Positions 1-64,000 of a stretch of 64,000 nucleotides of DNA are shown piece after piece; position 1 is the first letter of the stretch, and each line of letters opens with the position of its first letter. The translations under genes and the position numbers were made by a program. The notes below the pieces were generated by a model, which made no database searches, had not been told where the DNA came from, and saw only the letters and a list, made by a program, of their open reading frames with translations. The DNA lies in contig NZ_JAUDEA010000003.1 of assembly GCF_030372065.1 (NCBI RefSeq), positions 62,001 to 126,000 on the forward strand. Direction: 5' to 3'. Origin of the DNA: Thermophilibacter provencensis. GTDB taxonomy: Bacteria; Actinomycetota; Coriobacteriia; Coriobacteriales; Atopobiaceae.

Positions 1-259
1 GCAGGAGCGCGTCAAGGTCGGCGGTGCGGGCGGCAAAGTCCGCAAGAGCGGCGTCCGCGGCGCGGATGAGGGAGTCCTGCCAGAAGAGGTCCTCGCAGGT
101 ATAGCCCGTGAGCGCGAGCTCAGGCAGGACGATGACGGCGGCGCCGTCCTTCTCGGCGGCCTGGCGCGCGGCCGACGCGCAGGTCTCAACGTTAAAGGCC
201 ACGTCCGCAACACGCACCTCCGGCGTCACCGCCGCAACCTTAACGAACCCGTCCCTCAT
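1..259 (-). CDS. nadE: Glutamine-dependent NAD+ synthase, N-terminal part (cut by window edge)
   Basis: Only the first 86 residues are visible. They form the start of a nitrilase-type glutaminase domain, with the segment VIVLPELALTGYTCEDLF at about residues 43-59. Its PE glutamate (about residue 47) corresponds to the first member of the Glu-Lys-Cys triad. The opening RDGFVKVAAVTPEVRVAD is typical of the long bacterial NAD synthases that release ammonia from glutamine and use it to amidate deamido-NAD in the cytoplasm. The ATG at 257-259 has a strong Shine-Dalgarno sequence (AAGGAGG) about five bases upstream. The rest of the gene, including the synthetase domain, lies left of the window. A generic carbon-nitrogen hydrolase is the alternative, but LTGYTCEDLFWQ fits NAD synthase best. 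Confidence 0.82.
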   Translation of the reverse strand, partial: MRDGFVKVAAVTPEVRVADVAFNVETCASAARQAAEKDGAAVIVLPELALTGYTCEDLFWQDSLIRAADAALADFAARTADLDALL

Positions 260-271
260 ATGTCCTCCTTA

Positions 272-300
272 TGTTACGAAGGGACAGTCCCTTCGTAACA
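272..300. repeat. Family A palindromic repeat (REP-like)
   Basis: A 29-base near-perfect palindrome whose left arm is TGTTACGAAGGGAC and whose right arm is its reverse complement. It lies between nadE and the transposase gene and begins directly after that gene's TGA stop. Other copies lie at 1100-1123 (partial), 4217-4245, 5997-6025 and 36978-37006. Confidence 0.85.
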
Positions 301-1036
301 TCACGCCCGCGCGATTACCCCTCTTCCGATGCCGGTCAAACGTTGAATCTGGGAAATGGACAGGCCGGCATCCTTAAGTTCAAAGAGTAGCGCATTGCGA
401 CGGCCGCGCTCCAGGGCTTTCAGGTCAGCTAGGGCGATCTCGCCGAGAATCCCGGAAGCAAGCCGTCGAGCCTCAGCGTCGGAGAGGCGGGTGCGTTCGA
501 AAAAGCGATGGCTTTCCCCATCCTCTGACGTGCTGAACGCAACAAATCCCTCGACCCCGCCACACAGCTCCAAGGCGCGCGCGGCGTCAATCAGGACCGG
601 TGTCCCAACATATTCGTGATAGCTGCTCCGTGGGTAGTCTTCCGCCGGGCATATTCCCACTTTCGCCGGGTTGTTGTGAATGTAGCGAATCGCTCGCAGC
701 AGATAGTCCCCGTTCTCGATGGGCTGACTCTTGAAGCGCTGCTGAAAGACGTGGCCAACGTGGTCGCTGCTCTTGTTGAAGCGCTGGGCATAGCTGGTGA
801 GCACAGATTTCATAACCTCACCGAGATGGTCCTCGGCATCCTCAAGCAGAAGGTGAACATGATTGGACATGAGGCAATAGGCGATGACTCGAACGCCGCC
901 CTTCTCGCACGCCTTGGAAAGAAACTCGAGAAACGCCTGATAGTCGTATGGACCCTCAAAAAGGTTCTGCCCTCCGCTCCCCTTGGCAATCACGTGATAG
1001 AGCCCGGACTCCGACTTAACGCGCGCACCTTGGCAT
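301..1036 (-). pseudogene. REP-associated tyrosine transposase (RAYT, Y1/IS200-like), frameshifted near the start
   Basis: The main open frame (301-993, 230 residues from a GTG) carries the HUH motif of Y1 single-strand transposases, SNHVHLLLED (His45 and His47), and the helix RYIHNNPAKVG with the presumed nucleophile Tyr104. The C-terminal part holds a helix-turn-helix-like segment (SISQIQRLTGIGRG). An ATG at 1034-1036 with a good Shine-Dalgarno (GGAGG) encodes MPRCAR and then runs into TAA. The family-typical continuation VKSESGLYHVIAKG lies in a different frame, so about two bases have been lost (or one gained) in a GCGCGC tract near 1017-1022. Translation could restart at the GTG, but the N-terminus would be short. 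The gene is bracketed by family A palindromes, which is typical of RAYTs and their cognate repeats. Confidence 0.72.
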
Positions 1037-1099
1037 AAGCAACCTCCCCACCCGCAACATAGGTGAGGAGGCTTATACCCATATTAGGCTGAAGAAAAA

Positions 1100-1126
1100 T
1101 GTTACGAAGGGACTGTCCCTTCATCA
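1100..1126. repeat. Family A palindromic repeat, partial copy
   Basis: The left arm TGTTACGAAGGGAC is intact. The right arm is shortened to GTCCCTTCATCA, having lost five bases compared with the full copies. The end of the repeat supplies the TGA stop of the ABC ATPase gene at 1124-1126. With the copy at 272-300 it flanks the RAYT gene. Confidence 0.7.
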
Positions 1127-1888
1127 CCCGTCGAGGTAGCGGGAGAGGAACTCGCGGGTGCGGGGCTGCTCAGGCGCCGTGAAGAGCTTCTCGGGCGAGC
1201 CCTTCTCGGCGATGACGCCCTTGTCCATGAAGACGACCTCGTCGGAGACGTTGCGCGCGAACGCCATCTCGTGCGTGACCACGACCATCGTCATGCCATC
1301 GGACGCCAGGCGCCGCATGACCTCGAGGACCTCGCCCACGATCTCCGGGTCGAGCGCCGAGGTGGGCTCGTCGAAGAGCATGAGGTCGGGCTGCATGCAG
1401 AGGGCGCGCGCGATGGCGACGCGCTGCTTCTGGCCACCGGAGAGGTTGTTGACGTCGGCGTGCGCAAAGTCGGCGAGCCCCACGGACTCGAGGTGGCCGA
1501 GCGCGACCTCCTCGGCCTCCGCCTTGGACATCTTCTTGAGGGTCACCGGTGCGAGCGTGCAGTTGTCGAGCACGTTCATGTTGTTGAACAGGTTAAAGCC
1601 CTGGAAGACCATGCCGATCTTCTCGCGCAGGCGGTTCACGTCAACGTGCTCGGCCGCAAGATCGGACCCGTGGAACCACACGTGGCCGGCGTCGGGCGTC
1701 TCGAGCAGGTTGATGCAGCGCAGGAGGGTCGACTTGCCCGAACCGGAGGCGCCGATGATCGTGACCACCTGGCCAGGCATGACGTCGAGGTTGATGTCGC
1801 GCAGGACCTCGAGGTCACCAAAGGACTTGCGCAGCCCCTCGATGCGGACCATCGGCTCTCCCACGCGGCGCGCGCTCTTCTCGGCCAT
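1124..1888 (-). CDS. Polar amino-acid ABC transporter ATP-binding protein
   Basis: A 254-residue ATPase of the GlnQ/ArtM type that powers uptake of an amino acid through the neighbouring permease. Walker A is GASGSGKST (46-54), the signature is [15 protein letters not shown] (149-163) and Walker B is [13 protein letters not shown] (169-181), followed by the switch histidine in [10 protein letters not shown]. The length is normal for the family. The ATG at 1886-1888 has a GGAGGAG ribosome site overlapping the end of the permease gene, which stops three bases earlier. It is the last gene of the operon binding protein - permease - ATPase. The substrate cannot be read from the sequence, but the divergent cysteine desulfidase makes cysteine/cystine a reasonable guess. 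Confidence 0.92.
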
Positions 1889-1891
1889 GGC

Positions 1892-3055
1892 TTACTCCTC
1901 CCCCACGAGGTTCTTGTCGGACGTGCTTCCCACCGGCTCGGGCTTGACGTCAAAGTGCTTGGCAAACTTCCCGAGCAGCCACGACGCGACCATCGTGAGG
2001 AAGAGGTACACCACCGCGGAGATGAGGCTGGGCTGCAGCTGGTTGTAGTAGACGCCGGTTGCCGTGGTGCTCGCAAAGGCGAGCTCGAAGGTACCGATGA
2101 CCGAGAGGACCGAGGAGTCCTTGATGTTGATGATGAGCTCGTTGGAGAGGCCGGGGATCGCAAACTTGATGCCCTGCGGGAAGACCACCTTGCGCATGGC
2201 CTGCCACTGCGAGAGGCCGAGCGAGCGCGCTGCCTCCGTCTGGCCCTTGTCCACGGACTCGATGCCGCCGCGCAGCACCTCCATCATGTACGCGGTGGAG
2301 TTGAGCGTGACGGTCACCAGGCCGCCGAGAAACGGCGTCCAGAGTCCGTTGATTTCCGTTGTGGTCATGCCCGTGCCGCGGAAGAGCGCAAAGATGGCCG
2401 GGTAGATGATCATGGCCTGGATCATCATCGGCGTGCCGCGGATCACGGTGCTGTACGCCTTGGCAAAGCCGCTGCCGAGCTTCTTCCAGAAGCGCACGAA
2501 GTCGTTGTCCGGGCGGTCGATGGTCTGGATGCGGCAGAACACGAGCAGCAGCGCCAGGAAGAAGGCGAGGATGGTGCCAAAGACCGCCAGCTCGACGGTG
2601 GTCACGAGGCCCGTGGTGAAGGTCTGGTGATCGTGCTGGAGGATGTAGAGGATGCCCTGGAGCATGTCCTCCTGGGGGCGCGCCGAGGAGGCCGCGGCGG
2701 CCTGCCACGCGGAGGCAACGCCCATGGCCCAGCGGTCGACCGCGAGCACGAGGACGAGCGCCCACACCACGTAGGAGCCGTAACGCAGGGCACGGCGGGC
2801 GGCGGGCCGCACGAAGGGCGAGGTCTGGTCGTAGGTGCGCCAGTGCGAGAGCTTGAACACCAGGGCCACGGCGCTCACCACGAGCCAGGCCACGAGCAGG
2901 TAGTACATCACCAGCTCGACGGTGAACGCGCGGGCGAGAAAGCTCATCGCCGGGCGCGGCGAGCTCGAGAGCAGCATGCCGAGAAACGCCACGGCGCTCG
3001 TGCCGAGAAGGACGTAGCGGTGGTCGCGCAGCACGAAGTCACGCAGTTTGGTCAT
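1892..3055 (-). CDS. Amino-acid ABC transporter permease (HisM/GlnP family)
   Basis: A 387-residue inner-membrane permease. The C-terminal 240 residues carry the family's membrane domain, including TVIRGTPMMIQAMIIYPAI and the EAA-like loop EAARSLGLSQWQAMRKVVFPQGIKFAIPGLSNE that docks on the ATPase. The N-terminal 130 residues add about three further membrane helices (for example YVLLGTSAVAFLGMLL), making it longer than the usual 220-250-residue permeases. The chosen ATG at 3053-3055 (MTKLRDFVLRDHR) has GAGGAG upstream. Longer readings run into the upstream hairpin and have no ribosome site. It is the middle gene of the ABC operon, with three bases between its stop and the ATPase start. Confidence 0.9.
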   Translation of the reverse strand: MTKLRDFVLRDHRYVLLGTSAVAFLGMLLSSSPRPAMSFLARAFTVELVMYYLLVAWLVVSAVALVFKLSHWRTYDQTSPFVRPAARRALRYGSYVVWALVLVLAVDRWAMGVASAWQAAAASSARPQEDMLQGILYILQHDHQTFTTGLVTTVELAVFGTILAFFLALLLVFCRIQTIDRPDNDFVRFWKKLGSGFAKAYSTVIRGTPMMIQAMIIYPAIFALFRGTGMTTTEINGLWTPFLGGLVTVTLNSTAYMMEVLRGGIESVDKGQTEAARSLGLSQWQAMRKVVFPQGIKFAIPGLSNELIINIKDSSVLSVIGTFELAFASTTATGVYYNQLQPSLISAVVYLFLTMVASWLLGKFAKHFDVKPEPVGSTSDKNLVGEE

Positions 3056-3077
3056 TCTTAAGAACTCCTCAGTGTGC

Positions 3078-3108
3078 GGGCGCGGAGGGGACGGTCCCTT
3101 CCGCGCCC
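3078..3108. repeat. GC-rich hairpin related to family A repeats, between binding protein and permease genes
   Basis: A 31-base inverted repeat. GGGCGCGGAGGGGACGG and its complement surround the core GGGACGGTCCCTTCC, the same core as the family A palindromes. It lies six bases after the stop of the binding-protein gene and inside the operon. Such a structure could protect or trim the 3' end of the binding-protein mRNA and so raise its level relative to the permease, but this role is inferred. Confidence 0.6.
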
Positions 3109-3114
3109 AACGCG

Positions 3115-4044
3115 TTAGGCCGGCTGACGGTCCATGCAGTCGTTCCACGTCTGCTGGCGCTCGTCCTCCGGGATCGTGGCGATGATCTCGTTGATCTGGT
3201 CGAGCACCGCATCCTGGCCCTTGGCGATGGCCGCGTTGTCGGGCATGACGGAGCCCTCGAACTTATCGTCCATCTGAAGCTCGACGAAGTCGGGATAGGT
3301 CTCGAGCAGCTTGGGCACCGAGAGCATTGAGTAGGTGATGATGTCGCAGGTGCCGTTGGTGAGGCCCTGGACGACGAGCGGCACGGTCTCGGCCGGCGTC
3401 ATGTGGTTGACGTCGGGGATCTGGTCGATCACGGTGTCGTACATTGTGGCGGCCTGGCCGAGGATGGAGGCGCCGGCGAGGTCGGCGAACGTGGTGGCGC
3501 CGGCGTAGGCGGAGTCCTTGGTGGTGATCATGACGATGTCGTCGTCAATGTAGGAGTCGGAGAAGTCCGCGGACTGGGCACGCTCGGGGTCGACGGACAT
3601 GCCCGCGCAGACGATGTCGATCTGGCCGTTGTTGAGCGAGTCGATGAGCGCGGCAAAGTCGAGCTTCACGGCCACGGCCTCCATGCCGAGGCCCTCCGCG
3701 ATGCGCTTGGCCACCTGCACGTCATAGCCGTCGGCAAAGGCGCCGGAGACGTTCTCGATGGGGATGGTGTACTCGGACTCCTCGCTGACCTGCCAGTTGT
3801 AGGGGGCGTAGGCCGCCTCCATGCCAACGCGCAGGGTCACGCCGTCGCCCAGCGCGGCGGTCTCGGGGGCGTCGTCGGCGGGGGCGTCGGTCTGCTCGGT
3901 GTCATCGGTGGTGGGCTCCTGCGCGGCGGGGCCGCAGCCGGAAAGGACCATCACGCCTCCCATACTCGCCACGAGGCTCGAGAGCCTGAGGAAGTCGCGG
4001 CGAGAAACTCTGTCAGATACAAAAACGTGCGGGGTGGCCTTCAT
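3115..4044 (-). CDS. Amino-acid ABC transporter substrate-binding lipoprotein
   Basis: A 309-residue extracytoplasmic solute-binding protein of family 3. The start MKATPH (ATG 4042-4044) is preceded by a GGAAAGGAACC ribosome site. A twin-arginine motif SRRDFLRL (14-21), a hydrophobic stretch and the lipobox VLSGC (Cys37) indicate Tat export followed by lipid anchoring. A short acidic/threonine-rich linker follows (PTTDDTEQTDAPADDAPE). The binding domain shows LRVGMEAAYAPYNW, FADGYDVQVAKRIAEGLGME and DIVCAGMSVDPERA, the classic family pattern for polar amino acids. It is the first gene of the operon and faces cysteine desulfidase across a divergent intergenic region. Confidence 0.9.
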   Translation of the reverse strand: MKATPHVFVSDRVSRRDFLRLSSLVASMGGVMVLSGCGPAAQEPTTDDTEQTDAPADDAPETAALGDGVTLRVGMEAAYAPYNWQVSEESEYTIPIENVSGAFADGYDVQVAKRIAEGLGMEAVAVKLDFAALIDSLNNGQIDIVCAGMSVDPERAQSADFSDSYIDDDIVMITTKDSAYAGATTFADLAGASILGQAATMYDTVIDQIPDVNHMTPAETVPLVVQGLTNGTCDIITYSMLSVPKLLETYPDFVELQMDDKFEGSVMPDNAAIAKGQDAVLDQINEIIATIPEDERQQTWNDCMDRQPA

Positions 4045-4091
4045 GGTGGTTCCTTTCCCTTGTGTGAAATCCCCTTTCGCGCGACGCAACC

Positions 4092-4112
4092 GGAGGGGAC
4101 CCATTCCCCTCC
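4092..4112. promoter_or_regulatory. Hairpin in the divergent region between ABC operon and cysteine desulfidase
   Basis: GGAGGGG (4092-4098) and CCCCTCC (4106-4112) form a seven-base-pair stem with a seven-base loop. It lies about 50 bases upstream of the binding-protein start and is probably within its leader. The 212-base divergent region also holds a TATGAT hexamer on the plus strand (4187-4192) as a weak -10 candidate for the desulfidase, one copy of the 13-base motif (4165-4177) and a family A palindrome. No recognised riboswitch was seen. Confidence 0.35.
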
Positions 4113-4216
4113 CCCTTGCAACTTAATGCGAGAAAGTTACGCGCACGTCGGCAGAATACAGCGCGGCGAGAAGGACCGTGTGCTGATATGATTTTGGGAA
4201 ACATCGCCGTAACGGG

Positions 4217-4245
4217 TGTTACGAAGGGACAGTCCCTTCGTAACA
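4217..4245. repeat. Family A palindromic repeat abutting the cysteine desulfidase ribosome site
   Basis: A full 29-base copy, TGTTACGAAGGGAC plus its complement. It ends one base before the GGAGG ribosome-binding site (4247-4251) of the downstream gene. This is the only copy in the window placed at the 5' side of a gene instead of at a stop codon. Confidence 0.85.
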
Positions 4246-4256
4246 TGGAGGACGCC

Positions 4257-5534
4257 ATGGGTCAGGAGACCTACGACTCGTACGTTGCCATTCTCGAGGA
4301 GGAGCTCGTCTGCGCGATGGGCTGCACCGAGCCCATCGCCGTCGCCTACTGCGCGGCGCTCGCGCGCCAGGCGCTCGGCACGCTCCCCGAGCGCGTTGAC
4401 GTGGCAGCCTCCGCCAACATCATCAAGAACGTCAAGAGCGTCGTCGTGCCCAACACGGGCGGAGCGCGCGGCATCGAGGCCGCCGCAGCGGCGGGCATCG
4501 TCGCGGGCGACGCCGACGCAAAGCTCGAGGTCCTTGCGGGCGTCACGCCGGAGCAGATCGAGGAGATGGACGGTTTTCTCGCCACGCGCGAGGTCACGGT
4601 CACGCCGAGCGAGCGCCCGTGGATCTTTGACATCCAGGTGCGCGCGGAGGCTGCCGGGCGCACGGCGTTCTGCGAGATCGCCGGGTCGCACACCAACGTC
4701 ATCCGCCTGGAGCGCGGCGACGAGGTCCTTCTCGACATCCCCTACGAGAATGCCGCCGAGGGCGGCACGGACCGCAGCTGTCTCTCCGTGGAGAAGATTG
4801 TCCAGTTTGCCGACGAGGTAAACCTTGACGACGTGAAGCAGGTCCTCGGGCGCCAGATCGCCTGCAACACGGCCATCGCGCAGGAGGGGCTCCACGGAAA
4901 CTGGGGCGCGGGCATTGGCAAGGTCCTGCTCGAGGCGTACGGCGAAGGCGTGGCCAACCGCGCAAAGGCGTGGGCTGCCGCCGGCTCAGACGCTCGCATG
5001 GGCGGCTGCGAGCTTCCCGTGGTCATTAACTCCGGCAGCGGCAACCAAGGCCTCACCGCCAGCGTGCCCGTCATCGTCTACGCCCAGGAGCTAGGCGTCT
5101 CGCACGAGGAGTTGCTGCGCGCGCTCGTGGTCTCAAACCTCATCACCATCCACCTCAAGACCGGGATCGGGCGCCTCTCCGCCTACTGCGGCGCCACGAG
5201 CGCGGGCGCGGGCGCGGCGGCCGGCATCACCTACCTCTACGGCGGGCGTGCACATGAAATCTCGCACACCGTGGTTAATGCCATCGCCATCGATTCCGGC
5301 ATGGTCTGCGACGGCGCCAAGGCGAGCTGCGCAGCCAAGATCGCGAACGCGGTTGAGGCGGGACTTCTGGGCATGCAGATGCAGAGCCAGGGCAAACAGT
5401 TCTACGGCGGCGACGGCATTGTGGTCAAGGGCGTGGAGAACACCATTCGCAACGTGGGCGTCTTGGCCGCTCAGGGCATGCGCGAGACGGACCGGACGAT
5501 CATTGAGCTCATGTGCGGGACGGGCGGCTGCTAG
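4257..5534 (+). CDS. L-cysteine desulfidase (UPF0597/CdsB-CyuA family)
   Basis: A 425-residue protein of the iron-sulfur L-cysteine desulfidase family, which cleaves cysteine to pyruvate, ammonia and sulfide in the cytoplasm. Family marks are ELVCAMGCTEPIAVAYCAA (Cys19 and Cys23 from the chosen start), NIIKNVKSVVVPNTGG, the glycine-rich VVINSGSGNQGLTASVPVIVY, and the cysteines in GAKASCAAKIANAVE and near the C-terminus in MCGTGGC. These cysteines are the likely cluster ligands. The ATG at 4257-4259 lies five bases after GGAGG; another in-frame ATG at 4245 would leave no room for a ribosome site. It is transcribed away from the amino-acid ABC operon and ends in a strong hairpin terminator. The pairing suggests uptake and breakdown of cysteine. 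Confidence 0.88.
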   Translation: MGQETYDSYVAILEEELVCAMGCTEPIAVAYCAALARQALGTLPERVDVAASANIIKNVKSVVVPNTGGARGIEAAAAAGIVAGDADAKLEVLAGVTPEQIEEMDGFLATREVTVTPSERPWIFDIQVRAEAAGRTAFCEIAGSHTNVIRLERGDEVLLDIPYENAAEGGTDRSCLSVEKIVQFADEVNLDDVKQVLGRQIACNTAIAQEGLHGNWGAGIGKVLLEAYGEGVANRAKAWAAAGSDARMGGCELPVVINSGSGNQGLTASVPVIVYAQELGVSHEELLRALVVSNLITIHLKTGIGRLSAYCGATSAGAGAAAGITYLYGGRAHEISHTVVNAIAIDSGMVCDGAKASCAAKIANAVEAGLLGMQMQSQGKQFYGGDGIVVKGVENTIRNVGVLAAQGMRETDRTIIELMCGTGGC

Positions 5535-5554
5535 GCCACCGTTAGGCAATATTG

Positions 5555-5610
5555 GGGCGGCGCCCGGACGGTTTTTGCTGGTAAACCGTCCGGGCGCCGC
5601 CCGTTTTTCT
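5555..5610. terminator. Strong rho-independent terminator after cysteine desulfidase
   Basis: A perfect 20-base-pair stem has arms 5555-5574 and 5583-5602, with an eight-base loop and GTTTTTCT at the plus-strand 3' side. It lies 20 bases after the desulfidase stop and can also stop transcription of the convergent alkyltransferase gene. Confidence 0.88.
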
Positions 5611-5664
5611 CGGTGGGGCAAGTTGCGGGCGGTTTGGACGAGAAAAGCGTCCACAACCCGCTCG

Positions 5665-5961
5665 TTATTGGGGACGCACCGCCTCCAGCGCAAGAAGCGC
5701 GCGCTTGCGGTCGAGGCCGCCGGCGTAGCCGGTGAGGGAGCCGTCTGCGCCCACCACGCGGTGGCACGGGACAATCACGCTAATGGGATTCTTGCCCACG
5801 GCGGAGCCGACGGCACGAGGCGACGAGCCCAGATCGGCTGCCAGCTCACCGTACGTGCGCGTCTCCCCGTACGGGACGGCGAGAAGAACCGGCGAGTCGG
5901 CGAGCCCGCAAATCCGTGCAAAATCGCCACTCGTGCCACATACGGGCGAGCGGCTGCGCAA
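5665..5961 (-). CDS. Methylated-DNA-protein-cysteine methyltransferase, short form
   Basis: About 98 residues that match only the catalytic C-terminal domain of Ogt/MGMT proteins. [19 protein letters not shown] is the DNA-binding helix region. [19 protein letters not shown] holds the alkyl-acceptor cysteine (PCHR), and [16 protein letters not shown] is the normal C-terminus. Full-length proteins are usually 150-180 residues. Here the N-terminal domain is missing, an in-frame TGA lies just upstream, and the only starts are non-ATG (TTG at 5961) without a clear ribosome site. A family A repeat lies 36 bases upstream. It may be a functional short alkyltransferase or the remnant of a truncated gene. 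All catalytic residues are intact. Confidence 0.6.
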
Positions 5962-5996
5962 AACAGACGCTGCGTAAAATCAACCCAAAGGCAAAA

Positions 5997-6025
5997 TGAT
6001 ACGAAGGGACTGTCCCTTTGTATCA
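5997..6025. repeat. Family A palindromic repeat, variant with TGATACG ends
   Basis: TGATACGAAGGGAC and its near-complement, with compensated ends (TGATA/TATCA) and one changed base in the right arm. The terminal TGA (read on the minus strand, 6023-6025) is the stop codon of the TsaB-RimI-TsaD fusion. Confidence 0.82.
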
Positions 6026-8458
6026 CTCCCAGGTGGGAGGGACGGGGGCGTTGGAGGTGGCCCAGGTGCCGAGGGCGGCGTTGGGGTCGGCGTCGAGCGT
6101 GAGCGGCGAGAAGGACCCCGCGTTGTAGCTGCGCAGCGCAGCGATGCCGATCATCGCCGCGTTGTCGCCGCAGGCACGCATGGGCGGCACGGTCACGCGC
6201 ACGCCGCGCTTCTCGAGCGCCCTCTTATACGCCGCGCGCAGGCCCGGGTTGGCCGCCACGCCGCCGCCGACGCAGAAGTCGGCCACGCCGGTCTCCTCCA
6301 CCGCGCTCACGGCCTTGGCGACCTGCACGTCGATGACCGCAGCCTCGAAGCTCGCCGCCAGGTCGGGCAGATTGATGGGACGGCCGGCGCGGTTCTCGCC
6401 CTCGATGTAGGTGATGACGGCGGTCTTGAGGCCGGAGAGGCTGAAGGAGTAGTCCCCGCTGTGCATCATCGCGCGGGGGAAGTGGATGGCCTTGGGGTTA
6501 CCCTGCGCGGAGAGCTTGGAGATCACGGGGCCGCCGGGATAGCCCAGGCCGAGCGCCTTGGCCACCTTGTCGAAGGCCTCGCCCACCGCGTCGTCGATCG
6601 TGGCGCCGAGAAGGACGTAGTCGCCCCAGGCGCGCACGTGGACGAGCATGGTGTTGCCGCCGGAGACGATGCTCGCCACGAAGGGCGGCTCGAGGTCAGG
6701 CGTCTCGAAGAGGTTGGCCATGAGGTGGCCCTCGAGGTGGTGCACGGCAATGAGCGGCAGGTCAGCGGCCGCGCAGAGACCCTTGGCAAAGGCGACGCCC
6801 ACCACGAGAGCGCCCACGAGGCCAGGTCCCGCAGTGACACCAACGGCGGCCAGGTCAGACGGCGCGAGCGTGTCCACGCCGAAGTGCTCGCCGGCGCGGG
6901 CGAGCGTCTCCTCGAAGACGCCCACGATGGCCTCGGTGTGCTTGCGGGAGGCAATTTCGGGCACCACGCCGCCAAAGCGCGCGTGGAAGTCGATCTGCGT
7001 GGCCACGACGCTCGCGCAGACGACGCCGTGGCTGTCCGTCACGGCCATGGCGGTCTCGTCGCAGGAGGACTCGATCGTGAGGATGAGCGGGCCGGCAGCC
7101 GCCAGCGCGGCCTCGGCCTCGGGCGTGCGCTCGCCGGGCACGATCGGCCACGGGCGGATGGAGGGCGCCGGCTCCGGGCGGCCGGTCGCAATCACGGCGT
7201 CCGCCGCGAGCGGCAGCGGGGCGCGCAGGATGAGGGCGTCGTGGCCGGCGCCGTAGTAGCCCGGGCGACGGCCCTCCTCCACGAGCCCGAGAGCGGCGTA
7301 GAGCGCGTGGGCGGGCTCGTTCTTCTCGTCAACCTCAAGGGAGACCGTCTGCGCGCCGAGCATCTGCGCGTCGTAGGCCACGCGGGCCACGAGGCGCGTG
7401 GCGATGCCCTCGCGCCGGCGCGCCGCGTCCACGACGACCTCCTCGACCTCGAAGTCCGCCCCGGCGAGCACGCCGCCCGCAAAGCCGATGACGGTCCCCT
7501 GGTCGTGCGCCACCCACCAGCTGCGGCCGGGCTGGGAGAGCTCCTCGTAGAACATCTTCTCCGTCCACGGCGTGTGCGCGGAGCCCTCGTAGGTGGCGGC
7601 CTCAAGCGCCGCCACGGCAGCGGTGTCGTTCATCGTCATGGGACGGAGCTGCAGGTGGATGCCCGCGAGCGCGTCATCGACGCCGGTGAGCTCGACGGAC
7701 GCCGGCTTCTTGAGGCCCAGTCGCACGCGCTCGGCCTCCTCGGCGTCGGAGAGGCGCGTGTAGATGGGGAGGACCAGCGCCGGGTCTCCGGGCTGCTCGC
7801 CAAAGACGCCGGCCTCGACGGCCGCGCGCAGGAGCCCCTCGCCCGTGGGGTACCACGCCTCCTCCGGGCAGAAGGACGAGAGGCCCGCGGCCTCAAAGCG
7901 CCCGCGGTACTTGGTCAGGCCGTTGCCCGTGAGCGTGAGCTCGGCCGCGTCGGCGCGCTCCGACCACGCGGCCACGCAGGCATCGGCCTTGAGGACGGTC
8001 TCGGCCGGGAAGGTGCGGTGCGCGCCAGCCTCGTCCAGTTCGTAGATGCCGGGGTAGACCTCGCCGCGCATGGCGTCGCCCGCCACGGCGAGAAGCCCGC
8101 GCGCGCCGGCCGCGTGGGCCGACCACGCCATCGCATCGAGCGCGGAGGTTCCGTAGAGCGGAAGCCCCGCGCCGCACGCGAGTCCCTTGGCCGTGGCGAT
8201 GCCGATGCGCACGCCCGTGAACGAGCCGGGGCCGCGCCCCACGAGCACGGCATCAAGCTGCGCCATCGTAAGGCTGGCGTCGGCGAGCGCCTGCTGCACC
8301 GTGGTCACGAGCTCCACGTTGGCCTGGCGGCGGCACAGGTGGTCGCGCGCGGCCAGCACCGTCACGGCACCGTCCGCGCCCACGCGCCCGACGGCGCACG
8401 CCAGCATGTCCGTGGACGTATCTACGGCAAGGATGATCTTCTCGGCAGCTTTGCTCAT
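6023..8458 (-). CDS. TsaB-RimI-TsaD fusion: tRNA t6A37 synthesis and ribosomal S18 N-acetylation
   Basis: One 811-residue polypeptide joins three normally separate proteins. Residues ~1-250 are TsaB (IILAVDTSTDMLACAVG, GRGPGSFTGVRIGIATAKGLA). Residues ~260-420 are a GNAT acetyltransferase of the RimI type (HLQLRPMTMNDTAAVAALE, VEEVVVDAARRREGIATRLV with the acetyl-CoA loop, LEVDEKNEPAHALYAALG). Residues ~450-811 are TsaD (LILTIESSCDETAMAV, the metal histidines in SRKHTEAIVG and LIAVHHLEGH, GGVAANPGLRA, CGDNAAMIG). TsaB and TsaD, together with TsaE (encoded at 22.5-23.0 kb) and TsaC, transfer threonylcarbamoyl to A37 of ANN-decoding tRNAs. RimI acetylates the S18 N-terminus. The ATG at 8456-8458 has GAGAAGG upstream. 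The stop comes from a repeat. Confidence 0.93.
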   Translation of the reverse strand: MSKAAEKIILAVDTSTDMLACAVGRVGADGAVTVLAARDHLCRRQANVELVTTVQQALADASLTMAQLDAVLVGRGPGSFTGVRIGIATAKGLACGAGLPLYGTSALDAMAWSAHAAGARGLLAVAGDAMRGEVYPGIYELDEAGAHRTFPAETVLKADACVAAWSERADAAELTLTGNGLTKYRGRFEAAGLSSFCPEEAWYPTGEGLLRAAVEAGVFGEQPGDPALVLPIYTRLSDAEEAERVRLGLKKPASVELTGVDDALAGIHLQLRPMTMNDTAAVAALEAATYEGSAHTPWTEKMFYEELSQPGRSWWVAHDQGTVIGFAGGVLAGADFEVEEVVVDAARRREGIATRLVARVAYDAQMLGAQTVSLEVDEKNEPAHALYAALGLVEEGRRPGYYGAGHDALILRAPLPLAADAVIATGRPEPAPSIRPWPIVPGERTPEAEAALAAAGPLILTIESSCDETAMAVTDSHGVVCASVVATQIDFHARFGGVVPEIASRKHTEAIVGVFEETLARAGEHFGVDTLAPSDLAAVGVTAGPGLVGALVVGVAFAKGLCAAADLPLIAVHHLEGHLMANLFETPDLEPPFVASIVSGGNTMLVHVRAWGDYVLLGATIDDAVGEAFDKVAKALGLGYPGGPVISKLSAQGNPKAIHFPRAMMHSGDYSFSLSGLKTAVITYIEGENRAGRPINLPDLAASFEAAVIDVQVAKAVSAVEETGVADFCVGGGVAANPGLRAAYKRALEKRGVRVTVPPMRACGDNAAMIGIAALRSYNAGSFSPLTLDADPNAALGTWATSNAPVPPTWE

Positions 8459-8536
8459 GGCGGCCCTTCTCGCTTGTGATGCAACCTTTTTAGTGTAGCG
8501 CTCGCGCGGCAAGAAGGGCACGCCACCGTAACAGCG

Positions 8537-8593
8537 TGACACTGGGCTCTGACGCCGCTGTCATGATGACAGTGGCGTCAGAGCCCAGCGTCA
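8537..8593. repeat. Family C palindromic repeat
   Basis: A 57-base imperfect palindrome centred on 8565. The arms contain GGGCTCTGACGCC and its complement, and the centre reads CTGTCATGATGACAG. It includes the TGA stop (8591-8593) of the esterase gene. Related copies lie at 16854-16889 and 28920-28948. Confidence 0.8.
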
Positions 8594-9433
8594 TGTCTCC
8601 TGGACAAAGCTGGCGGCCTCGGCGCAAATCTCGTCAAGCTGCTCGGCGCTAAAGCCGTGGCCCGCACCGCTCACAACGCTGAGCTCGGCGTTCTCGTACG
8701 TCTCGACGGCGCGCAGCGAATAGTCAAGCGGCACGATCTCGTCCTTGTCGCCGTGATAGATCTTCACCGGGCCCTTGTAGTCACCGATTGTGGCAAATGG
8801 GTCAAGGCCGAGAATGTCCTCGTAGTAGCGGCGCCCCACCGTCACGCCAAAGAGGCCCACAACCTCATCGCCGGGGATGGCGGAGGCGTCCGGAAAGCGC
8901 GCCCGCGCGTCATCCGGGATGCTGAGCGCCGGGTAAAACAGCACGAGGCCTGCCACGTCGTCCGGGCGGCGCGCGGCCACGAGGGCGGAGACGAGGCCGC
9001 CCTGGCTCTCCCCCATGAGATACAGCTTGCCCGCGCCCACATATCCCCCATCCAGCAGGCCGTCCATCACCGCCTCCAGGTCGTCGGCCTCGGTGAGCAC
9101 GGACATGTCCAGGATGCTGCCGTCGCTCTTGCTCCAGGACGAGCCGCCGCAGAAGTCAAAGACGTAGCTCGCCACGCCCGCCTCGGCAAGGCGGCGCGCA
9201 TATTCGGACGTGCCGTCGAGGGCCCCGCCAAACCCGTGCGAGATCACAACGAGCGGGGACCCCGCCCGCACCGGGGTTGGCCGGAAGAGCCTGCCGTAAA
9301 TGGTGGCGCCGTCGCGCTCAAAGGAGAGCTCCCTCACCCGATACGTTCCGGCGGGGGCAACGGAGCAGCATGCGAGGCAGCATGCCAGCACCAGCGGGGC
9401 CACAATGGCAACGATGTATTTGAGCCGCCTCAC
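8591..9433 (-). CDS. Alpha/beta-hydrolase lipoprotein (esterase/acyl-peptidase-like)
   Basis: About 280 residues. A signal sequence with a lipobox-like end (VLACCLACCS, cysteines near residues 20-24) points to a membrane-anchored, extracytoplasmic enzyme. The catalytic triad of an alpha/beta hydrolase is visible: the nucleophile elbow GESQGG, the aspartate in YHGDKDEIVP and the histidine in GAGHGF. The oxyanion strand is VVISHGFGGALDGTSEYARRLAEAG. The pattern is closest to cinnamoyl-ester/dienelactone-type hydrolases, but the substrate is unknown. I chose the GTG at 9431-9433 because GGGGAG lies five bases upstream; an in-frame TTG at 9452 is less likely. It lies downstream of the GH3 genes and may belong to the same carbohydrate-ester degradation region. 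Confidence 0.78.
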   Translation of the reverse strand: MRRLKYIVAIVAPLVLACCLACCSVAPAGTYRVRELSFERDGATIYGRLFRPTPVRAGSPLVVISHGFGGALDGTSEYARRLAEAGVASYVFDFCGGSSWSKSDGSILDMSVLTEADDLEAVMDGLLDGGYVGAGKLYLMGESQGGLVSALVAARRPDDVAGLVLFYPALSIPDDARARFPDASAIPGDEVVGLFGVTVGRRYYEDILGLDPFATIGDYKGPVKIYHGDKDEIVPLDYSLRAVETYENAELSVVSGAGHGFSAEQLDEICAEAASFVQET

Positions 9434-9527
9434 CGCACTCCCCTCTTGGGCCAAGACCTGCCGAGAAACACAGCCGACTGTACCACTTCAAGAAAACGGT
9501 GCCGAGAAAAACCGGGCGCCGCAAGCA

Positions 9528-9555
9528 AGGCGCCGGCCCAATCGGACCGGCGCCT
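9528..9555 (-). terminator. Hairpin terminator after the GH3 genes
   Basis: The perfect nine-base-pair stem AGGCGCCGG/CCGGCGCCT has a ten-base loop and sits 35 bases after the stop of the GH3 gene. A second GC-rich segment and GGTTTTTC follow on the minus strand, so it probably ends the GH3 operon transcript. Confidence 0.6.
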
Positions 9556-9562
9556 CAAAAAC

Positions 9563-9593
9563 CTGACAGTTTACCCTGTCACCTTTGTCATCA
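9563..9593. repeat. Family B repeat at the GH3 stop codon
   Basis: The unit contains CCCTGTCACCTTTGTCAT with a flanking CTGACAGTTTA half arm. The GH3 stop TGA (9591-9593) lies at its right edge. Family B copies also occur at 17673, 20686 (inside a larger palindrome), 22453, 36221 and 45274 (two in tandem). Confidence 0.75.
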
Positions 9594-12500
9594 CGAAGCC
9601 GTGCGGGACTTGAGGAAGCTGCGGGTGAGAAGGGCGCCCGTCACCACAAGGCCCACGGCGGCAACGCCGGTGATGCCCCAGCGGATGAGGTCGGCCTTCT
9701 GCATGCCGGCCACGCCGGAGGTGTAGTGGCTGCCGGGCATGGCGCCGTTCATGCAGTGCGTGTTGGCCATCACGTAGAGCAGGTGGTGCACGGCGTCGCG
9801 GGCGTAGTTGTAGGACACGGGGTCGTTCTCGTCAAAGGTCCAGGTGTCCGTGGGGTCGCTTGCGGTGAGCTTGGAGTCGGCGCCCGCCTGGATCATCTGG
9901 CCGGCGTTCATGAAGACGCCCGTGTCGGCGTTGTCCGTGATGATCCAGCCGTCAAAGCCCCACTCGTTGCGCACGATGCCGGTGATGAGGTCGTAGTCGC
10001 CGCCCACCCACGTGGCGCCAATGCGGTTGAAGGCGGTCATGAGGCCCTGGCACGCGGCAATCTGCGTGGTGGCAGCCTCGTAGGTGCCGTCGCCGTTGTC
10101 CTTGACGTAGTTGACGTCAACGTCGCCCACCTTCATGCAGAGCTCAAAGGGACGCAGGTAGATCTCGCGCGCGGACTGCTCGTTGAGCCACGTGGCCATG
10201 GAGTACTGGCCGGAGCGGTCGCCGCGGTGGTTCTCCTGGTCATTGAAGGCAAAGTGCTTGATCAGGGTGTAGACGCCCTTCTCGGCAGCGCCCTTGACCT
10301 CCTGGGAGGCCAGCGCGCCGGAGAGGAAGCCGTCCTCGGAGAAGTACTCGCCGGCGCGACCGGAGAAGGCCGTGCGGTTGATGTTCATGGCCGGGGCGTA
10401 CCAGCCGGTGGCGCCGCCGTAGAGGCTCTCGTCACCAATGCAGATGCCCAGCTCGTAGGCAAGCTCGACGTTCCAGGTCTGCGCCACCATGGCGGGGTTG
10501 CAGAAGGTCATGCCAATGCCGCCCCAGCTCCAGCCAGAGGTGGAGTCCGCGTCGGTACCCGCGGGCTTCTCGACGGAGGCAATGTAGTCGGTGCCGTAGC
10601 CGGCCTGGGTGATGAGGATGTCATAGTCCTCGGGGGTCAGCTGGTCAAGAAGGGCGTCCCACTGCGGGTCGTCGTACTCAAGACCGCGCATCTGGATGAG
10701 CGTGAGGCCGTTCTTGGCGCCGTACACGAGCTCGCCGTCCCAGGACTCAACGTTGGGGTTGCCGGAGTCGGTGGAGTCAAGCTCGGCGAGAAGATCGGCG
10801 GAGGCCGTCTTGCCGTAGGTGTAGCTCACGCCGTCCTCGCCGTTGATCTCGTTGCCCCAGGTGGAGACCTGCGAGGTGGGCTCGCCGTCGTGCGTGGGGA
10901 ACGTGCCCTCCCAGTCGGAGCGCGTGAGGTAGGTGAGCTCTCCCGCGGCGTCATCCAGGTGGTTGGTGACCTCCTCGCCCGTGAGCGTGTCCGTGGCGTA
11001 GGTGGTGGTGTCAACCTCGGTGTTGTCCGGCACATACTCGTTGACCAGGGCGGTGTTGCCCTCCACGGAGGCGCCCTTGGCGGCGAGCACGTTGTTCACG
11101 GCATCATGGGCGTTGCGCCCGGCGGTCACGTAGTAGGTGCCCGCGTCGAGGATCCACGTCTTGGCGCCCAGGTAGTCATAGGAGGCGAGCTGGTACTCGT
11201 CGAAGGAGATCTCCACCGTCTGGGACTCGCCGGGCTCGAGCAGGCCCGTCTTGGCAAAGCCCACGAGCACCACGGAGGCCTTCTCCACGCCGTTCTCGCG
11301 GTCGTAGTCCGTGTAGGGGGACTGCGCGTAGAGCTCGACGACGTCCTTGCCCGCCACGTCACCGGTGTTGGTCACCGTGACCGTGGCCGCGCACTCGTCG
11401 CCGGACCATGCGGTCGAGAAGTCCGACCACTCGAAGGTGGTGTAGGAGAGGCCGTAACCCAGCGGGTAGCAGACCTCGTCGTCGTAGTTGAACTCGCCGG
11501 CGTTGCCCTGGCCGAGCACGGCGTCCTCGTAGCGGGTCTCGTAGTAGCGATAGCCTACGTAGATGCCCTCCTCGTAGGAGACGTAGTTGTACTTGGTGAG
11601 CTCGCCGTTCTCGTCAAGGTACTGGTAGTCGCCAAAGTTCTGGGCGGCCGGGCTCTTGCTCGCGTCCGCGGCAAAGGTGTCCTTGGTGCGGCCGGAGGGG
11701 TTCACGGCACCCGTGAGCACGTTGCCCAGGGCGTTGATGCCGTAGGAGCCAAAGGACGGCGCGTACAGGACCGCCTTCACGTTGGGGAACCGCTCAAGCC
11801 AGTCGAGCTCCAACGCGTTGTTGGACGTGATGAGCAGGATGACGTTGTCAAAGTTGTCGTTCAGGTACTGCAGGATCTCAAGCTCGGTGCTGTCCGGCTC
11901 GAGGTAGCTCTTGGCCTGGTCCTCGGGGTTGTCCGCGTGGTTGTACATGGAGCGCGGCATGTCGCGGCCCTCGCCGGCAACGCGCTTCATCACAAAGACG
12001 GGCGTGGTGCCCTCGAGCGAGTCGAGCACGCCGGCCTCCTCCATCACGGAGAGCGGGCACTCGTTGATCGAGAAGTCCTCGTTGTCGCCGTAGCTCACAG
12101 ATCCCGGGCCCATCACATACTCGGAGCCCGCGCCAGAGGCGTAGAACTCGACGAGCTCCTGGTTGACCTTGAGGCCGGCCGCCTCCATCGCGGGCGTCAC
12201 GGCGTCGACGGTCTCGCCCTCAACGCCCATCGTGGACGCGAGGATGCCCGCCGAGCCGGCACCGAGCGAGCGTGCGTTGCCGCCCACAAAGGAGAGCGTC
12301 GTGCCCTCAGCCAGCGGAAGCGCGTTGTCCGCGTTCTCAAGAAGGACGATGCCCTCGCCGGCGATCTGCTCGTCGAGCGCGGCCTCGGCCTCGGCCAGCT
12401 CCTCGCGGGACTTGTGGTCGGCCTTGTTGTACTCGAGGTCAAGGCCCTCGGTCTTGGCCCCGGAGTTGTCCCAGCCCTGCTCGACGCCCAGGTAGGAGTT

Positions 12501-12638
12501 GATGACCTGCGTATAGTTGGGAAGGATCGCGTTAGCCGCAACGATGAGGGCGACAAACACCACGGCGAGCACCGCGCCGATCACGCGACCGACGATGCGG
12601 CCCGCGCCACCCTTCTTCTTTGGTTGCTTGTCTGACAT
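9591..12638 (-). CDS. Membrane-anchored GH3 beta-glycosidase with permuted domain order
   Basis: A 1015-residue glycoside hydrolase family 3 protein. A membrane helix near residues 15-37 and a second near 985-1007 suggest anchoring at both ends with an extracytoplasmic enzyme. The domains run in reversed order. First comes the alpha/beta sandwich domain (~90-410; GEGIVLLENADNALPLAEG, LGQGNAGEFNYDDEVCYPLGYGLSYTTFEW), then a fibronectin-III-like domain (~415-510). The (beta/alpha)8 domain comes last (~640-950), with FSGRAGEYFSEDGFLSG, LIKHFAFNDQE and the presumed nucleophile aspartate in GWIITDNAD near residue 900. Reversed GH3 enzymes are known from Butyrivibrio and Ruminococcus beta-glucosidases. 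It is the second gene of a GH3 pair. The likely substrate is a beta-linked glucoside or xyloside. Confidence 0.88.
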   Translation of the reverse strand: MSDKQPKKKGGAGRIVGRVIGAVLAVVFVALIVAANAILPNYTQVINSYLGVEQGWDNSGAKTEGLDLEYNKADHKSREELAEAEAALDEQIAGEGIVLLENADNALPLAEGTTLSFVGGNARSLGAGSAGILASTMGVEGETVDAVTPAMEAAGLKVNQELVEFYASGAGSEYVMGPGSVSYGDNEDFSINECPLSVMEEAGVLDSLEGTTPVFVMKRVAGEGRDMPRSMYNHADNPEDQAKSYLEPDSTELEILQYLNDNFDNVILLITSNNALELDWLERFPNVKAVLYAPSFGSYGINALGNVLTGAVNPSGRTKDTFAADASKSPAAQNFGDYQYLDENGELTKYNYVSYEEGIYVGYRYYETRYEDAVLGQGNAGEFNYDDEVCYPLGYGLSYTTFEWSDFSTAWSGDECAATVTVTNTGDVAGKDVVELYAQSPYTDYDRENGVEKASVVLVGFAKTGLLEPGESQTVEISFDEYQLASYDYLGAKTWILDAGTYYVTAGRNAHDAVNNVLAAKGASVEGNTALVNEYVPDNTEVDTTTYATDTLTGEEVTNHLDDAAGELTYLTRSDWEGTFPTHDGEPTSQVSTWGNEINGEDGVSYTYGKTASADLLAELDSTDSGNPNVESWDGELVYGAKNGLTLIQMRGLEYDDPQWDALLDQLTPEDYDILITQAGYGTDYIASVEKPAGTDADSTSGWSWGGIGMTFCNPAMVAQTWNVELAYELGICIGDESLYGGATGWYAPAMNINRTAFSGRAGEYFSEDGFLSGALASQEVKGAAEKGVYTLIKHFAFNDQENHRGDRSGQYSMATWLNEQSAREIYLRPFELCMKVGDVDVNYVKDNGDGTYEAATTQIAACQGLMTAFNRIGATWVGGDYDLITGIVRNEWGFDGWIITDNADTGVFMNAGQMIQAGADSKLTASDPTDTWTFDENDPVSYNYARDAVHHLLYVMANTHCMNGAMPGSHYTSGVAGMQKADLIRWGITGVAAVGLVVTGALLTRSFLKSRTAS

Positions 12639-12658
12639 GAGGTGTTTCTCCGTTCATG

Positions 12659-12701
12659 GGGCCGGGCGGGGGCGAGAAGAACCTCGCGCCCCGGCCCGGC
12701 C
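12659..12701 (-). other. Long GC-rich stem-loop between the two GH3 genes
   Basis: GGGCCGGGCGGGGGCGAG and a near-complement CTCGCGCCCCGGCCC fold around the loop AAGAAC, with a few bulges. It lies between the stop of the upstream GH3 gene and the ribosome site of the downstream one, and has no run of T. It could attenuate or process the operon mRNA. The 13-base motif GGCGAGAAGAACC (12671-12683) covers the top of the stem and the loop. Confidence 0.5.
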
Positions 12702-12716
12702 GCAAAGGCAGCGTGA

Positions 12717-15700
12717 CTAGAATACGGACTTGGGCTCGCCCGTCTCCTCCAGGGCAAACTCGGCGGAGCCGGTCTCCACGCTCACGGAGTCGTAGCTCGT
12801 GCCAAACTCCGCGTTGTAGGCCTCGACAAAGGCGGCGAGATCCAGCGTGTGAGTGAGCATCACGAGGAACATGCCGGAGCCGTAGCCCTGGTCGGGCTGG
12901 TTCCAGTCATAGTAGACGCCCTCCTGCGCATACGTCGCGCTCGTGCCGTCCTGCTCGATGGCAACCGTCTCGCCGGACTCGTTCTTGATGACGAGCGTGC
13001 CCTCGCCGGATCCGGAGCCCTCGACCTCCCAGGCGCCCATGCAGGCGTAGCCCTTGTAGTGGTCGACCTCAACGGTCCCGTCGGCGAGAAGGACCATGGG
13101 GATGCCGGCGTCCTGAATGTAAGAGTAGATGTAGTCGTCAAACGTGGTTGCTGTGGCAACAACCGTAACCGACCACGCCCCCTCTGCCGTAGCATCGTCG
13201 TAAGCGTTCGGCACGTACTCGGAGCCAGCGGGATAGACGGTGCCACCGATGCTCCACCCGTCAAAGGTCATGTGCTCAAGCTCGTACGGGCGGTCGGGTA
13301 GCGTGACGGTCTCGCCACGCTTGATCTCCAGGGCGCTCGGGTCGTTGCCGGTCGCGTCCTCGTTACCGGAGGCAAACGTGAGCTGGTAGCTCGGCTGGGT
13401 ACCAGCGTCAAAGCTCGTGCCGAAGCACGCGTTGTAGGCCGTGACCAGCTCGTACTTGGAGATCGTGTTGGGAGCCACGGAGCCGGAAACCGGCACGTCA
13501 AAGCTCAGGAGGGAGCCGTCATCGGAGACCTCAATCGCGTTGCCCTCGGAGTCGGTCAGCGTGAGGCCGCCGTCCTCGGCGTAGTCCCACGTGCCCGTGC
13601 CGCGCGAGGAGCCGAAGAAGCCGCTCTGCTCCGCCACGTAGGTCTTGTCGCCGTAGAAGGCGCACGGCGCGCCGATCGTCCCCTCCTCGGCCGTGGAGAC
13701 AATTGCGGTGACCAGCGGCTGGTTGCCGGTGAACACGTAGTCGTGCGTGAGGCCGTTCATGGCAAGCGAGTGAGCGTAGTTGTAGAGGGCGCGGTGCACG
13801 GCGCCAAAGAGCGCGTCCTGGATAACCGGGTCGTTCTTGTAGTCATCCTGAAGCAGAACGGCATGGCAGACCTTGCGCCCGTCGCTATCGCTCGTGGTGC
13901 CGAGCCAGACGTGCGTGCCGTTGAGCAGACCGTCGACGGAGTCCATCTGCGGCGCCTCAAACTGGTCGGTGATCGTGGTGCCCGTGTAGCCGAGCTCGCC
14001 CTCAAGCCAGTCGATGAGCAGCGCGTGGTTCTCGCCAGACCATTCCATGCCCAGACGGTGGAAGCCGCTCATGATGCCGTTGGCACCGCCCTCGACGACG
14101 GCCTTCTCAAACTGACGGAGGTAGATCTCGCGCAGCGTCTGCTCGTTTGCCCAGGACGGCACACCGTGGCGGTACTCCTCCTGGTCGTTTCCGGCGCAGT
14201 GCTTGGTGTAGACGAGCGCGCCCTTCTCGATGATGCCGCGGGTTTCCTCGGCGCAGGCGCGACCGCCCAGGTACGGGTCCTCGGAGTAGTACTCAAAGTT
14301 GCGGCCCGAGTACGGGGAGCGATGGGCGTTGCAGCTCCAGCCGTAAAGGGAGACGTTCTTGCTCTCCACTGTTGCGGAGTGCAGGAGGTTCTCGCCGGTG
14401 AGACGGCCGACCTCCTCGTGGACCTCGGTGCTGTAGGTGTTGGTGACGGTCTCCTTGGAGGGCCAGGTCACACCCGAGAGGCCAGACACGGTAAAGAGCG
14501 GGGTCCAGCCCTGCGAGCCGTTGCCGGCAACGGTCTCGGGCTTGCCAATCTTGACGATCTCGCTCTCCGGATCGTTGATGAAGTCCACCATCTCCTCGTA
14601 GGTGAGCTTGGAGACGAGGGTCTCCCAGTCGCCGTCGTCGTAGTCCTTCTCGCGCATGTCCACGAGGACGAGGTCGGAGTCCTTGCCAAACTCGTGAGTG
14701 GGCACGGAGCTCGCGTCGCCAGAACCGGCCTGATAGGAGATGGGCTTTGCCTTGTCGGCCACCTCGTCGGTATAGACCAGGTTGGCGGGCTTGGTCGGGA
14801 ACGTCGCCTCCCAATCGGAGCGGGAGAGCCAGGTGATGGCGTTCTTGTCGCTCATGAGCGGGTTCTTGTTCGGGTCGACGCCATCAAAGAGGTTGGTGAT
14901 GGCGTTGCCCGTGACCGCGGAGACCGCATACGTGGTGTCATCGAAGGTGCCGTTGTTCCAGACCCAGATGAGGGAGTCATCGCCATCGGCGGTCATGCCG
15001 TCCTCGGTGGTCATGCCCTTGGCGGCAAGCACGTTGTTGATGGCGTCGTGCGCGGAGGCGGCAACGGTGAAGTAGTAGTCGCCGTCGTCGAGGATGTAGG
15101 TCTTGGCCCTGTTGGCGTCATAGGCGGCGAGCTCGTGCTTGGAGACGGCGATGGTGAGCGTCTCGGAGGCGCCGGGCTCGAGCTCCTGGGTCTTCTCGTA
15201 GCCCTTGAGCTCGATGGAAGCCTTCTCGATGCCGTTCTCGACGTCGTAGTCGGTGTAGGGGGTCTGCACGTAGACACAGGCGGCGTGCTTGCCCGCAACC
15301 TTTCCGTCATTGGCGACGGTCACCGTGACGGTGAAGGCGTCGTCCGCCTCCTCGACGGCAAAGTCAGAGTACGAGAAGGTCGTGTAGGAGAGGCCCGCGC
15401 CAAACGGGTAGGCCACATAGGAGCTGTAGTCGAAGTCGCCGGCGTTGCCCTGGCCGAGCACCTTGTCCTCGTAGCGCGTCTCGGGATAGCGATAGCCCAG
15501 GTAAATGCCCTCGGCATAGACGTAATCATGGCGCCAGTGGTTGCCCTTGGTGTTGGAGGGGCGCCACTCGTCGTTTTCGCGCGAAACCTCGTCGAGCTTG
15601 CCGTCGGAGAGCTCGGAGAGGTCGGCGTCAACGCGGCCGAAGTTGGCCATGACGGGGTTCAGGCGGTTGTTCTTGTAGACGGTGTCAGAGAGGCGGCCAG

Positions 15701-16523
15701 AGGGGTTGGCTTCGCCGCTCAGCACCTGCACAAAGGCCGGGATGCCGTAGGGAAGAGCGGCGCCGTAGCCAGAAGAGCTGATGTTGCCGTACCAGAGCAG
15801 GGCATCAACGGCATCGGACCAAGGGCCGTCCTCCCAGCTGATGGTGTTGGAGGTGCTCACCGCAACGACCATCTTGGAGAAGGCGCCCGAACGACGGAGC
15901 TCAGCCACGCCGTTCAGCATGTCCTTCTCCTCCTGGGAGAGGGCAAGGTAGTCATGATCCTCATACCACTGGGTATCAGAGCCCTCGTGTCCGCGACGGC
16001 CCAGGAAGACAATCGCCACGCCGCCGTCATCGGAGATAAAGCCGGCCGCCTGCGCGTCCTCCCACGGGTTCTCGTTGACCTGCCAGCCGAGGACGTTTTG
16101 GGTGCCGTTGGTGTAGAACTCCCAGGCGGCATCGTTGAAGGAGAAGCCCGCCTCCTTCATGGCCTCGTCAAAGCCCGAGTGATAGGCAGGGCCGGCGTTG
16201 CCGAAAGCGGTCACCGTTCCGTCAGAGGTGGCAAGAGGAAGGGCCGCGTCCTCGTTCTTGAGCAGGACCACGCCCTCGTTGACAATGCGTGCGCCAAGCG
16301 CCATCTCGTCGGCAACGAGCTGCTGCTCGCCTTCGGTGGTATATTCATAGGCGCTCTCGTAATAGAGGTTGTCCTCCGGCAGCGCCGGGGCAACAGACTC
16401 CTCCTTGCTGGGCGCCTGCTGGCCGCCGCCGTTATCGCAGCCTGCGAGCCCGGCCATGACGGCCGCGGCCGCGGTGCCCAGGACAAAGCCCCTGCGTGTG
16501 ACGCCACTTCTCATGCTTCTCAT
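12717..16523 (-). CDS. Tat-exported GH3 lipoprotein with permuted domains and C-terminal extension
   Basis: About 1268 residues. The start MRSMRSG (ATG 16521-16523, with AAGGGAAGG upstream) leads to a twin-arginine signal VTRRGFVLG and the lipobox LAGC, so the enzyme is probably exported folded and lipid-anchored. The order is again sandwich domain (~70-420; GAGLSYTTFSYSDF), fibronectin-like domain, then the catalytic barrel. Barrel motifs are HRSPYSGRNFEYYSEDPYLGG, TKHCAGNDQEEYRHG and the presumed nucleophile in TITDQFEAPQMD near residue 850. The last ~220 residues hold a Listeria-Bacteroides-type repeat (DRPYELEHMTFDGWSIGG) and a beta-rich domain (DGTVEVDHYKGYACMGAWEVEGSG), probably for cell-surface or substrate binding. 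It lies directly upstream of the second GH3 gene and downstream of a LytTR two-component pair. Confidence 0.88.
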   Translation of the reverse strand: MRSMRSGVTRRGFVLGTAAAAVMAGLAGCDNGGGQQAPSKEESVAPALPEDNLYYESAYEYTTEGEQQLVADEMALGARIVNEGVVLLKNEDAALPLATSDGTVTAFGNAGPAYHSGFDEAMKEAGFSFNDAAWEFYTNGTQNVLGWQVNENPWEDAQAAGFISDDGGVAIVFLGRRGHEGSDTQWYEDHDYLALSQEEKDMLNGVAELRRSGAFSKMVVAVSTSNTISWEDGPWSDAVDALLWYGNISSSGYGAALPYGIPAFVQVLSGEANPSGRLSDTVYKNNRLNPVMANFGRVDADLSELSDGKLDEVSRENDEWRPSNTKGNHWRHDYVYAEGIYLGYRYPETRYEDKVLGQGNAGDFDYSSYVAYPFGAGLSYTTFSYSDFAVEEADDAFTVTVTVANDGKVAGKHAACVYVQTPYTDYDVENGIEKASIELKGYEKTQELEPGASETLTIAVSKHELAAYDANRAKTYILDDGDYYFTVAASAHDAINNVLAAKGMTTEDGMTADGDDSLIWVWNNGTFDDTTYAVSAVTGNAITNLFDGVDPNKNPLMSDKNAITWLSRSDWEATFPTKPANLVYTDEVADKAKPISYQAGSGDASSVPTHEFGKDSDLVLVDMREKDYDDGDWETLVSKLTYEEMVDFINDPESEIVKIGKPETVAGNGSQGWTPLFTVSGLSGVTWPSKETVTNTYSTEVHEEVGRLTGENLLHSATVESKNVSLYGWSCNAHRSPYSGRNFEYYSEDPYLGGRACAEETRGIIEKGALVYTKHCAGNDQEEYRHGVPSWANEQTLREIYLRQFEKAVVEGGANGIMSGFHRLGMEWSGENHALLIDWLEGELGYTGTTITDQFEAPQMDSVDGLLNGTHVWLGTTSDSDGRKVCHAVLLQDDYKNDPVIQDALFGAVHRALYNYAHSLAMNGLTHDYVFTGNQPLVTAIVSTAEEGTIGAPCAFYGDKTYVAEQSGFFGSSRGTGTWDYAEDGGLTLTDSEGNAIEVSDDGSLLSFDVPVSGSVAPNTISKYELVTAYNACFGTSFDAGTQPSYQLTFASGNEDATGNDPSALEIKRGETVTLPDRPYELEHMTFDGWSIGGTVYPAGSEYVPNAYDDATAEGAWSVTVVATATTFDDYIYSYIQDAGIPMVLLADGTVEVDHYKGYACMGAWEVEGSGSGEGTLVIKNESGETVAIEQDGTSATYAQEGVYYDWNQPDQGYGSGMFLVMLTHTLDLAAFVEAYNAEFGTSYDSVSVETGSAEFALEETGEPKSVF

Positions 16524-16702
16524 TTCCTTCCCTTCCCTATGCCGCCAGTATGGGCGCTTTTCACCCGCGCGCTGGCGGGACCTAACCAAATCTCCCCTCA
16601 AAGGGCCGGACGGAGCCGGCCCAGGAAGGGAGGGAGAGCCAGCCTTTGGCCGGGCTTCTCACGGTTAACGATAGGAAGTTGAATAGTTGCTTGAGCGGGT
16701 GC

Positions 16703-16772
16703 GCGTCACACGGCGGAACGCGTCGCACCAAAGTGCGCGCGTTGCACCAACGGTGGTTTTCTCGTCACCAAC
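16703..16772. promoter_or_regulatory. Direct repeats upstream of the GH3 operon, candidate LytTR binding sites
   Basis: In the 359-base gap between the GH3 gene and the LytTR regulator, four similar blocks recur at 17-22-base spacing: GCGTCACAC (16703), GCGTCGCACCAA (16720), GCGTTGCACCAA (16739) and CTCGTCACCAAC (16761). LytTR proteins are known to bind tandem ~10-base direct repeats about two helical turns apart. They lie ~200 bases upstream of the GH3 start. Apart from these, a family C repeat and the GH3 ribosome site, I see nothing else in this gap and no convincing -35/-10 pair. Confidence 0.4.
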
Positions 16773-16853
16773 TGCAATAAAGCGCTGGTCGTGAGCGGTA
16801 TGGAAGCGCCGGTGAGCGGTTGGGCGAAAGACGCGCGATAAGTATGACAGTTG

Positions 16854-16889
16854 GCTCTGACGCCAGCGCCACCAGTGCCAGGTCAGAGC
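16854..16889. repeat. Family C repeat at the response-regulator stop codon
   Basis: GCTCTGAC (from 16854) and GTCAGAGC (to 16889) enclose GCCAGCGCCACCAGTGCCAG. The TGA stop of the regulator gene (16883-16885) is part of the right arm. Confidence 0.7.
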
Positions 16890-17617
16890 ATGATCGAGTT
16901 CTTGTTGTTCAGGTAGTCCATGTAGGCGCGACGGGCCTCGGCCACCTTGGAGCGGCCGATGGGCACGAGGTCCTTTCCCACCACAAAGCCCTGGGAGGTC
17001 AGCTGTCTCACGTGGGCAAAGTTGACGAGAAACCCCTTGTGCACGCGGAAGAACCCAAACGGCGCGAGGTTCTCGCCCATCTCGTCGAGGGTGGTCAGGA
17101 CCTCCTCGGTGCGGCCGTTTGCCAGGTGCACGACCTTGTCGCGGCGGTGCGCCTCCACGTAGGCTATGTCGTCGATGGCAAAGGTTCCCATGGCGTGCGC
17201 CATCTTGAGCGTGATGGTGCGGTTGGTGCTCGTCTTGCGGCGCTCGCGCACAAAGGTCTCGATGGCCTCCGCCATGTCCTGGTTGAAGTGGCTCTTGCGC
17301 ACAAAGCCGAGGGGTCGCAGCGAGAGGGACTCAAAGACGCGGTCCTCGCTGTTGGAGACGTAGATGATGTCCGTCCCAAAGCCAATCTCGCGCAGGGCGC
17401 GCCCAAACTGGATGCCGTCGATGCCAGGCATCTCAATGTCAAGGAGCACCAGGTCAAAACCTACGGAGTCCATCCTTTTGGCAAGGTCCTCCAGGACGGT
17501 GTAGACCTCCATCTCGGCCTCGGCGCCCCGGCGCGAGAGCTCGCGCTCGGCGGCGCTGGCTATGGCGTCCGCGGCAAAGCGCTCGTCGTCGCAGACGGCA
17601 ACGTGATACTGAAGCAT
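16883..17617 (-). CDS. LytTR-family response regulator (AgrA-like)
   Basis: A 244-residue regulator. The receiver domain (1-~125) has the acidic pair Asp10-Asp11 and the phosphoacceptor Asp60 in DLVLLDIEMPGIDG. The LytTR DNA-binding domain (~140-240) shows FFRVHKGFLVNFAHVRQL and GKDLVPIGRSKVAEARRAYMDYL. The ATG at 17615-17617 has GGGGGAAGG just upstream. The cognate sensor kinase gene precedes it on the same strand, with a family B repeat in the gap, and the GH3 pair follows, so it probably controls these glycosidases. No AgrB/AgrD-like pheromone genes lie next to it, so the input signal is unknown. Confidence 0.9.
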   Translation of the reverse strand: MLQYHVAVCDDERFAADAIASAAERELSRRGAEAEMEVYTVLEDLAKRMDSVGFDLVLLDIEMPGIDGIQFGRALREIGFGTDIIYVSNSEDRVFESLSLRPLGFVRKSHFNQDMAEAIETFVRERRKTSTNRTITLKMAHAMGTFAIDDIAYVEAHRRDKVVHLANGRTEEVLTTLDEMGENLAPFGFFRVHKGFLVNFAHVRQLTSQGFVVGKDLVPIGRSKVAEARRAYMDYLNNKNSIML

Positions 17618-17672
17618 GTCCTTCCCCCTGTTTCGAGGGCCCTCCCCGGCCCCGTGCCCCTCGCGGGCAATT

Positions 17673-17709
17673 TCATGACAGATCACCCTGTCACCTTTGT
17701 CATGATGAC
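17673..17709. repeat. Family B repeat overlapping the sensor-kinase stop codon
   Basis: The unit CACCCTGTCACCTTTGTC is flanked by TCATGACA and CATGATGAC. The kinase stop TGA at 17700-17702 is read from the repeat. Confidence 0.75.
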
Positions 17710-19022
17710 GCATCGGGCAGCGCGAGCATCACCCGAGCGGTGAACTCCCCCTCCTCGTAGGAGAAGTCGGCGGCGCCGTCGTACTTCTCGGCAACGGATC
17801 GCACGATCGAGGTGCCCAGCCCGTGGTTCTCCTTGTCCTGCTTTGTGGTCTCGAGCGCCCCCTCCTCCGAGAAGCGCGGGCGCTGTGCCGTGGGGTTCAC
17901 CACCGTCACGACGAGCGCCCCCTGGTCGGCAACGATGCCCAGCCGCACGTTCTTCTCGCCCGTGCCCTCGCACGCCTCGATAGCGTTGTCGAGCAGGTTC
18001 ATGAGCAGGCTGCAGAGGTCGATCTCCTCGTAGGGAAGCTCGGCGGGCACGGCGATGCGCGAGCTGATCTCCACGCCCGCGGCGCGCGCCTTGGACACCT
18101 CGAGGTTGACGATGTCATCCACCAGGTCGTTTCCGGAGCTCACCCACGAGAAGGTGGGGTTGGCGCGCATGGACATCTCGCCGAAGAACTCCTCGGCGCG
18201 GCGGTAGTCCTTCTGCTCGAGCAGCATGCGGATGTAGGCGTACTGGTTCTTCACCTCGTGGCGCAGGCGGCGCAGGCTCTCCCCGCTCTCGCGGTAGACG
18301 CCAAGCGCCTCGTAGCGGCTCTCCATGAGGTGACGCTCGGCCTGGATGCGCTCCTTGTCCCTGAACTCGCGCGCCAGGCGCAGCACGGCCCAGTAGACCA
18401 CGATCTGCGCGATCTGACCGTTAAGGCACGTGAGGAAGCTCTCGAGCGTGCTTGCAGAGTAGTAGACAAAGCCAAAGTCCGAGCGCAGGTAGAGGATCGT
18501 GCGCTCCGCAAGCCCGGAGGCGCACACAAAGAGCACGGGGAACACAAAGGAGAGCGAGACGTTCTCCCCGTCCAGATAGTTGTGACGCTCAAGGAGAACG
18601 AGGATGACCCTCAGGAGCAGCATGTAGGCGAGCGAGATGGTTGCCGCGAGCTCGATCCCGCCATAAAGCTCCACGTTGAGCATGTCCGCAACGGAGAGCG
18701 AGTAGAGCCACGAGCACATGACGAGCGCAATGCGCACCAGTTGGGCGGGGGTGCTGCGGTCCCAGAAGATGAGGCCGCACGCGATGGTGGGGGCAACGGT
18801 CCACGTGATGGAGTTGGGAAAGATCAGGTCGCTTATGGTGCCGAGGAGCCACACGACGGGAAGCGCAATCGCAAACCTGACCGGCAGGAGCCAGGCGAGC
18901 CGCCTTCCCCCGCCGTGGAACTTCGTGAGCAGCAGCACGAGGGAGAGCGCGAAAGACGCGTTATAGAGCGAGGCCATGCTCGCGCCAAACGTGGTCACAA
19001 AGCTCTGCAGCAGCTCTTCCAT
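17700..19022 (-). CDS. GHKL-type sensor histidine kinase (AgrC-like)
   Basis: A 440-residue membrane kinase. The N-terminal ~210 residues contain six or so hydrophobic helices and no extracellular sensor domain. The phospho-accepting His255 lies in LRRLRHEVKNQYAYIRMLLE, the RHE/DxxN form used by AgrC/ComD kinases. The ATPase domain has LCSLLMNLLDNAIEAC (N box) and the G-box regions LVVTVVNPT and NHGLGTSIVRSVAEKYDG. The ATG at 19020-19022 (MEELLQ) has GAAGGA upstream. It pairs with the LytTR regulator downstream. Its stop codon lies inside a family B repeat. Confidence 0.88.
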   Translation of the reverse strand: MEELLQSFVTTFGASMASLYNASFALSLVLLLTKFHGGGRRLAWLLPVRFAIALPVVWLLGTISDLIFPNSITWTVAPTIACGLIFWDRSTPAQLVRIALVMCSWLYSLSVADMLNVELYGGIELAATISLAYMLLLRVILVLLERHNYLDGENVSLSFVFPVLFVCASGLAERTILYLRSDFGFVYYSASTLESFLTCLNGQIAQIVVYWAVLRLAREFRDKERIQAERHLMESRYEALGVYRESGESLRRLRHEVKNQYAYIRMLLEQKDYRRAEEFFGEMSMRANPTFSWVSSGNDLVDDIVNLEVSKARAAGVEISSRIAVPAELPYEEIDLCSLLMNLLDNAIEACEGTGEKNVRLGIVADQGALVVTVVNPTAQRPRFSEEGALETTKQDKENHGLGTSIVRSVAEKYDGAADFSYEEGEFTARVMLALPDASS

Positions 19023-19226
19023 GGGGGTCCTTCGCACCGGCACTTCAGTGAGCTTAGTTTAACCTGAGCGGCCGGCTGCCCGGGCAACGCACAACCGGCA
19101 TGGTTTAGGTGACAAACGGGCCGGCAAAATGATGGGACCGGACACGAGGGCTCGGCGTCATGCGAAATCGGTGGCAGACGTTGCTTTTGGCCTTGCCCAA
19201 CCGGTATCCGAAAGAAGCCGTGCCGA

Positions 19227-20534
19227 CTACGCCCCCAAACAAGTGATGGGGATGACGTAGAGCCCCTCCTCCACCTGCCTCGCGTACTCGGAAACTCCCG
19301 TGATGACCGCCATGAACTCAGGCGGGCGAACACGCTCGGCACCATTGGACGAGAGCTTTGCTCGCAACGCGCGCAGACGCTCGACGGCGACGTCCGCCTT
19401 GCGCTCGCTCGTCTTGATCTCCAGCGCTGCCCAGCGTCCATCGGCGAGCTCAATGATGACGTCCGCCTCTAGGCCGGAGTCGTCGCGGTAATACCGGACG
19501 GGGATGTCAGCGGCGTTTTCCAGCGCATGTGCATATACCTGTAGGTCGCGCACGCAGAGGTTCTCGAACACGAGGCCAAAGGTCTGCCAGTCCTCGAACA
19601 GGGCATCAGGCAGCATGCCGAGCGCCGCCACCGCAAGCGAGGGGTCCGCCAAATAGCGCTTTGGCTTCGTGCGCACGCGCTTGGACGAGCGCGCAGGAGG
19701 GAGCCAGCCAGGCACGTCATCCAGTAGGTACAGGTCACGAAAGAGCGCGAGATATGAGGCGACTGTCGCCTCGGTCACTCCACCCGAGGCTGAGGCGTCG
19801 CTCATGTCGGCAGAGAGCGTTTCGTAGGTCGCAGCTTGGCCCAGGTTACGGGCGAGGGCGAACAGGAGGCGCTGGGCGGTATCGCCGCTCTTGCCCGCCC
19901 GCGGAATGCTCTCGCGCCGCAGCAGGCGCAGATACTCCCGCGCAACCAGCTGCGCGTCCGCAGGATCCATGTCGATGGCCTCCGGCCAGCCACCGCGACA
20001 CGCAAGTCTCACAAGATCGGAAGCCGTCGTCACGTGCTGCACGGGTTCAAACTCCCCGCGGAACAGCCCCGCAAGAGATACCGCATCTATGGAGTCCCCA
20101 CTCTCGGCCAGGCTCATCGGCCACATGCGAACTCGACCGATGCGGCCCGCGCCGCTATGGCTCGGAAGATCGCCTTCGGACTGAGCGTCATGCCGCAGCG
20201 GCATTGATGATCCGGTGAGAATCCACGCTCCGCGCAGCCCACGGGTACGATCGCACTCGTGGCGAACCCAGTCCCATATCGCAGGCACACGCTGCCATTC
20301 GTCAATCACATGAGGTCGATCGCCCATCAGCATCGCAGAGGGGTCATCCTGAGCAAGTGCAAGCGTACGGTCCACAAAGCTCACGCTCTGCGCATGCTGG
20401 AGCGCCGTCCACGTCTTGCCGCACCACTTGGCCCCCGCTATCTCCACCGCGCCAAAGACGCGAAGAAGCCTCTCAACCCGTGCATCCACGACGCGCGGAA
20501 TATATCCCTCCGGCTTGATTATCTCGCCCACCAC
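19227..20534 (-). CDS. AAA ATPase with DUF4143 domain
   Basis: A 435-residue protein of the widespread AAA_14-DUF4143 family. It has a P-loop GAKWCGKTWTA (~35-45), a Walker-B-like HVIDEWQRVPAIWDWVR, sensor-like ILTGSSMP, and the C-terminal DUF4143 domain with a PD-(D/E)XK-nuclease-like end (YRDDSGLEADVIIELADGRWAALEIKTSERK). The biochemical role of the family is not settled. The start is one of two tandem GTG codons (20529-20534) preceded by AAAGGAGG. The gene stands alone; about 130 bases of AT-richer DNA and a large palindrome separate it from the upstream DUF3783 gene, which may mark a recent acquisition. Confidence 0.85.
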   Translation of the reverse strand: MVGEIIKPEGYIPRVVDARVERLLRVFGAVEIAGAKWCGKTWTALQHAQSVSFVDRTLALAQDDPSAMLMGDRPHVIDEWQRVPAIWDWVRHECDRTRGLRGAWILTGSSMPLRHDAQSEGDLPSHSGAGRIGRVRMWPMSLAESGDSIDAVSLAGLFRGEFEPVQHVTTASDLVRLACRGGWPEAIDMDPADAQLVAREYLRLLRRESIPRAGKSGDTAQRLLFALARNLGQAATYETLSADMSDASASGGVTEATVASYLALFRDLYLLDDVPGWLPPARSSKRVRTKPKRYLADPSLAVAALGMLPDALFEDWQTFGLVFENLCVRDLQVYAHALENAADIPVRYYRDDSGLEADVIIELADGRWAALEIKTSERKADVAVERLRALRAKLSSNGAERVRPPEFMAVITGVSEYARQVEEGLYVIPITCLGA

Positions 20535-20685
20535 CCCTCCTTTGAACTTGTTTCAATATAACATGTCTTCGCAGCTAGAATGGCTGCATTACTGTTTTTC
20601 CGGATATCTCGTTATTGTTTTTCCACCACTTTCAATAGAGATTTTCCAAGCCCACATGTCCGCGAAGGCCTTGCAGGAAAAGGGG

Positions 20686-20834
20686 CAGGCAAAAGGGGAC
20701 GGGTTATTTCTCTCAGAGCTTTTGGTGACAAAGGTGACAGGGTGGGTTGTCATCATGGGTTTCATGATGACAACCCACCCTGTCACCTTTGTCACCAAAA
20801 GCTCTGAGAGAAATAACCCGTCCCCTTTTGCCTG
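20686..20834. repeat. 149-bp perfect palindrome, nested family D and family B repeats
   Basis: Arms 20686-20757 and 20763-20834 are perfectly complementary over 72 bases around a five-base loop. The outer part begins CAGGCAAAAGGGGACGGG (family D). The inner part holds GGTGACAAAGGTGACAGGG and TTGTCATCATG (family B). It ends eight bases before the stop of the DUF3783 gene. The open frames on both strands through it are products of the symmetry. Confidence 0.93.
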
Positions 20835-20842
20835 ATGCAACG

Positions 20843-21271
20843 CTACTCGTTTGCCGCGTGCTCGGTGGCAACGGCGTCGATGAGCTGCACGAGCGGCCAT
20901 GAACGGTTGACCTTGGTGAGCAGGGCCTTGGGCCCCACCACGCATCCGGCCTCGCGCGAGCGGGCGAGAAACTCGTTCACCTGCGCGTCGGAGAGGCCGC
21001 ACAGCAGCACGAACTCCTCCGCCGCCGGCGCCGGGCCCACATACGGCACCACCGCCGGACGAAACCCCGGCAACCGCGCAAATGCGCCCGCCGGGTCGCC
21101 CAGGCGCTCCGGCAGCGCCGTCCGCGCCACCACGCCCATGCCGCGCAGCACTTCTCGCACCGCCGCGCCCTTCTCGGAAGAGGGGTCAAGCCCCCAGAGC
21201 GCCGCGCACGGCGCGGGCCCCGAGGGCTTGACCTTCTTGCGGGAAGCCTTCTTCTGAGGCTTGCCGGCCAT
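20843..21271 (-). CDS. DUF3783 domain protein
   Basis: A 142-residue protein of unknown function. A basic N-terminus (GKPQKKASRKKVKPSG) leads to the DUF3783-like C-terminal region (EEFVLLCGLSDAQVNEFLARSREAGCVVGPKALLTKVNRSWPLVQLIDAV). The ATG (21269-21271) overlaps the TAA of the rubrerythrin gene as TAATG, so the two are translationally coupled. The shared operon with rubrerythrin and PerR suggests expression under oxidative or metal stress. I see no catalytic motif. Confidence 0.78.
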   Translation of the reverse strand: MAGKPQKKASRKKVKPSGPAPCAALWGLDPSSEKGAAVREVLRGMGVVARTALPERLGDPAGAFARLPGFRPAVVPYVGPAPAAEEFVLLCGLSDAQVNEFLARSREAGCVVGPKALLTKVNRSWPLVQLIDAVATEHAANE

Positions 21272-21858
21272 TAGCCGAAGTAGCGCTCGAGCAGGCCCTT
21301 GAGAGCCTTGCCGTGACGGGCCTCGTCGCGCGCCATCTCGTGGACGGTGTCGTGGATGGCGTCGAGGTTGTTCTTCTTGGCGCAGGTGGCAAGCTCGACC
21401 TTGCCCTGCGTAGCGCCAAACTCGCAGTCAACGCGCCAGGCGAGGTTGTCCTTCGTGGTGGCCTTCATGTTGGGCTCGAGCTCCTCGCCGAGCAGCTCGG
21501 CAAACTTGGAGGCGTGCTCGGCCTCCTCATAGGCGGCCTTCTCCCAGTAGAGGCCGATCTCGGGATAGCCCTCGCGGTGGGCGATGCGAGCCATGCAGAG
21601 GTACATGCCGACCTCGGAGCACTCGCCGTTGAAGTTGGCCTTGAGCTGCTCGAGGATGTAGGCCTTGTCCTCGTCGGAGATGTCGGGGTTGTCCTTCACG
21701 GTCTTGCCGTAGATGCCGTACTCGTGCTCGGCGGCGAGCTTGAGCTCACCCTCGACCTTCTCGAACTGGCTGGCCGGAGCGTGGCAGACCGGGCACTCCG
21801 CCGGCGGCTCGGCGCCCTCGTAGATGTAACCGCAGACCTTGCAAACCCACTTGTCCAT
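21271..21858 (-). CDS. Rubrerythrin (rubredoxin-ferritin-like type)
   Basis: A 195-residue peroxide-reducing di-iron protein. The N-terminal rubredoxin domain has the FeS4 motifs CKVCGY (6-11) and CPVCHA. The ferritin-like domain carries the metal ligands in [48 protein letters not shown] and [17 protein letters not shown]. The rubredoxin domain comes first, which is the reverse of classical rubrerythrin (a reverse rubrerythrin). The ATG at 21856-21858 has AAGGAGG upstream. It lies directly downstream of a PerR-like repressor and is coupled to a DUF3783 gene. The role is NAD(P)H-linked reduction of hydrogen peroxide in an anaerobe. Confidence 0.92.
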
Positions 21859-21938
21859 GGTGAAGCCTCCTTGTTGTCTCTCGGTGACGAGGCCCCTCCG
21901 GCCCCGTCGCCCTCTCCTATGCACGCGGCGCGCTCTCG

Positions 21939-22352
21939 CTACGCCGTTGATGCCCCGTCGTTCTTCTCGCCCGCCCGACACACAGGGCAGACGCCGTCAA
22001 ACTGCAGCGTGTGGCCCAGGATCTGGTAGCCCGACGCCTCTGCCGCAGCCTCGTTCACACCCTCGTCCAGAAGCGCGATCATCACGTCGTCCACCCGGCC
22101 GCACTCAACGCAGCGCACGTGATAGTGGGCAAAGGCCTGGTGGTCAAAGCGATCCGCGCCGTTGTTGATGCGCACGCGGCCGATCTCGCCCTCGTCGGAA
22201 AGGAGGTTGAGGGTACGATACACCGTCGCCTTGCCGATGCTGGGATGCTCGGCGCGGACGGCCTCATAGACCTCGTCGGCGGTGGGATGGTTGGCAAGGC
22301 GCCGCAGCTCGTCCTCAATGATCGAGCGCTGCACGGTGTTTCTCGCTGGCAT
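21939..22352 (-). CDS. Fur-family repressor, PerR-like
   Basis: A 137-residue metal-dependent repressor. The winged helix ([47 protein letters not shown]) precedes the metal-binding dimer domain with the [10 protein letters not shown] motif and a second CPVC pair near the C-terminus ([11 protein letters not shown]), giving a structural Cys4 zinc site. The ATG at 22350-22352 has AAAAGGAGG. Its position upstream of rubrerythrin and the operator in its own promoter suggest peroxide-sensing autoregulation, as in PerR. A Fur-type iron role cannot be excluded from sequence alone. Confidence 0.88.
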
Positions 22353-22378
22353 GTCCCACCTCCTTTTGGTCTGATGAC

Positions 22379-22414
22379 AGCATACCATACTGAAAACTAT
22401 TCTCAAGTGAGAAT
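22379..22414 (-). promoter_or_regulatory. Promoter and PerR/Fur operator of the PerR-rubrerythrin operon
   Basis: The inverted repeat ATTCTC-AAGT-GAGAAT (22399-22414) is a PerR/Fur-box-like palindrome. On the minus strand it contains a -35 candidate TTGAGA (22406-22401), followed after 16 bases by TATGCT (22384-22379) as -10. The overlap of operator and -35 would allow repression. Confidence 0.6.
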
Positions 22415-22452
22415 TTTTCTCATTTTAGCGAGAAGGACCTCGGCGATATGAC

Positions 22453-22511
22453 ATGACAATCTACCCTGTCACCTTTGTCATGATGACAAAGGTGACAGGG
22501 TAGATTGTCAT
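22453..22511. repeat. Family B repeat, 59-bp perfect palindrome
   Basis: Perfect arms (22453-22480 and 22484-22511) begin ATGACAATCTACCCTGTCAC. It lies two bases after the stop codon of tsaE and just before the PerR operator region, which it insulates. Confidence 0.9.
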
Positions 22512-22513
22512 CA

Positions 22514-22993
22514 TCAAAGGGCAGAGAGAAGGGCGTCGCCACGGGCGTCGTGCGTGACGAGGCGCACCTCGCGCGGGGGCTCCTCGCCCGGAGCGGCCTC
22601 GTCGTCGAGGCGGGTCACGAAGACGTCCACGCGGGCGTCGCCAATCTCGTCTGCAAACTGCTCGCCCCACTCGATGGAGCACACGCCGTCGGCGCCGAGC
22701 ACGTCAAAGATGCCCGTGTCCTCCAGCTGGTCGGGGTCGTCCAGGCGGTAGAGGTCAAAGTGGTAGAGCGGCATCTCGGCGCCCTCGTAGACCATCTCGA
22801 TGGTGAAGGTGGGGCTCGTGACGTCGTCCGTCACGCCCATCCCGGCGGCAATGCCCTTGGTGAGCTGGGTCTTTCCGGCCCCAAGGTCACCCGTCAGCAC
22901 CAGCACGTCGCCGGCGGCAAGCGCGCGGCCCAGGCGCTCGCCCAGGGCAATCGTCTCCTCGCGCGAGGCCGTGCGGAAGCTCTTCTCGCTCAT
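22514..22993 (-). CDS. tsaE: tRNA t6A biosynthesis ATPase TsaE
   Basis: A 159-residue P-loop ATPase that drives turnover of the TsaB-TsaD complex during threonylcarbamoyl-adenosine formation. Walker A is TGDLGAGKTQLTKG (~34-47). Family motifs TSPTFTIEMVYEG, YHFDLYRLDDP and CSIEWGEQF are all present. The start ATG (22991-22993) directly follows the stop of the uracil-DNA glycosylase gene. Its partners are encoded as one fusion protein at 6.0-8.5 kb. Confidence 0.93.
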   Translation of the reverse strand: MSEKSFRTASREETIALGERLGRALAAGDVLVLTGDLGAGKTQLTKGIAAGMGVTDDVTSPTFTIEMVYEGAEMPLYHFDLYRLDDPDQLEDTGIFDVLGADGVCSIEWGEQFADEIGDARVDVFVTRLDDEAAPGEEPPREVRLVTHDARGDALLSAL

Positions 22994-23605
22994 CTACTCC
23001 TCCTTGGCGGGGTGCTCGGCCAGCCACGCGCCCACCATGCGCAGGTCCGCCTCAAGGAGCGGCTGCCAGTCGGAGTGGTAGATGCAGGCCGCCGGGTGGA
23101 AGGTCGGGCATACCACAAAGTGGCCCGTCTGGTAGAGCTGGCCACGCAGCGACGTCACGCCGGCATTGGTGCGCAGCACAAACTGCGAGGCAAAGTTGCC
23201 CAAGCACACGATGACGTCCGGCCAGATGCTGCGGATCTGCTCGCGCAGAAACGGCGAGCAGGCCTCGATCTCGTCCGGCTTGGGGTTGCGGTTTCCGGGC
23301 GGGCGGCACTTCACCACGTTGGCGATGTAAATCTCGTCGCGTGTGAGGCCCACGCAGCCGAGAAGGGCATCGAGCTTGTGCCCCGCCGCGCCCACGAAGG
23401 GCTCGCCCTGGAGGTCCTCGTTGCGGCCGGGGCCCTCGCCCACAAACATCACGCGCGCATGCGGGTTGCCCACGCCAAAGACGAGGTTCGTGCGCGTGGC
23501 ACCGAGCGGGCACAGCTGGCAGTTGCCCATAAGGTCGCGAATCTCCTCGAGCGTGACCTCGCGCGGCTTCTGGTGGTCGTGGCCGGGTATGTGCATGACG
23601 GACAT
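22994..23605 (-). CDS. Uracil-DNA glycosylase, family 4 (iron-sulfur type)
   Basis: A 203-residue DNA repair enzyme that removes uracil from DNA. Family-4 features are the N-terminal cluster cysteines in NCQLCPLGATRTNLVFGVGNP, the active-site loop VGEGPGRNEDLQGEPFVGAAGHKLDALL, the cluster cysteines in NVVKCRPPGNRNPKPDEIEAC, and the HPAA motif near the C-terminus. The ATG at 23603-23605 has AAGGGGG eight bases upstream; a second ATG lies nine bases downstream. It sits between alr and tsaE in a tight run of housekeeping genes. Confidence 0.9.
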   Translation of the reverse strand: MSVMHIPGHDHQKPREVTLEEIRDLMGNCQLCPLGATRTNLVFGVGNPHARVMFVGEGPGRNEDLQGEPFVGAAGHKLDALLGCVGLTRDEIYIANVVKCRPPGNRNPKPDEIEACSPFLREQIRSIWPDVIVCLGNFASQFVLRTNAGVTSLRGQLYQTGHFVVCPTFHPAACIYHSDWQPLLEADLRMVGAWLAEHPAKEE

Positions 23606-23639
23606 GAGGTCGAGCCCCCTTCGCTCTGCAGCGGAGCCC

Positions 23640-24800
23640 TTACGTGTAGATCTTCTCAAGACGCATCCCAAAGTCGCAGACAACCTCGTAGTTGATCGTG
23701 TTTCTCAGCTCGGCCATCTCCTCGGCCGTAATGCGCTCGTCGCCGTCGGCGCCAATGATGGTGACCACGTCGCCGTACTCGACGGGGCGCGTGGGGCGAT
23801 AAGAACGGGCGCTGTTGACGTCCACGGCAAACATGAACTGGTCCATGCAGATGTTGCCCACCTGACGGCAGCGCACGCCGCCCACGAGCACGTCCATCTG
23901 GTTGGAGAGCTCGCGCGCCAGGCCATCGGCGTACCCGATGGGCACGGTGGCGACCTGCATGTTCTTTCTCGGCACGCGCCACGTGAGGCCATAGCCCACG
24001 CCGTCACCCACGTTGGGGTAGATCACGCGCACCACGCGCCCGCGCACGCTCATGACGGGCTCGAGCGAGATGCGAGGGCGCGTCACCTCGGCCGGGTGAA
24101 GCCCGTAGAGGCCCACGCCCACGCGGCACATGTCGAAATGGCACTCGGGGTGCAGGACGGTCCCCGGCGTGTTGTCGCAGTGGACGAGGCCCGTGTCGAG
24201 CCCTGCGCCGCGCAGCGCCTCGACCGCCTCCTTGAAGCGGTTGAGCTGCAGGGCAAAGTCCCAGTCGTCGAGGACGTCGGCCGTGGCAAAGTGCGTTAAG
24301 GTTCCCGCGCACTCCAGGCCGCGGTGAAAGTCGATGGTGCGGCGAAGCTCCACGACGTCGTCCCGGCGCACGCCGATGCGCGTCATGCCGGTGTCCACGG
24401 CAAGGTGGTAGCGCGCCACACGGTTCTCGGCGGCCGCGGCCTCACCGAGGGCGAGGGCAAAGTCGGCCGTGTAGACGGCGGGCATGAGATTGTGCTCCAC
24501 GAGCGTGTGCACGCAGTCGACGGGAGGCTCGGAGAGGATGAGGATCGGCCACTCGATGCCCGCCTCGCGCAGCGCCACGCCCTCGTCAACGGTGGCGACG
24601 GCAAACTGGCTCGCGCCGGCGGCGTGCATCGTCTTTGCGCAGGGCACGGCACCGTGCCCGTAGGCATCCGCCTTCACGACGCACATCATCTGGGTGTCGC
24701 GGCCCAGCAGGCGCTTGAACGCCTGGGTGTTGCGCCTGAGCGCGCCGAGGTTGACCTCGACCCACGACCATCTGTTAGCGGGACTCATGACCTTCTCCAT
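23640..24800 (-). CDS. alr: Alanine racemase
   Basis: A 386-residue pyridoxal-phosphate enzyme that makes D-alanine for peptidoglycan. The PLP lysine is Lys43 in VVKADAYGHGA. Other family motifs are VDTGMTRIGVR, HCDNTPGTVLHPE, RVGVGLYGL, GDGVGYGLTWRVP (catalytic tyrosine region), ATVPIGYADG and NICMDQFMF. The ATG at 24798-24800 is preceded by GAGGGGG. It lies downstream of nnrDE and acpS with short gaps and is probably in one operon with glmS. Confidence 0.95.
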   Translation of the reverse strand: MEKVMSPANRWSWVEVNLGALRRNTQAFKRLLGRDTQMMCVVKADAYGHGAVPCAKTMHAAGASQFAVATVDEGVALREAGIEWPILILSEPPVDCVHTLVEHNLMPAVYTADFALALGEAAAAENRVARYHLAVDTGMTRIGVRRDDVVELRRTIDFHRGLECAGTLTHFATADVLDDWDFALQLNRFKEAVEALRGAGLDTGLVHCDNTPGTVLHPECHFDMCRVGVGLYGLHPAEVTRPRISLEPVMSVRGRVVRVIYPNVGDGVGYGLTWRVPRKNMQVATVPIGYADGLARELSNQMDVLVGGVRCRQVGNICMDQFMFAVDVNSARSYRPTRPVEYGDVVTIIGADGDERITAEEMAELRNTINYEVVCDFGMRLEKIYT

Positions 24801-24829
24801 GGCAATCCCCCTCTCTTGACCCCTCGAGT

Positions 24830-26443
24830 CTACCCCTCGTCGGGCCCTTCGGGAAAGGCCGCGTGCTCGTCAACCGCGTCCGCGGCAAGCCCGATCACGT
24901 TGATGAGGTCGCCCGCCATGACGGCGTGCGAGCCCACGCGCTCGGCCGCGAGCGAGCCCGCATAGCCGTGGACCTCGCACACATAGGCGGCGAGAAGGGC
25001 AAGGTCGGGGTCCTCGTCGCGGTGCATGGCAAGGGCCGCCGCCATCATGCCGGAGAGCACGTCGCCCGATCCGGCCGTTGCGAGCGCGGCGGGGCCGGGC
25101 TTGGGCAGCACGGCGCGCTCAACCCCCACGCAGGCGGTCGCGTTGCTCTTGGTAACAACAACGAGCTCGGAGCCGCCGTCGGACCACACGACCTTGCGCG
25201 CGGCCTCAAGCTGGGAGACGAGCGAGTCCGGCACGGGCGTGGTGGCGCCCACGAGGCGGCCCAGCTCGCCACGGTGCGGCGTGAGGATGAGCGGTGCCGT
25301 GCGTCGCGTCACCTCGGGAAACTCGGGGAGCTCGCCGTTGGTGAGGCGAGCGAGGCAGTTGAGGCCGTCGGCATCTATGACCAGGGGCGTCGAGGAGCCG
25401 AGGAGCGCCGAGACGAGCGCGCACGTGCCGCCGCTCACGCGCATGCCGGGACCCACGAGCACCGCCGAGGAGCGCTCGGCGAGCTTGAGGACCACGTCGC
25501 GAGCATCCGAGGTAATCACGCCGTCGGCATCCTCCGGCAGCGCGACCACGGGAATCTCGAGGAGGTGCGCCTGGGCCACGCCCGCCGCGGAAGCCGGCAT
25601 GGCGAGCGTCACGTAGCCGGCGCCCATGCGCGCGGCGGCGCGGGCGGCCATGATCGCGGCGCCGGGGAAGCGCCGCGAGCCGCCCACCACGAGCACGGAG
25701 CCGCGCGAGAACTTGTCGACGGCCGCGGAGCGGGGCGCGGTCACCTCGAGGTAATCGGAGAGGTCCGTGCGCCAGGCCACGGGGTCGGCGTCCACGACGA
25801 GCCGCTCGGTCTGCTCGGCAAGCGGGGCCACGACGATGGCACCGCACACGTCGCGCCCGTCATCGGCGAGAAGCCCGGGCTTGAGGGAGAGCATGGTCAC
25901 GGTCATGTCCGCCACCACGCACGCGCTCGCGGCATGACCGGTCTGCCCGGAGAGTCCGCTCGGCACGTCAACGGAGACGACGCGCGCTCCGCACGCGTTC
26001 ACGCACTCGATCCAGATGTCAAAGGGGGCGCGCACCTCTCCGTGAAAGCCGGTGCCCAGCATGCAGTCGAGCACGACGTCGGCCGTCTCGAGCAGGCTCT
26101 CGAGCTCGTCTCGCGGGGGTCCCACGAGGGTCGAGACGCCCGCGCGCACGGCGCTCTGGGCAACCTGGCGGGCCAGGTCCCCGGACAGGCCGTCGGGCTC
26201 GATGGGGCACACGACCTTGACGTTGACGCCGCGACCGTGAAGCGCCTCCGCGGCAACCCAGCCGTCGCCGCCGTTGTTGCCCAGGCCGGTGAGGACCACG
26301 ACGTTGTCCACGTCCCCCAGCTCGAGCACCTCCTGAGCCGCGGCGTAGCCGGCGCGGTGCATGAGCTCGGAGACGCTCACGCCCTCGCGGGTGAGGGCGA
26401 CCTCGACGCACCGCACGTCGTTGATGTTGAGAACGGGCTGCAT
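24830..26443 (-). CDS. Bifunctional NAD(P)H-hydrate epimerase / ADP-dependent dehydratase
   Basis: A 537-residue metabolite-repair enzyme (NnrE-NnrD fusion). The N-terminal epimerase (~1-220) shows VVLTGLGNNGGDGWVAAEALHGRG and DCMLGTGFHGEVRAPFDIWI. The C-terminal dehydratase (~230-520) shows GSRRFPGAAIMAARAAARMGAGYVT, LILTPHRGELGRL and the ATP/ADP-binding ATAGSGDVLSGMMAA. Together they recover damaged NAD(P)H hydrates. The start ATG (26441-26443) uses a ribosome site that overlaps the stop of acpS (AAAGGAGTAG), so the two are coupled. Confidence 0.94.
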   Translation of the reverse strand: MQPVLNINDVRCVEVALTREGVSVSELMHRAGYAAAQEVLELGDVDNVVVLTGLGNNGGDGWVAAEALHGRGVNVKVVCPIEPDGLSGDLARQVAQSAVRAGVSTLVGPPRDELESLLETADVVLDCMLGTGFHGEVRAPFDIWIECVNACGARVVSVDVPSGLSGQTGHAASACVVADMTVTMLSLKPGLLADDGRDVCGAIVVAPLAEQTERLVVDADPVAWRTDLSDYLEVTAPRSAAVDKFSRGSVLVVGGSRRFPGAAIMAARAAARMGAGYVTLAMPASAAGVAQAHLLEIPVVALPEDADGVITSDARDVVLKLAERSSAVLVGPGMRVSGGTCALVSALLGSSTPLVIDADGLNCLARLTNGELPEFPEVTRRTAPLILTPHRGELGRLVGATTPVPDSLVSQLEAARKVVWSDGGSELVVVTKSNATACVGVERAVLPKPGPAALATAGSGDVLSGMMAAALAMHRDEDPDLALLAAYVCEVHGYAGSLAAERVGSHAVMAGDLINVIGLAADAVDEHAAFPEGPDEG

Positions 26444-26446
26444 GTT

Positions 26447-27016
26447 CTACTCCTTTGGAAGAGGCTGGGACGCGTCTTGCTCGTCTTGTCCACTTTGTAC
26501 CCGGTGCAAAGTGGACACGGATGAGAGCTCGTCCTCCTGGACGCGCTCCAGCTCGTCGAGAATGGAGCGAGCCTCCTTGAACGAGCTCGCGAGGGCGCGG
26601 GCGGCGTCCTGGCGCGCGTCTGGCTCGGGACGAACGTCATCGGTCACGGCAATGGCGTTTGCCACCGCCACGTCATGGGTGTGCGAGATGGAGAGCGCAA
26701 TCTCGCGGATGCCCCGCTCCCGCGCGATCTGCGCGGCACGGCCGGAGAGAATCGCGCGCGGGCGGCCCGATTCGTCGCGCCCCACAGAGACGTCACGGAA
26801 GCCCACGCCGTCGGAGAAGCCCGTGCCCAACGCCTTCACCACCGCCTCGCGCGCGGCAAAGCGCGCGGCGTAGTGCTCCGCTGGCCGCGCGCACCCCTCG
26901 CAGTAGGCACGCTCCTCGTCCGTGAAGACGCGCCGGGCAAAGTTGGGGCGCCGCCTGAGCACGCGCTCCATGCGCTCGATCTCGAGCATGTCAACGCCAA
27001 TTCCCGCAGTTGCCAT
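26447..27016 (-). CDS. acpS: Holo-[acyl-carrier-protein] synthase with extended C-terminus
   Basis: The first ~125 residues are a normal AcpS that transfers 4'-phosphopantetheine to acyl carrier protein: GIGVDMLEIERMERVL (magnesium-binding Asp), FAAREAVVKALGTGF (Glu and Lys) and LSISHTHDVAVANAI. The usual length is 120-130 residues; this protein has 189. The extra tail is a helix (FKEARSILDELERVQEDE) followed by SSVSTLHRVQSGQDEQ, which is the translation of a family E palindromic repeat (26487-26517). The tail has probably grown by a repeat insertion over the original stop. The ATG at 27014-27016 lies three bases after the stop of glmS. Confidence 0.92.
   Translation of the reverse strand: MATAGIGVDMLEIERMERVLRRRPNFARRVFTDEERAYCEGCARPAEHYAARFAAREAVVKALGTGFSDGVGFRDVSVGRDESGRPRAILSGRAAQIARERGIREIALSISHTHDVAVANAIAVTDDVRPEPDARQDAARALASSFKEARSILDELERVQEDELSSVSTLHRVQSGQDEQDASQPLPKE
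26487..26517. repeat. Family E palindromic repeat inside the 3' end of acpS
   Basis: TGTCCACTTTG and CAAAGTGGACA surround a nine-base centre. It is translated in frame as part of AcpS. The second copy lies at 42662-42692. Confidence 0.85.
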
Positions 27017-27018
27017 CT

Positions 27019-28869
<1,851 letters not shown>

Positions 28870-28919
28870 GCGGGCCTCCTGGTGTGTTTAAGCTGCGCCA
28901 TCGATTGTACCAGCGCACC

Positions 28920-28948
28920 ATGACAATGGACTCTGACGCCAGTGTCAT
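28920..28948. repeat. Family C repeat, single half unit
   Basis: ATGACAATGG and CCAGTGTCAT bracket ACTCTGACG. It lies between glmM and glmS, 14 bases beyond the glmM terminator hairpin. Confidence 0.65.
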
Positions 28949-28961
28949 AAACCAATAGGGA

Positions 28962-29011
28962 CGGGCGGCTGACGGACGCTTCTGGCAAGAGGAACGTCCG
29001 GCAGCCGCCCG
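28962..29011 (-). terminator. Hairpin terminator after glmM
   Basis: A 17-base stem with one mismatch (28962-28978 against 28995-29011) has a 16-base loop. It lies 24 bases after the glmM stop, and the minus-strand 3' side continues TCCCTATTGGTTTAT. The T run is poor, so termination may be incomplete and glmS could be partly cotranscribed. Confidence 0.6.
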
Positions 29012-29034
29012 CAGGGATTCCTGGGTCTGGGGCC

Positions 29035-30372
29035 CTAGGCCTTGAACGGCTCCAGCGCCTTGAGGACGATGGCGTTGGCCTGCTTGCAGAGCTCGTCGGT
29101 GGGAGCCTCGGCAAGGGTGCGGACCAGCGGCTCGGTGCCGGAGGCGCGCACGAGCACGCGGCCCTGCCCGGCGAGGAACTCCTCGGCCTGCTTCACGGCG
29201 TCGAGCACACCGGCGTCGCTCATCGCGGCGTCCTTGTCGGTCACGCGCACGTTGATGAGCTCCTGCGGGTAGAGCTTCACCGGCGCGCAGAGCTGCGAGA
29301 GGGTCTCGCGCTCGGCGCGGATGACCTCCATCACGCGCAGGCTCGTCATGATGCCGTCGCCCGTGCGCTCGATGTCGCCAAAGATGATGTGGCCGGACTG
29401 CTCGCCACCCAGGCTGTAGCCGTTCTCGCGCATGCACGCATAGACGTTCTTGTCGCCCACCGCGGTGGTCTCGTAGGAGAGGCTCGCCTCGTCAAAGGCC
29501 TTGAAGAGGCCGTAGTTGCTCATGACGGTGGGAACCACGGTGCCGGCGGTGAGGCGGCCGTGCTTGTTGAGGTAGACGCCGCACACGTAGAGGATGAGGT
29601 CGCCGTCAACCACGTTGCCGCGCTCGTCCACGGCAATGCAGCGGTCGGCGTCGCCGTCGTAGGCAAAGCCCACGTCGAGGCCCTGCTCCACCACGTGACG
29701 ACGCAGGCGGTCGATGTGGGTGGAGCCGCAGTCAACGTTGATGTTGAAGCCGTCGGGTGCGTTGTTGATCACGCGGACGTCCGCGCCGAGGGCGTCAAAG
29801 ACGGGCTTGGCAACGGAGGACGCGGCTCCGTTGGCGCAGTCCAGGCCAACCTTCACGCCCTGCAGCGAGAAGTTCGCGCTCGCGATGAGGTGGGCGATGT
29901 AGCGGTTGCGGCCCTGCATGTAGTCGACGGTGCAGCCGATGGCATCGGCGGTTGCCAGCGGCACCTCGAGCTTGCCATCAATGTAGTCCTCGATCTGCTC
30001 GAGAACGTCCTCGTCCATCTTGAAGCCCTCGCCGTTGACGAGCTTGATGCCGTTGTCGGTGTAGGGGTTGTGGCTCGCGGAGATGATGATGCCGCAGTCA
30101 AAGCGGCCGTCCACGGTCTCGTACGCAACGCCGGGCGTGGGGATGACGTGCAGCATGTAGGCGTCGGCACCGGACGCCACGAGGCCCGCGATGAGCGCGG
30201 ACTCAAACATGTAGCTCGAGCGACGGGTGTCCTTGCCCACCACCACGCGGGCCTTCTTCTCCTGGCGCGCGCCATAGTACCAGCCCACAAAGCGGCCGAT
30301 CTTGAAGGCGTGCTCGACGTCGAGGCCCTCGTTGGCGCGGCCGCGGAAGCCGTCGGTGCCAAAGTACTTCAT
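29035..30372 (-). CDS. glmM: Phosphoglucosamine mutase
   Basis: A 445-residue enzyme that converts glucosamine-6-phosphate into glucosamine-1-phosphate in the UDP-GlcNAc pathway. Phosphoserine Ser100 lies in IISASHNPYTDNG. The metal-binding loop is YDGDADRCIAVDERG, the sugar loop GGEQSGHIIFG and the phosphate loop VRASGTEPLVR. The ATG at 30370-30372 (MKYFGTDGFRGRANE) has GAGGAG upstream. It stands just upstream of glmS, so two successive steps are encoded together. Confidence 0.96.
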   Translation of the reverse strand: MKYFGTDGFRGRANEGLDVEHAFKIGRFVGWYYGARQEKKARVVVGKDTRRSSYMFESALIAGLVASGADAYMLHVIPTPGVAYETVDGRFDCGIIISASHNPYTDNGIKLVNGEGFKMDEDVLEQIEDYIDGKLEVPLATADAIGCTVDYMQGRNRYIAHLIASANFSLQGVKVGLDCANGAASSVAKPVFDALGADVRVINNAPDGFNINVDCGSTHIDRLRRHVVEQGLDVGFAYDGDADRCIAVDERGNVVDGDLILYVCGVYLNKHGRLTAGTVVPTVMSNYGLFKAFDEASLSYETTAVGDKNVYACMRENGYSLGGEQSGHIIFGDIERTGDGIMTSLRVMEVIRAERETLSQLCAPVKLYPQELINVRVTDKDAAMSDAGVLDAVKQAEEFLAGQGRVLVRASGTEPLVRTLAEAPTDELCKQANAIVLKALEPFKA

Positions 30373-30625
30373 GGATCGCTCCTCTCGGGAGGTATCAGAA
30401 CAAAAGACCAGAACCATCCTACTCGTATGGGGACGGCGGGGCTGTGACGGTTGTGTAAACACAGAAAGGTTGCGCGGAGTCCTCACGTCGCGCGCCCCAT
30501 CGCCAGGCGCTGCCCCTCCCCATTATCGCGCAGAATCAAACACCGCTTTTTATATCCGCAGGTCAAAGTAACGTACACGTACGCTTTTGCACGTTAGGCA
30601 GAGACGGGCGAGCAAGGACCTGGTC

Positions 30626-30843
30626 GAGATTTTCCCCTTCGTGTAGCGCTCGCGTCGCGCTCCAAGAAATCTGCCCCCTCGTGTAGCGTGAAATCGGGCC
30701 AATTCGGGAGTTCTGCTGAGTATCGACGCGCGTTTGCGCAGTTGACCATCAGCCGGCTATTCCCGAAATCCCCGAAACCACGCTACACGAGGGGGCAGAT
30801 TTCCGCCTGACGACGCACGGCGCTACACGAAGGGGAAAATCTC
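30626..30843. repeat. Nested inverted repeats in the glmM-rpsI gap
   Basis: The outer arms are 30626-30648 and 30821-30843 (GAGATTTTCCCCTTCGTG and onward). The inner arms are 30666-30690 and 30779-30803 (GAAATCTGCCCCCTCGTG and onward). Outer and inner arms resemble each other and share CTCGTGTAGCG or TTCGTGTAGCG. The ~88-base centre holds a weaker TTCGGGA/TCCCGAA pair. No open frame is evident. The gap is 30373-30898 (526 bases); its part nearer glmM holds the glmM ribosome site and AT-rich DNA with a TACGTACACGTACG-like stretch near 30567-30582, but no gene. Confidence 0.85.
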
Positions 30844-30878
30844 AAAAAAAGACCCGCCGAGTAGAGCTCGACGGGTCC
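30844..30878 (-). terminator. Rho-independent terminator after rpsI
   Basis: On the minus strand GACCCGTCGAG pairs with CTCGGCGGGTC and is followed by seven T residues. It starts 21 bases after the rpsI stop and abuts the nested repeat. Confidence 0.88.
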
Positions 30879-30898
30879 AAGGGTGCGATGAGGTCGCC

Positions 30899-31294
30899 TT
30901 AGCGCTTGGAGAACTGCGGGCGCTTGCGGGCCTTCTTGAGGCCGTACTTCTTACGCTCGACGGAGCGGGCGTCACGGGTGAGGTAGCCGGCCTTCTTGAG
31001 GTCGTCACGGTACTCGCCGGCGTCGAGAAGGGCGCGGGCGATGCCGAGGCGCAGCGCGCCGGCCTGGCCGGTGATGCCGCCGCCGTCGCAGTTGGCGAGG
31101 ACGTCAAAGCGCTCGGCGGTCTCGGTCAGGCGAAGCGGGGCAACGGCGTTGTCAACGAGCTGCTGACGGCCGAAGTAGTTGATGGCCTCACGGCCGTTCA
31201 CGACGACCTTGCCGGTGCCGGGGACGAGACGAACGCGGGCGACAGCCTCCTTGCGGCGGCCGGTGCCGGTGTAAACAACGGTGTTCTCAGCCAT
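30899..31294 (-). CDS. rpsI: 30S ribosomal protein S9
   Basis: A 131-residue protein with the full S9 signature: [47 protein letters not shown] and the conserved C-terminus [12 protein letters not shown], whose tail reaches the ribosomal P site. It follows rplM by three bases, the usual L13-S9 operon, and ends in a clear terminator. Confidence 0.97.
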
Positions 31295-31297
31295 CGG

Positions 31298-31738
31298 TTA
31301 GGCCCTCCAATCAATCTGGACGGGGTTCTGGGCAGTGTGCGGGTGCTCGGGGCCGGCGTAGACCTTGAGCTTCATGCCCTGCTTGCGGCCGAGGGTGGTC
31401 TTCGGCAGCATGCCCTTGATGGCGTGCTCGACAACGCGCTCGGGGTGCTTCTCCATGGCCTCGCGGAAGCTCTCGAGCTTGAGGCCTCCGAGGTAGCCGG
31501 AGTAGCGCCAGTACTGCTTGTGATCAGCCTTGACGCCGGTGAGAACGACCTTGTCGGCGTTGATGACAACGACGAAGTCACCGGTGTCGGCGTTGGGGGT
31601 GAACTGGGGCTTGTTCTTGCCACGAAGAATCATGGCAGCGGTGGTGGCCAGACGACCGAGGGTCGCGCCCTCAGCGTCGATGAGCACCCACTTGCGCTCG
31701 ACTTCGCCGTTCTTGGCGAACTGAGTCGACTTCTTCAC
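31298..31738 (-). CDS. rplM: 50S ribosomal protein L13
   Basis: A 146-residue protein with the L13 motifs [31 protein letters not shown]-like [17 protein letters not shown], and [29 protein letters not shown]. The start is a GTG (31736-31738) with AGGAGG upstream. A TATACT hexamer on the minus strand (31837-31832) is a plausible -10, giving a leader of ~90 bases, but no good -35 accompanies it. It is the first gene of the rplM-rpsI operon. Confidence 0.97.
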
Positions 31739-31892
31739 TTGACTCCTCCTACATACCTACGAGTGACGGCTTCTGGACAAACCGCCGTGCTTTTGTCAGA
31801 GATTACGGGGCTCTGTGGAAAAGCTGTAAGAGTATAGCGCATCAACGGCCGGCTCGACCTGTGAATTTTCCGTCCATAAGCCGCACAAATGG

Positions 31893-34580
31893 TCATTGCG
31901 CGCCGAGAAGGACCACGCGCTGCGACGCCTCGCTCACGTTGGCGCGCGGAAGCCGCACGCTCACCCGCGGGGCGCCGTGGGCGCCGGTGACCATCTCGGC
32001 CAGCACGCGCTCCACGGGCGGCGCAAACGTCTCGATGGCGGGCGCCTCCTCGAAGAGCCACGTGGCCGTGCCGGGCTCGGGATCTGCGGCCTCAAACGTT
32101 GCGCGATCAGACGCCTCCACGAGTTGCAGGTCCTTCTCGCCGCACTGGACGCGCAGGCCGAGGGGACGCCTGGACACCGTGGCTCTGAGCGTCGTCGAGC
32201 GCAGCGCCTCGTAGCCGTCATAGCCCCCGCGCGAGGGCTCGGCCAGAAGGGTCGTCTTCTCCCCGTCCGTCGAGCACGTGTATGTTGTCGCAACGTGACC
32301 GCCAAACGAGACGCCGTCGTCCTCGTAGGCCACGAAGCGGCTCTCGCCCGGCGCGGGCCAGAAGTCCACCACGCGGCGGGTGCGGTCGAGCCCGCCCGGG
32401 TTCCTCACGCCCACGGGGCGCGGGTTGTTGTGCGGCGCAAACCGGGGCAGGATGGCGCCCGCGCGCACAAAGAGAGGCAGCTTCCAGAGCGGCGCGTCAA
32501 AGCCGTCGAGCACCTGGCCGCCGGCAAAGCGCTCGCCGGTGAAGAAGTCGATCCAGACGTCATTTGGGCTGCCGGGCAGGTAGATGCCATTGCGGACGTC
32601 GTTTCCAGCGGCGTCCGGGCGCACCTCTTGATAGATGGGCGCCACGAGCAGGCTGTCACCGAGCAGGAACTCGTAGCGCGTGGCCTCCCGCGGCGCGCCC
32701 TCGTCCGCGAGCAGCGCAGAGCGCACCATGGGCAGAGCGAGGTCGTCGTTGCCCTCCCAGCCTGGCACGCACGAGGCCGAGGCCGCGCAGGTGGAGATGT
32801 ACGGCATGAGGCAGCTCTTGAGCTTGAGGTACATGCGGCAGATGCCCGTGTGCGGGTCGCCCGCGGCGTAGGGCAGCTTGGGCAGGGACCCCCAGCCGTC
32901 CATGTCCAGCATGATGGGCGTGAGCGCCTTCCACTGGAAGTCGCGCGTTGCCACGAGGGCGTTGCCGCCAAAGATGCCGTCCAGGTCCGAGCCCACGTTG
33001 GGGTTGCCCGAGAGACCCTGGCCCACGTAGGTGGGCACGTGCATGCGGATGTACTCCCAGTCGGTGCCGTCCTGGTCGCCGGACCACACAGCCGCGTAGC
33101 GCTGCGTGCCCGCCCAGCCGTCAAGCGTGAGGACAAGGGGGCGCCTGCCGGTCTCCTCCTCCATGATCTGATATCCCTGACGGGTAGCGTTGAGGCCAAA
33201 GGAGTAGCCGTCGCCCACCCACTCCTCGTCGGTCTTGAGGGCGCGCACGCCGGCGCGTGCCACCTCGGCGCGGAAGTCCCGCAGGTTCTGCCAGGTGGCG
33301 TCCGGGTCCGCCGACGGCGTGATCTGCGACTGCGCCCACAGGCCCACCTCCACGCCGCGCTCGTTGGCATACGCCGAGAAGGACGCGAGGTTGTCCACGT
33401 TTGCCGAGATGGCGGCAAGGCGCTCAGGCGAGCTCGCGCCGTCCGCGTCCACGCCGCCGGTGCGCTCGTAGCCGTTGTGGCCATAGCCGGCGCCGTAGCC
33501 GTCGTTGGGGAGAATCCAGCCGAGGGGCATGTCGTGGCGGGCGTGCTCGTCGATGACGGCGCGGGCGGAGAACTCGTAGGGCGTCTGCCCGCGGTACTTC
33601 TCGGCAGAGGAGGCGAGCACCTCGTCGGGGCCGTTGAGAGATTCGGCGAGGTGCCCCTCGGGCACCACGTAGCCGCGGCGGCGCCCCAGCTCGTAGCGGG
33701 TCTCGCCCGGCGCGTCCGCGGGGGCGGAGCCGCGCACCGTCCAGGCCTGCGCGCCCTCCTCGTACCCAAACGACCACGCGTCGCGGTTGTAGGCGTTAAG
33801 ATGGCCCAGGTAGAGGGCAAAGTCCGGGAAGTGCGCAGGCGCGCCCGTCACCTTGAAGTAGGCGCGCAGGATGTCCTGGGCAACGCGGCGCAGGCTGGCT
33901 GCGGGGTCATCCGCCACGAGGAGATACGCGTCAAAGACGGGATCCTCGTGGGCGGCAACGAGGTTGGGCCCGGAGCTGGCAAAGTCGTACGAGCCGGGGG
34001 CAAACGTGTCTCTCAGCACGCCGTAGCCCGCGCTCGACCAGAAGAACGGGCTTGGGGAGGCCACGCCGCCGTCGCCCCACTGGTTGCTGTTCATGGGCGT
34101 GGTCACGATGCGCACGACGCTCCCCGCGTGCTCCGCGCGGCCGTTCTGCGTGCCGCCGCCAAAGAAGCGCTCGCCGGCGCTCGTCGCCAGCGTCTGCGTG
34201 GATGCGCGCTCGTCCAGCGCCACGGGGGCAACCTCGCGCATGACCGCGCGGCCGCGACGGCGCAGCTCCATGTGGCCGTCCGCCTTGGCAAGAAGGAGCT
34301 CGATCTCGCCCGCGCTGATCGAGAGCGCGTCGCCCGCATCGCGGACGCCGGCGGCGGGGTGCTCATAGACGTTGGACTCGTCGGGCTGCGCCTGGATGCG
34401 GGCCACATGGTCCGGCGAGACCGGCCGCGCGTACGGCGCAAACGCACCCGTCGGGTCCACGGTGACGCGGATCACCCCCTCGTCGAGAAAGGCGATGCGG
34501 GCCGGCAGGTTCTTCTCGCCGGCGCAAAGGGTTACGAGCACCTGGTAGGGGCGCTCCGGGTTCACGCGAGCCTCAATCAC
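31893..34580 (-). CDS. Glycoside hydrolase family 31 enzyme
   Basis: An 895-residue putative alpha-glycosidase. The GH31 barrel shows the nucleophile region VRALKTDEEWVGDGYSFG and an acid/base motif WSGDQDGTDWEYIR. The region GLSGNPNVGSDLDGIFGG corresponds to the classical GSDIGGF. An N-terminal beta-sandwich (~1-250, FFGGGTQNGRAEHAG) and C-terminal beta domains (LLGDSLLVAPIYQE, DVWIDFFTGERFAGGQVLDG, PLFVRAGAILPRF) complete the family architecture. The DEEW motif differs from the DMNE of common alpha-glucosidases, so the sugar specificity is uncertain (alpha-galactosidase or alpha-GalNAcase-like members are options). No signal peptide is seen, so it probably acts in the cytoplasm. The GTG at 34578-34580 has GAGGAG six bases upstream. 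Confidence 0.85.
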   Translation of the reverse strand: MIEARVNPERPYQVLVTLCAGEKNLPARIAFLDEGVIRVTVDPTGAFAPYARPVSPDHVARIQAQPDESNVYEHPAAGVRDAGDALSISAGEIELLLAKADGHMELRRRGRAVMREVAPVALDERASTQTLATSAGERFFGGGTQNGRAEHAGSVVRIVTTPMNSNQWGDGGVASPSPFFWSSAGYGVLRDTFAPGSYDFASSGPNLVAAHEDPVFDAYLLVADDPAASLRRVAQDILRAYFKVTGAPAHFPDFALYLGHLNAYNRDAWSFGYEEGAQAWTVRGSAPADAPGETRYELGRRRGYVVPEGHLAESLNGPDEVLASSAEKYRGQTPYEFSARAVIDEHARHDMPLGWILPNDGYGAGYGHNGYERTGGVDADGASSPERLAAISANVDNLASFSAYANERGVEVGLWAQSQITPSADPDATWQNLRDFRAEVARAGVRALKTDEEWVGDGYSFGLNATRQGYQIMEEETGRRPLVLTLDGWAGTQRYAAVWSGDQDGTDWEYIRMHVPTYVGQGLSGNPNVGSDLDGIFGGNALVATRDFQWKALTPIMLDMDGWGSLPKLPYAAGDPHTGICRMYLKLKSCLMPYISTCAASASCVPGWEGNDDLALPMVRSALLADEGAPREATRYEFLLGDSLLVAPIYQEVRPDAAGNDVRNGIYLPGSPNDVWIDFFTGERFAGGQVLDGFDAPLWKLPLFVRAGAILPRFAPHNNPRPVGVRNPGGLDRTRRVVDFWPAPGESRFVAYEDDGVSFGGHVATTYTCSTDGEKTTLLAEPSRGGYDGYEALRSTTLRATVSRRPLGLRVQCGEKDLQLVEASDRATFEAADPEPGTATWLFEEAPAIETFAPPVERVLAEMVTGAHGAPRVSVRLPRANVSEASQRVVLLGAQ

Positions 34581-34593
34581 GGGCACTCCTCGC

Positions 34594-34684
34594 AAAAGGG
34601 GACGGGTTCTTTTGTTCAGGGAAAACGGGACAGGTCATTATTGCAAACCTGTCCCGTTTTATCTGTTCAGAAAAACACGTCCCC
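34594..34684. repeat. Family D repeat, double hairpin between GH31 and patatin genes
   Basis: The outer pair GGGGAC/GTCCCC (34598-34603 and 34679-34684) and loop segments TTGTTCAG/CTGTTCAG enclose an inner hairpin of AAAACGGGACAGGT and AACCTGTCCCGTTTT. It ends two bases before the stop of the patatin gene. The outer AAAAGGGGACGGGTT resembles the ends of the 149-bp palindrome at 20686. Confidence 0.78.
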
Positions 34685-34686
34685 AA

Positions 34687-35598
34687 TTAACAGTCCGCGC
34701 AGAGGAAGGCGTCGATCTCGGCGAGACGCGCCTCGGCCTGGCGGCGCCCCGCAACGTAGAGCGTGAGCAGGGACTCCCCGTCGCGCGTGGACGAGCCCAC
34801 CGTCACGGGCCCCTCCGGGGCGATGACGAGGCAGCGCCCCTCACGCTCAAGCTCCCAGAGGTGCTCGCGCTGAGCGTTGTAGCGCTCGCCGCGCGTGCGG
34901 AGCGCCTCGAGGTAGTACGGGTAGGCGTCGTAGCGGTGGGACTTGAGGGCGATGGCCTCGGAACCGTCTCCTCGCACGTAATCGCGGTCGCGCGTGAGCA
35001 CCACGAGCGCACGCTCCGCGGGGATGTGCCCCTCCACCTCGCGCGCACCGGGCAGGCCCATCGCCGTCTCAAACGGGATGGAATCCGTGGTGCCGCCGTC
35101 AAGATAGCGATGCCCGTCGATCTCCACGACGCGAGAGACCGTAGGCAGCGAGGCAGAGGCGCGCACCTTCACAAGGTCCTCGGGGTACGAGCGCACGGGC
35201 AGGTAGTCGGGGGTGCCAAAGGTCACGTCGGAGACCACCGCGTAAAAGGGGGTCTCGGACTCGTTGAAGGTCTCGATATCGCACGGGTCGAGGCGGTCCT
35301 GGACCTCGCCGTACATGAAGTCCGCACCGGCGATGTCGCCCGTAGTGGCAAACGACCACAGCGACATGAAGCGTCGGTCGTCGCGGAAGGCCAGGATGTC
35401 GCGCATGGTACGGCCGATCTGGCGCGAGCGGAAGTTGGAGCCGTTGATGGCGCCGGCCGAGACGCCCCAGATGCTCGAGAAGCCCGTGAGGCCGCGCTCC
35501 TGCAGCACGTCGAGCACGCCCGCGGTGAACATGCCGCGGAACCCGCCGCCTTCCAGCACGAGCGCGGGCACGTTGGTCTTTTGGGTCTGGGCTGGCAT
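34687..35598 (-). CDS. Patatin-like phospholipase
   Basis: A 303-residue serine lipase-like protein. The oxyanion loop is LVLEGGGFRGMFTAGVLDVL, the nucleophile Ser47 lies in WGVSAGAING, and the catalytic aspartate is in YLDGGTTDSIPFE (DGG motif). These are all the elements of the patatin family. There is no signal peptide. The ATG at 35596-35598 has GGAAGG upstream. Its substrate is probably membrane lipid or a storage ester. It is encoded next to tmRNA but has no evident functional link. Confidence 0.88.
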   Translation of the reverse strand: MPAQTQKTNVPALVLEGGGFRGMFTAGVLDVLQERGLTGFSSIWGVSAGAINGSNFRSRQIGRTMRDILAFRDDRRFMSLWSFATTGDIAGADFMYGEVQDRLDPCDIETFNESETPFYAVVSDVTFGTPDYLPVRSYPEDLVKVRASASLPTVSRVVEIDGHRYLDGGTTDSIPFETAMGLPGAREVEGHIPAERALVVLTRDRDYVRGDGSEAIALKSHRYDAYPYYLEALRTRGERYNAQREHLWELEREGRCLVIAPEGPVTVGSSTRDGESLLTLYVAGRRQAEARLAEIDAFLCADC

Positions 35599-35693
35599 GA
35601 GTGCTTCCTTCCCACGCGTTCTTCTCGGCGCCCCCCCGAGGGGCGAAGCAAAAGCGGCCGCCGGCCCGGGGGCCAGCGACCGCGGAGCGTACA

Positions 35694-36062
35694 TGGTGGA
35701 GGTGCGGAGAATCGAACTCCGGTCCAAAGCAGATCCCTGACAGGTGTCTCCAGGCTCAGTTACCGGTTGGGTCTCGGACGCCGCGCACCCGGCAACCCGC
35801 GCTTGGCGTCCCAGCCGGTTCAATCTTTTCAAGCGGCATACCGGCTACGTCCGCTCGAGCATCTCCCTCAAATGACGTCGCCGCGGAAACGGGAGCAATC
35901 TCCGCTTTGACGCGCCGCTATCTAATTAAGCAGCGAGAGCCAGCTGGGGCTCAAAAGAGTTGTTGTCGTCAATTCAGTTTGACGGTACCCCTGTTTAACG
36001 TGGCGAGGAGACCACGGCCTGCTGCCCATCTCAGACCCACCCTGTCGAAACCAGTCACCCCC
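35694..36062 (-). ncRNA. ssrA: Transfer-messenger RNA (tmRNA)
   Basis: On the minus strand the 5' end GGGGGTGACTGGTTTCGACA and the 3' end TTCGATTCTCCGCACCTCCACCA-like T arm and CCA are complementary over seven base pairs (GGGGGUG with CACCUCC), forming the alanyl-tRNA-like acceptor. The internal reading frame ends DDNNSFEPQLALAA followed by TAA, the degradation tag added to stalled nascent chains. The length is 369 bases. It works with SmpB, whose gene lies 0.95 kb upstream. A TTGACA hexamer (minus strand, 36117-36112) is a possible -35 but lacks a good -10. Confidence 0.95.
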
Positions 36063-36220
36063 GGGTGCCGGACAAGGCTAGGGCGGCGAGAAGGACCACC
36101 CACCATGCGGCTGTCAACGTACGCGCCGCTTGCGCGGCCGTGGGGGTATTCTACCCGTTTTCCCGGACACGAATCGCGAGAAGAGCGGGGCAGCCCTCCG
36201 CGGAAGGCCGCCCCGGCGTC

Positions 36221-36259
36221 GTCATGATGATGACAAACTACCCTGTCACCTTTGTCAGG
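36221..36259. repeat. Family B repeat at the rubredoxin stop codon
   Basis: The unit ACTACCCTGTCACCTTTGTC with a left flank GTCATGATGATGACA. Its last base directly precedes the stop codon (36260-36262) of the rubredoxin-like gene. Confidence 0.75.
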
Positions 36260-36400
36260 TTACTCCTCGACGAGCTCGAACATGTCGGGGCCAACGCCAC
36301 AGACCTCGCAGACAAAGTCCTCGGGCAGCTCGGGGGTGTCGACGGTGACCTCCCAGCCGCAGACGGTGCAGCGGAACGTGTACTTCTTCTCCTCGGACAT
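36260..36400 (-). CDS. Rubredoxin-like protein
   Basis: A small 46-residue gene. The reading frame begins MSEEKKYTFRCTVCGWEV and continues to DFVCEVCGVGPDMFELVEE. Two CxxC pairs (Cys11/Cys14 and a second pair about 20 residues later) would hold a single iron. Classical rubredoxins are ~54 residues with a more aromatic core, so this is a short variant. The ATG at 36398-36400 has GAGAGGAG upstream. It lies immediately downstream of a flavin reductase gene, suggesting an electron-transfer pair. Confidence 0.82.
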   Translation of the reverse strand: MSEEKKYTFRCTVCGWEVTVDTPELPEDFVCEVCGVGPDMFELVEE

Positions 36401-36447
36401 GCGTGTCTCCTCTCAACTTGTAAGGGCGCCTCTCGCCCTGACCTAAC

Positions 36448-36960
36448 TTATACCCCAATGTAGGAAGAGGCCTTCGGTGGCGTCTTGCCCTTGAGCGTTG
36501 TGTGGTAATACAAGTACGTCATGGGCGGCACGTCAGAGAGGTTGCCCGCGTCCACGACCTCGCCCACAAAGGTGAGGTGCGTGCCCACGTCAACGGTCTG
36601 GACCACGTTGCACGCCACGAAGGAGCACGTGTGCTCGGCGGGGTACGGGTCGCCGGTTGCGGCAACGGCGCTGGCGATGCCGTCGTACTTGTCCTCACTC
36701 GCAGACGTGCGGAAGCCAAAGCGCCCCACAAAGAGCATGTCCGCGGACTCGTCCACCACGGCAAGCGAGAAGTGCCCGGCGCGCTCGATGGCGCCGCAGG
36801 TGAAGTTGTCCTTGTTCACGGTCACCGAGACCTGGAGCGGGCTGGACGTCACCTGCAGCCCGGTGTTGACGATGCAGGCGCCCACGCGCTCGCCCTTACC
36901 CGGGTTCGCCGAGACCACGTAGAGGCCCGAGGAAAACTTGAACAGTGCCGTTGCGTCCAT
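36448..36960 (-). CDS. Flavin reductase-like FMN-binding split-barrel protein
   Basis: A 170-residue member of the flavin reductase family (MDATALFKFSSGLYVVSANPGKGERVGACIVNTGLQVTSSP, AGHFSLAVVDES, THLTFVGEVVDAGNLSD, PPMTYLYYH). In acetogens such a domain is fused to rubredoxin in high-molecular-weight rubredoxin, which passes electrons from NADH to an oxygen- or NO-reducing flavodiiron protein. Here the two parts are adjacent genes on the same strand, 47 bases apart. The flavodiiron partner is not in the window. The ATG at 36958-36960 has AAAGGAGAAGG upstream. Confidence 0.86.
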   Translation of the reverse strand: MDATALFKFSSGLYVVSANPGKGERVGACIVNTGLQVTSSPLQVSVTVNKDNFTCGAIERAGHFSLAVVDESADMLFVGRFGFRTSASEDKYDGIASAVAATGDPYPAEHTCSFVACNVVQTVDVGTHLTFVGEVVDAGNLSDVPPMTYLYYHTTLKGKTPPKASSYIGV

Positions 36961-36977
36961 GCCCTTCTCCTTTCCGA

Positions 36978-37006
36978 TGTTACGAAGGGACGGTCCCTTC
37001 GTAACA
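36978..37006. repeat. Family A palindromic repeat at the smpB stop codon
   Basis: TGTTACGAAGGGAC with its complement; the central base is G instead of A/T. One base separates it from the smpB TAA (37008-37010). Confidence 0.85.
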
Positions 37007-37007
37007 T

Positions 37008-37526
37008 TTACCGGTTGAGCTCCTTCAGGGCGCGGGCGATCTCGCGGTCGGAGTCGCGCCGCGCCATGTCCGCGCGCTTGTCGTAAAGTTTCTTGCCGCG
37101 CGCGAGGCCAATGGCCAGCTTCACGCGGTTGTGCTCGTCAAAGTAGATCTCCAGCGGCACGAGCGCCATGCCCTTCTGGCGCAGCTTGGCGTCCAGGTAG
37201 TCGATCTGGCGGCGGTGCAGCAGGAGACGCCGCTTGCGGTCGGGGTCCACGTTCCACACGCCGCCGTTTGAGTAGGGGTGGATGTGCACGCCGTGAAGCC
37301 ACGCCTCGCGCCCGCGGATGAGGCAGAAGCAGTCCGTGAGCTGGCAGGCGCGCTCGCGCAGGCTCTTCACCTCGGTGCCTGTGAGCTCGATGCCCGCCTC
37401 GAGGGTCTCGTCGATGAAGTACTCGTGGCGCGCGGAGCGGTTCTTCGCGATGGTCTTCTTGCCCGGGCCGGCCTGCTTGGCCTTGGCGGCGGCAGCGGCC
37501 TGGCGCACGACCTTACTCTTCGCCAT
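37008..37526 (-). CDS. smpB: SsrA-binding protein SmpB
   Basis: A 172-residue tmRNA-binding protein needed for trans-translation at stalled ribosomes. Family motifs: KKTIAKNRSARHEYFIDETLEAGIELTGTEVKSLRE, FCLIRGREAWLHGVHIHPYSNGG, DPDRKRRLLLHRRQIDYL, LVPLEIYFDEHNRVKLAIGLARGKKLYDKR. The basic C-terminal tail RADMARRDSDREIARALK enters the mRNA channel. The ATG (37524-37526) lies inside the 3' end of the preceding TPR gene (14-base overlap). It is near ssrA and rnr. Confidence 0.96.
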   Translation of the reverse strand: MAKSKVVRQAAAAAKAKQAGPGKKTIAKNRSARHEYFIDETLEAGIELTGTEVKSLRERACQLTDCFCLIRGREAWLHGVHIHPYSNGGVWNVDPDRKRRLLLHRRQIDYLDAKLRQKGMALVPLEIYFDEHNRVKLAIGLARGKKLYDKRADMARRDSDREIARALKELNR

Positions 37527-38373
37527 CTGCCGCCCCCTCAAGGCTCGCGTCCGTCTCGTGGATGAGCTCGAGAAGCGCCTTGCACGCGGCCTCGCCCACC
37601 AGGTCTCGGGCGCGCAGCGTCAGCGTGGCGGCAACGTCGCGGGCGCCGGCGGCGGCAGCGTCCCCGGCGCACATGAGCAGGCAGACGGCAATCTCCGCGT
37701 TGGCGCCGTCCGGCAGGCCCTCGGCGGCCAGGAGCTCGCGCATCTCGGCGTCGTCCACGAGGTCCGGGTCCTTCTCGGTGCCCGCGGCCTGGTTGAGCGC
37801 GGCATCGAGCGTGGAGTCGGGCATGCCGAGGGCGCGCGCCGCACGGAGCGCCGCCGCTGCGGTGCGGGGCTTCTCGCACACCTCAAAGTAGCCCGAGAAG
37901 TTCACGAACGCCCTCACCAGGTGGCGCACGTCGCTCGCGCGCTCAAAGACGCTGTAGGTGAGCGCCAGGTACTCCTGCATGTCCCCGGCCACGCGGAAGA
38001 GGTCGGCCAGGTTGAGGCGATAGCTGCAGTCCATGGGGTTCCAGCGCACGGCGCGCTTGAGCGCCTCCGTGGCCTCGTCGTAGTCTCCGACCTGCACGCT
38101 CGCGAGGGCAAGGTCGTTGTAGAGGCGGTCAAGCGGCTCGCCCACGTCGCGCAGCTCGCGCGGGTCGTCCTCCACGCGGCGATACGCCAGGCGCTCAAAG
38201 AGCGTGGGGAAGCTGAACCACTGCACCTCATCGGTGGTGGGGCAGTTCTTGTCCACGTACTCCTCGGCGTCCTCGGCAAGGCGGGCGAGAAGGTCCGCGG
38301 CCTGCTCGGCCTCGCCCTGGAGCATGAGGCCCTCGGCGCGCTCGAGCTCGTCCGTCAGCGTTGTCTGGTTCAT
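37513..38373 (-). CDS. Tetratricopeptide-type protein of unknown function
   Basis: A 286-residue, acidic, almost fully helical protein. A TPR-like unit is visible at YNDLALASVQVGDYDEATEALKRAVRWNPMDCSYRLNLADLFRVAGDMQEYLAL, with a weaker helical pair before it (AEGLMLQGEAEQAADLLARLAED). No signal peptide or catalytic motif is seen. The ATG at 38371-38373 has GGGAGG upstream. It overlaps smpB and follows rnr by 56 bases, so it may take part in RNA quality control, but that is guilt by association. Confidence 0.72.
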   Translation of the reverse strand: MNQTTLTDELERAEGLMLQGEAEQAADLLARLAEDAEEYVDKNCPTTDEVQWFSFPTLFERLAYRRVEDDPRELRDVGEPLDRLYNDLALASVQVGDYDEATEALKRAVRWNPMDCSYRLNLADLFRVAGDMQEYLALTYSVFERASDVRHLVRAFVNFSGYFEVCEKPRTAAAALRAARALGMPDSTLDAALNQAAGTEKDPDLVDDAEMRELLAAEGLPDGANAEIAVCLLMCAGDAAAAGARDVAATLTLRARDLVGEAACKALLELIHETDASLEGAADGEE

Positions 38374-38429
38374 ATGACCTCCCGGCGGCACATGCCGCCC
38401 GTCAAACAGCTAGGTTCTTAGTGTTCCCA

Positions 38430-40475
38430 TTATCGCGCAGGCGTATCGGCGCGGCGAGAAGTACCTCGCGGGCGGCCTCCCCGAACCAGTGCGAGGTCAA
38501 TCTGGCCGCGTGCCACGTTTGTCCCCGTCACCTCAACGGCAACGCGCCGGCCGAGCCGCCACACCTCGCCGCTCTCCTCCCCCGTGAGCGTGAGACGTGC
38601 GTCGTCGTAGGAGAACCACTCGTCCCCAAGGGCACGGACGGGCACGAGTCCCTCGGCATACGTCTCGTCGAGCGTCACAAAGAGGCCAAAGCTCGCGCAG
38701 CCCGAGACCACCCCCGAGAAGCGCTCGCCCACGCGCTCGGAGAAGAGCTCGGCCATCTTGATCTTCTGCGAGGCACGGGCGGCGCCGTCCGCGGCGCGCT
38801 CGCGCTCCGAGCACGTCCGGCAGAGCTGCGGCAGGGCGGCCGCCTGGGCGCGCATCTCGGGCCCCTCCGCGCGGCCGGACAGAAGCGCCTTGAGCGCGCG
38901 GTGCACGAGCACATCCGGGTAGCGCCTGATGGGCGAGGTGAAGTGACAGTACGCGCTGGCCCCCAGGGCGTAGTGACCAAGGTTCTGCGGCAGGTAGACG
39001 GCCCTTCTCTGCGCGCGCAGGAGCAGCGCTCCCACCATGGGCGCGCAGGGCAGGCCGTCGGCGCGCTCGAGCACCCCCCGGATGGCGTGCGCGCTCCCCG
39101 AGAGCAGCCCCGCCGCGTCCTCGCCGTCGAGCACCCCGAGCTCCCTGAGCGGCTGAAGACAGGCCTTGAGGTCGTCCGGCGCGGGCGGCTCGTGCACGCG
39201 GTAGGCAGCCGGGGCCTCCGCGCTCGCCAGCCGCTCCGCCACGCACTCGTTTGCGAGCAGCATGGCCTCCTCGATGAGACCCGTCGCGCGCGTGCGCCGC
39301 CGCACGGAGACGCCCGTTGGGTGCCCCGCGTCATCCAGCGTCACGCGAGCCTCGACGGTCTCGAAGTCGATGGCGCCGCGGTCACGCCGCACGCGCTCGC
39401 GCAGCGCGCGAATCTCATCGAGCGCGCGCAGCGTCTCGGCGACCCGCTCGTCCGGCACAGTGCCCGAGCCGTCGAGAAACGCATCAACCTCGTCATAGCA
39501 GAGGCGGGCGGCGGAGCGGATGGCCGAGGGGAACGCGCGGGCGCGCGTTACCGCGCCGCGGGCGTCCAGGCGCATGAGGACGCTCATCGCGAGCCGGTCC
39601 TCGCCCGGGCGCAGCGAGCACACGTCATTTGAGAGGCGCTCGGGCAGCATGGGGATAACACGGTCCACGAGGTAGGCGGAGCAGGTGCGCCGCTTCGCCT
39701 CGTTGTCGACGGGCGTGTCCGCGCCCACGTAGTGCGTGACGTCCGCAATGTGCACGGCAAGCTCGTAGCCGCCGTCGGGCAGGCGGCGCGCGCCCACGGC
39801 GTCGTCAAAGTCGCGCGCGTCGGCGGGGTCGACGGTCACGCAGAGCTCGTCGCGCAGGTCACGGCGGGATGGCTCCCGCGCCAGCGCGCCGTCAACGTCC
39901 GCCACGATCTTCTCGGCCTGCTCAAGCACACTTGGCGAGAAGTCCCCGGGCAGCCCAAAGCTCGCGACCACGGACTCCACGTTGAGGTCCACCTCGTTCG
40001 CCGCGCCCACGCGACGCTCGAGCGTCACGACGGGAGAACTCTTGCGCGTGGGGTACTCGGTGATGCGCGCCACCACCACGTCCCCGTCCGCGACCCCCAG
40101 CCTGCGCGGGCTCTCGTCCTCCGGCACCACAAAGAAGTCGTGCCCGATGCGCGCGTCGAGCGGACGGACGGCACCGAGCGGCCCCGCCTGTGCGTAGCGC
40201 CCGAGAAACGTAATCACGGCGCGAGAGAGCACGGAGCGCACCACCGCGCGCGGGGCGCGGCCACGCTGCTCGATGATCGCGACCTCGACCTCGTCGCCGT
40301 TCATCGCCTCGCGCTGACCGTGGCGCACGAGCTCGAGGTCGCCCTCCGGGGTCTCCACGTGAGCGGCCCCCGGGCGGGACACCACCAGCATACCCGTGAG
40401 CGTATGGTGCTGCTTTCGCGGCCCGCCGGAGCGGCTGCGGCGCCGGTTTCCGTGATGCAGCCTCCCGCGTCCCAT
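38430..40475 (-). CDS. rnr: Ribonuclease R / RNase II-family exoribonuclease
   Basis: A 681-residue 3'-to-5' exoribonuclease. A basic N-terminus (GRGRLHHGNRRRSRSGGPRKQHH) and cold-shock domains (~20-200) precede the RNB catalytic domain. That domain has the metal-binding aspartates of VTVDPADARDFDDAVGARRL, AVHIADVTHYVG, SLRPGEDRLAMSVLM, and YCHFTSPIRRYPDVLVHRALKALL. A C-terminal S1 domain follows (GERFSGVVSGCASFGLFVTLDETYAEGLV). It is shorter than E. coli RNase R (813), as in many Gram-positives. The ATG at 40473-40475 has GGAGGG upstream. It forms a cluster with smpB and ssrA; RNase R is known to degrade mRNAs released by tmRNA. Confidence 0.94.
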   Translation of the reverse strand: MGRGRLHHGNRRRSRSGGPRKQHHTLTGMLVVSRPGAAHVETPEGDLELVRHGQREAMNGDEVEVAIIEQRGRAPRAVVRSVLSRAVITFLGRYAQAGPLGAVRPLDARIGHDFFVVPEDESPRRLGVADGDVVVARITEYPTRKSSPVVTLERRVGAANEVDLNVESVVASFGLPGDFSPSVLEQAEKIVADVDGALAREPSRRDLRDELCVTVDPADARDFDDAVGARRLPDGGYELAVHIADVTHYVGADTPVDNEAKRRTCSAYLVDRVIPMLPERLSNDVCSLRPGEDRLAMSVLMRLDARGAVTRARAFPSAIRSAARLCYDEVDAFLDGSGTVPDERVAETLRALDEIRALRERVRRDRGAIDFETVEARVTLDDAGHPTGVSVRRRTRATGLIEEAMLLANECVAERLASAEAPAAYRVHEPPAPDDLKACLQPLRELGVLDGEDAAGLLSGSAHAIRGVLERADGLPCAPMVGALLLRAQRRAVYLPQNLGHYALGASAYCHFTSPIRRYPDVLVHRALKALLSGRAEGPEMRAQAAALPQLCRTCSERERAADGAARASQKIKMAELFSERVGERFSGVVSGCASFGLFVTLDETYAEGLVPVRALGDEWFSYDDARLTLTGEESGEVWRLGRRVAVEVTGTNVARGQIDLALVRGGRPRGTSRRADTPAR

Positions 40476-40565
40476 GCGACCCTCCGTCCTTCTCGCCCGC
40501 GTCTTGTCTGCCTCCAGCTTATCGCATGCCCCCCCTTGGATGGAGACCCGACGGGCGCATACGGA

Positions 40566-40628
40566 GGGCCCCGGCATTCCGGAGAGAAGTTCCACGAAGT
40601 GCACTTCTCGGAGGAATGCCGGGGCCCC
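40566..40628. other. Long GC-rich stem-loop between ftsX and rnr
   Basis: GGGCCCCGGCATTCC (40566-40580) pairs with GGAATGCCGGGGCCC (40613-40627). Inside lies a second stem of GAGAAGT and ACTTCTC. There is no T run on either side, so it is not a classical terminator. It lies 27 bases beyond the ftsX stop and could stabilise that mRNA end. Confidence 0.7.
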
Positions 40629-40654
40629 AGGGACCGTTAGCACGATCGGTCGGA

Positions 40655-41593
40655 CTACACCTTGAGGTAGCGCCTCATGGCGATAGCAGAGCCAAACAGG
40701 CCGATCACAACGCCAATCACCAGCAGGATGCCAAACGTGGCATAGAGCGTGGCGGTCGGAATCTCAAACGAGAGGAACGAGAGGTTGCTCGCGAGCGCCG
40801 GCATCACAACGCTCATGCCGCCGGCAAGGGCAGCAATGGCGAGAAGCGCGGCGATGAGGGCCTCGAGCGTGCCCTCCATGACGAAGGGCCCGCGGATGAA
40901 GCCGTTGGACGCGCCAACGAGACGCATGATGGCGATCTCGCGACGGCGCGCCGTGATGGCGAGGCGAATCGTGTTGTTGATGAACACGAAGGCCACAAAC
41001 GTCAGCAGGGCAACGAGGATGACCGCGCCAAAGCGAATGTAGTTCGTGAACTCGAGCAGGCGCTCGACGGTGCCCTGGCCATAGAGGACGTCCTCGGTGG
41101 CGCTGGTCGTGGGGTCGTCGGCGCCGTCGCGAATCTGGGCGAAGGTGGGGTCAGAAGCGACCTTCTCGGCGGTGGCCTGGACCTGCTGCGCGTCCGTCAG
41201 GCGAATGACGAGGGAGGCGGGCAGGGGGTTCTCGCCGTCAAGCGCGGCGACGGCGTCGCTCGCGTTGCGGTTGGACATCGAGGTGCGGTACTCCTCGAGC
41301 GCCTCGTCCTTGGACTTGTAGGTCACGGACTCAACGTTGTCCCAGCTCTCGACCTCGGCCTTGAAGGCGTCAACGGAGGCCTGGTCGGCGTTGTCGGAGA
41401 GGAACGCCTGGATGGTGAGGCTGTCCTCAACGCCGCCGAGCACGCTGTTGATCATGGCGGAGCCAAGGATGAAGAGACCGATGATGAAGAGCGAGAGGAA
41501 GATCGTCACGATGGCGCCGAGGACGGTCGTCCAGTTGCGGCGAAAGTGATGACCCGCCTCGCGCAGGGAATAGCCAATGTTAGAGGGCGCCAT
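40655..41593 (-). CDS. ftsX: Cell-division ABC transporter permease FtsX
   Basis: A 312-residue membrane protein. A short cytoplasmic start (MAPSNIGYSLREAGHHFRRNWTTVLGAIVTIFLSLF) with the first helix is followed by a ~140-residue extracellular domain (SLTIQAFLSDNADQASVDAFKAEVESWDNVESV). Three C-terminal helices of the MacB/FtsX type complete it (FGAVILVALLTFVAFVFINNTIRLAITARRREIAIMRLVGAS). With FtsE it activates peptidoglycan hydrolases at division. Its ATG (41591-41593) overlaps the 3' end of ftsE by 14 bases. Confidence 0.95.
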   Translation of the reverse strand: MAPSNIGYSLREAGHHFRRNWTTVLGAIVTIFLSLFIIGLFILGSAMINSVLGGVEDSLTIQAFLSDNADQASVDAFKAEVESWDNVESVTYKSKDEALEEYRTSMSNRNASDAVAALDGENPLPASLVIRLTDAQQVQATAEKVASDPTFAQIRDGADDPTTSATEDVLYGQGTVERLLEFTNYIRFGAVILVALLTFVAFVFINNTIRLAITARRREIAIMRLVGASNGFIRGPFVMEGTLEALIAALLAIAALAGGMSVVMPALASNLSFLSFEIPTATLYATFGILLVIGVVIGLFGSAIAMRRYLKV

Positions 41594-42566
41594 AGTAGCC
41601 GTAGCCTCCCTTCTCCTGGTCGCGGACCACGTGGCCGGCCTCGAGCGCGATGACGCGCTTGCGCATGGAGTCGACCATCTCACGGTCGTGCGTCGCCATG
41701 ACGACGGTGGTGCCGGCGCGGTTGATGAGGTCGAGCAGCTTCATGATGCCGAGCGAGATCGCCGGGTCGAGGTTGCCCGTGGGCTCGTCGCAGACGAGCA
41801 GCGGGGGGCGGTTGACCATGGCGCGCGCAACGGAGACGCGCTGCTGCTCGCCGCCGGAGAGCTGGTCGGGGAAGTGCTGCATGCGCTCGGCAAGGCCAAC
41901 GAGGCGGAGCACCTCGGGGACCTGCGCCTTGACGACGGACTTGGGCTTGCCGATGCACTCGAGGGCAAAGGCGACGTTCTCGTAGACCGTCTTGTCCGGC
42001 AGGAGCTTGAAGTCCTGGTAGACGGTGCCAATCTGGCGACGGAGGTACGGAACCTTCTTGTTGCGCATCTTCGTGAGGTCCTGCCCGGCCACGATCACCT
42101 GGCCGGAGCTGGCCTTCAGCTCGCGCGTGATGAGGCGCAGAAGCGACGACTTGCCCGAGCCGGAGTGGCCGACGACAAAGACGAACTCGCCGGGGTAGAT
42201 GTCGAGGCTCACGTCATCGAGGGCGGGCTTGTTGGGCTGGGCCGGGTAGATGAGTGTGACGTTTTTGAACGACACGGTCGGGGTGCCGGTGCGCTGGACT
42301 GCCGGAGCGTCGTCCCCCGCAAGGGACGCGTAGACGCTGCCGCCGGTCGCAGGCTGGCTCTCGGAATCCGCAGGCTCCGACGCCGTCACCACGTGAACGG
42401 CCTCGGCGGCCTCCTCCGCCTGGGGGGTCTCGTCAGCAGCGGCGGGCGCGCTGACCTCCTCCGAGGTGGGGAGCTCGTCCTGCGGAGCCGTCTCGGGGAC
42501 GCTCACGGCATCAAGCGCCGCGTCCTCCGAGCCCTGTCGCTCAGTGCTGCGAAAATGACTGGCCAC
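41580..42566 (-). CDS. ftsE: Cell-division ATP-binding protein FtsE with acidic N-terminal extension
   Basis: A 328-residue protein. Residues ~100-328 are a normal FtsE ATPase: FVVGHSGSGKSSLLRL (Walker A), DQLSGGEQQRVSVARAMV (signature), LLVCDEPTGNLDP (Walker B), VVMATHDREMVD. The first ~95 residues form a low-complexity, strongly acidic, Ala/Glu/Pro-rich extension (PQDELPTSEEVSAPAAADE and similar) that typical 225-residue FtsE proteins lack. The start is a GTG at 42564-42566 with AAGGAGC upstream. I see no alternative start with a ribosome site nearer the ATPase core, so the extension is probably real. It is cotranscribed with ftsX. Confidence 0.93.
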   Translation of the reverse strand: MASHFRSTERQGSEDAALDAVSVPETAPQDELPTSEEVSAPAAADETPQAEEAAEAVHVVTASEPADSESQPATGGSVYASLAGDDAPAVQRTGTPTVSFKNVTLIYPAQPNKPALDDVSLDIYPGEFVFVVGHSGSGKSSLLRLITRELKASSGQVIVAGQDLTKMRNKKVPYLRRQIGTVYQDFKLLPDKTVYENVAFALECIGKPKSVVKAQVPEVLRLVGLAERMQHFPDQLSGGEQQRVSVARAMVNRPPLLVCDEPTGNLDPAISLGIMKLLDLINRAGTTVVMATHDREMVDSMRKRVIALEAGHVVRDQEKGGYGYYGAL

Positions 42567-42661
42567 AGAAGCTCCTTCTTATGCTCAAGATGGACAAATA
42601 CGCACATAGTCTAGCAAAGGGGCCGCTTGTCAACGGTTATTCCAGTCAAAACCCATATGTG

Positions 42662-42692
42662 TGTCCACTTTGTACCGGGTACAAAGCGGACG
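42662..42692. repeat. Family E palindromic repeat
   Basis: TGTCCACTTTGTACC and GGTACAAAGCGGACG form a 15-base-pair stem with a C/G change in the right arm and a one-base centre. It lies between ftsE and the transketolase terminator hairpin. The other copy is inside acpS. Confidence 0.82.
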
Positions 42693-42695
42693 CAA

Positions 42696-42728
42696 GGGGG
42701 CGGGGCCGCTCACCTGCGACCCCGCCCC
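42696..42728 (-). terminator. GC-rich hairpin after the transketolase operon
   Basis: GGGGGCGGGG (42696-42705) and CCCCGCCCC (42720-42728) form a stem with a 14-base loop, 22 bases after the stop of the last operon gene. The T run is absent, so it may act together with the adjacent family E repeat. Confidence 0.5.
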
Positions 42729-42750
42729 GGATGCTCGCTATTCTCGGCGC

Positions 42751-43689
42751 CTAGGCGAGAAGGGCCTCGACCTCGCGGATGATACCGGCAGCGTCGAGGT
42801 TGTACTTGTGGAGCAGGTCCACGGCGGGGCCGGACTCGCCGAAGACGTCGTTGACGCCCAGCTTGCGCGTGGGCACCGGGCTCTCGGCAAGCGCGGCGAG
42901 CACCGCGTCGCCCAGGCCGCCGATCACGGAGTGCTCCTCGGCGGTGACCACGCGCCCGGTCTTGTGGGCGCTCGCGCGGACGAGCTCCTCGTCGAGCGGC
43001 TTGATCGTGTGGATGTTGATGACCTCGGCGGAGACGCCCCTCTCGGCGAGGGTGTCGGCCGCCTCGAGCGCCGCCTGGACCATGAGGCCGCAGGCCACGA
43101 TCGTGACGTCGGTGCCCTCGCGCAGCACGATGCCGCGCCCGAGCTCGAACTCGTAGGTCTCCGGGTCGTTGAAGACCGGGACGGCCAGGCGGCCGAAGCG
43201 CAGGTACATGGGGCCGTCGGTCTCGTAGGCGGCGCGCACGGCGGCCTTGGCCTCCACGTCGTCCGCGGGGACGACGACGGTCATGCCCGGGATGGTGCGC
43301 ATGAGGGCGATGTCCTCGTTGCACTGGTGGGTGGCGCCGTCCTCGCCCACGGAGATGCCGGCGTGGGTGGCGCCGATCTTCACGTTGAGGTGCGGGTAGC
43401 CGATGGAGTTGCGCACGACCTCGAAGGCGCGACCGGCGGCGAACATCGCGAAGGTGCTCGCGAAGGCCACGCGGCCCGTGGTGGCGATGCCGGCGGCGAG
43501 GCCCATGAGGTCCTGCTCGGCGATGCCCGCGTCGAAGAAGCGGTCCGGGTAGGCGGCCTTGAACTTGCCGGTCTGCGTGGCGGCGGCGAGGTCGGCGTCG
43601 AGGACCACGAAGTCGTCGTGCTCGGCGGCGAGCTCCACGAGCGCCTCGCCGTAGCTCTGGCGGGTGGCCACCTTCTTCACGTCTGCCAT
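42751..43689 (-). CDS. Transketolase, C-terminal subunit
   Basis: A 312-residue half transketolase holding the pyrimidine-binding and C-terminal domains: ATRQSYGEALVELAAEHDDFVVLDADLAAATQTGKF, RFFDAGIAEQDLMGLAAGIATTGRVAFASTFAMFAAGRAFE (catalytic Glu in GIAEQ), VGEDGATHQCNEDIALMRTIPGMTVV, and the C-terminal VVTAEEHSVIGGLGDAVLAALAE. With the N-terminal subunit it forms the thiamine-diphosphate enzyme of the non-oxidative pentose phosphate pathway. It starts one base after the stop of the N-terminal subunit gene. Confidence 0.94.
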   Translation of the reverse strand: MADVKKVATRQSYGEALVELAAEHDDFVVLDADLAAATQTGKFKAAYPDRFFDAGIAEQDLMGLAAGIATTGRVAFASTFAMFAAGRAFEVVRNSIGYPHLNVKIGATHAGISVGEDGATHQCNEDIALMRTIPGMTVVVPADDVEAKAAVRAAYETDGPMYLRFGRLAVPVFNDPETYEFELGRGIVLREGTDVTIVACGLMVQAALEAADTLAERGVSAEVINIHTIKPLDEELVRASAHKTGRVVTAEEHSVIGGLGDAVLAALAESPVPTRKLGVNDVFGESGPAVDLLHKYNLDAAGIIREVEALLA

Positions 43690-43690
43690 G

Positions 43691-44521
43691 CTAGAGCTCC
43701 TTTCCCGCGGCCTCGAGCTCGGCCATGGCCTGGGCGAACTCGTCGTCGTTGGGCGCCTTGCCGTGCCAGCCCACCTGGCCCTCCATGAACGAGACGCCCT
43801 TGCCCTTGACGGTCTCGGCGACGATGCACACCGGCTGCCCCGTGACCCCGCGGGCCTCCTCGAAGGCGGCGCGGACCTGGGCCATGTCGTTTCCGTCGGC
43901 GAGCTCGATGACGTGGAACTTGAAGGCGCGGAACTTGTCGGCGATGGGCATCGCGGAGTTGACCTCCTCGATGGTGCCGTCGATCTGCAGGCCGTTGTGG
44001 TCCACGATCACCACGAGGTTGTCGAGGGCGCGGTTGCCCGCGAACATCGCGGCCTCCCAGACCATGCCCTCCTCGATCTCGCCGTCGCCGAGCAGCGCGA
44101 AGACGCGCCAGTCGTCGCCCCAGTGCTTGGCGGCGAGCGCCATGCCGGCGGCGGCGGAGACGCCCTGGCCGAGCGAGCCGGTGGACATGTCCACGCCCGG
44201 GGTGTCGTTCATGTTGGGGTGGCCCTGCAGGTGGCTGCCGATGTGGCGCAGGGTCTCGAGGTCCCCCTTGGGGAAGAAGCCGCGCTCGGCGAGCGTCGCG
44301 TAGAGCGCGGGGGCGCAGTGGCCCTTGGAGAGGACGAAGCGGTCGCGCCCCTCCCAGCGGGGCTCGTCCGGGCGGACGTTCATCTCCTCAAAGTACAGGT
44401 AGGTCAGGATGTCTGCCGCGCCGAGCGAGCCGCCCGGGTGGCCGGACTTGGCCGCGTGCGTGCCCACGAGGATGCCCTTGCGGACCTCGTTGGCAACGCG
44501 CGCGAGCTCTGCGTCTGTCAT
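43691..44521 (-). CDS. Transketolase, N-terminal subunit
   Basis: A 276-residue subunit holding the thiamine-pyrophosphate-binding domain: SGHPGGSLGAADILTYLYFEEMN, RDRFVLSKGHCAPALYATLAERGFF, DMSTGSLGQGVSAAAGMALAAKHWG, and the metal/diphosphate motif ALLGDGEIEEGMVWEAAMFAGNRALDNLVVIVDHNGLQIDG. The ATG at 44519-44521 has AAGGAGG. It is encoded between transaldolase and the C-terminal subunit; the pair replaces a single-chain transketolase here. Confidence 0.94.
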   Translation of the reverse strand: MTDAELARVANEVRKGILVGTHAAKSGHPGGSLGAADILTYLYFEEMNVRPDEPRWEGRDRFVLSKGHCAPALYATLAERGFFPKGDLETLRHIGSHLQGHPNMNDTPGVDMSTGSLGQGVSAAAGMALAAKHWGDDWRVFALLGDGEIEEGMVWEAAMFAGNRALDNLVVIVDHNGLQIDGTIEEVNSAMPIADKFRAFKFHVIELADGNDMAQVRAAFEEARGVTGQPVCIVAETVKGKGVSFMEGQVGWHGKAPNDDEFAQAMAELEAAGKEL

Positions 44522-44564
44522 GTGTGCCTCCTTCTGGGGTGTCCGGTTCTTCTCGCCGGCGCGC

Positions 44565-45248
44565 CTACTGGGCGGCCACTACCTTGGCCCAGTCGGCGTC
44601 GAAGGCCGCCATGCCCTGGTCGGTAAGCGGGTGCTTGAGGCACTTCTTGAGCGCGCCGAAGGGCACGGTGGCGATGTCGGCGCCCATGAGGGCGGCCTGC
44701 GTCACGTGGTTGGGTGTGCGCACGGAGGCGGTGATGATCTCCACCTGGTCGTCGACGTTCTTGCCGGACCAGTCGTAGTTGCCGATGCAGGTCACCACGT
44801 CGGCGAGCTGGGAGATGCCGTCCTCGGCGATGTCGTCAAAGCGGCCGACAAACGGGGAGATGTAGCGCGCGCCCGCGTTGGCGGCGAGAAGGGCCTGCGG
44901 GGCCGAGAAGACCAGCGTCATGTTGACGCGGACGCCCTCGGAGGCGAGCTGGTGCGTGGCGGCGAGCGCCTCGGCGCAGATCGGGAGCTTGACGACGATG
45001 TTGGGAGCGAGCGCGGAGAGGCGGCGGCCGTCGGCGATCATGTCCTCGGTGGTCTTGGCCTGGGACTCGGCGGAGACGGGGAGCCCCTCGCACATCTCGG
45101 CGATCTTGACCATGTGGGCCTCAAAGTCGGCGAGCTTGCCGCCGGTGCGCGCGTAGAGCGACGGGTTGGTGGTCACGCCCGCCAGACAGCCCCAGGAGAG
45201 GGCCTCGCGGATCTCGTCGAGGTCGGCGGTGTCGATGAAGAACTTCAT
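44565..45248 (-). CDS. Transaldolase / fructose-6-phosphate aldolase family protein
   Basis: A 227-residue TalC/FSA-type aldolase. MKFFIDTADLDEIREALSWGCLAGVTTNPSL is the classical start. Lys87 in NIVVKLPICAEAL is the Schiff-base lysine, and VNMTLVFSAPQALLAANAGARYISPFVGRFDDIA and VPFGALKKCLKHPLTDQGMAAFDADW follow. The short size puts it with fructose-6-phosphate aldolases and small transaldolases; the two cannot be told apart here. It works with the downstream transketolase halves in pentose conversion. The ATG is at 45246-45248. Confidence 0.92.
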   Translation of the reverse strand: MKFFIDTADLDEIREALSWGCLAGVTTNPSLYARTGGKLADFEAHMVKIAEMCEGLPVSAESQAKTTEDMIADGRRLSALAPNIVVKLPICAEALAATHQLASEGVRVNMTLVFSAPQALLAANAGARYISPFVGRFDDIAEDGISQLADVVTCIGNYDWSGKNVDDQVEIITASVRTPNHVTQAALMGADIATVPFGALKKCLKHPLTDQGMAAFDADWAKVVAAQ

Positions 45249-45273
45249 GTCGAGCTCCCTTCACGTTTGCGTT

Positions 45274-45335
45274 TTATGACAAGTTACCCTGTCACCCTTG
45301 TCATGATGACAGTTTACCCTGTCACTTTTGTCAGG
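45274..45335. repeat. Two family B repeat units in tandem
   Basis: The first unit contains TACCCTGTCACCCTTGTC and the second TACCCTGTCACTTTTGTC, separated by ATGATGACAGT. They fill the gap between the PTS IIB and transaldolase genes and end one base before the IIB stop codon (45337-45339). Confidence 0.78.
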
Positions 45336-45336
45336 T

Positions 45337-45630
45337 TTAGGCGCGGGCGTCGAGCCACGAAACGAGCTTCTGCTTGATCTCGTCTTTGTCCACGATGTTG
45401 GTTATACCCACGGAGCTCGGAACGCGCGGGTCCGCCTCGAGCTCGCCCACGAGGTCCGTCATGGTGATGACGAGGTCCCCGTCAAACTCGGAGAGCTCGT
45501 CCACGCTGCCGTGACGGGTCTCGATGGGAAGCCCCTCCTCGGCAATGACCTGCTTGCACTTGGCCTCGAGCATCATCGAGGAGCCGATTCCCGCACGGCA
45601 GCAGACGAGCGCACGATACACCTTTGGCAT
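45337..45630 (-). CDS. PTS system IIB component (ascorbate/galactitol type)
   Basis: A 97-residue phosphotransferase IIB protein. The phospho-cysteine is in ALVCCRAGIGSSMMLEAKCK (Cys11, followed by the GIGSS phosphate loop), and the remainder (DLVITMTDLVGELEADPRVPSSVGITNIVDKDEIKQKL) fits SgaB/GatB proteins. The ATG overlaps the TGA of the IIA gene (ATGA/TGATG arrangement), so they are translationally coupled. No IIC membrane component is encoded next to it. Confidence 0.87.
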   Translation of the reverse strand: MPKVYRALVCCRAGIGSSMMLEAKCKQVIAEEGLPIETRHGSVDELSEFDGDLVITMTDLVGELEADPRVPSSVGITNIVDKDEIKQKLVSWLDARA

Positions 45631-46082
45631 CAGAGTCTCCCTTCCTTGGCCTTGACCAGCTCGACGACCTTCGCCGGCGTCTTGGCGCGGTCGAGCTGCG
45701 CAAAGAAGTCGGCGTCGGACAGAATCTCAACAAGGGACTGCAGCGCCCCCAGATGGCCGTCGTCATCGGTTGCCGAGAGCGGGAAGAGGTAGCGCACCGG
45801 GTCGTTGGCGCTGCCAAACTCAACGGGCTCCCTCAGCGTGACAACGCCCACCGCCGGCTCGAGCGCGCCGCACTCGGGGCGCGCGTGGGGCAGCGCCACG
45901 TGCGGCGCAATGACAATATAGGGACCAAGATCCTTCACGCCGGAAATGATGTCCTCAACGTAGCTCGGGGCAATCTTCCCCGCGTCGAGCAGCGGTCGCG
46001 TTGACGTCCTGACGGCGTCCTCCCAGTCGTCCGCCTCGACGCCCAGTTGGACAAATCCCTCATCGAGAAGATCGCTCAGCAT
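45630..46082 (-). CDS. PTS system IIA component (fructose/ascorbate type)
   Basis: A 150-residue cytoplasmic phosphocarrier. The active histidine lies in VIAPHVALPHARPECGA (His66 in LPHARP, with His61 in support), followed by VGVVTLREPVEFGSANDPVRYLFPLSATDDDGHLGALQSLVEIL. These motifs are typical of PTS IIA type 2. I chose the ATG at 46080-46082 (MLSDLLDEGFVQLG); an in-frame upstream start would add about 18 residues with no family similarity. It is the first gene of IIA-IIB-transaldolase-transketolase halves. The missing IIC is unusual. Confidence 0.86.
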   Translation of the reverse strand: MLSDLLDEGFVQLGVEADDWEDAVRTSTRPLLDAGKIAPSYVEDIISGVKDLGPYIVIAPHVALPHARPECGALEPAVGVVTLREPVEFGSANDPVRYLFPLSATDDDGHLGALQSLVEILSDADFFAQLDRAKTPAKVVELVKAKEGRL

Positions 46083-46191
46083 GTCACTCGCTCCGTCTCT
46101 CCTGCCACGCGCGCTGCGCGGGCCCACGGCCACCATCCTGATAGTGTGTCATGAAACGAAGCGGCGGGCGTCGACTTCCGCCAGCGGTCGG

Positions 46192-47067
46192 TCAACCGGT
46201 AATCTGATGGAACCCCTCGCCAAAGGCCTCGTGCACCTCGGAGATGATCACGATTGCCTCGGGGTCGCACACGGTCACAATCTGCTTGAGGCGCATGACC
46301 TCAGAGCGCCCGAGCACGCAGAGAAGGACGGGGCGCTCCTTGCCACTCCAGACGCCGCGCGCCTGGAGCTCGGTGCAGCCGCGGTTGAGCGTGTAGAGGA
46401 TCTCGTTGGCAATCTCCGCGTGCTTCTCGGAGATGATGTAGGCCGCTCGCGCCGAGCGGGGCCCGTCCACCACGGCATCTATCACCTTGCCGCTGATGAA
46501 CATCGCCACGGCTGCGTAGAGCGCCTGCTCGATGGAGAAGACCGTGGCGGAGAAGGCGATGATGACGCCGTCCACGATGATGACCGCAACGCCCACGGGG
46601 ATGCCCGTCCTGCCGGAGAGCACCTGGGCCACGATGTCGGTGCCGCCGGTGTTGCCGCCGGTGCGAAACACCAGGCCAAGGCCTATGCCCGTAATGACGC
46701 CGCCCCAGAGGGCGCACAGCAGGAGGTCATTCTCGCCGCCCAGGACGGGAAGAACGGGCACGAGGGCGTCCGTGAGCACGCCGCACGCGATGATACCGGC
46801 CACGGTCCGCGCGATGTAGCCCTTGTCGCCCGAGCGCACGACGAGCGCCATGAGCAGGGCGTTCATGACGATGGTCTGAAGGCCGACGGGCAGCGTGAAC
46901 CCCACGGACTCGGCAATGGCGGAAAAGACCGTCGCCAGGCCCGTGACGCCTCCCGCCGCCAGGCCGTAGGGAATCTCAAAGCAGTCCACACCCACGGCAA
47001 AGAGGGCCGAGCCAACCACGATGAAGAGGGCGTCGCGCACGACGGTGCGCCAGGGCACGCGACTCAC
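46192..47067 (-). CDS. YitT family membrane protein
   Basis: A 291-residue protein with about five membrane helices (ALFIVVGSALFAVGVDCF, LAAGGVTGLATVFSA, TIVMNALLMALVV, LCALWGGVITGIGLGLVFRTGGNTGGTDIVAQVLS) and a C-terminal cytoplasmic DUF2179 domain (AYIISEKHAEIANEILYTLNRGCTELQARGVWSGKERPVLLCVLGRSEVMRLKQIV). The role of the family is not firmly known. Its GTG start overlaps the TGA of prfB as GTGA, so it is coupled to it. Confidence 0.9.
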   Translation of the reverse strand: MSRVPWRTVVRDALFIVVGSALFAVGVDCFEIPYGLAAGGVTGLATVFSAIAESVGFTLPVGLQTIVMNALLMALVVRSGDKGYIARTVAGIIACGVLTDALVPVLPVLGGENDLLLCALWGGVITGIGLGLVFRTGGNTGGTDIVAQVLSGRTGIPVGVAVIIVDGVIIAFSATVFSIEQALYAAVAMFISGKVIDAVVDGPRSARAAYIISEKHAEIANEILYTLNRGCTELQARGVWSGKERPVLLCVLGRSEVMRLKQIVTVCDPEAIVIISEVHEAFGEGFHQITG

Positions 47068-48179
47068 GAGTCCCGTCCTCCCCCAACGAGCCAGCGATGG
47101 TAGCCAACAATGAAGGGGTCGAGGTCGCCGTCATCGAGGACGGAGTCCACGTTGCCCGTCTCCACGCCGGTGCGCAGGTCCTTGACGAGCTGGTACGGGT
47201 AGAGGACGTAGCTCCTGATCTGGTTGCCAAAGCCGATGTCGTGCTTGGGGCCGCGCAGCTCGTCGAGCTCCTCGGCGCGGCGCGCGAGCTCCATCTCGTA
47301 GAGGCGGCTCCTGAGCACGCTCATGGCAAACGCCTTGTTCTGGAGCTGGCTGCGCTCGTTCTGGCAGGTGACCACGATACCCGTGGGCAGGTGCGTGATG
47401 CGCACCGCGGAGTCCGTGGTGTTGACGCCCTGGCCACCGTGGCCCGAGGCGTGATAGACGTCGATGCGAAGATCATTGGGGTCAATCTCGACCTCAACGT
47501 CATCGGGGAGCACGGGCAGCACCTCAACGCCGGCAAACGTGGTCTGGCGGCGCTTCTTGGCGTCGGTGGGCGAGATGCGCACCAGGCGATGGACGCCCTG
47601 CTCGGCGCGCAGCATCCCGTAGGCGTTCCTGCCGCTCACGGTGAAGGTGGCGCGATCGAGACCGATGACCTCGCCGGGCTCGGCGTCGTTGACGGTGACC
47701 TTCCAGCCGCGGCGCTCGCAGTAGCGCTGGTACATGCGGAAGAGCATCTCGCACCAGTCCTGCGCCTCAAGGCCGCCCTGCCCCGGCGTCACGGTGACGA
47801 TGGCGTCACCGTGGTCGAGCTCGTCCGTGAACCAGCTCGAGAGCTCCAGCTCGGAGAGGTCGTGCTCGAGCGATTCCGCAAGATGGGCGGCCTCGGCGAG
47901 AAGGTCCTCGTCGTCGGTCTCGTCCGCCAGCTCAAGGGCAGCGGAGGCGTCCTCGAGCTTCTCGCGTGCGGACTCGATGCCCGCCACGGAGTCACGGGCG
48001 GCGGAGAGCTGCTCCATGACGGCGCGCGCGGCCTCGGCATTATCCCAGAAGCCCGGCTCGGCGCTCTTTGCCTCGAGCTCGGAGACCTTGCCCCTGAGCT
48101 CCTCTATGTGGAGGTATCCCTCGACCTCGTCGAGCCGGCTGGCCAGCGCGGCGAGGTCGGGCCTGCTCGTATCCGCCAT
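47064..48179 (-). CDS. prfB: Peptide chain release factor 2
   Basis: A 371-residue RF2. The GGQ motif (248-250, in YHASGHGGQGVNTTDSAVRITHLPTG) triggers peptide release, and RNAYGMLRAEQGVHRLVRIS is typical of RF2. Two points are odd. The stop-codon reading tripeptide, SPF in most RF2 proteins, is SPT here (203-205, RISPTDAKKRRQTTF). There is also no programmed frameshift: the frame is open from the ATG at 48177-48179. UGA is in normal use as a stop in this window (several genes end in TGA). It lies between secA and yitT, a common order in Gram-positives. Confidence 0.94.
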   Translation of the reverse strand: MADTSRPDLAALASRLDEVEGYLHIEELRGKVSELEAKSAEPGFWDNAEAARAVMEQLSAARDSVAGIESAREKLEDASAALELADETDDEDLLAEAAHLAESLEHDLSELELSSWFTDELDHGDAIVTVTPGQGGLEAQDWCEMLFRMYQRYCERRGWKVTVNDAEPGEVIGLDRATFTVSGRNAYGMLRAEQGVHRLVRISPTDAKKRRQTTFAGVEVLPVLPDDVEVEIDPNDLRIDVYHASGHGGQGVNTTDSAVRITHLPTGIVVTCQNERSQLQNKAFAMSVLRSRLYEMELARRAEELDELRGPKHDIGFGNQIRSYVLYPYQLVKDLRTGVETGNVDSVLDDGDLDPFIVGYHRWLVGGGRDS

Positions 48180-51044
48180 CTACCGGTTCCTGCCGTGGCA
48201 GTTCTTGAACTTCTTCCCGCTGCCGCAGGGGCAGGGGTCGTTGCGCCCCACGCCCACGTAGGGGTCGGGGTCATCCGCCTTCCGGTAGGTGCGCGGCTTG
48301 GACGCGCCGAGCGCGTTGCCCTGGGGAGGCGCCCCAACGGCGCCGGGCTTTGCGACGGCGGCGGGGGCGCGACGGGCGCCCTGGTCGCCATCCACCTCGG
48401 CGGGGCCGGAGTACTGGGCGCCGCGCAGCTCGGAGGGCTCCTCCTCGGCCGGTGCCGGCGCGGCGGGCCTCACCACGATCTCAAGGCGCAGGATGGTGCG
48501 GAGGAAGTCCTCGTACATGGTGTTGACGAGCTCGGCAAAGGCCGCGTAGGCCTCGGTCTTGTACTCGACGAGCGGGTCGCGCTGGCCAAAGCCGCGCAGG
48601 CCAATGCCGGTCTTGAGGTAGTCCATCTCCTGGAGGTAGGACATCCAGCGCGTGTCGATGACGCGCAGCATGACCTGGGCGGAGAGCATGTGCATGGGCT
48701 CCGCGCCAATGCGCTCGGCCTTCTCGGCAAAGCAGCCGTCGACAAACTCCTTGACCGTCTCCGCAACGTCGCCCTCGCCCTGGCCCTCCTCGACGCCGGG
48801 AACGTCCTTGCGGCCGGTGAGCTCCTGGAGCCACCGCTCGAGCCCGCGGACGTCCCAGTCCGCCTGCTTGGAGCCCTCCGGGCAGAACTCGGAAACCTCG
48901 CGCTGGACCGTGTCATAGGTCACCTCGTCGATGTGCTCCATGAGGTCCTTGCCGTCGAGGATCTTGTTGCGCTCCTCGTAGATGACCTGGCGCTGGGTGT
49001 TCATGACGTTGTCGTAGTCGAGGACGTTCTTTCGCATGGCGAAGTTGATCTCCTCGATCTTGCGCTGCGCGCTCTCAACGGCCTTCGTGACCATCTTGGC
49101 CTGGATGGGCATGTCGTCGGGCATGTCGTAGCGCTGCATCATCGCAGAGATCTTGTCCATGCGGTCCCCGCCGAAGAGGCGCATGAGGTCATCCTCAAGC
49201 GAGAGGTAGAACTGGGTCTCGCCAGGGTCGCCCTGACGGCCGGAGCGGCCGCGCAGCTGGTTGTCGATGCGGCGGCTCTCGTGGCGCTCGGTGCCAATGA
49301 CGCACAGGCCGCCCGCGTCGATGACGTGGCGCTTCTCCACCTCGCAGCGCTCCTTGGCGCGCGCGAGCGCTGAGGCGTGCTCCTCGGCGATGGACGCCAG
49401 CGTCTCCGGCTCGATCTCTATCCCCTGCTTGGCGAGCTCGGACGCCTTGAGGCGCGCCGGGTCGCCCGCGGCAAGGATGCGGCGCACCACGTCGCGCTCC
49501 ACGCCAAAGTCGAGCTCGAGCACGGCCTCCTCGGCAAGCTCCTCGGGGTTGCCGCCGAGCAGGATGTCCGTGCCACGGCCGGCCATGTTCGTCGCGATGG
49601 TGACGGCGCCCTCACGGCCCGCCTGGGCGACGATCTGCGCCTCGCGCTCGTGATACTTGGCGTTGAGGACGTTGTGCTTGATGCCGCGCTTGTCGAGGAT
49701 GCGCGAGAGCTTCTCGGAGTTCTCAATGGAGACGGTGCCCACCAGGCACGGCTGACCCTTGGCGTGGCGCTCCACGACGTCGTCCGCCACGGCCTTGAAC
49801 TTGGACTCGATGGTGCGGTAGACAAGGTCGTCGTGGTCCTGTCGGATGACCGGCTTGTTGGGCGGAATCACCTGCACCGGGATGTGGTAGACCTCGCGGA
49901 ACTCCGCGTCCTCCGTCATGGCCGTGCCCGTCATGCCCGCAAGCTTGTCGTACATGAGGAAGTAGTTCTGGAGCGTGATGGTGGCGAGCGTCTGGTTCTC
50001 CTCGCGGACAATCACGCCTTCCTTTGCCTCGATGGCCTGGTGCAGGCCCTCGGAGTAGCGCCTGCCCTCCATGATGCGGCCGGTGAACTCGTCGACGATC
50101 TTGACCTCGCCGTCCACGACCACGTACTGCTGGTCGCGATGGAACATGTACTCGGCCTTGAGCGCCTGCTGGAGGTGGTTCACCAGCTGGCCGGACACGT
50201 CGCCGTAGATGTCATCGATCCCAAGGGCGCGCTCCACCTTCTCCAGGCCCTCGTCGGTGGTGGCAATGGTGTGCTTGGCCTCGTCCATCTCGAAGTCGAC
50301 CTCGGGGATGAGCCCGCGCACCGCGCGCGCAAAGTCCTTGTAGGTGGCGGCGGACTTGCTGCCGGCGCCGGAGATGATAAGCGGGGTCCTCGCCTCGTCG
50401 ATGAGGATGGAGTCCGCCTCGTCCACGATGGCGTAGTGGTGCCCGCGCTGCACGCGCATGCTAGCCCGCGTGACCATGTTGTCGCGCAGGTAGTCAAAGC
50501 CAAACTCGGAGTTGGTGCCGTAGGTCACGTCCGCCTCGTAGGCGGGCTTCTTGAGCGGGAGGCGCATGCCGTTCTGAATGAGGCCCACGGACATGCCCAG
50601 GAAGCGGTAGATCTGGCCCATCCACTCGCTGTCGCGCTTGGCGAGGTAGTCGTTGACGGTAACGATGTGGACGCCCTTGCCGGGGATGGCGTTGAGGTAG
50701 CCGGCGAGCGTCGAGACGAGCGTCTTGCCCTCGCCCGTCTTCATCTCGGCAATGGTGCCGCGGTGCAGCGCGATGCCACCGATGATCTGCACGTCAAAGT
50801 GGCGCAGGCCCGTCGTTCTCACCGACGCCTCGCGAACCGCTGCAAACGCGTCCGGAAGCAGCTGGTCGAGGGTCTCCCCCGCGGCGTAGCGCTCGCGAAA
50901 GCCCGCCGTGACCGCGTGGAGCTCATCGTCCGACATGGCCTGGTACTTGGGCTCGAGCTCGTTCACCTGCGCGGTGATGCGCTCGTATTCCTTGAGCTCC
51001 TTGTCCGAGCCCAGAGAGAGGAGTTTGGAGAGAAAGTTTGCCAT
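48180..51044 (-). CDS. secA: Preprotein translocase ATPase SecA
   Basis: A 954-residue motor that pushes pre-proteins through SecYEG. Walker A is EMKTGEGKTLVSTL, the DEAD-like box is AIVDEADSILIDEARTPLIISG, the second nucleotide-binding fold has TNMAGRGTDILLGG and ERHESRRIDNQLRGRSGRQGDPG, and the helical scaffold/wing follows. The C-terminal SEC-C zinc motif GRNDPCPCGSGKKFKNCHG would bind SecB or ribosomes. The length matches the longer actinobacterial SecA1. The ATG at 51042-51044 (MANFLSKLLSLG) has AGAAGGAAG upstream. Confidence 0.97.
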   Translation of the reverse strand: MANFLSKLLSLGSDKELKEYERITAQVNELEPKYQAMSDDELHAVTAGFRERYAAGETLDQLLPDAFAAVREASVRTTGLRHFDVQIIGGIALHRGTIAEMKTGEGKTLVSTLAGYLNAIPGKGVHIVTVNDYLAKRDSEWMGQIYRFLGMSVGLIQNGMRLPLKKPAYEADVTYGTNSEFGFDYLRDNMVTRASMRVQRGHHYAIVDEADSILIDEARTPLIISGAGSKSAATYKDFARAVRGLIPEVDFEMDEAKHTIATTDEGLEKVERALGIDDIYGDVSGQLVNHLQQALKAEYMFHRDQQYVVVDGEVKIVDEFTGRIMEGRRYSEGLHQAIEAKEGVIVREENQTLATITLQNYFLMYDKLAGMTGTAMTEDAEFREVYHIPVQVIPPNKPVIRQDHDDLVYRTIESKFKAVADDVVERHAKGQPCLVGTVSIENSEKLSRILDKRGIKHNVLNAKYHEREAQIVAQAGREGAVTIATNMAGRGTDILLGGNPEELAEEAVLELDFGVERDVVRRILAAGDPARLKASELAKQGIEIEPETLASIAEEHASALARAKERCEVEKRHVIDAGGLCVIGTERHESRRIDNQLRGRSGRQGDPGETQFYLSLEDDLMRLFGGDRMDKISAMMQRYDMPDDMPIQAKMVTKAVESAQRKIEEINFAMRKNVLDYDNVMNTQRQVIYEERNKILDGKDLMEHIDEVTYDTVQREVSEFCPEGSKQADWDVRGLERWLQELTGRKDVPGVEEGQGEGDVAETVKEFVDGCFAEKAERIGAEPMHMLSAQVMLRVIDTRWMSYLQEMDYLKTGIGLRGFGQRDPLVEYKTEAYAAFAELVNTMYEDFLRTILRLEIVVRPAAPAPAEEEPSELRGAQYSGPAEVDGDQGARRAPAAVAKPGAVGAPPQGNALGASKPRTYRKADDPDPYVGVGRNDPCPCGSGKKFKNCHGRNR

Positions 51045-51184
51045 CGGTCTTCCTTCTGCCGTTGCCATGCGATGCCGACAGGGGCACTCAACTTCAACAC
51101 TCTACCCGTAGCCGCCAGCGATAAGGGCCGCGCGAGGAGGTCTCACCAAAACCGCAACTGAGAGGGAGGGCCCCGGCGAATCGC

Positions 51185-54052
51185 CTACTCCAACCCCATC
51201 TCCCCCAAGAGCCGCTCAGAGGGCCCGCTCGCGCCCAGGCGTCGGAGCCGGGCGCAATGATGGCGAAAGTGGCGCTCGGCCTCAAGCGACCTCCCCCCAG
51301 CTTTGAGCGCGCGCACGAGCGTGAGGATGGCGTCCTCCCTCAGCTCGTTTGCGGCGAGGGCGTTGGAGGCGAGACGCGCCGCCGTGCGCTCCTGGCCCAT
51401 CTCGAGCGCCGCCTCCGCCCCGGCGACCATGGCGTCCGCGTAGAGCTCCCTCAGCTCGTCCCTGAGCTTGGTGACGAGTCCCGTCGAATCGTCGGAGGGA
51501 ACATAGAGATCCCCCGCGTAGAGGCTCTCCGCCTGCCGTGCCATCGAAAGCGCGCGCATGGGGTCGGAGGCGTCCGAGGCCTCTCTCGCAAAGGCCCTGA
51601 AAAGGTCAACGTCACATCTCACGAGACCCATGTCCAGCGATATCTCCCGGCTTGAGCGGCTGGTGACAAACGGGTCGAGCCCTGGCTCAATCTCCGCGAT
51701 CGCCGCCCTGAGGGCGCTTGTCGCCTGATAGGCCTTGTTAAAGCCCGTGACGTAGTCCTTGCCCGGCCATACCTGGTCCACAAGCTGAAAGCGCTTGGCG
51801 CTGCCGCCGCGCTGCAGCACGAGGTACTCGAGAAGGGCCTTGGCGTTTCTGCGCTCGAGCTTCCAGTCTGGGATCCGGACCCCTCGCACGTAGACCGCGC
51901 AGCCGCCGAGCAGCGTCACGTCAATGGGAATCTTCGACTCTTCCGGGAGGGGGCTTCCCAGACCCCTCGCGAGCGCGGAGGAGGGGGAGCACTCGCTACC
52001 CGTTCCACGCCCCCGCGCGGGACCCGCCGCCATCCCCGAGAGGGCGCGCTTCCACGACGAGGGAAGACAGCGCCTCAGCAGCGGGGAGAACGTGCCCATG
52101 CCATACGCGAGGACCCCCAGGAGCCAGAGCTCGTTTCTCGGCGCGGCCGTCTCGAGCTCCTCCGTCGTGAGGTCCCCCTCGTCGAGCGCCATTGCGGAGA
52201 GGACCACGGAGCACACGCGCGAGAGCCCGTCGTGCCCGCCCTCAAGGCACTCGTAAGAGACGCGCTCCCCCAGCATGAAGCCCGCCACGGCCCTCAGAAG
52301 GCGCGCAACCCTCCCCAGGTAGACGAGACCCTCTGCCACCGCCCGGTCTGCGGCGAGCTGAGACCTCACGGCAGCCCGTGCCAGGGTCTTGCCCCTCAGG
52401 TCGCAGATGCAGCCGGCGAGAAGCGCCACGACCAAGACAAGCGAGTCCCCTTGCCGCTCGGCGCTCGCGGCGAGAGCCTCGGCATCCGTCGAGGCACGCG
52501 GGCTTCCCTCCAGCGTCTCGCGAATCACCGACGAGAGGGAAAGGTAGGGGGCCAGCCCGGAAAGCTCGGGCGCGCCCAGGCGCGAGGGCTCCTCGTCCGA
52601 CGTGGCACCCTCCCCCGCGTCGCCCATTAAGAGCTGGGCCACCTCAAGATCGAGCTCAAGAAGCGCTCCCGAGAGCGTGCGCTCGGACGCTCCCCTGGGA
52701 TGCGCCACGAGCAGCCTCATGGCGTCGTCCGGCCGGCCATCGGCCATCAGCACGAAGGCCTCACGGTGAAGGTGGAGCCGGTAAACGAGGGGGCTCACGT
52801 CCTCCGAGAGCTCAATGCCCCTCGTCCACGGCCCCCTCAGCAGACGCCTTGCCTCCACAAACATCAGGGCTGCCGCGTCGACACCAGAAAGGGTGGCAAG
52901 GCGCGCCGCCCCCTCGGCATCAAAGCGCCTGGACGACACGGCATCCATCGCGAGCTCAAGGGACTCGAGCACCGACGGCGGGCACTCGCCCAGGAGCCGC
53001 TCGCGCGAGACGGACCTTCTTACGAGGGCAATCTCAGAGACATCGATGAACTCGGCCCCGCGCTCCACCACCATGCGGAGCATTCCGTCTGCCGGCACCA
53101 TCTTGCAGAGAATCGCGGCGCGGGAATAGTCCCCGCGCGACATGAGAAGGCGGGCGGACCTTGCGAGCACCTCAGAGTGCTCGAGACAGGCGGAGCTCAG
53201 GCGGGGCACGGTCGCCATCGAGGCAAGATGCGCGTCCGAGCCAAGGCACGAGAAGCGGTCAAGCCCGGAGGATATGCCAAGAACGGGAGCCTCCGAACAA
53301 AGGACCGCAATCATCTCGTCGGGAGAGCGCCCCACGACGCGCTGGACATCGTCTGTCGTCCCCGATCCAAGAAGAAGCATCGCGAGACGAACCTCAAGCT
53401 CCTCATCGGAAAGGCCCCTGCGCACGGTTTGCTCCACAAGCGATCCGAGCGCATCAAAGTATGCCTGGGGAGGCGCTCCGGGCGTGCAGCCCGCAAGGCG
53501 AGCATCGCCCAGGGAGCGCAGAAGGGAGGGGATGCCCCTCGTGAGCGAGCGCAGCTCCTGCGGGTACCGAGAGCGGGAGATCTCGGCATACCCCAGCGCT
53601 AGCAGGTCGGAGGTCCAGATGACGCGATACTCCGGGAGCTCCTCCAAAAGCTGGCGCGCATCGGGAGAGAGCGTGAGAACAACGGAGACGCCAGGGAGCA
53701 TGGCCTTTCCAAGCGCAGTGACAAAGCGCGAGACCTCATGCTCGTCAAACGACGGAACGTTCTCCAAGACAAGAAGCGTCCTGGCGTCGGGCTTGATAAC
53801 ATCACGGGCGAGACGCGAGAGGGTTCGCACCGCCTTGTTGGGACCTGACGAGCGCAGCTGTCGGGAATGAATCACAAAGCTGCGACGCTGAGCCTCAGAG
53901 ACAATCTCGCCCACAAGGTCATGGCGGCCCATTCCGGGCTCGGCGCAGATGGCAAGAAGAAGCTGCTCTCCTCGAGAAGAGGCCTCGAAAAGAGCTGTCG
54001 GTGAGGCAAAGAGCTTCATCTCATTCTTAACGTGTGAATCATCGGACATCAT
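51185..54052 (-). CDS. Large SARP/BTAD-type transcriptional regulator with degenerate P-loop domain
   Basis: A ~955-residue regulator. The N-terminal third resembles a STAND/MalT-like ATPase: LLLAICAEPGMGRHDLVGEIV stands where Walker A should be (Lys-Thr/Ser replaced by Arg-His) and RTLLVLENVPSFDEHEVSRF where Walker B should be, so ATP binding is doubtful. The middle is helical repeat-like. The C-terminus has an OmpR-type winged helix (DVTLLGGCAVYVRGVRIPDWKLERRNAKALLEYLVLQRGG) followed by a bacterial transcriptional activation domain (VRCDVDLFRAFARE, AESLYAGDLYV, LRDELRELYADAMVAGAEAALEMG). I chose the ATG at 54050-54052 (GGAG eight bases upstream). It lies directly downstream of an rRNA operon on the same strand. 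Its targets are unknown. Confidence 0.8.
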   Translation of the reverse strand: MMSDDSHVKNEMKLFASPTALFEASSRGEQLLLAICAEPGMGRHDLVGEIVSEAQRRSFVIHSRQLRSSGPNKAVRTLSRLARDVIKPDARTLLVLENVPSFDEHEVSRFVTALGKAMLPGVSVVLTLSPDARQLLEELPEYRVIWTSDLLALGYAEISRSRYPQELRSLTRGIPSLLRSLGDARLAGCTPGAPPQAYFDALGSLVEQTVRRGLSDEELEVRLAMLLLGSGTTDDVQRVVGRSPDEMIAVLCSEAPVLGISSGLDRFSCLGSDAHLASMATVPRLSSACLEHSEVLARSARLLMSRGDYSRAAILCKMVPADGMLRMVVERGAEFIDVSEIALVRRSVSRERLLGECPPSVLESLELAMDAVSSRRFDAEGAARLATLSGVDAAALMFVEARRLLRGPWTRGIELSEDVSPLVYRLHLHREAFVLMADGRPDDAMRLLVAHPRGASERTLSGALLELDLEVAQLLMGDAGEGATSDEEPSRLGAPELSGLAPYLSLSSVIRETLEGSPRASTDAEALAASAERQGDSLVLVVALLAGCICDLRGKTLARAAVRSQLAADRAVAEGLVYLGRVARLLRAVAGFMLGERVSYECLEGGHDGLSRVCSVVLSAMALDEGDLTTEELETAAPRNELWLLGVLAYGMGTFSPLLRRCLPSSWKRALSGMAAGPARGRGTGSECSPSSALARGLGSPLPEESKIPIDVTLLGGCAVYVRGVRIPDWKLERRNAKALLEYLVLQRGGSAKRFQLVDQVWPGKDYVTGFNKAYQATSALRAAIAEIEPGLDPFVTSRSSREISLDMGLVRCDVDLFRAFAREASDASDPMRALSMARQAESLYAGDLYVPSDDSTGLVTKLRDELRELYADAMVAGAEAALEMGQERTAARLASNALAANELREDAILTLVRALKAGGRSLEAERHFRHHCARLRRLGASGPSERLLGEMGLE

Positions 54053-54239
54053 AAGAACCACTCCATACCGTACTTCCGCGCGTAACGAGTGGGTCCTACA
54101 ATACCATTCTGAATAGTCTGTAAAGCGTTATTTCGGTGGGTGAAGCTATTGTTTTATGAAGTTAGGTGACAGCTAACGGGAAGATTGCCGTTTGAGCAGC
54201 ATGAACAGAAACCAAGCGTGACTCAGACTGACCGAGCTT

Positions 54240-54286
54240 GCCCAAAACAAAAGAAGGGGACGTGCCAGACAAATGACACGTCCCCT
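54240..54286 (-). terminator. Terminator of the first rRNA operon, built from a family D-like repeat
   Basis: On the minus strand GGGGACGTG and CACGTCCCC form the stem, followed by TTCTTTTGTTTTGGG. The element AGGGGACGTG resembles the ends of the family D repeats. It lies about 40 bases beyond the 5S 3' end. Confidence 0.7.
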
Positions 54287-54325
54287 CAATGGAGCAAAGA
54301 ATCTAGACAGCAAAATGCCCCTTGT

Positions 54326-54445
54326 TGGTCAGCGACGTCCTGCTCTCCCACGGACTGACTCCGCAGTACCATCGGCGCTCGGGGGCTTAACTTCCGGGTT
54401 CGGAATGGGACCGGGTGTGCCTCCCCTGCCATGGTCGCTGACCAA
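54326..54445 (-). rRNA. rrf: 5S ribosomal RNA (first operon)
   Basis: A 120-base gene. TGGTCAGCGACCATGG at the 5' end pairs with the 3' end GTCGCTGACCA, and the conserved core CCGAACCCGGAAGTTAAGC is present. Flanking bases extend the terminal stem to about 27 pairs (AATGCCCCTTGTT and complement), the likely RNase III/M5 processing site. It is identical to the second copy at 61145-61264. Confidence 0.95.
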
Positions 54446-54547
54446 CAAGGGGCATTCTGCTTTGGGGGCGCGTCGCCGTGCCCTCAGGGCCGCACAGCGT
54501 GACGTCGACGCTCCTCAAGATCGCGATGCTCGAGAAGTGAATCGAAG

Positions 54548-59200
<4,653 letters not shown>

Positions 59201-59612
59201 ACCGGCTAGAGCCGGTTTCGCGTGAGTTTCGGTCGACCCCGTCTAAGATCCCGCTGATCTCGGATTCAGTGAAATTGACGTTCTGACGTGGTGTCAGATT
59301 CGATTTCGCTTAGTCTGTCTTCGTCGATCTTTCGATCGCAGTATCCGGTTCTCAAGGTACTCCCGCGCAGGTCGGAGGCGATGTCCTCGTCGCTGCGCGG
59401 GGAATAACTATACGCACTTCGGCCGCCCCTGGGGGCGTGAATCCGCGGGTTCACAATTCCTACATAAACGGGGGCGCCCATGACAGGTTCACCTTGGTGT
59501 TTGCCCGCGTCCGTTCGACAGCTAGTTAAAGTGCGAGGTTCTCTCTATAAGCTCTTCCGTACTGCACAAGAATCAGGTACCTTCACAGATCCTTTGGTCT
59601 CACGCGAAGACA
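59201..59612 (-). promoter_or_regulatory. rRNA leader and promoter region of the first operon
   Basis: The 412 bases upstream of 16S contain the boxA-like GTACCTTGAGAACC (59351-59360), a hairpin CCGGCTAGAGCCGG just before 16S, and on the minus strand TATAGT (59412-59407) as the best -10 candidate; no good -35 lies at 17 bases. The GC-rich palindrome CGCCCCCAGGGGCG (around 59426-59439) is just upstream. No gene is seen. An insertion sequence ends the region at 59612, so any promoters further upstream have been displaced. Confidence 0.45.
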
Positions 59613-60948
59613 GGCTTATAGGACAAAAAGTGTGTATGAAATGCCCGTCTTTCTGCAGGTAGACACCCACAAATCGGCCTCGTGAGTTGCGTCGCCACAA
59701 CTTTTTACCTGGACGGAAAGTGTGTATAGATTCTCGTGTCATCGCAGGTAGACCATGCTGTTCCCAACAGTGGAGTCGGTCTGTCTGCGAGGTTGCCATG
59801 GGAAATCCCCGCTGCCCTGCCTGCGGCTCGAATATGGTCAAAAACGGGAGGGCGAAAGCCGGCAGGACTCGCTTCAGATGCATGCGCTGCGGCTCGAGCC
59901 CAGTGAGGAAGATCGACACCTCCGCCAAGGCCCTCAAGGCCTTCCTGGGCTGGCTGCTGTCCCGCAAGCGGCAGTCCGACATGCCGGGCGGCGGCAGGAC
60001 CTTCAGAAGGAAGTGCGCCCCCTTCTGGAACATATGGCCCATGCCGCCCAGGATAGAGGAGCCGCGGAGCGTCGTCCACGTCGACGGCATACATCTCGGA
60101 AGAAAGGCCGTCGTGCTCGTCGCCTCGGACGAGCGCCACGCCCTGGGCTGGCATCTGTGCCGCACCGAGAACAGCCGCGGCTGGGCGGCCCTGATGCAGC
60201 GTATAGCCGCTCCTGAGATGGTCGTCTCGGACGGGGGCGACGGCTTTCAGAAGGCGCTCGGAAAGACCTGGCCCCGCACGCCTCACCAGCGCTGTGTCTT
60301 CCACGCGTTCTCCCAGGTCAAGTGTTATACCACCTCAAGACCCCGCACCCGGGCAGGGGTGGAACTTTACGGCCTCGCCAAGGCGCTGCTTGCCATCACG
60401 ACGCTCGGGGAGGCGCAAGAGTGTGTGGAGGCGTTTCTCGCGTGGTCCGAGCGATGGGACGACTTCCTGTCGGAGAGAACGAGAACAGAGGACGGAAGGT
60501 TCGTCCTCACGCACGAGCGTCTCGTCAAGGCGCGAAGATCCCTTGCTCGGCTCGTCAACGCCGGGACGCTGTTTACCTACCTCGATCCGCGCCTGGAGCA
60601 TCTTGCCCCGCTTCCCTCGACCAACAATCGTATCGAGGGCGGCGTGAATTCACAGCTCAGGGCCATGCTCAGGGACCATAGGGGGCTGTCTGTCGAGCGC
60701 AGGCTCAAGGCGGTCTTCTGGTGGTGCTATATGCACAGCCCGAGCCCCTTGCCTGCAGCGGAGATCCTGCGTGTCATGCCGACGGACGGCTCTATCAGAG
60801 CCATATACGAAAGACTCAATCAGCAGGACAAGCTACAAGGAACCATTCCTCAGTGGGGAGATGCCATAGCGTGGTCAGAGCTCCATCACTCGCAGCCCTT
60901 GCGCATGGATTGGGATTAGGCCAATACACACTTTTTGTCCTGTAAGCC
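59613..60948 (+). mobile_element. IS1249-like insertion sequence (IS256-type family)
   Basis: A complete 1336-base element. The left terminal inverted repeat (59613-59637) and right one (60924-60948) match over 25 bases with one difference, beginning GGCTTATAGGACAAAAAG and GGCTTACAGGACAAAAAG. The eight-base target duplication CGAAGACA occurs at 59605-59612 and 60949-60956. A subterminal direct repeat (AAGTGTGTAT with GCAGGTAGAC, at 59628 and again at 59718) may be additional transposase-binding sites. One transposase gene is inside. The intact duplication and repeats suggest a fairly recent insertion. Confidence 0.92.
59798..60919 (+). CDS. IS1249-family transposase
   Basis: A 373-residue DDE-type transposase. 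The N-terminal zinc-finger-like domain is MGNPRCPACGSNMVKNGRAKAGRTRFRCMRCGSS (two CxxC pairs). The catalytic region includes VVHVDGIHLGRKAVVLVA (first Asp), MVVSDGGDGFQKALGKTWPRTPHQRCVFHAF (second Asp, with the CxxH typical of IS256-type enzymes), and TNNRIEGGVNSQLRAMLRDHRGLSVERR (Glu). The ATG at 59798-59800 has GAGG upstream. An in-frame open stretch upstream to 59687 lacks family similarity. No frameshift is seen, so the element may be active. Confidence 0.92.
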   Translation: MGNPRCPACGSNMVKNGRAKAGRTRFRCMRCGSSPVRKIDTSAKALKAFLGWLLSRKRQSDMPGGGRTFRRKCAPFWNIWPMPPRIEEPRSVVHVDGIHLGRKAVVLVASDERHALGWHLCRTENSRGWAALMQRIAAPEMVVSDGGDGFQKALGKTWPRTPHQRCVFHAFSQVKCYTTSRPRTRAGVELYGLAKALLAITTLGEAQECVEAFLAWSERWDDFLSERTRTEDGRFVLTHERLVKARRSLARLVNAGTLFTYLDPRLEHLAPLPSTNNRIEGGVNSQLRAMLRDHRGLSVERRLKAVFWWCYMHSPSPLPAAEILRVMPTDGSIRAIYERLNQQDKLQGTIPQWGDAIAWSELHHSQPLRMDWD

Positions 60949-61077
60949 CGAAGACATCGCACTGACGCGTCGAGCACGTGTCTCGTCCTTGCCGCACGCT
61001 CCTAGCGTGCCCTTAATCATGTCGCCGCTCTGAGGGCCCGTGCATCCTTCTCAAGAACCCAGGTGAAGACGATCGAA

Positions 61078-61114
61078 AACAAAAAAGCCGCCAGGCGGTG
61101 ATGCCCAGCGGCTT
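61078..61114 (-). terminator. Terminator of the second rRNA operon
   Basis: On the minus strand AAGCCGCTGGGC pairs with a GCCTGGCGGCTT arm around a short loop and is followed by TTTTTTGTTTTCG. It lies about 30 bases past the 5S 3' end. Its sequence is unrelated to the repeat-derived terminator of the first operon. Confidence 0.85.
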
Positions 61115-61144
61115 GAGTGCTTTCTATAGCAAAATGCCCCTTGT

Positions 61145-61264
61145 TGGTCAGCGACGTCCTGCTCTCCCACGGACTGACTCCGCAGTACCATCGGCGCTCG
61201 GGGGCTTAACTTCCGGGTTCGGAATGGGACCGGGTGTGCCTCCCCTGCCATGGTCGCTGACCAA
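61145..61264 (-). rRNA. rrf: 5S ribosomal RNA (second operon)
   Basis: Identical to the copy at 54326-54445, including the extended flanking stem. The operon is in the same orientation, and its 16S lies beyond the window. Confidence 0.95.
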
Positions 61265-61366
61265 CAAGGGGCATTCTGCTTTGGGGGCGCGTCGCCGTGC
61301 CCTCAGGGCCGCACAGCGTGACGTCGACGCTCCTCAAGATCGCGATGCTCGAGAAGTGAATCGAAG

Positions 61367-64000
<2,634 letters not shown>

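Follow-up and report, generated by a model that had tools for sequence, protein, structure and literature searches.

How do palindromic repeats come to lie at, or even to supply, the stop codons of genes in a 64,000-nucleotide stretch of the Thermophilibacter provencensis genome (contig NZ_JAUDEA010000003.1, positions 62,001 to 126,000; hereafter the window)? For REP-type elements in general, a place beside stops could reflect targeting, tolerance or function. The question is directly testable here: at orthologous stops the genus shows an element in some species, a different one in others and none in yet others, it includes species that have the transposase and species that lack it, and its transposases each have a palindrome family of their own at their flanks. 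The genus can be regarded as a good natural experiment on the choice of harmless sites by such elements, or on their survival there. Our preferred answer, to which we assign a probability of about 0.72, is that these are REP/TIR-like mobile palindromes copied by their own RAYT/TIRYT-type Y1 transposases, and that their registration would reflect insertion preference and purifying selection rather than a 3'-end function.

All palindromes listed in the preliminary description were found where it had placed them (Table 1), with gaps to stops based on our own gene calls and unit boundaries. The two palindromes that had been set aside as lying away from stops did so, and the one noted as lying inside a gene was located in its coding tail. 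The family B unit at the GH3 gene had been described as containing the stop; the unit is at the stop, but abuts it rather than enclosing it. The palindrome at 4217 had been called a clear exception, and it is indeed not at a stop; however, it occupies a second preferred position, directly 5' of the next gene's Shine–Dalgarno sequence. That gene had been read as a cysteine desulfidase in the preliminary description.

Table 1. Palindromic repeats and the transposase gene of the window, with their placement relative to genes
Feature	Position	Strand	Placement or remark
Family A palindrome	271..301		Flush with RAYT stop, gap 0
RAYT/TIRYT-type Y1 tyrosine transposase, 260 aa	301..1083	-	Pfam Y1_Tnp 44.2 bits (cut-off 23); family A palindrome 16 nt upstream of likely start and another flush after stop
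Family A palindrome	1100..1128		ABC ATPase stop inside; 16 nt 5' of likely RAYT start
A-like palindrome	3078..3108		Gap 6 nt past solute-binding protein gene stop
Family A palindrome	4217..4245		Between conserved upstream motif and Shine–Dalgarno sequence of gene 4188-5534
Family A palindrome	5997..6025		TGA of palindrome is TsaD stop codon
Family C inverted pair	8537..8593		Alpha/beta hydrolase stop inside
Family B unit, 27 nt	9564..9590	-	Abuts GH3 stop, gap 0
Family C unit and larger inverted repeat	16845..16889	-	LytTR regulator stop inside larger inverted repeat
Family B unit	17676..17702	-	GHKL kinase stop inside, being the TGA of the unit
D+B composite, perfect arms 72 nt	20686..20834		Gap 8 nt after stop
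Family B inverted pair	22453..22511		Gap 2 nt after TsaE stop
Family E palindrome	26487..26517		Within C-terminal coding tail of gene 26447-27016; not at stop
Family C unit	28921..28948	-	86 nt from a stop; exception
Family D composite	34598..34684		Gap 2 nt after stop
Family B unit	36231..36257	-	Gap 2 nt after stop of small gene 36260-36400
Family A palindrome	36977..37007		Between smpB stop and next Shine–Dalgarno sequence; gap 0-1
Family E palindrome	42662..42692		58 nt from a stop; exception
Two family B units	45277..45333	-	Gap 3 nt after stop

The repeats are multi-copy, palindromic and extragenic, as are REPs in the general sense, and mostly have a common AAAGGGGACAG-type core. They had been described as several families, and they do differ in their arms, but they mostly constitute one core-sharing superfamily, with E looking separate. 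Three RAYT-type genes were found in the genome that contains the window (G000), each flanked by its own family, namely A (window copy), B (C32) and D (C33), and all three scored above the Pfam Y1_Tnp cut-off. The motifs NHVHLL/NHVHIV and a tyrosine in RYIHNNP/RYVHLNP were read from two RAYT translations, and we take these to be the HUH motif and the catalytic residue, respectively. Scores against NCBIfam NF047646 (REP_Tyr_transpos) were 59.2 (window copy), 72.2 and 40.9 bits, all below the cut-off of 80, so that the three transposases are related to this equivalog yet fall under its curated line. A scripted search for RAYT starts gave wrong frames or starts at several loci (open frames >330 aa, and the start of the window copy truncated) and was relied on only where a palindrome clearly abuts the RAYT stop. 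No RAYT was found here for families C and E. CGTC REPs have a CGTC tag at one end and no transposase link; family C has an internal GGCGTCAG, and no cognate of it was present at the three RAYT loci.

The placement at stops was not peculiar to the window. Within it, 12 of 15 noncoding loci lay ≤15 nt from a stop against 3.84 expected (binomial p 1.6e-5), and in 622 kb of the same genome outside the window the corresponding count of noncoding family repeats was 22/38 against 8.05 expected (p 9e-7), with 14/38 at ≤5 nt (6.43 expected, p 0.0026). Loci inside predicted genes were excluded (2/17 in the window and 7/45 outside it), and the A-like copy at 3078, which was missed by the family seeds, is absent from these counts. 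Beyond the window, therefore, the distances revealed strong enrichment over intergenic space and not the lack of it that would have spoken against the preliminary description. That chance or a biased window lies behind the placement was given some colour by the larger share within the window, which exaggerates the size of the effect; the effect is nonetheless real, and this explanation is left with a negligible probability, since the same trend appeared on independent contigs, in 17 relatives and in another genus.

Across the genus, elements were collected with family seeds, which replaced a core-plus-arm detector that missed most B units, and reversed sequence, used as a control, yielded 98 hits compared with 493. 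Among the merged loci, 98/310 lay inside predicted genes and were excluded from the gap counts; most of these matched I or B weakly. In this set, 110/190 elements were ≤5 nt from a stop against 11.5 expected, and none was ≤5 nt upstream of a start against 12.0 expected. When distinct site-and-family events were counted, 72/145 were ≤5 nt from a stop (8.8 expected) and 89/145 were ≤15 nt from one, again with none ≤5 nt upstream of a start. In another genus 9/28 elements were flush with a stop, for which the null was 4 %, and 19/28 were ≤15 nt away. In G077, where the listed arms are without the TGA tip, only 1/15 was flush, as judged by gene calls from a model trained on another genus. RAYT-linked palindromes at, or supplying, stop codons, as had been proposed from the window, were thus borne out in both the genome and the genus.

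Registration on the stop was often exact. Many palindromes read TGA...TCA, with that TGA being the stop of the gene, and where two genes converge, a single palindrome can provide the stop for both. In near-stop rows, in which orthologous copies were not collapsed, the stop lay on the element tip in 21/30 for family G (18 TGA and 3 TAA), 6/17 for A, 8/25 for B and 5/7 for H (two of these being weak single-arm matches), and family F lay exactly 0 nt after the stop in 16/20. The flush TGA-tipped families were found at a TGA stop at 28/40 distinct sites, against a background of 27 %, and families D and K at a TAA stop at 8/10 sites, against 21 %. Families B to E were looser, being >15 nt from the stop in 15/46 tandem rows. 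Copies of family F away from stops had no TAG in front, which rules out TAG as a built-in tag of this family and means that no simple target motif accounts for placement. Insertion simply 3' of a TGA/TRA target was likewise unsupported for F and at the 4217-type site, where the five empty sites have no TGA at the corresponding point.

The second preferred position was 14–22 nt upstream of a start, beside the Shine–Dalgarno (SD) sequence. Both positions bear on the possibility that insertion is random and that copies survive only in narrow untranslated spacers, with no insertion preference, which we regard as unlikely while granting it an appreciable chance. It would fit the few in-gene copies (5 two-armed loci among the 98 inside loci in 1.79 Mb, the others being mostly weak matches), the lack of elements immediately upstream of starts, and the 18 of 25 cases in which the palindrome fills the entire stop-to-SD space where the remaining gap is <25 nt. 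However, in tandem gaps with ≥60 nt to spare, 27/42 copies of the perfect-arm families were still flush (−12 to +2), with only 7 at 3–15 nt, 7 beyond and one at −13. In divergent gaps, moreover, 10/10 copies were 12–24 nt from the start against 1.95 expected (6/6 distinct sites, p 5e-5); one more row was dropped from this count for an overlapping gene call, and if a mixed E+G locus that lies 81 nt from the start, and was classed with E, were included, the count would be 10/11. We favour insertion preference and purifying selection acting together. Each of the main families would have its own RAYT/TIRYT-type single-strand (Y1) transposase to copy it, and we infer that this enzyme moves the palindromes in single-stranded form. 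Where an insertion disrupts coding sequence, an SD sequence, a promoter or a terminator it would be lost, whereas TGA...TCA-tipped palindromes would be translationally silent at a gene end, because the stop is re-supplied, and in convergent pairs silent for both genes. The narrow registration would then result from a preference for inserting at these gene boundaries together with purifying selection, and not from a 3'-end function. The sequences themselves show the RAYT flanks of A, B and D, the registration, the orthologous stops that hold another family or no element, the lower numbers in RAYT-less species and the use of the element's own TGA (TAA in D/K) as the stop of the gene.

It is also conceivable, but rather doubtful, that the tips evolved as stop codons (TGA; TAA in D/K; TAG in GTAG-REPs), rendering an insertion at a gene end silent in translation on both strands, with insertion itself steered to an in-frame stop or to the upstream SD edge. 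If the tips were so selected, the TAG that GTAG-REPs carry and the TGA of the present repeats would have one explanation, and insertion steered to translation boundaries would, if true, amount to mobile DNA reading its host's translational layout.

Two further explanations would have the hairpins themselves retained. That they are intrinsic terminators of the ordinary kind, or conserved hairpins at mRNA 3' ends, with a sequence shared by accident, might be suggested by strong hairpins beside stops, as folding of five sites gave z values of −3.15, −2.86, −3.37 and −12.03 at three A sites plus a paired B site (but +0.27 at GH3, where the B unit is single), and by the CATTTT that follows some palindromes. 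Against this, many palindromes precede, by eye, an SD sequence with no T-run, and the ends of orthologous genes showed no conserved combination of hairpin and U-run. In sister species the orthologous stop holds a different family or no element at all, as was seen at the solute-binding protein stop and at the smpB stop, where five family labels occur across the genus (a comparison of 30 rows, of which L080, L089, L092 and L099 were unreadable); the 4217 site, which is not at a stop, is likewise empty or held by other families in relatives. Flush hairpins were present at 5/133 stops in two RAYT-less relatives against 102/810 (Fisher p 0.0017), with 0 at 64 stops in one of these species, G005, and dependence on RAYTs was apparent across 31 genomes (Spearman 0.45, p 0.01). 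Two genomes run counter to it: G019 lacks a RAYT but has A-like copies at five stops, and G026 has one RAYT and no core palindrome. Terminator-like downstream hairpins, in contrast, were equally common with and without RAYTs (103/810 and 21/133), and past the end of gene 3115 a GC-rich terminator-like sequence, distinct from the palindrome, is shared by species that have an element there (e.g. G022 and G010) and by G005, which has none. The palindromes are thus not conserved terminators, the terminator explanation was rejected as highly improbable, and the suggestion in the preliminary description that they may have been adopted as mRNA 3' ends found no support. Alternatively, a hairpin at the stop may be kept because it stalls or insulates the terminating ribosome, as for E. 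coli REPs ≤15 nt from stops, an effect that the available text of PMC12306157 summarizes from earlier work. The tight registration, and the stops that hold several families in different species, are in keeping with this. It is nevertheless improbable, as relatives such as G005 manage without, the stops of TsaD and similar essential genes are bare in some species, and a permutation test found no excess of stops re-used between families (36 pairs against a null mean of 60.9), although its statistic penalizes copies shared by descent and is regarded as poorly suited. As for insertion itself, empty orthologous sites were seen at the 4217-type site and in other comparisons, but a clean insertion was evident at few sites, because the partner site often held ~8–14 nt of unrelated spacer (about 23/56 comparisons listed) and in some cases another palindrome.

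REPs near stops, and GTAG-REPs that supply TAG, are already published. GTAG-tagged REPs, found mainly in gammaproteobacteria, are described in the main text of Di Nocera et al. 2013 (PMC3733652) as RAYT-linked, extragenic and near 3' ends (many <20 bp), with termini that 'often provide' a TAG stop codon. In the available text of Nunvar 2010 (PMC2817692) and Nunvar 2013 (PMC3686654), REPs may sit immediately after the rayt stop and orthologous RAYTs are flanked by REPs that belong to different classes, which also applies to the RAYT locus of the window. Unlike GTAG-REPs, our repeats lack the tag: an unpaired GTAG at the hairpin foot was not found, G, H, A and B start with TGA or TGT, a TAG stands in front of F only where F is at a stop, and the stop supplied is mostly TGA, located in the paired tip. 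There is also a close resemblance to TIRtrons, a Y1 tyrosine transposase related to RAYTs with flanking inverted repeats that carry a GGGGWSAS-type motif, and with several families per genome in pairs and clusters (main texts of PMC3733652 and, for TnpA-REP subclass 2.1, PMC6006769). For A, B and D, copies of the cognate family border the transposase gene at either side. An exact GGGGWSAS motif is present in G, J and K and in part of the F copies; A and H (AGGGACAG), B (GGTGACAG) and D (GGGGACGG) deviate from it by a single base, and family E sequences lack it. The TGA...TCA tips and the exact stop registration differ from TIRtrons as the main texts present them, where the sole mention of a 'stop codon' is about GTAG REPs; that of PMC3733652 has no mention of Actinobacteria, Collinsella or Olsenella, and that of PMC6006769 none of Actinobacteria or Coriobacteri-. 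Literature searches for this pattern found no published description of the TGA-tipped variant or of two-site registration and, among the matches listed, no paper on REPs in Coriobacteria. Family B inverted pairs resemble the REPIN/BIME doublets of Bertels and Rainey 2011 (PMC3116915), whose available text reports a random distribution in extragenic space, tested by spacing between copies, whereas placement relative to genes is strongly non-random here, above all for single perfect palindromes. A hairpin ≤15 nt from a stop is also known for E. coli, for which the available text of the RepRanger paper (PMC12306157) gives 446/4072 REPs and cites an earlier count of 260/496; the corresponding 89/145 distinct events of our study were obtained by a different detection method.

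Among minor observations, the C-terminus of the LytTR regulator at 16845..16889 is the same as in most relatives. A comparison of TsaD between G001 and G003 was consistent with insertion 3' of a TGA/TRA target.

Across 1.79 Mb of sequence (17 relatives, the window and two contigs of the same T. provencensis genome, C1 and C12), a seed search for eleven families of palindromic repeats (A–K) returned 493 half-site hits, compared with 98 on the reversed sequence. Merging gave 310 loci, of which 98 lay within predicted genes. Among the 190 elements counted, each with a coding overlap of ≤6 nt, 110 were ≤5 nt from a stop codon against 11.5 expected, and none was ≤5 nt from a start (12.0 expected). 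When orthologous copies were collapsed, 72 of 145 events remained ≤5 nt from a stop (8.8 expected). The preliminary description had proposed that RAYT-linked palindromes sit at, or supply, stop codons; those it listed were present in the window where it placed them, and the enrichment extended beyond the window. On C1 and C12 (622 kb), which were picked without regard to repeats from this genome of 2.23 Mb and 35 contigs, families A–E formed 45 loci, 7 within predicted genes; 22 of the remaining 38 lay ≤15 nt from a stop, compared with 8.05 under random intergenic placement, and none fell within the 5 nt before a start, where 7.27 would be expected. The window's share of stop-near copies exaggerates the effect relative to the rest of the genome. 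All gap counts rest on a simple codon-usage gene finder (coding density of 88–90 % on the two big contigs), whose stop positions are secure and start positions less so. A hairpin scan of 611 stops found 146 hairpins in two groups, at −5 to +14 nt and about +20 to +40 nt from the stop.

Tallied over near-stop rows, with orthologous copies uncollapsed, each family showed a characteristic offset. The stop fell on the tip (outer end) of the element in 21/30 copies of family G (TGATTCAAAAGGGG...CCCCTTTTGAATCA; 18 TGA and 3 TAA), 5/7 of H, including two weak matches, and 6/17 of A, the remainder of which mostly began 0–2 nt past the native stop. Family F (CGTGCAAAAGGGAC...) lay exactly 0 nt past the stop in 16/20, and the arm of D and K elements often included the stop codon, which was mostly TAA. 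Registration of family B is loose, with the stop on the tip in 8/25 and other copies up to 14 nt away. At flush sites, where palindrome and stop overlap or nearly touch, TGA was the stop at 28 of 40 distinct sites for TGA-tipped families and TAA at 8 of 10 for D and K, an excess over background usage (TAG 773, TGA 414, TAA 325) which shows that the elements supply the stop. A single palindrome gave TGA to both genes of a convergent pair in five rows, some orthologous; the empty counterpart of one, in relative G022, has convergent genes ending on abutting TAG and CTA. In tandem gaps with at least 60 nt to spare, 27/42 perfect-arm copies were flush. No insertion target motif was found, and no transposition event was observed.

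A second preferred position was seen near starts. In divergent gaps, perfect-arm copies lay 12–24 nt from a start in 10/10 cases (1.95 expected), representing 6/6 distinct sites. This tally excludes a single row in which gene calls overlapped, and a mixed E+G locus outside the range was counted with E. Families B, C, D and E did not follow this rule (1/6). Seven genomes carried elements, singly or in pairs and from several families, at the site 5' of the gene at 4188–5534, which was bare in G005, G010, G003, G019 and G021.

Families also replaced one another at orthologous stops. The TsaD stop carried G in G022, G004, G001 and G016 (the G016 copy being given to the adjacent gene in the ortholog-by-stop tabulation), H in G010 and A in T. 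provencensis, and was bare in G005, G021 and further genomes. A family F element sat at the gene end in G008, G025 and G017, where it supplied a stop after a few additional residues. At the smpB stop, 10/18 genomes bore an element, labelled A, G, H, I or mixed F/I. The window RAYT had orthologues in nine genomes, its stop bearing an A, F or G palindrome, and the adjoining ABC-gene stop bore the same family in 9/9. Nunvar 2013 (PMC3686654) describes a similar pattern, in which REPs differ within RAYT orthogroups. LytTR C-terminal residues were identical with and without the element, and the last residues of the ABC and TsaD proteins were unaltered in most species. Many partner sites contained another short spacer, so that the precise point of insertion, and whether bases were lost, can be read at few sites. 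A permutation test for hot stops common to families gave no excess (36 vs 60.9 under the null). Two other 12-mers, GGCGAGAAGAAC (29 copies) and TTGCCCAAAACC (25 copies), were over-represented between genes on C1 and C12 and in the window; the former occurs in partner sites whose counterpart in another species bears a palindrome.

RAYT genes were flanked by their own family: A at the window RAYT, B and D at those of contigs C32 and C33. Stop-flush hairpins occurred at 102/810 stops in RAYT-bearing genomes vs 5/133 in two RAYT-less relatives (Fisher p 0.0017; G005 0/64, G019 5/69), and hairpins at +16 to +60 did not differ (103/810 vs 21/133). Among the 31 genomes of the genus group, three RAYT-less members held 5, 0 and 3 core palindromes, against a median of 16 in the remainder. 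Exceptions were G019, which retains A-like copies, and G026, with a RAYT but no core palindrome.

Beyond the genus, stretches of G045 (another genus of the same taxonomic family, Atopobiaceae of the Coriobacteriia), selected by core pattern, had 9/28 palindromes flush (null 4 %) and 19/28 ≤15 nt from a stop. A wider sample took in 33 further loci, some from the same genus or from G045; of their 36 palindromes, 6 were flush, 11 at 3–15 nt, 1 at a Shine–Dalgarno sequence and 18 elsewhere. In G077, whose listed arms lack the TGA tip, 1/15 palindromes was flush.

This kind of element is already known: Di Nocera 2013 (PMC3733652) reports REPs whose distance from 3' ends is <20 bp, a TAG stop frequently given by the GTAG terminus, and GGGGWSAS repeats flanking TIRYT genes, and PMC8266576 assigns GTAG a role in recognition and guiding. 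As far as the literature searched shows, the following are new: this lineage's palindromes, TGA-tipped and GGGGWSAS-like, the near-single-base registration and Shine–Dalgarno-edge site, and the family turnover at identical stops together with the contrast with RAYT-less sisters. Ribosome stalling by REPs ≤15 nt from stops is reviewed in PMC12306157; in the window, smpB, whose stop bears a palindrome, lies near the tmRNA gene.

Positions of features in the window
Feature	Position	Strand	Remark
Corio-PBP RNA (Rfam RF02945)	4073-4146	-	near 5' palindrome
5' palindrome	4217		
RAYT	301		
Long near-perfect palindrome	20686-20834		
Gene with variable C-terminal tail	26447-27016		
Family E palindrome	26487-26517		translated as codons in that tail
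tmRNA	35694-36062	-	
smpB	37008-37526	-	stop bears palindrome
Two rRNA operons	54327-64000	-	nearly adjacent; second cut by window end

A tail resembling the one that contains the family E palindrome occurs in G013. Very long palindromes with arms of 39–72 bp (0–1 mismatches) were seen in the window and at C1 and C12 loci, and their outer arms include locus-specific or nested degenerate repeat sequence. Since perfect palindromes of such length should be unstable, something may keep them perfect.
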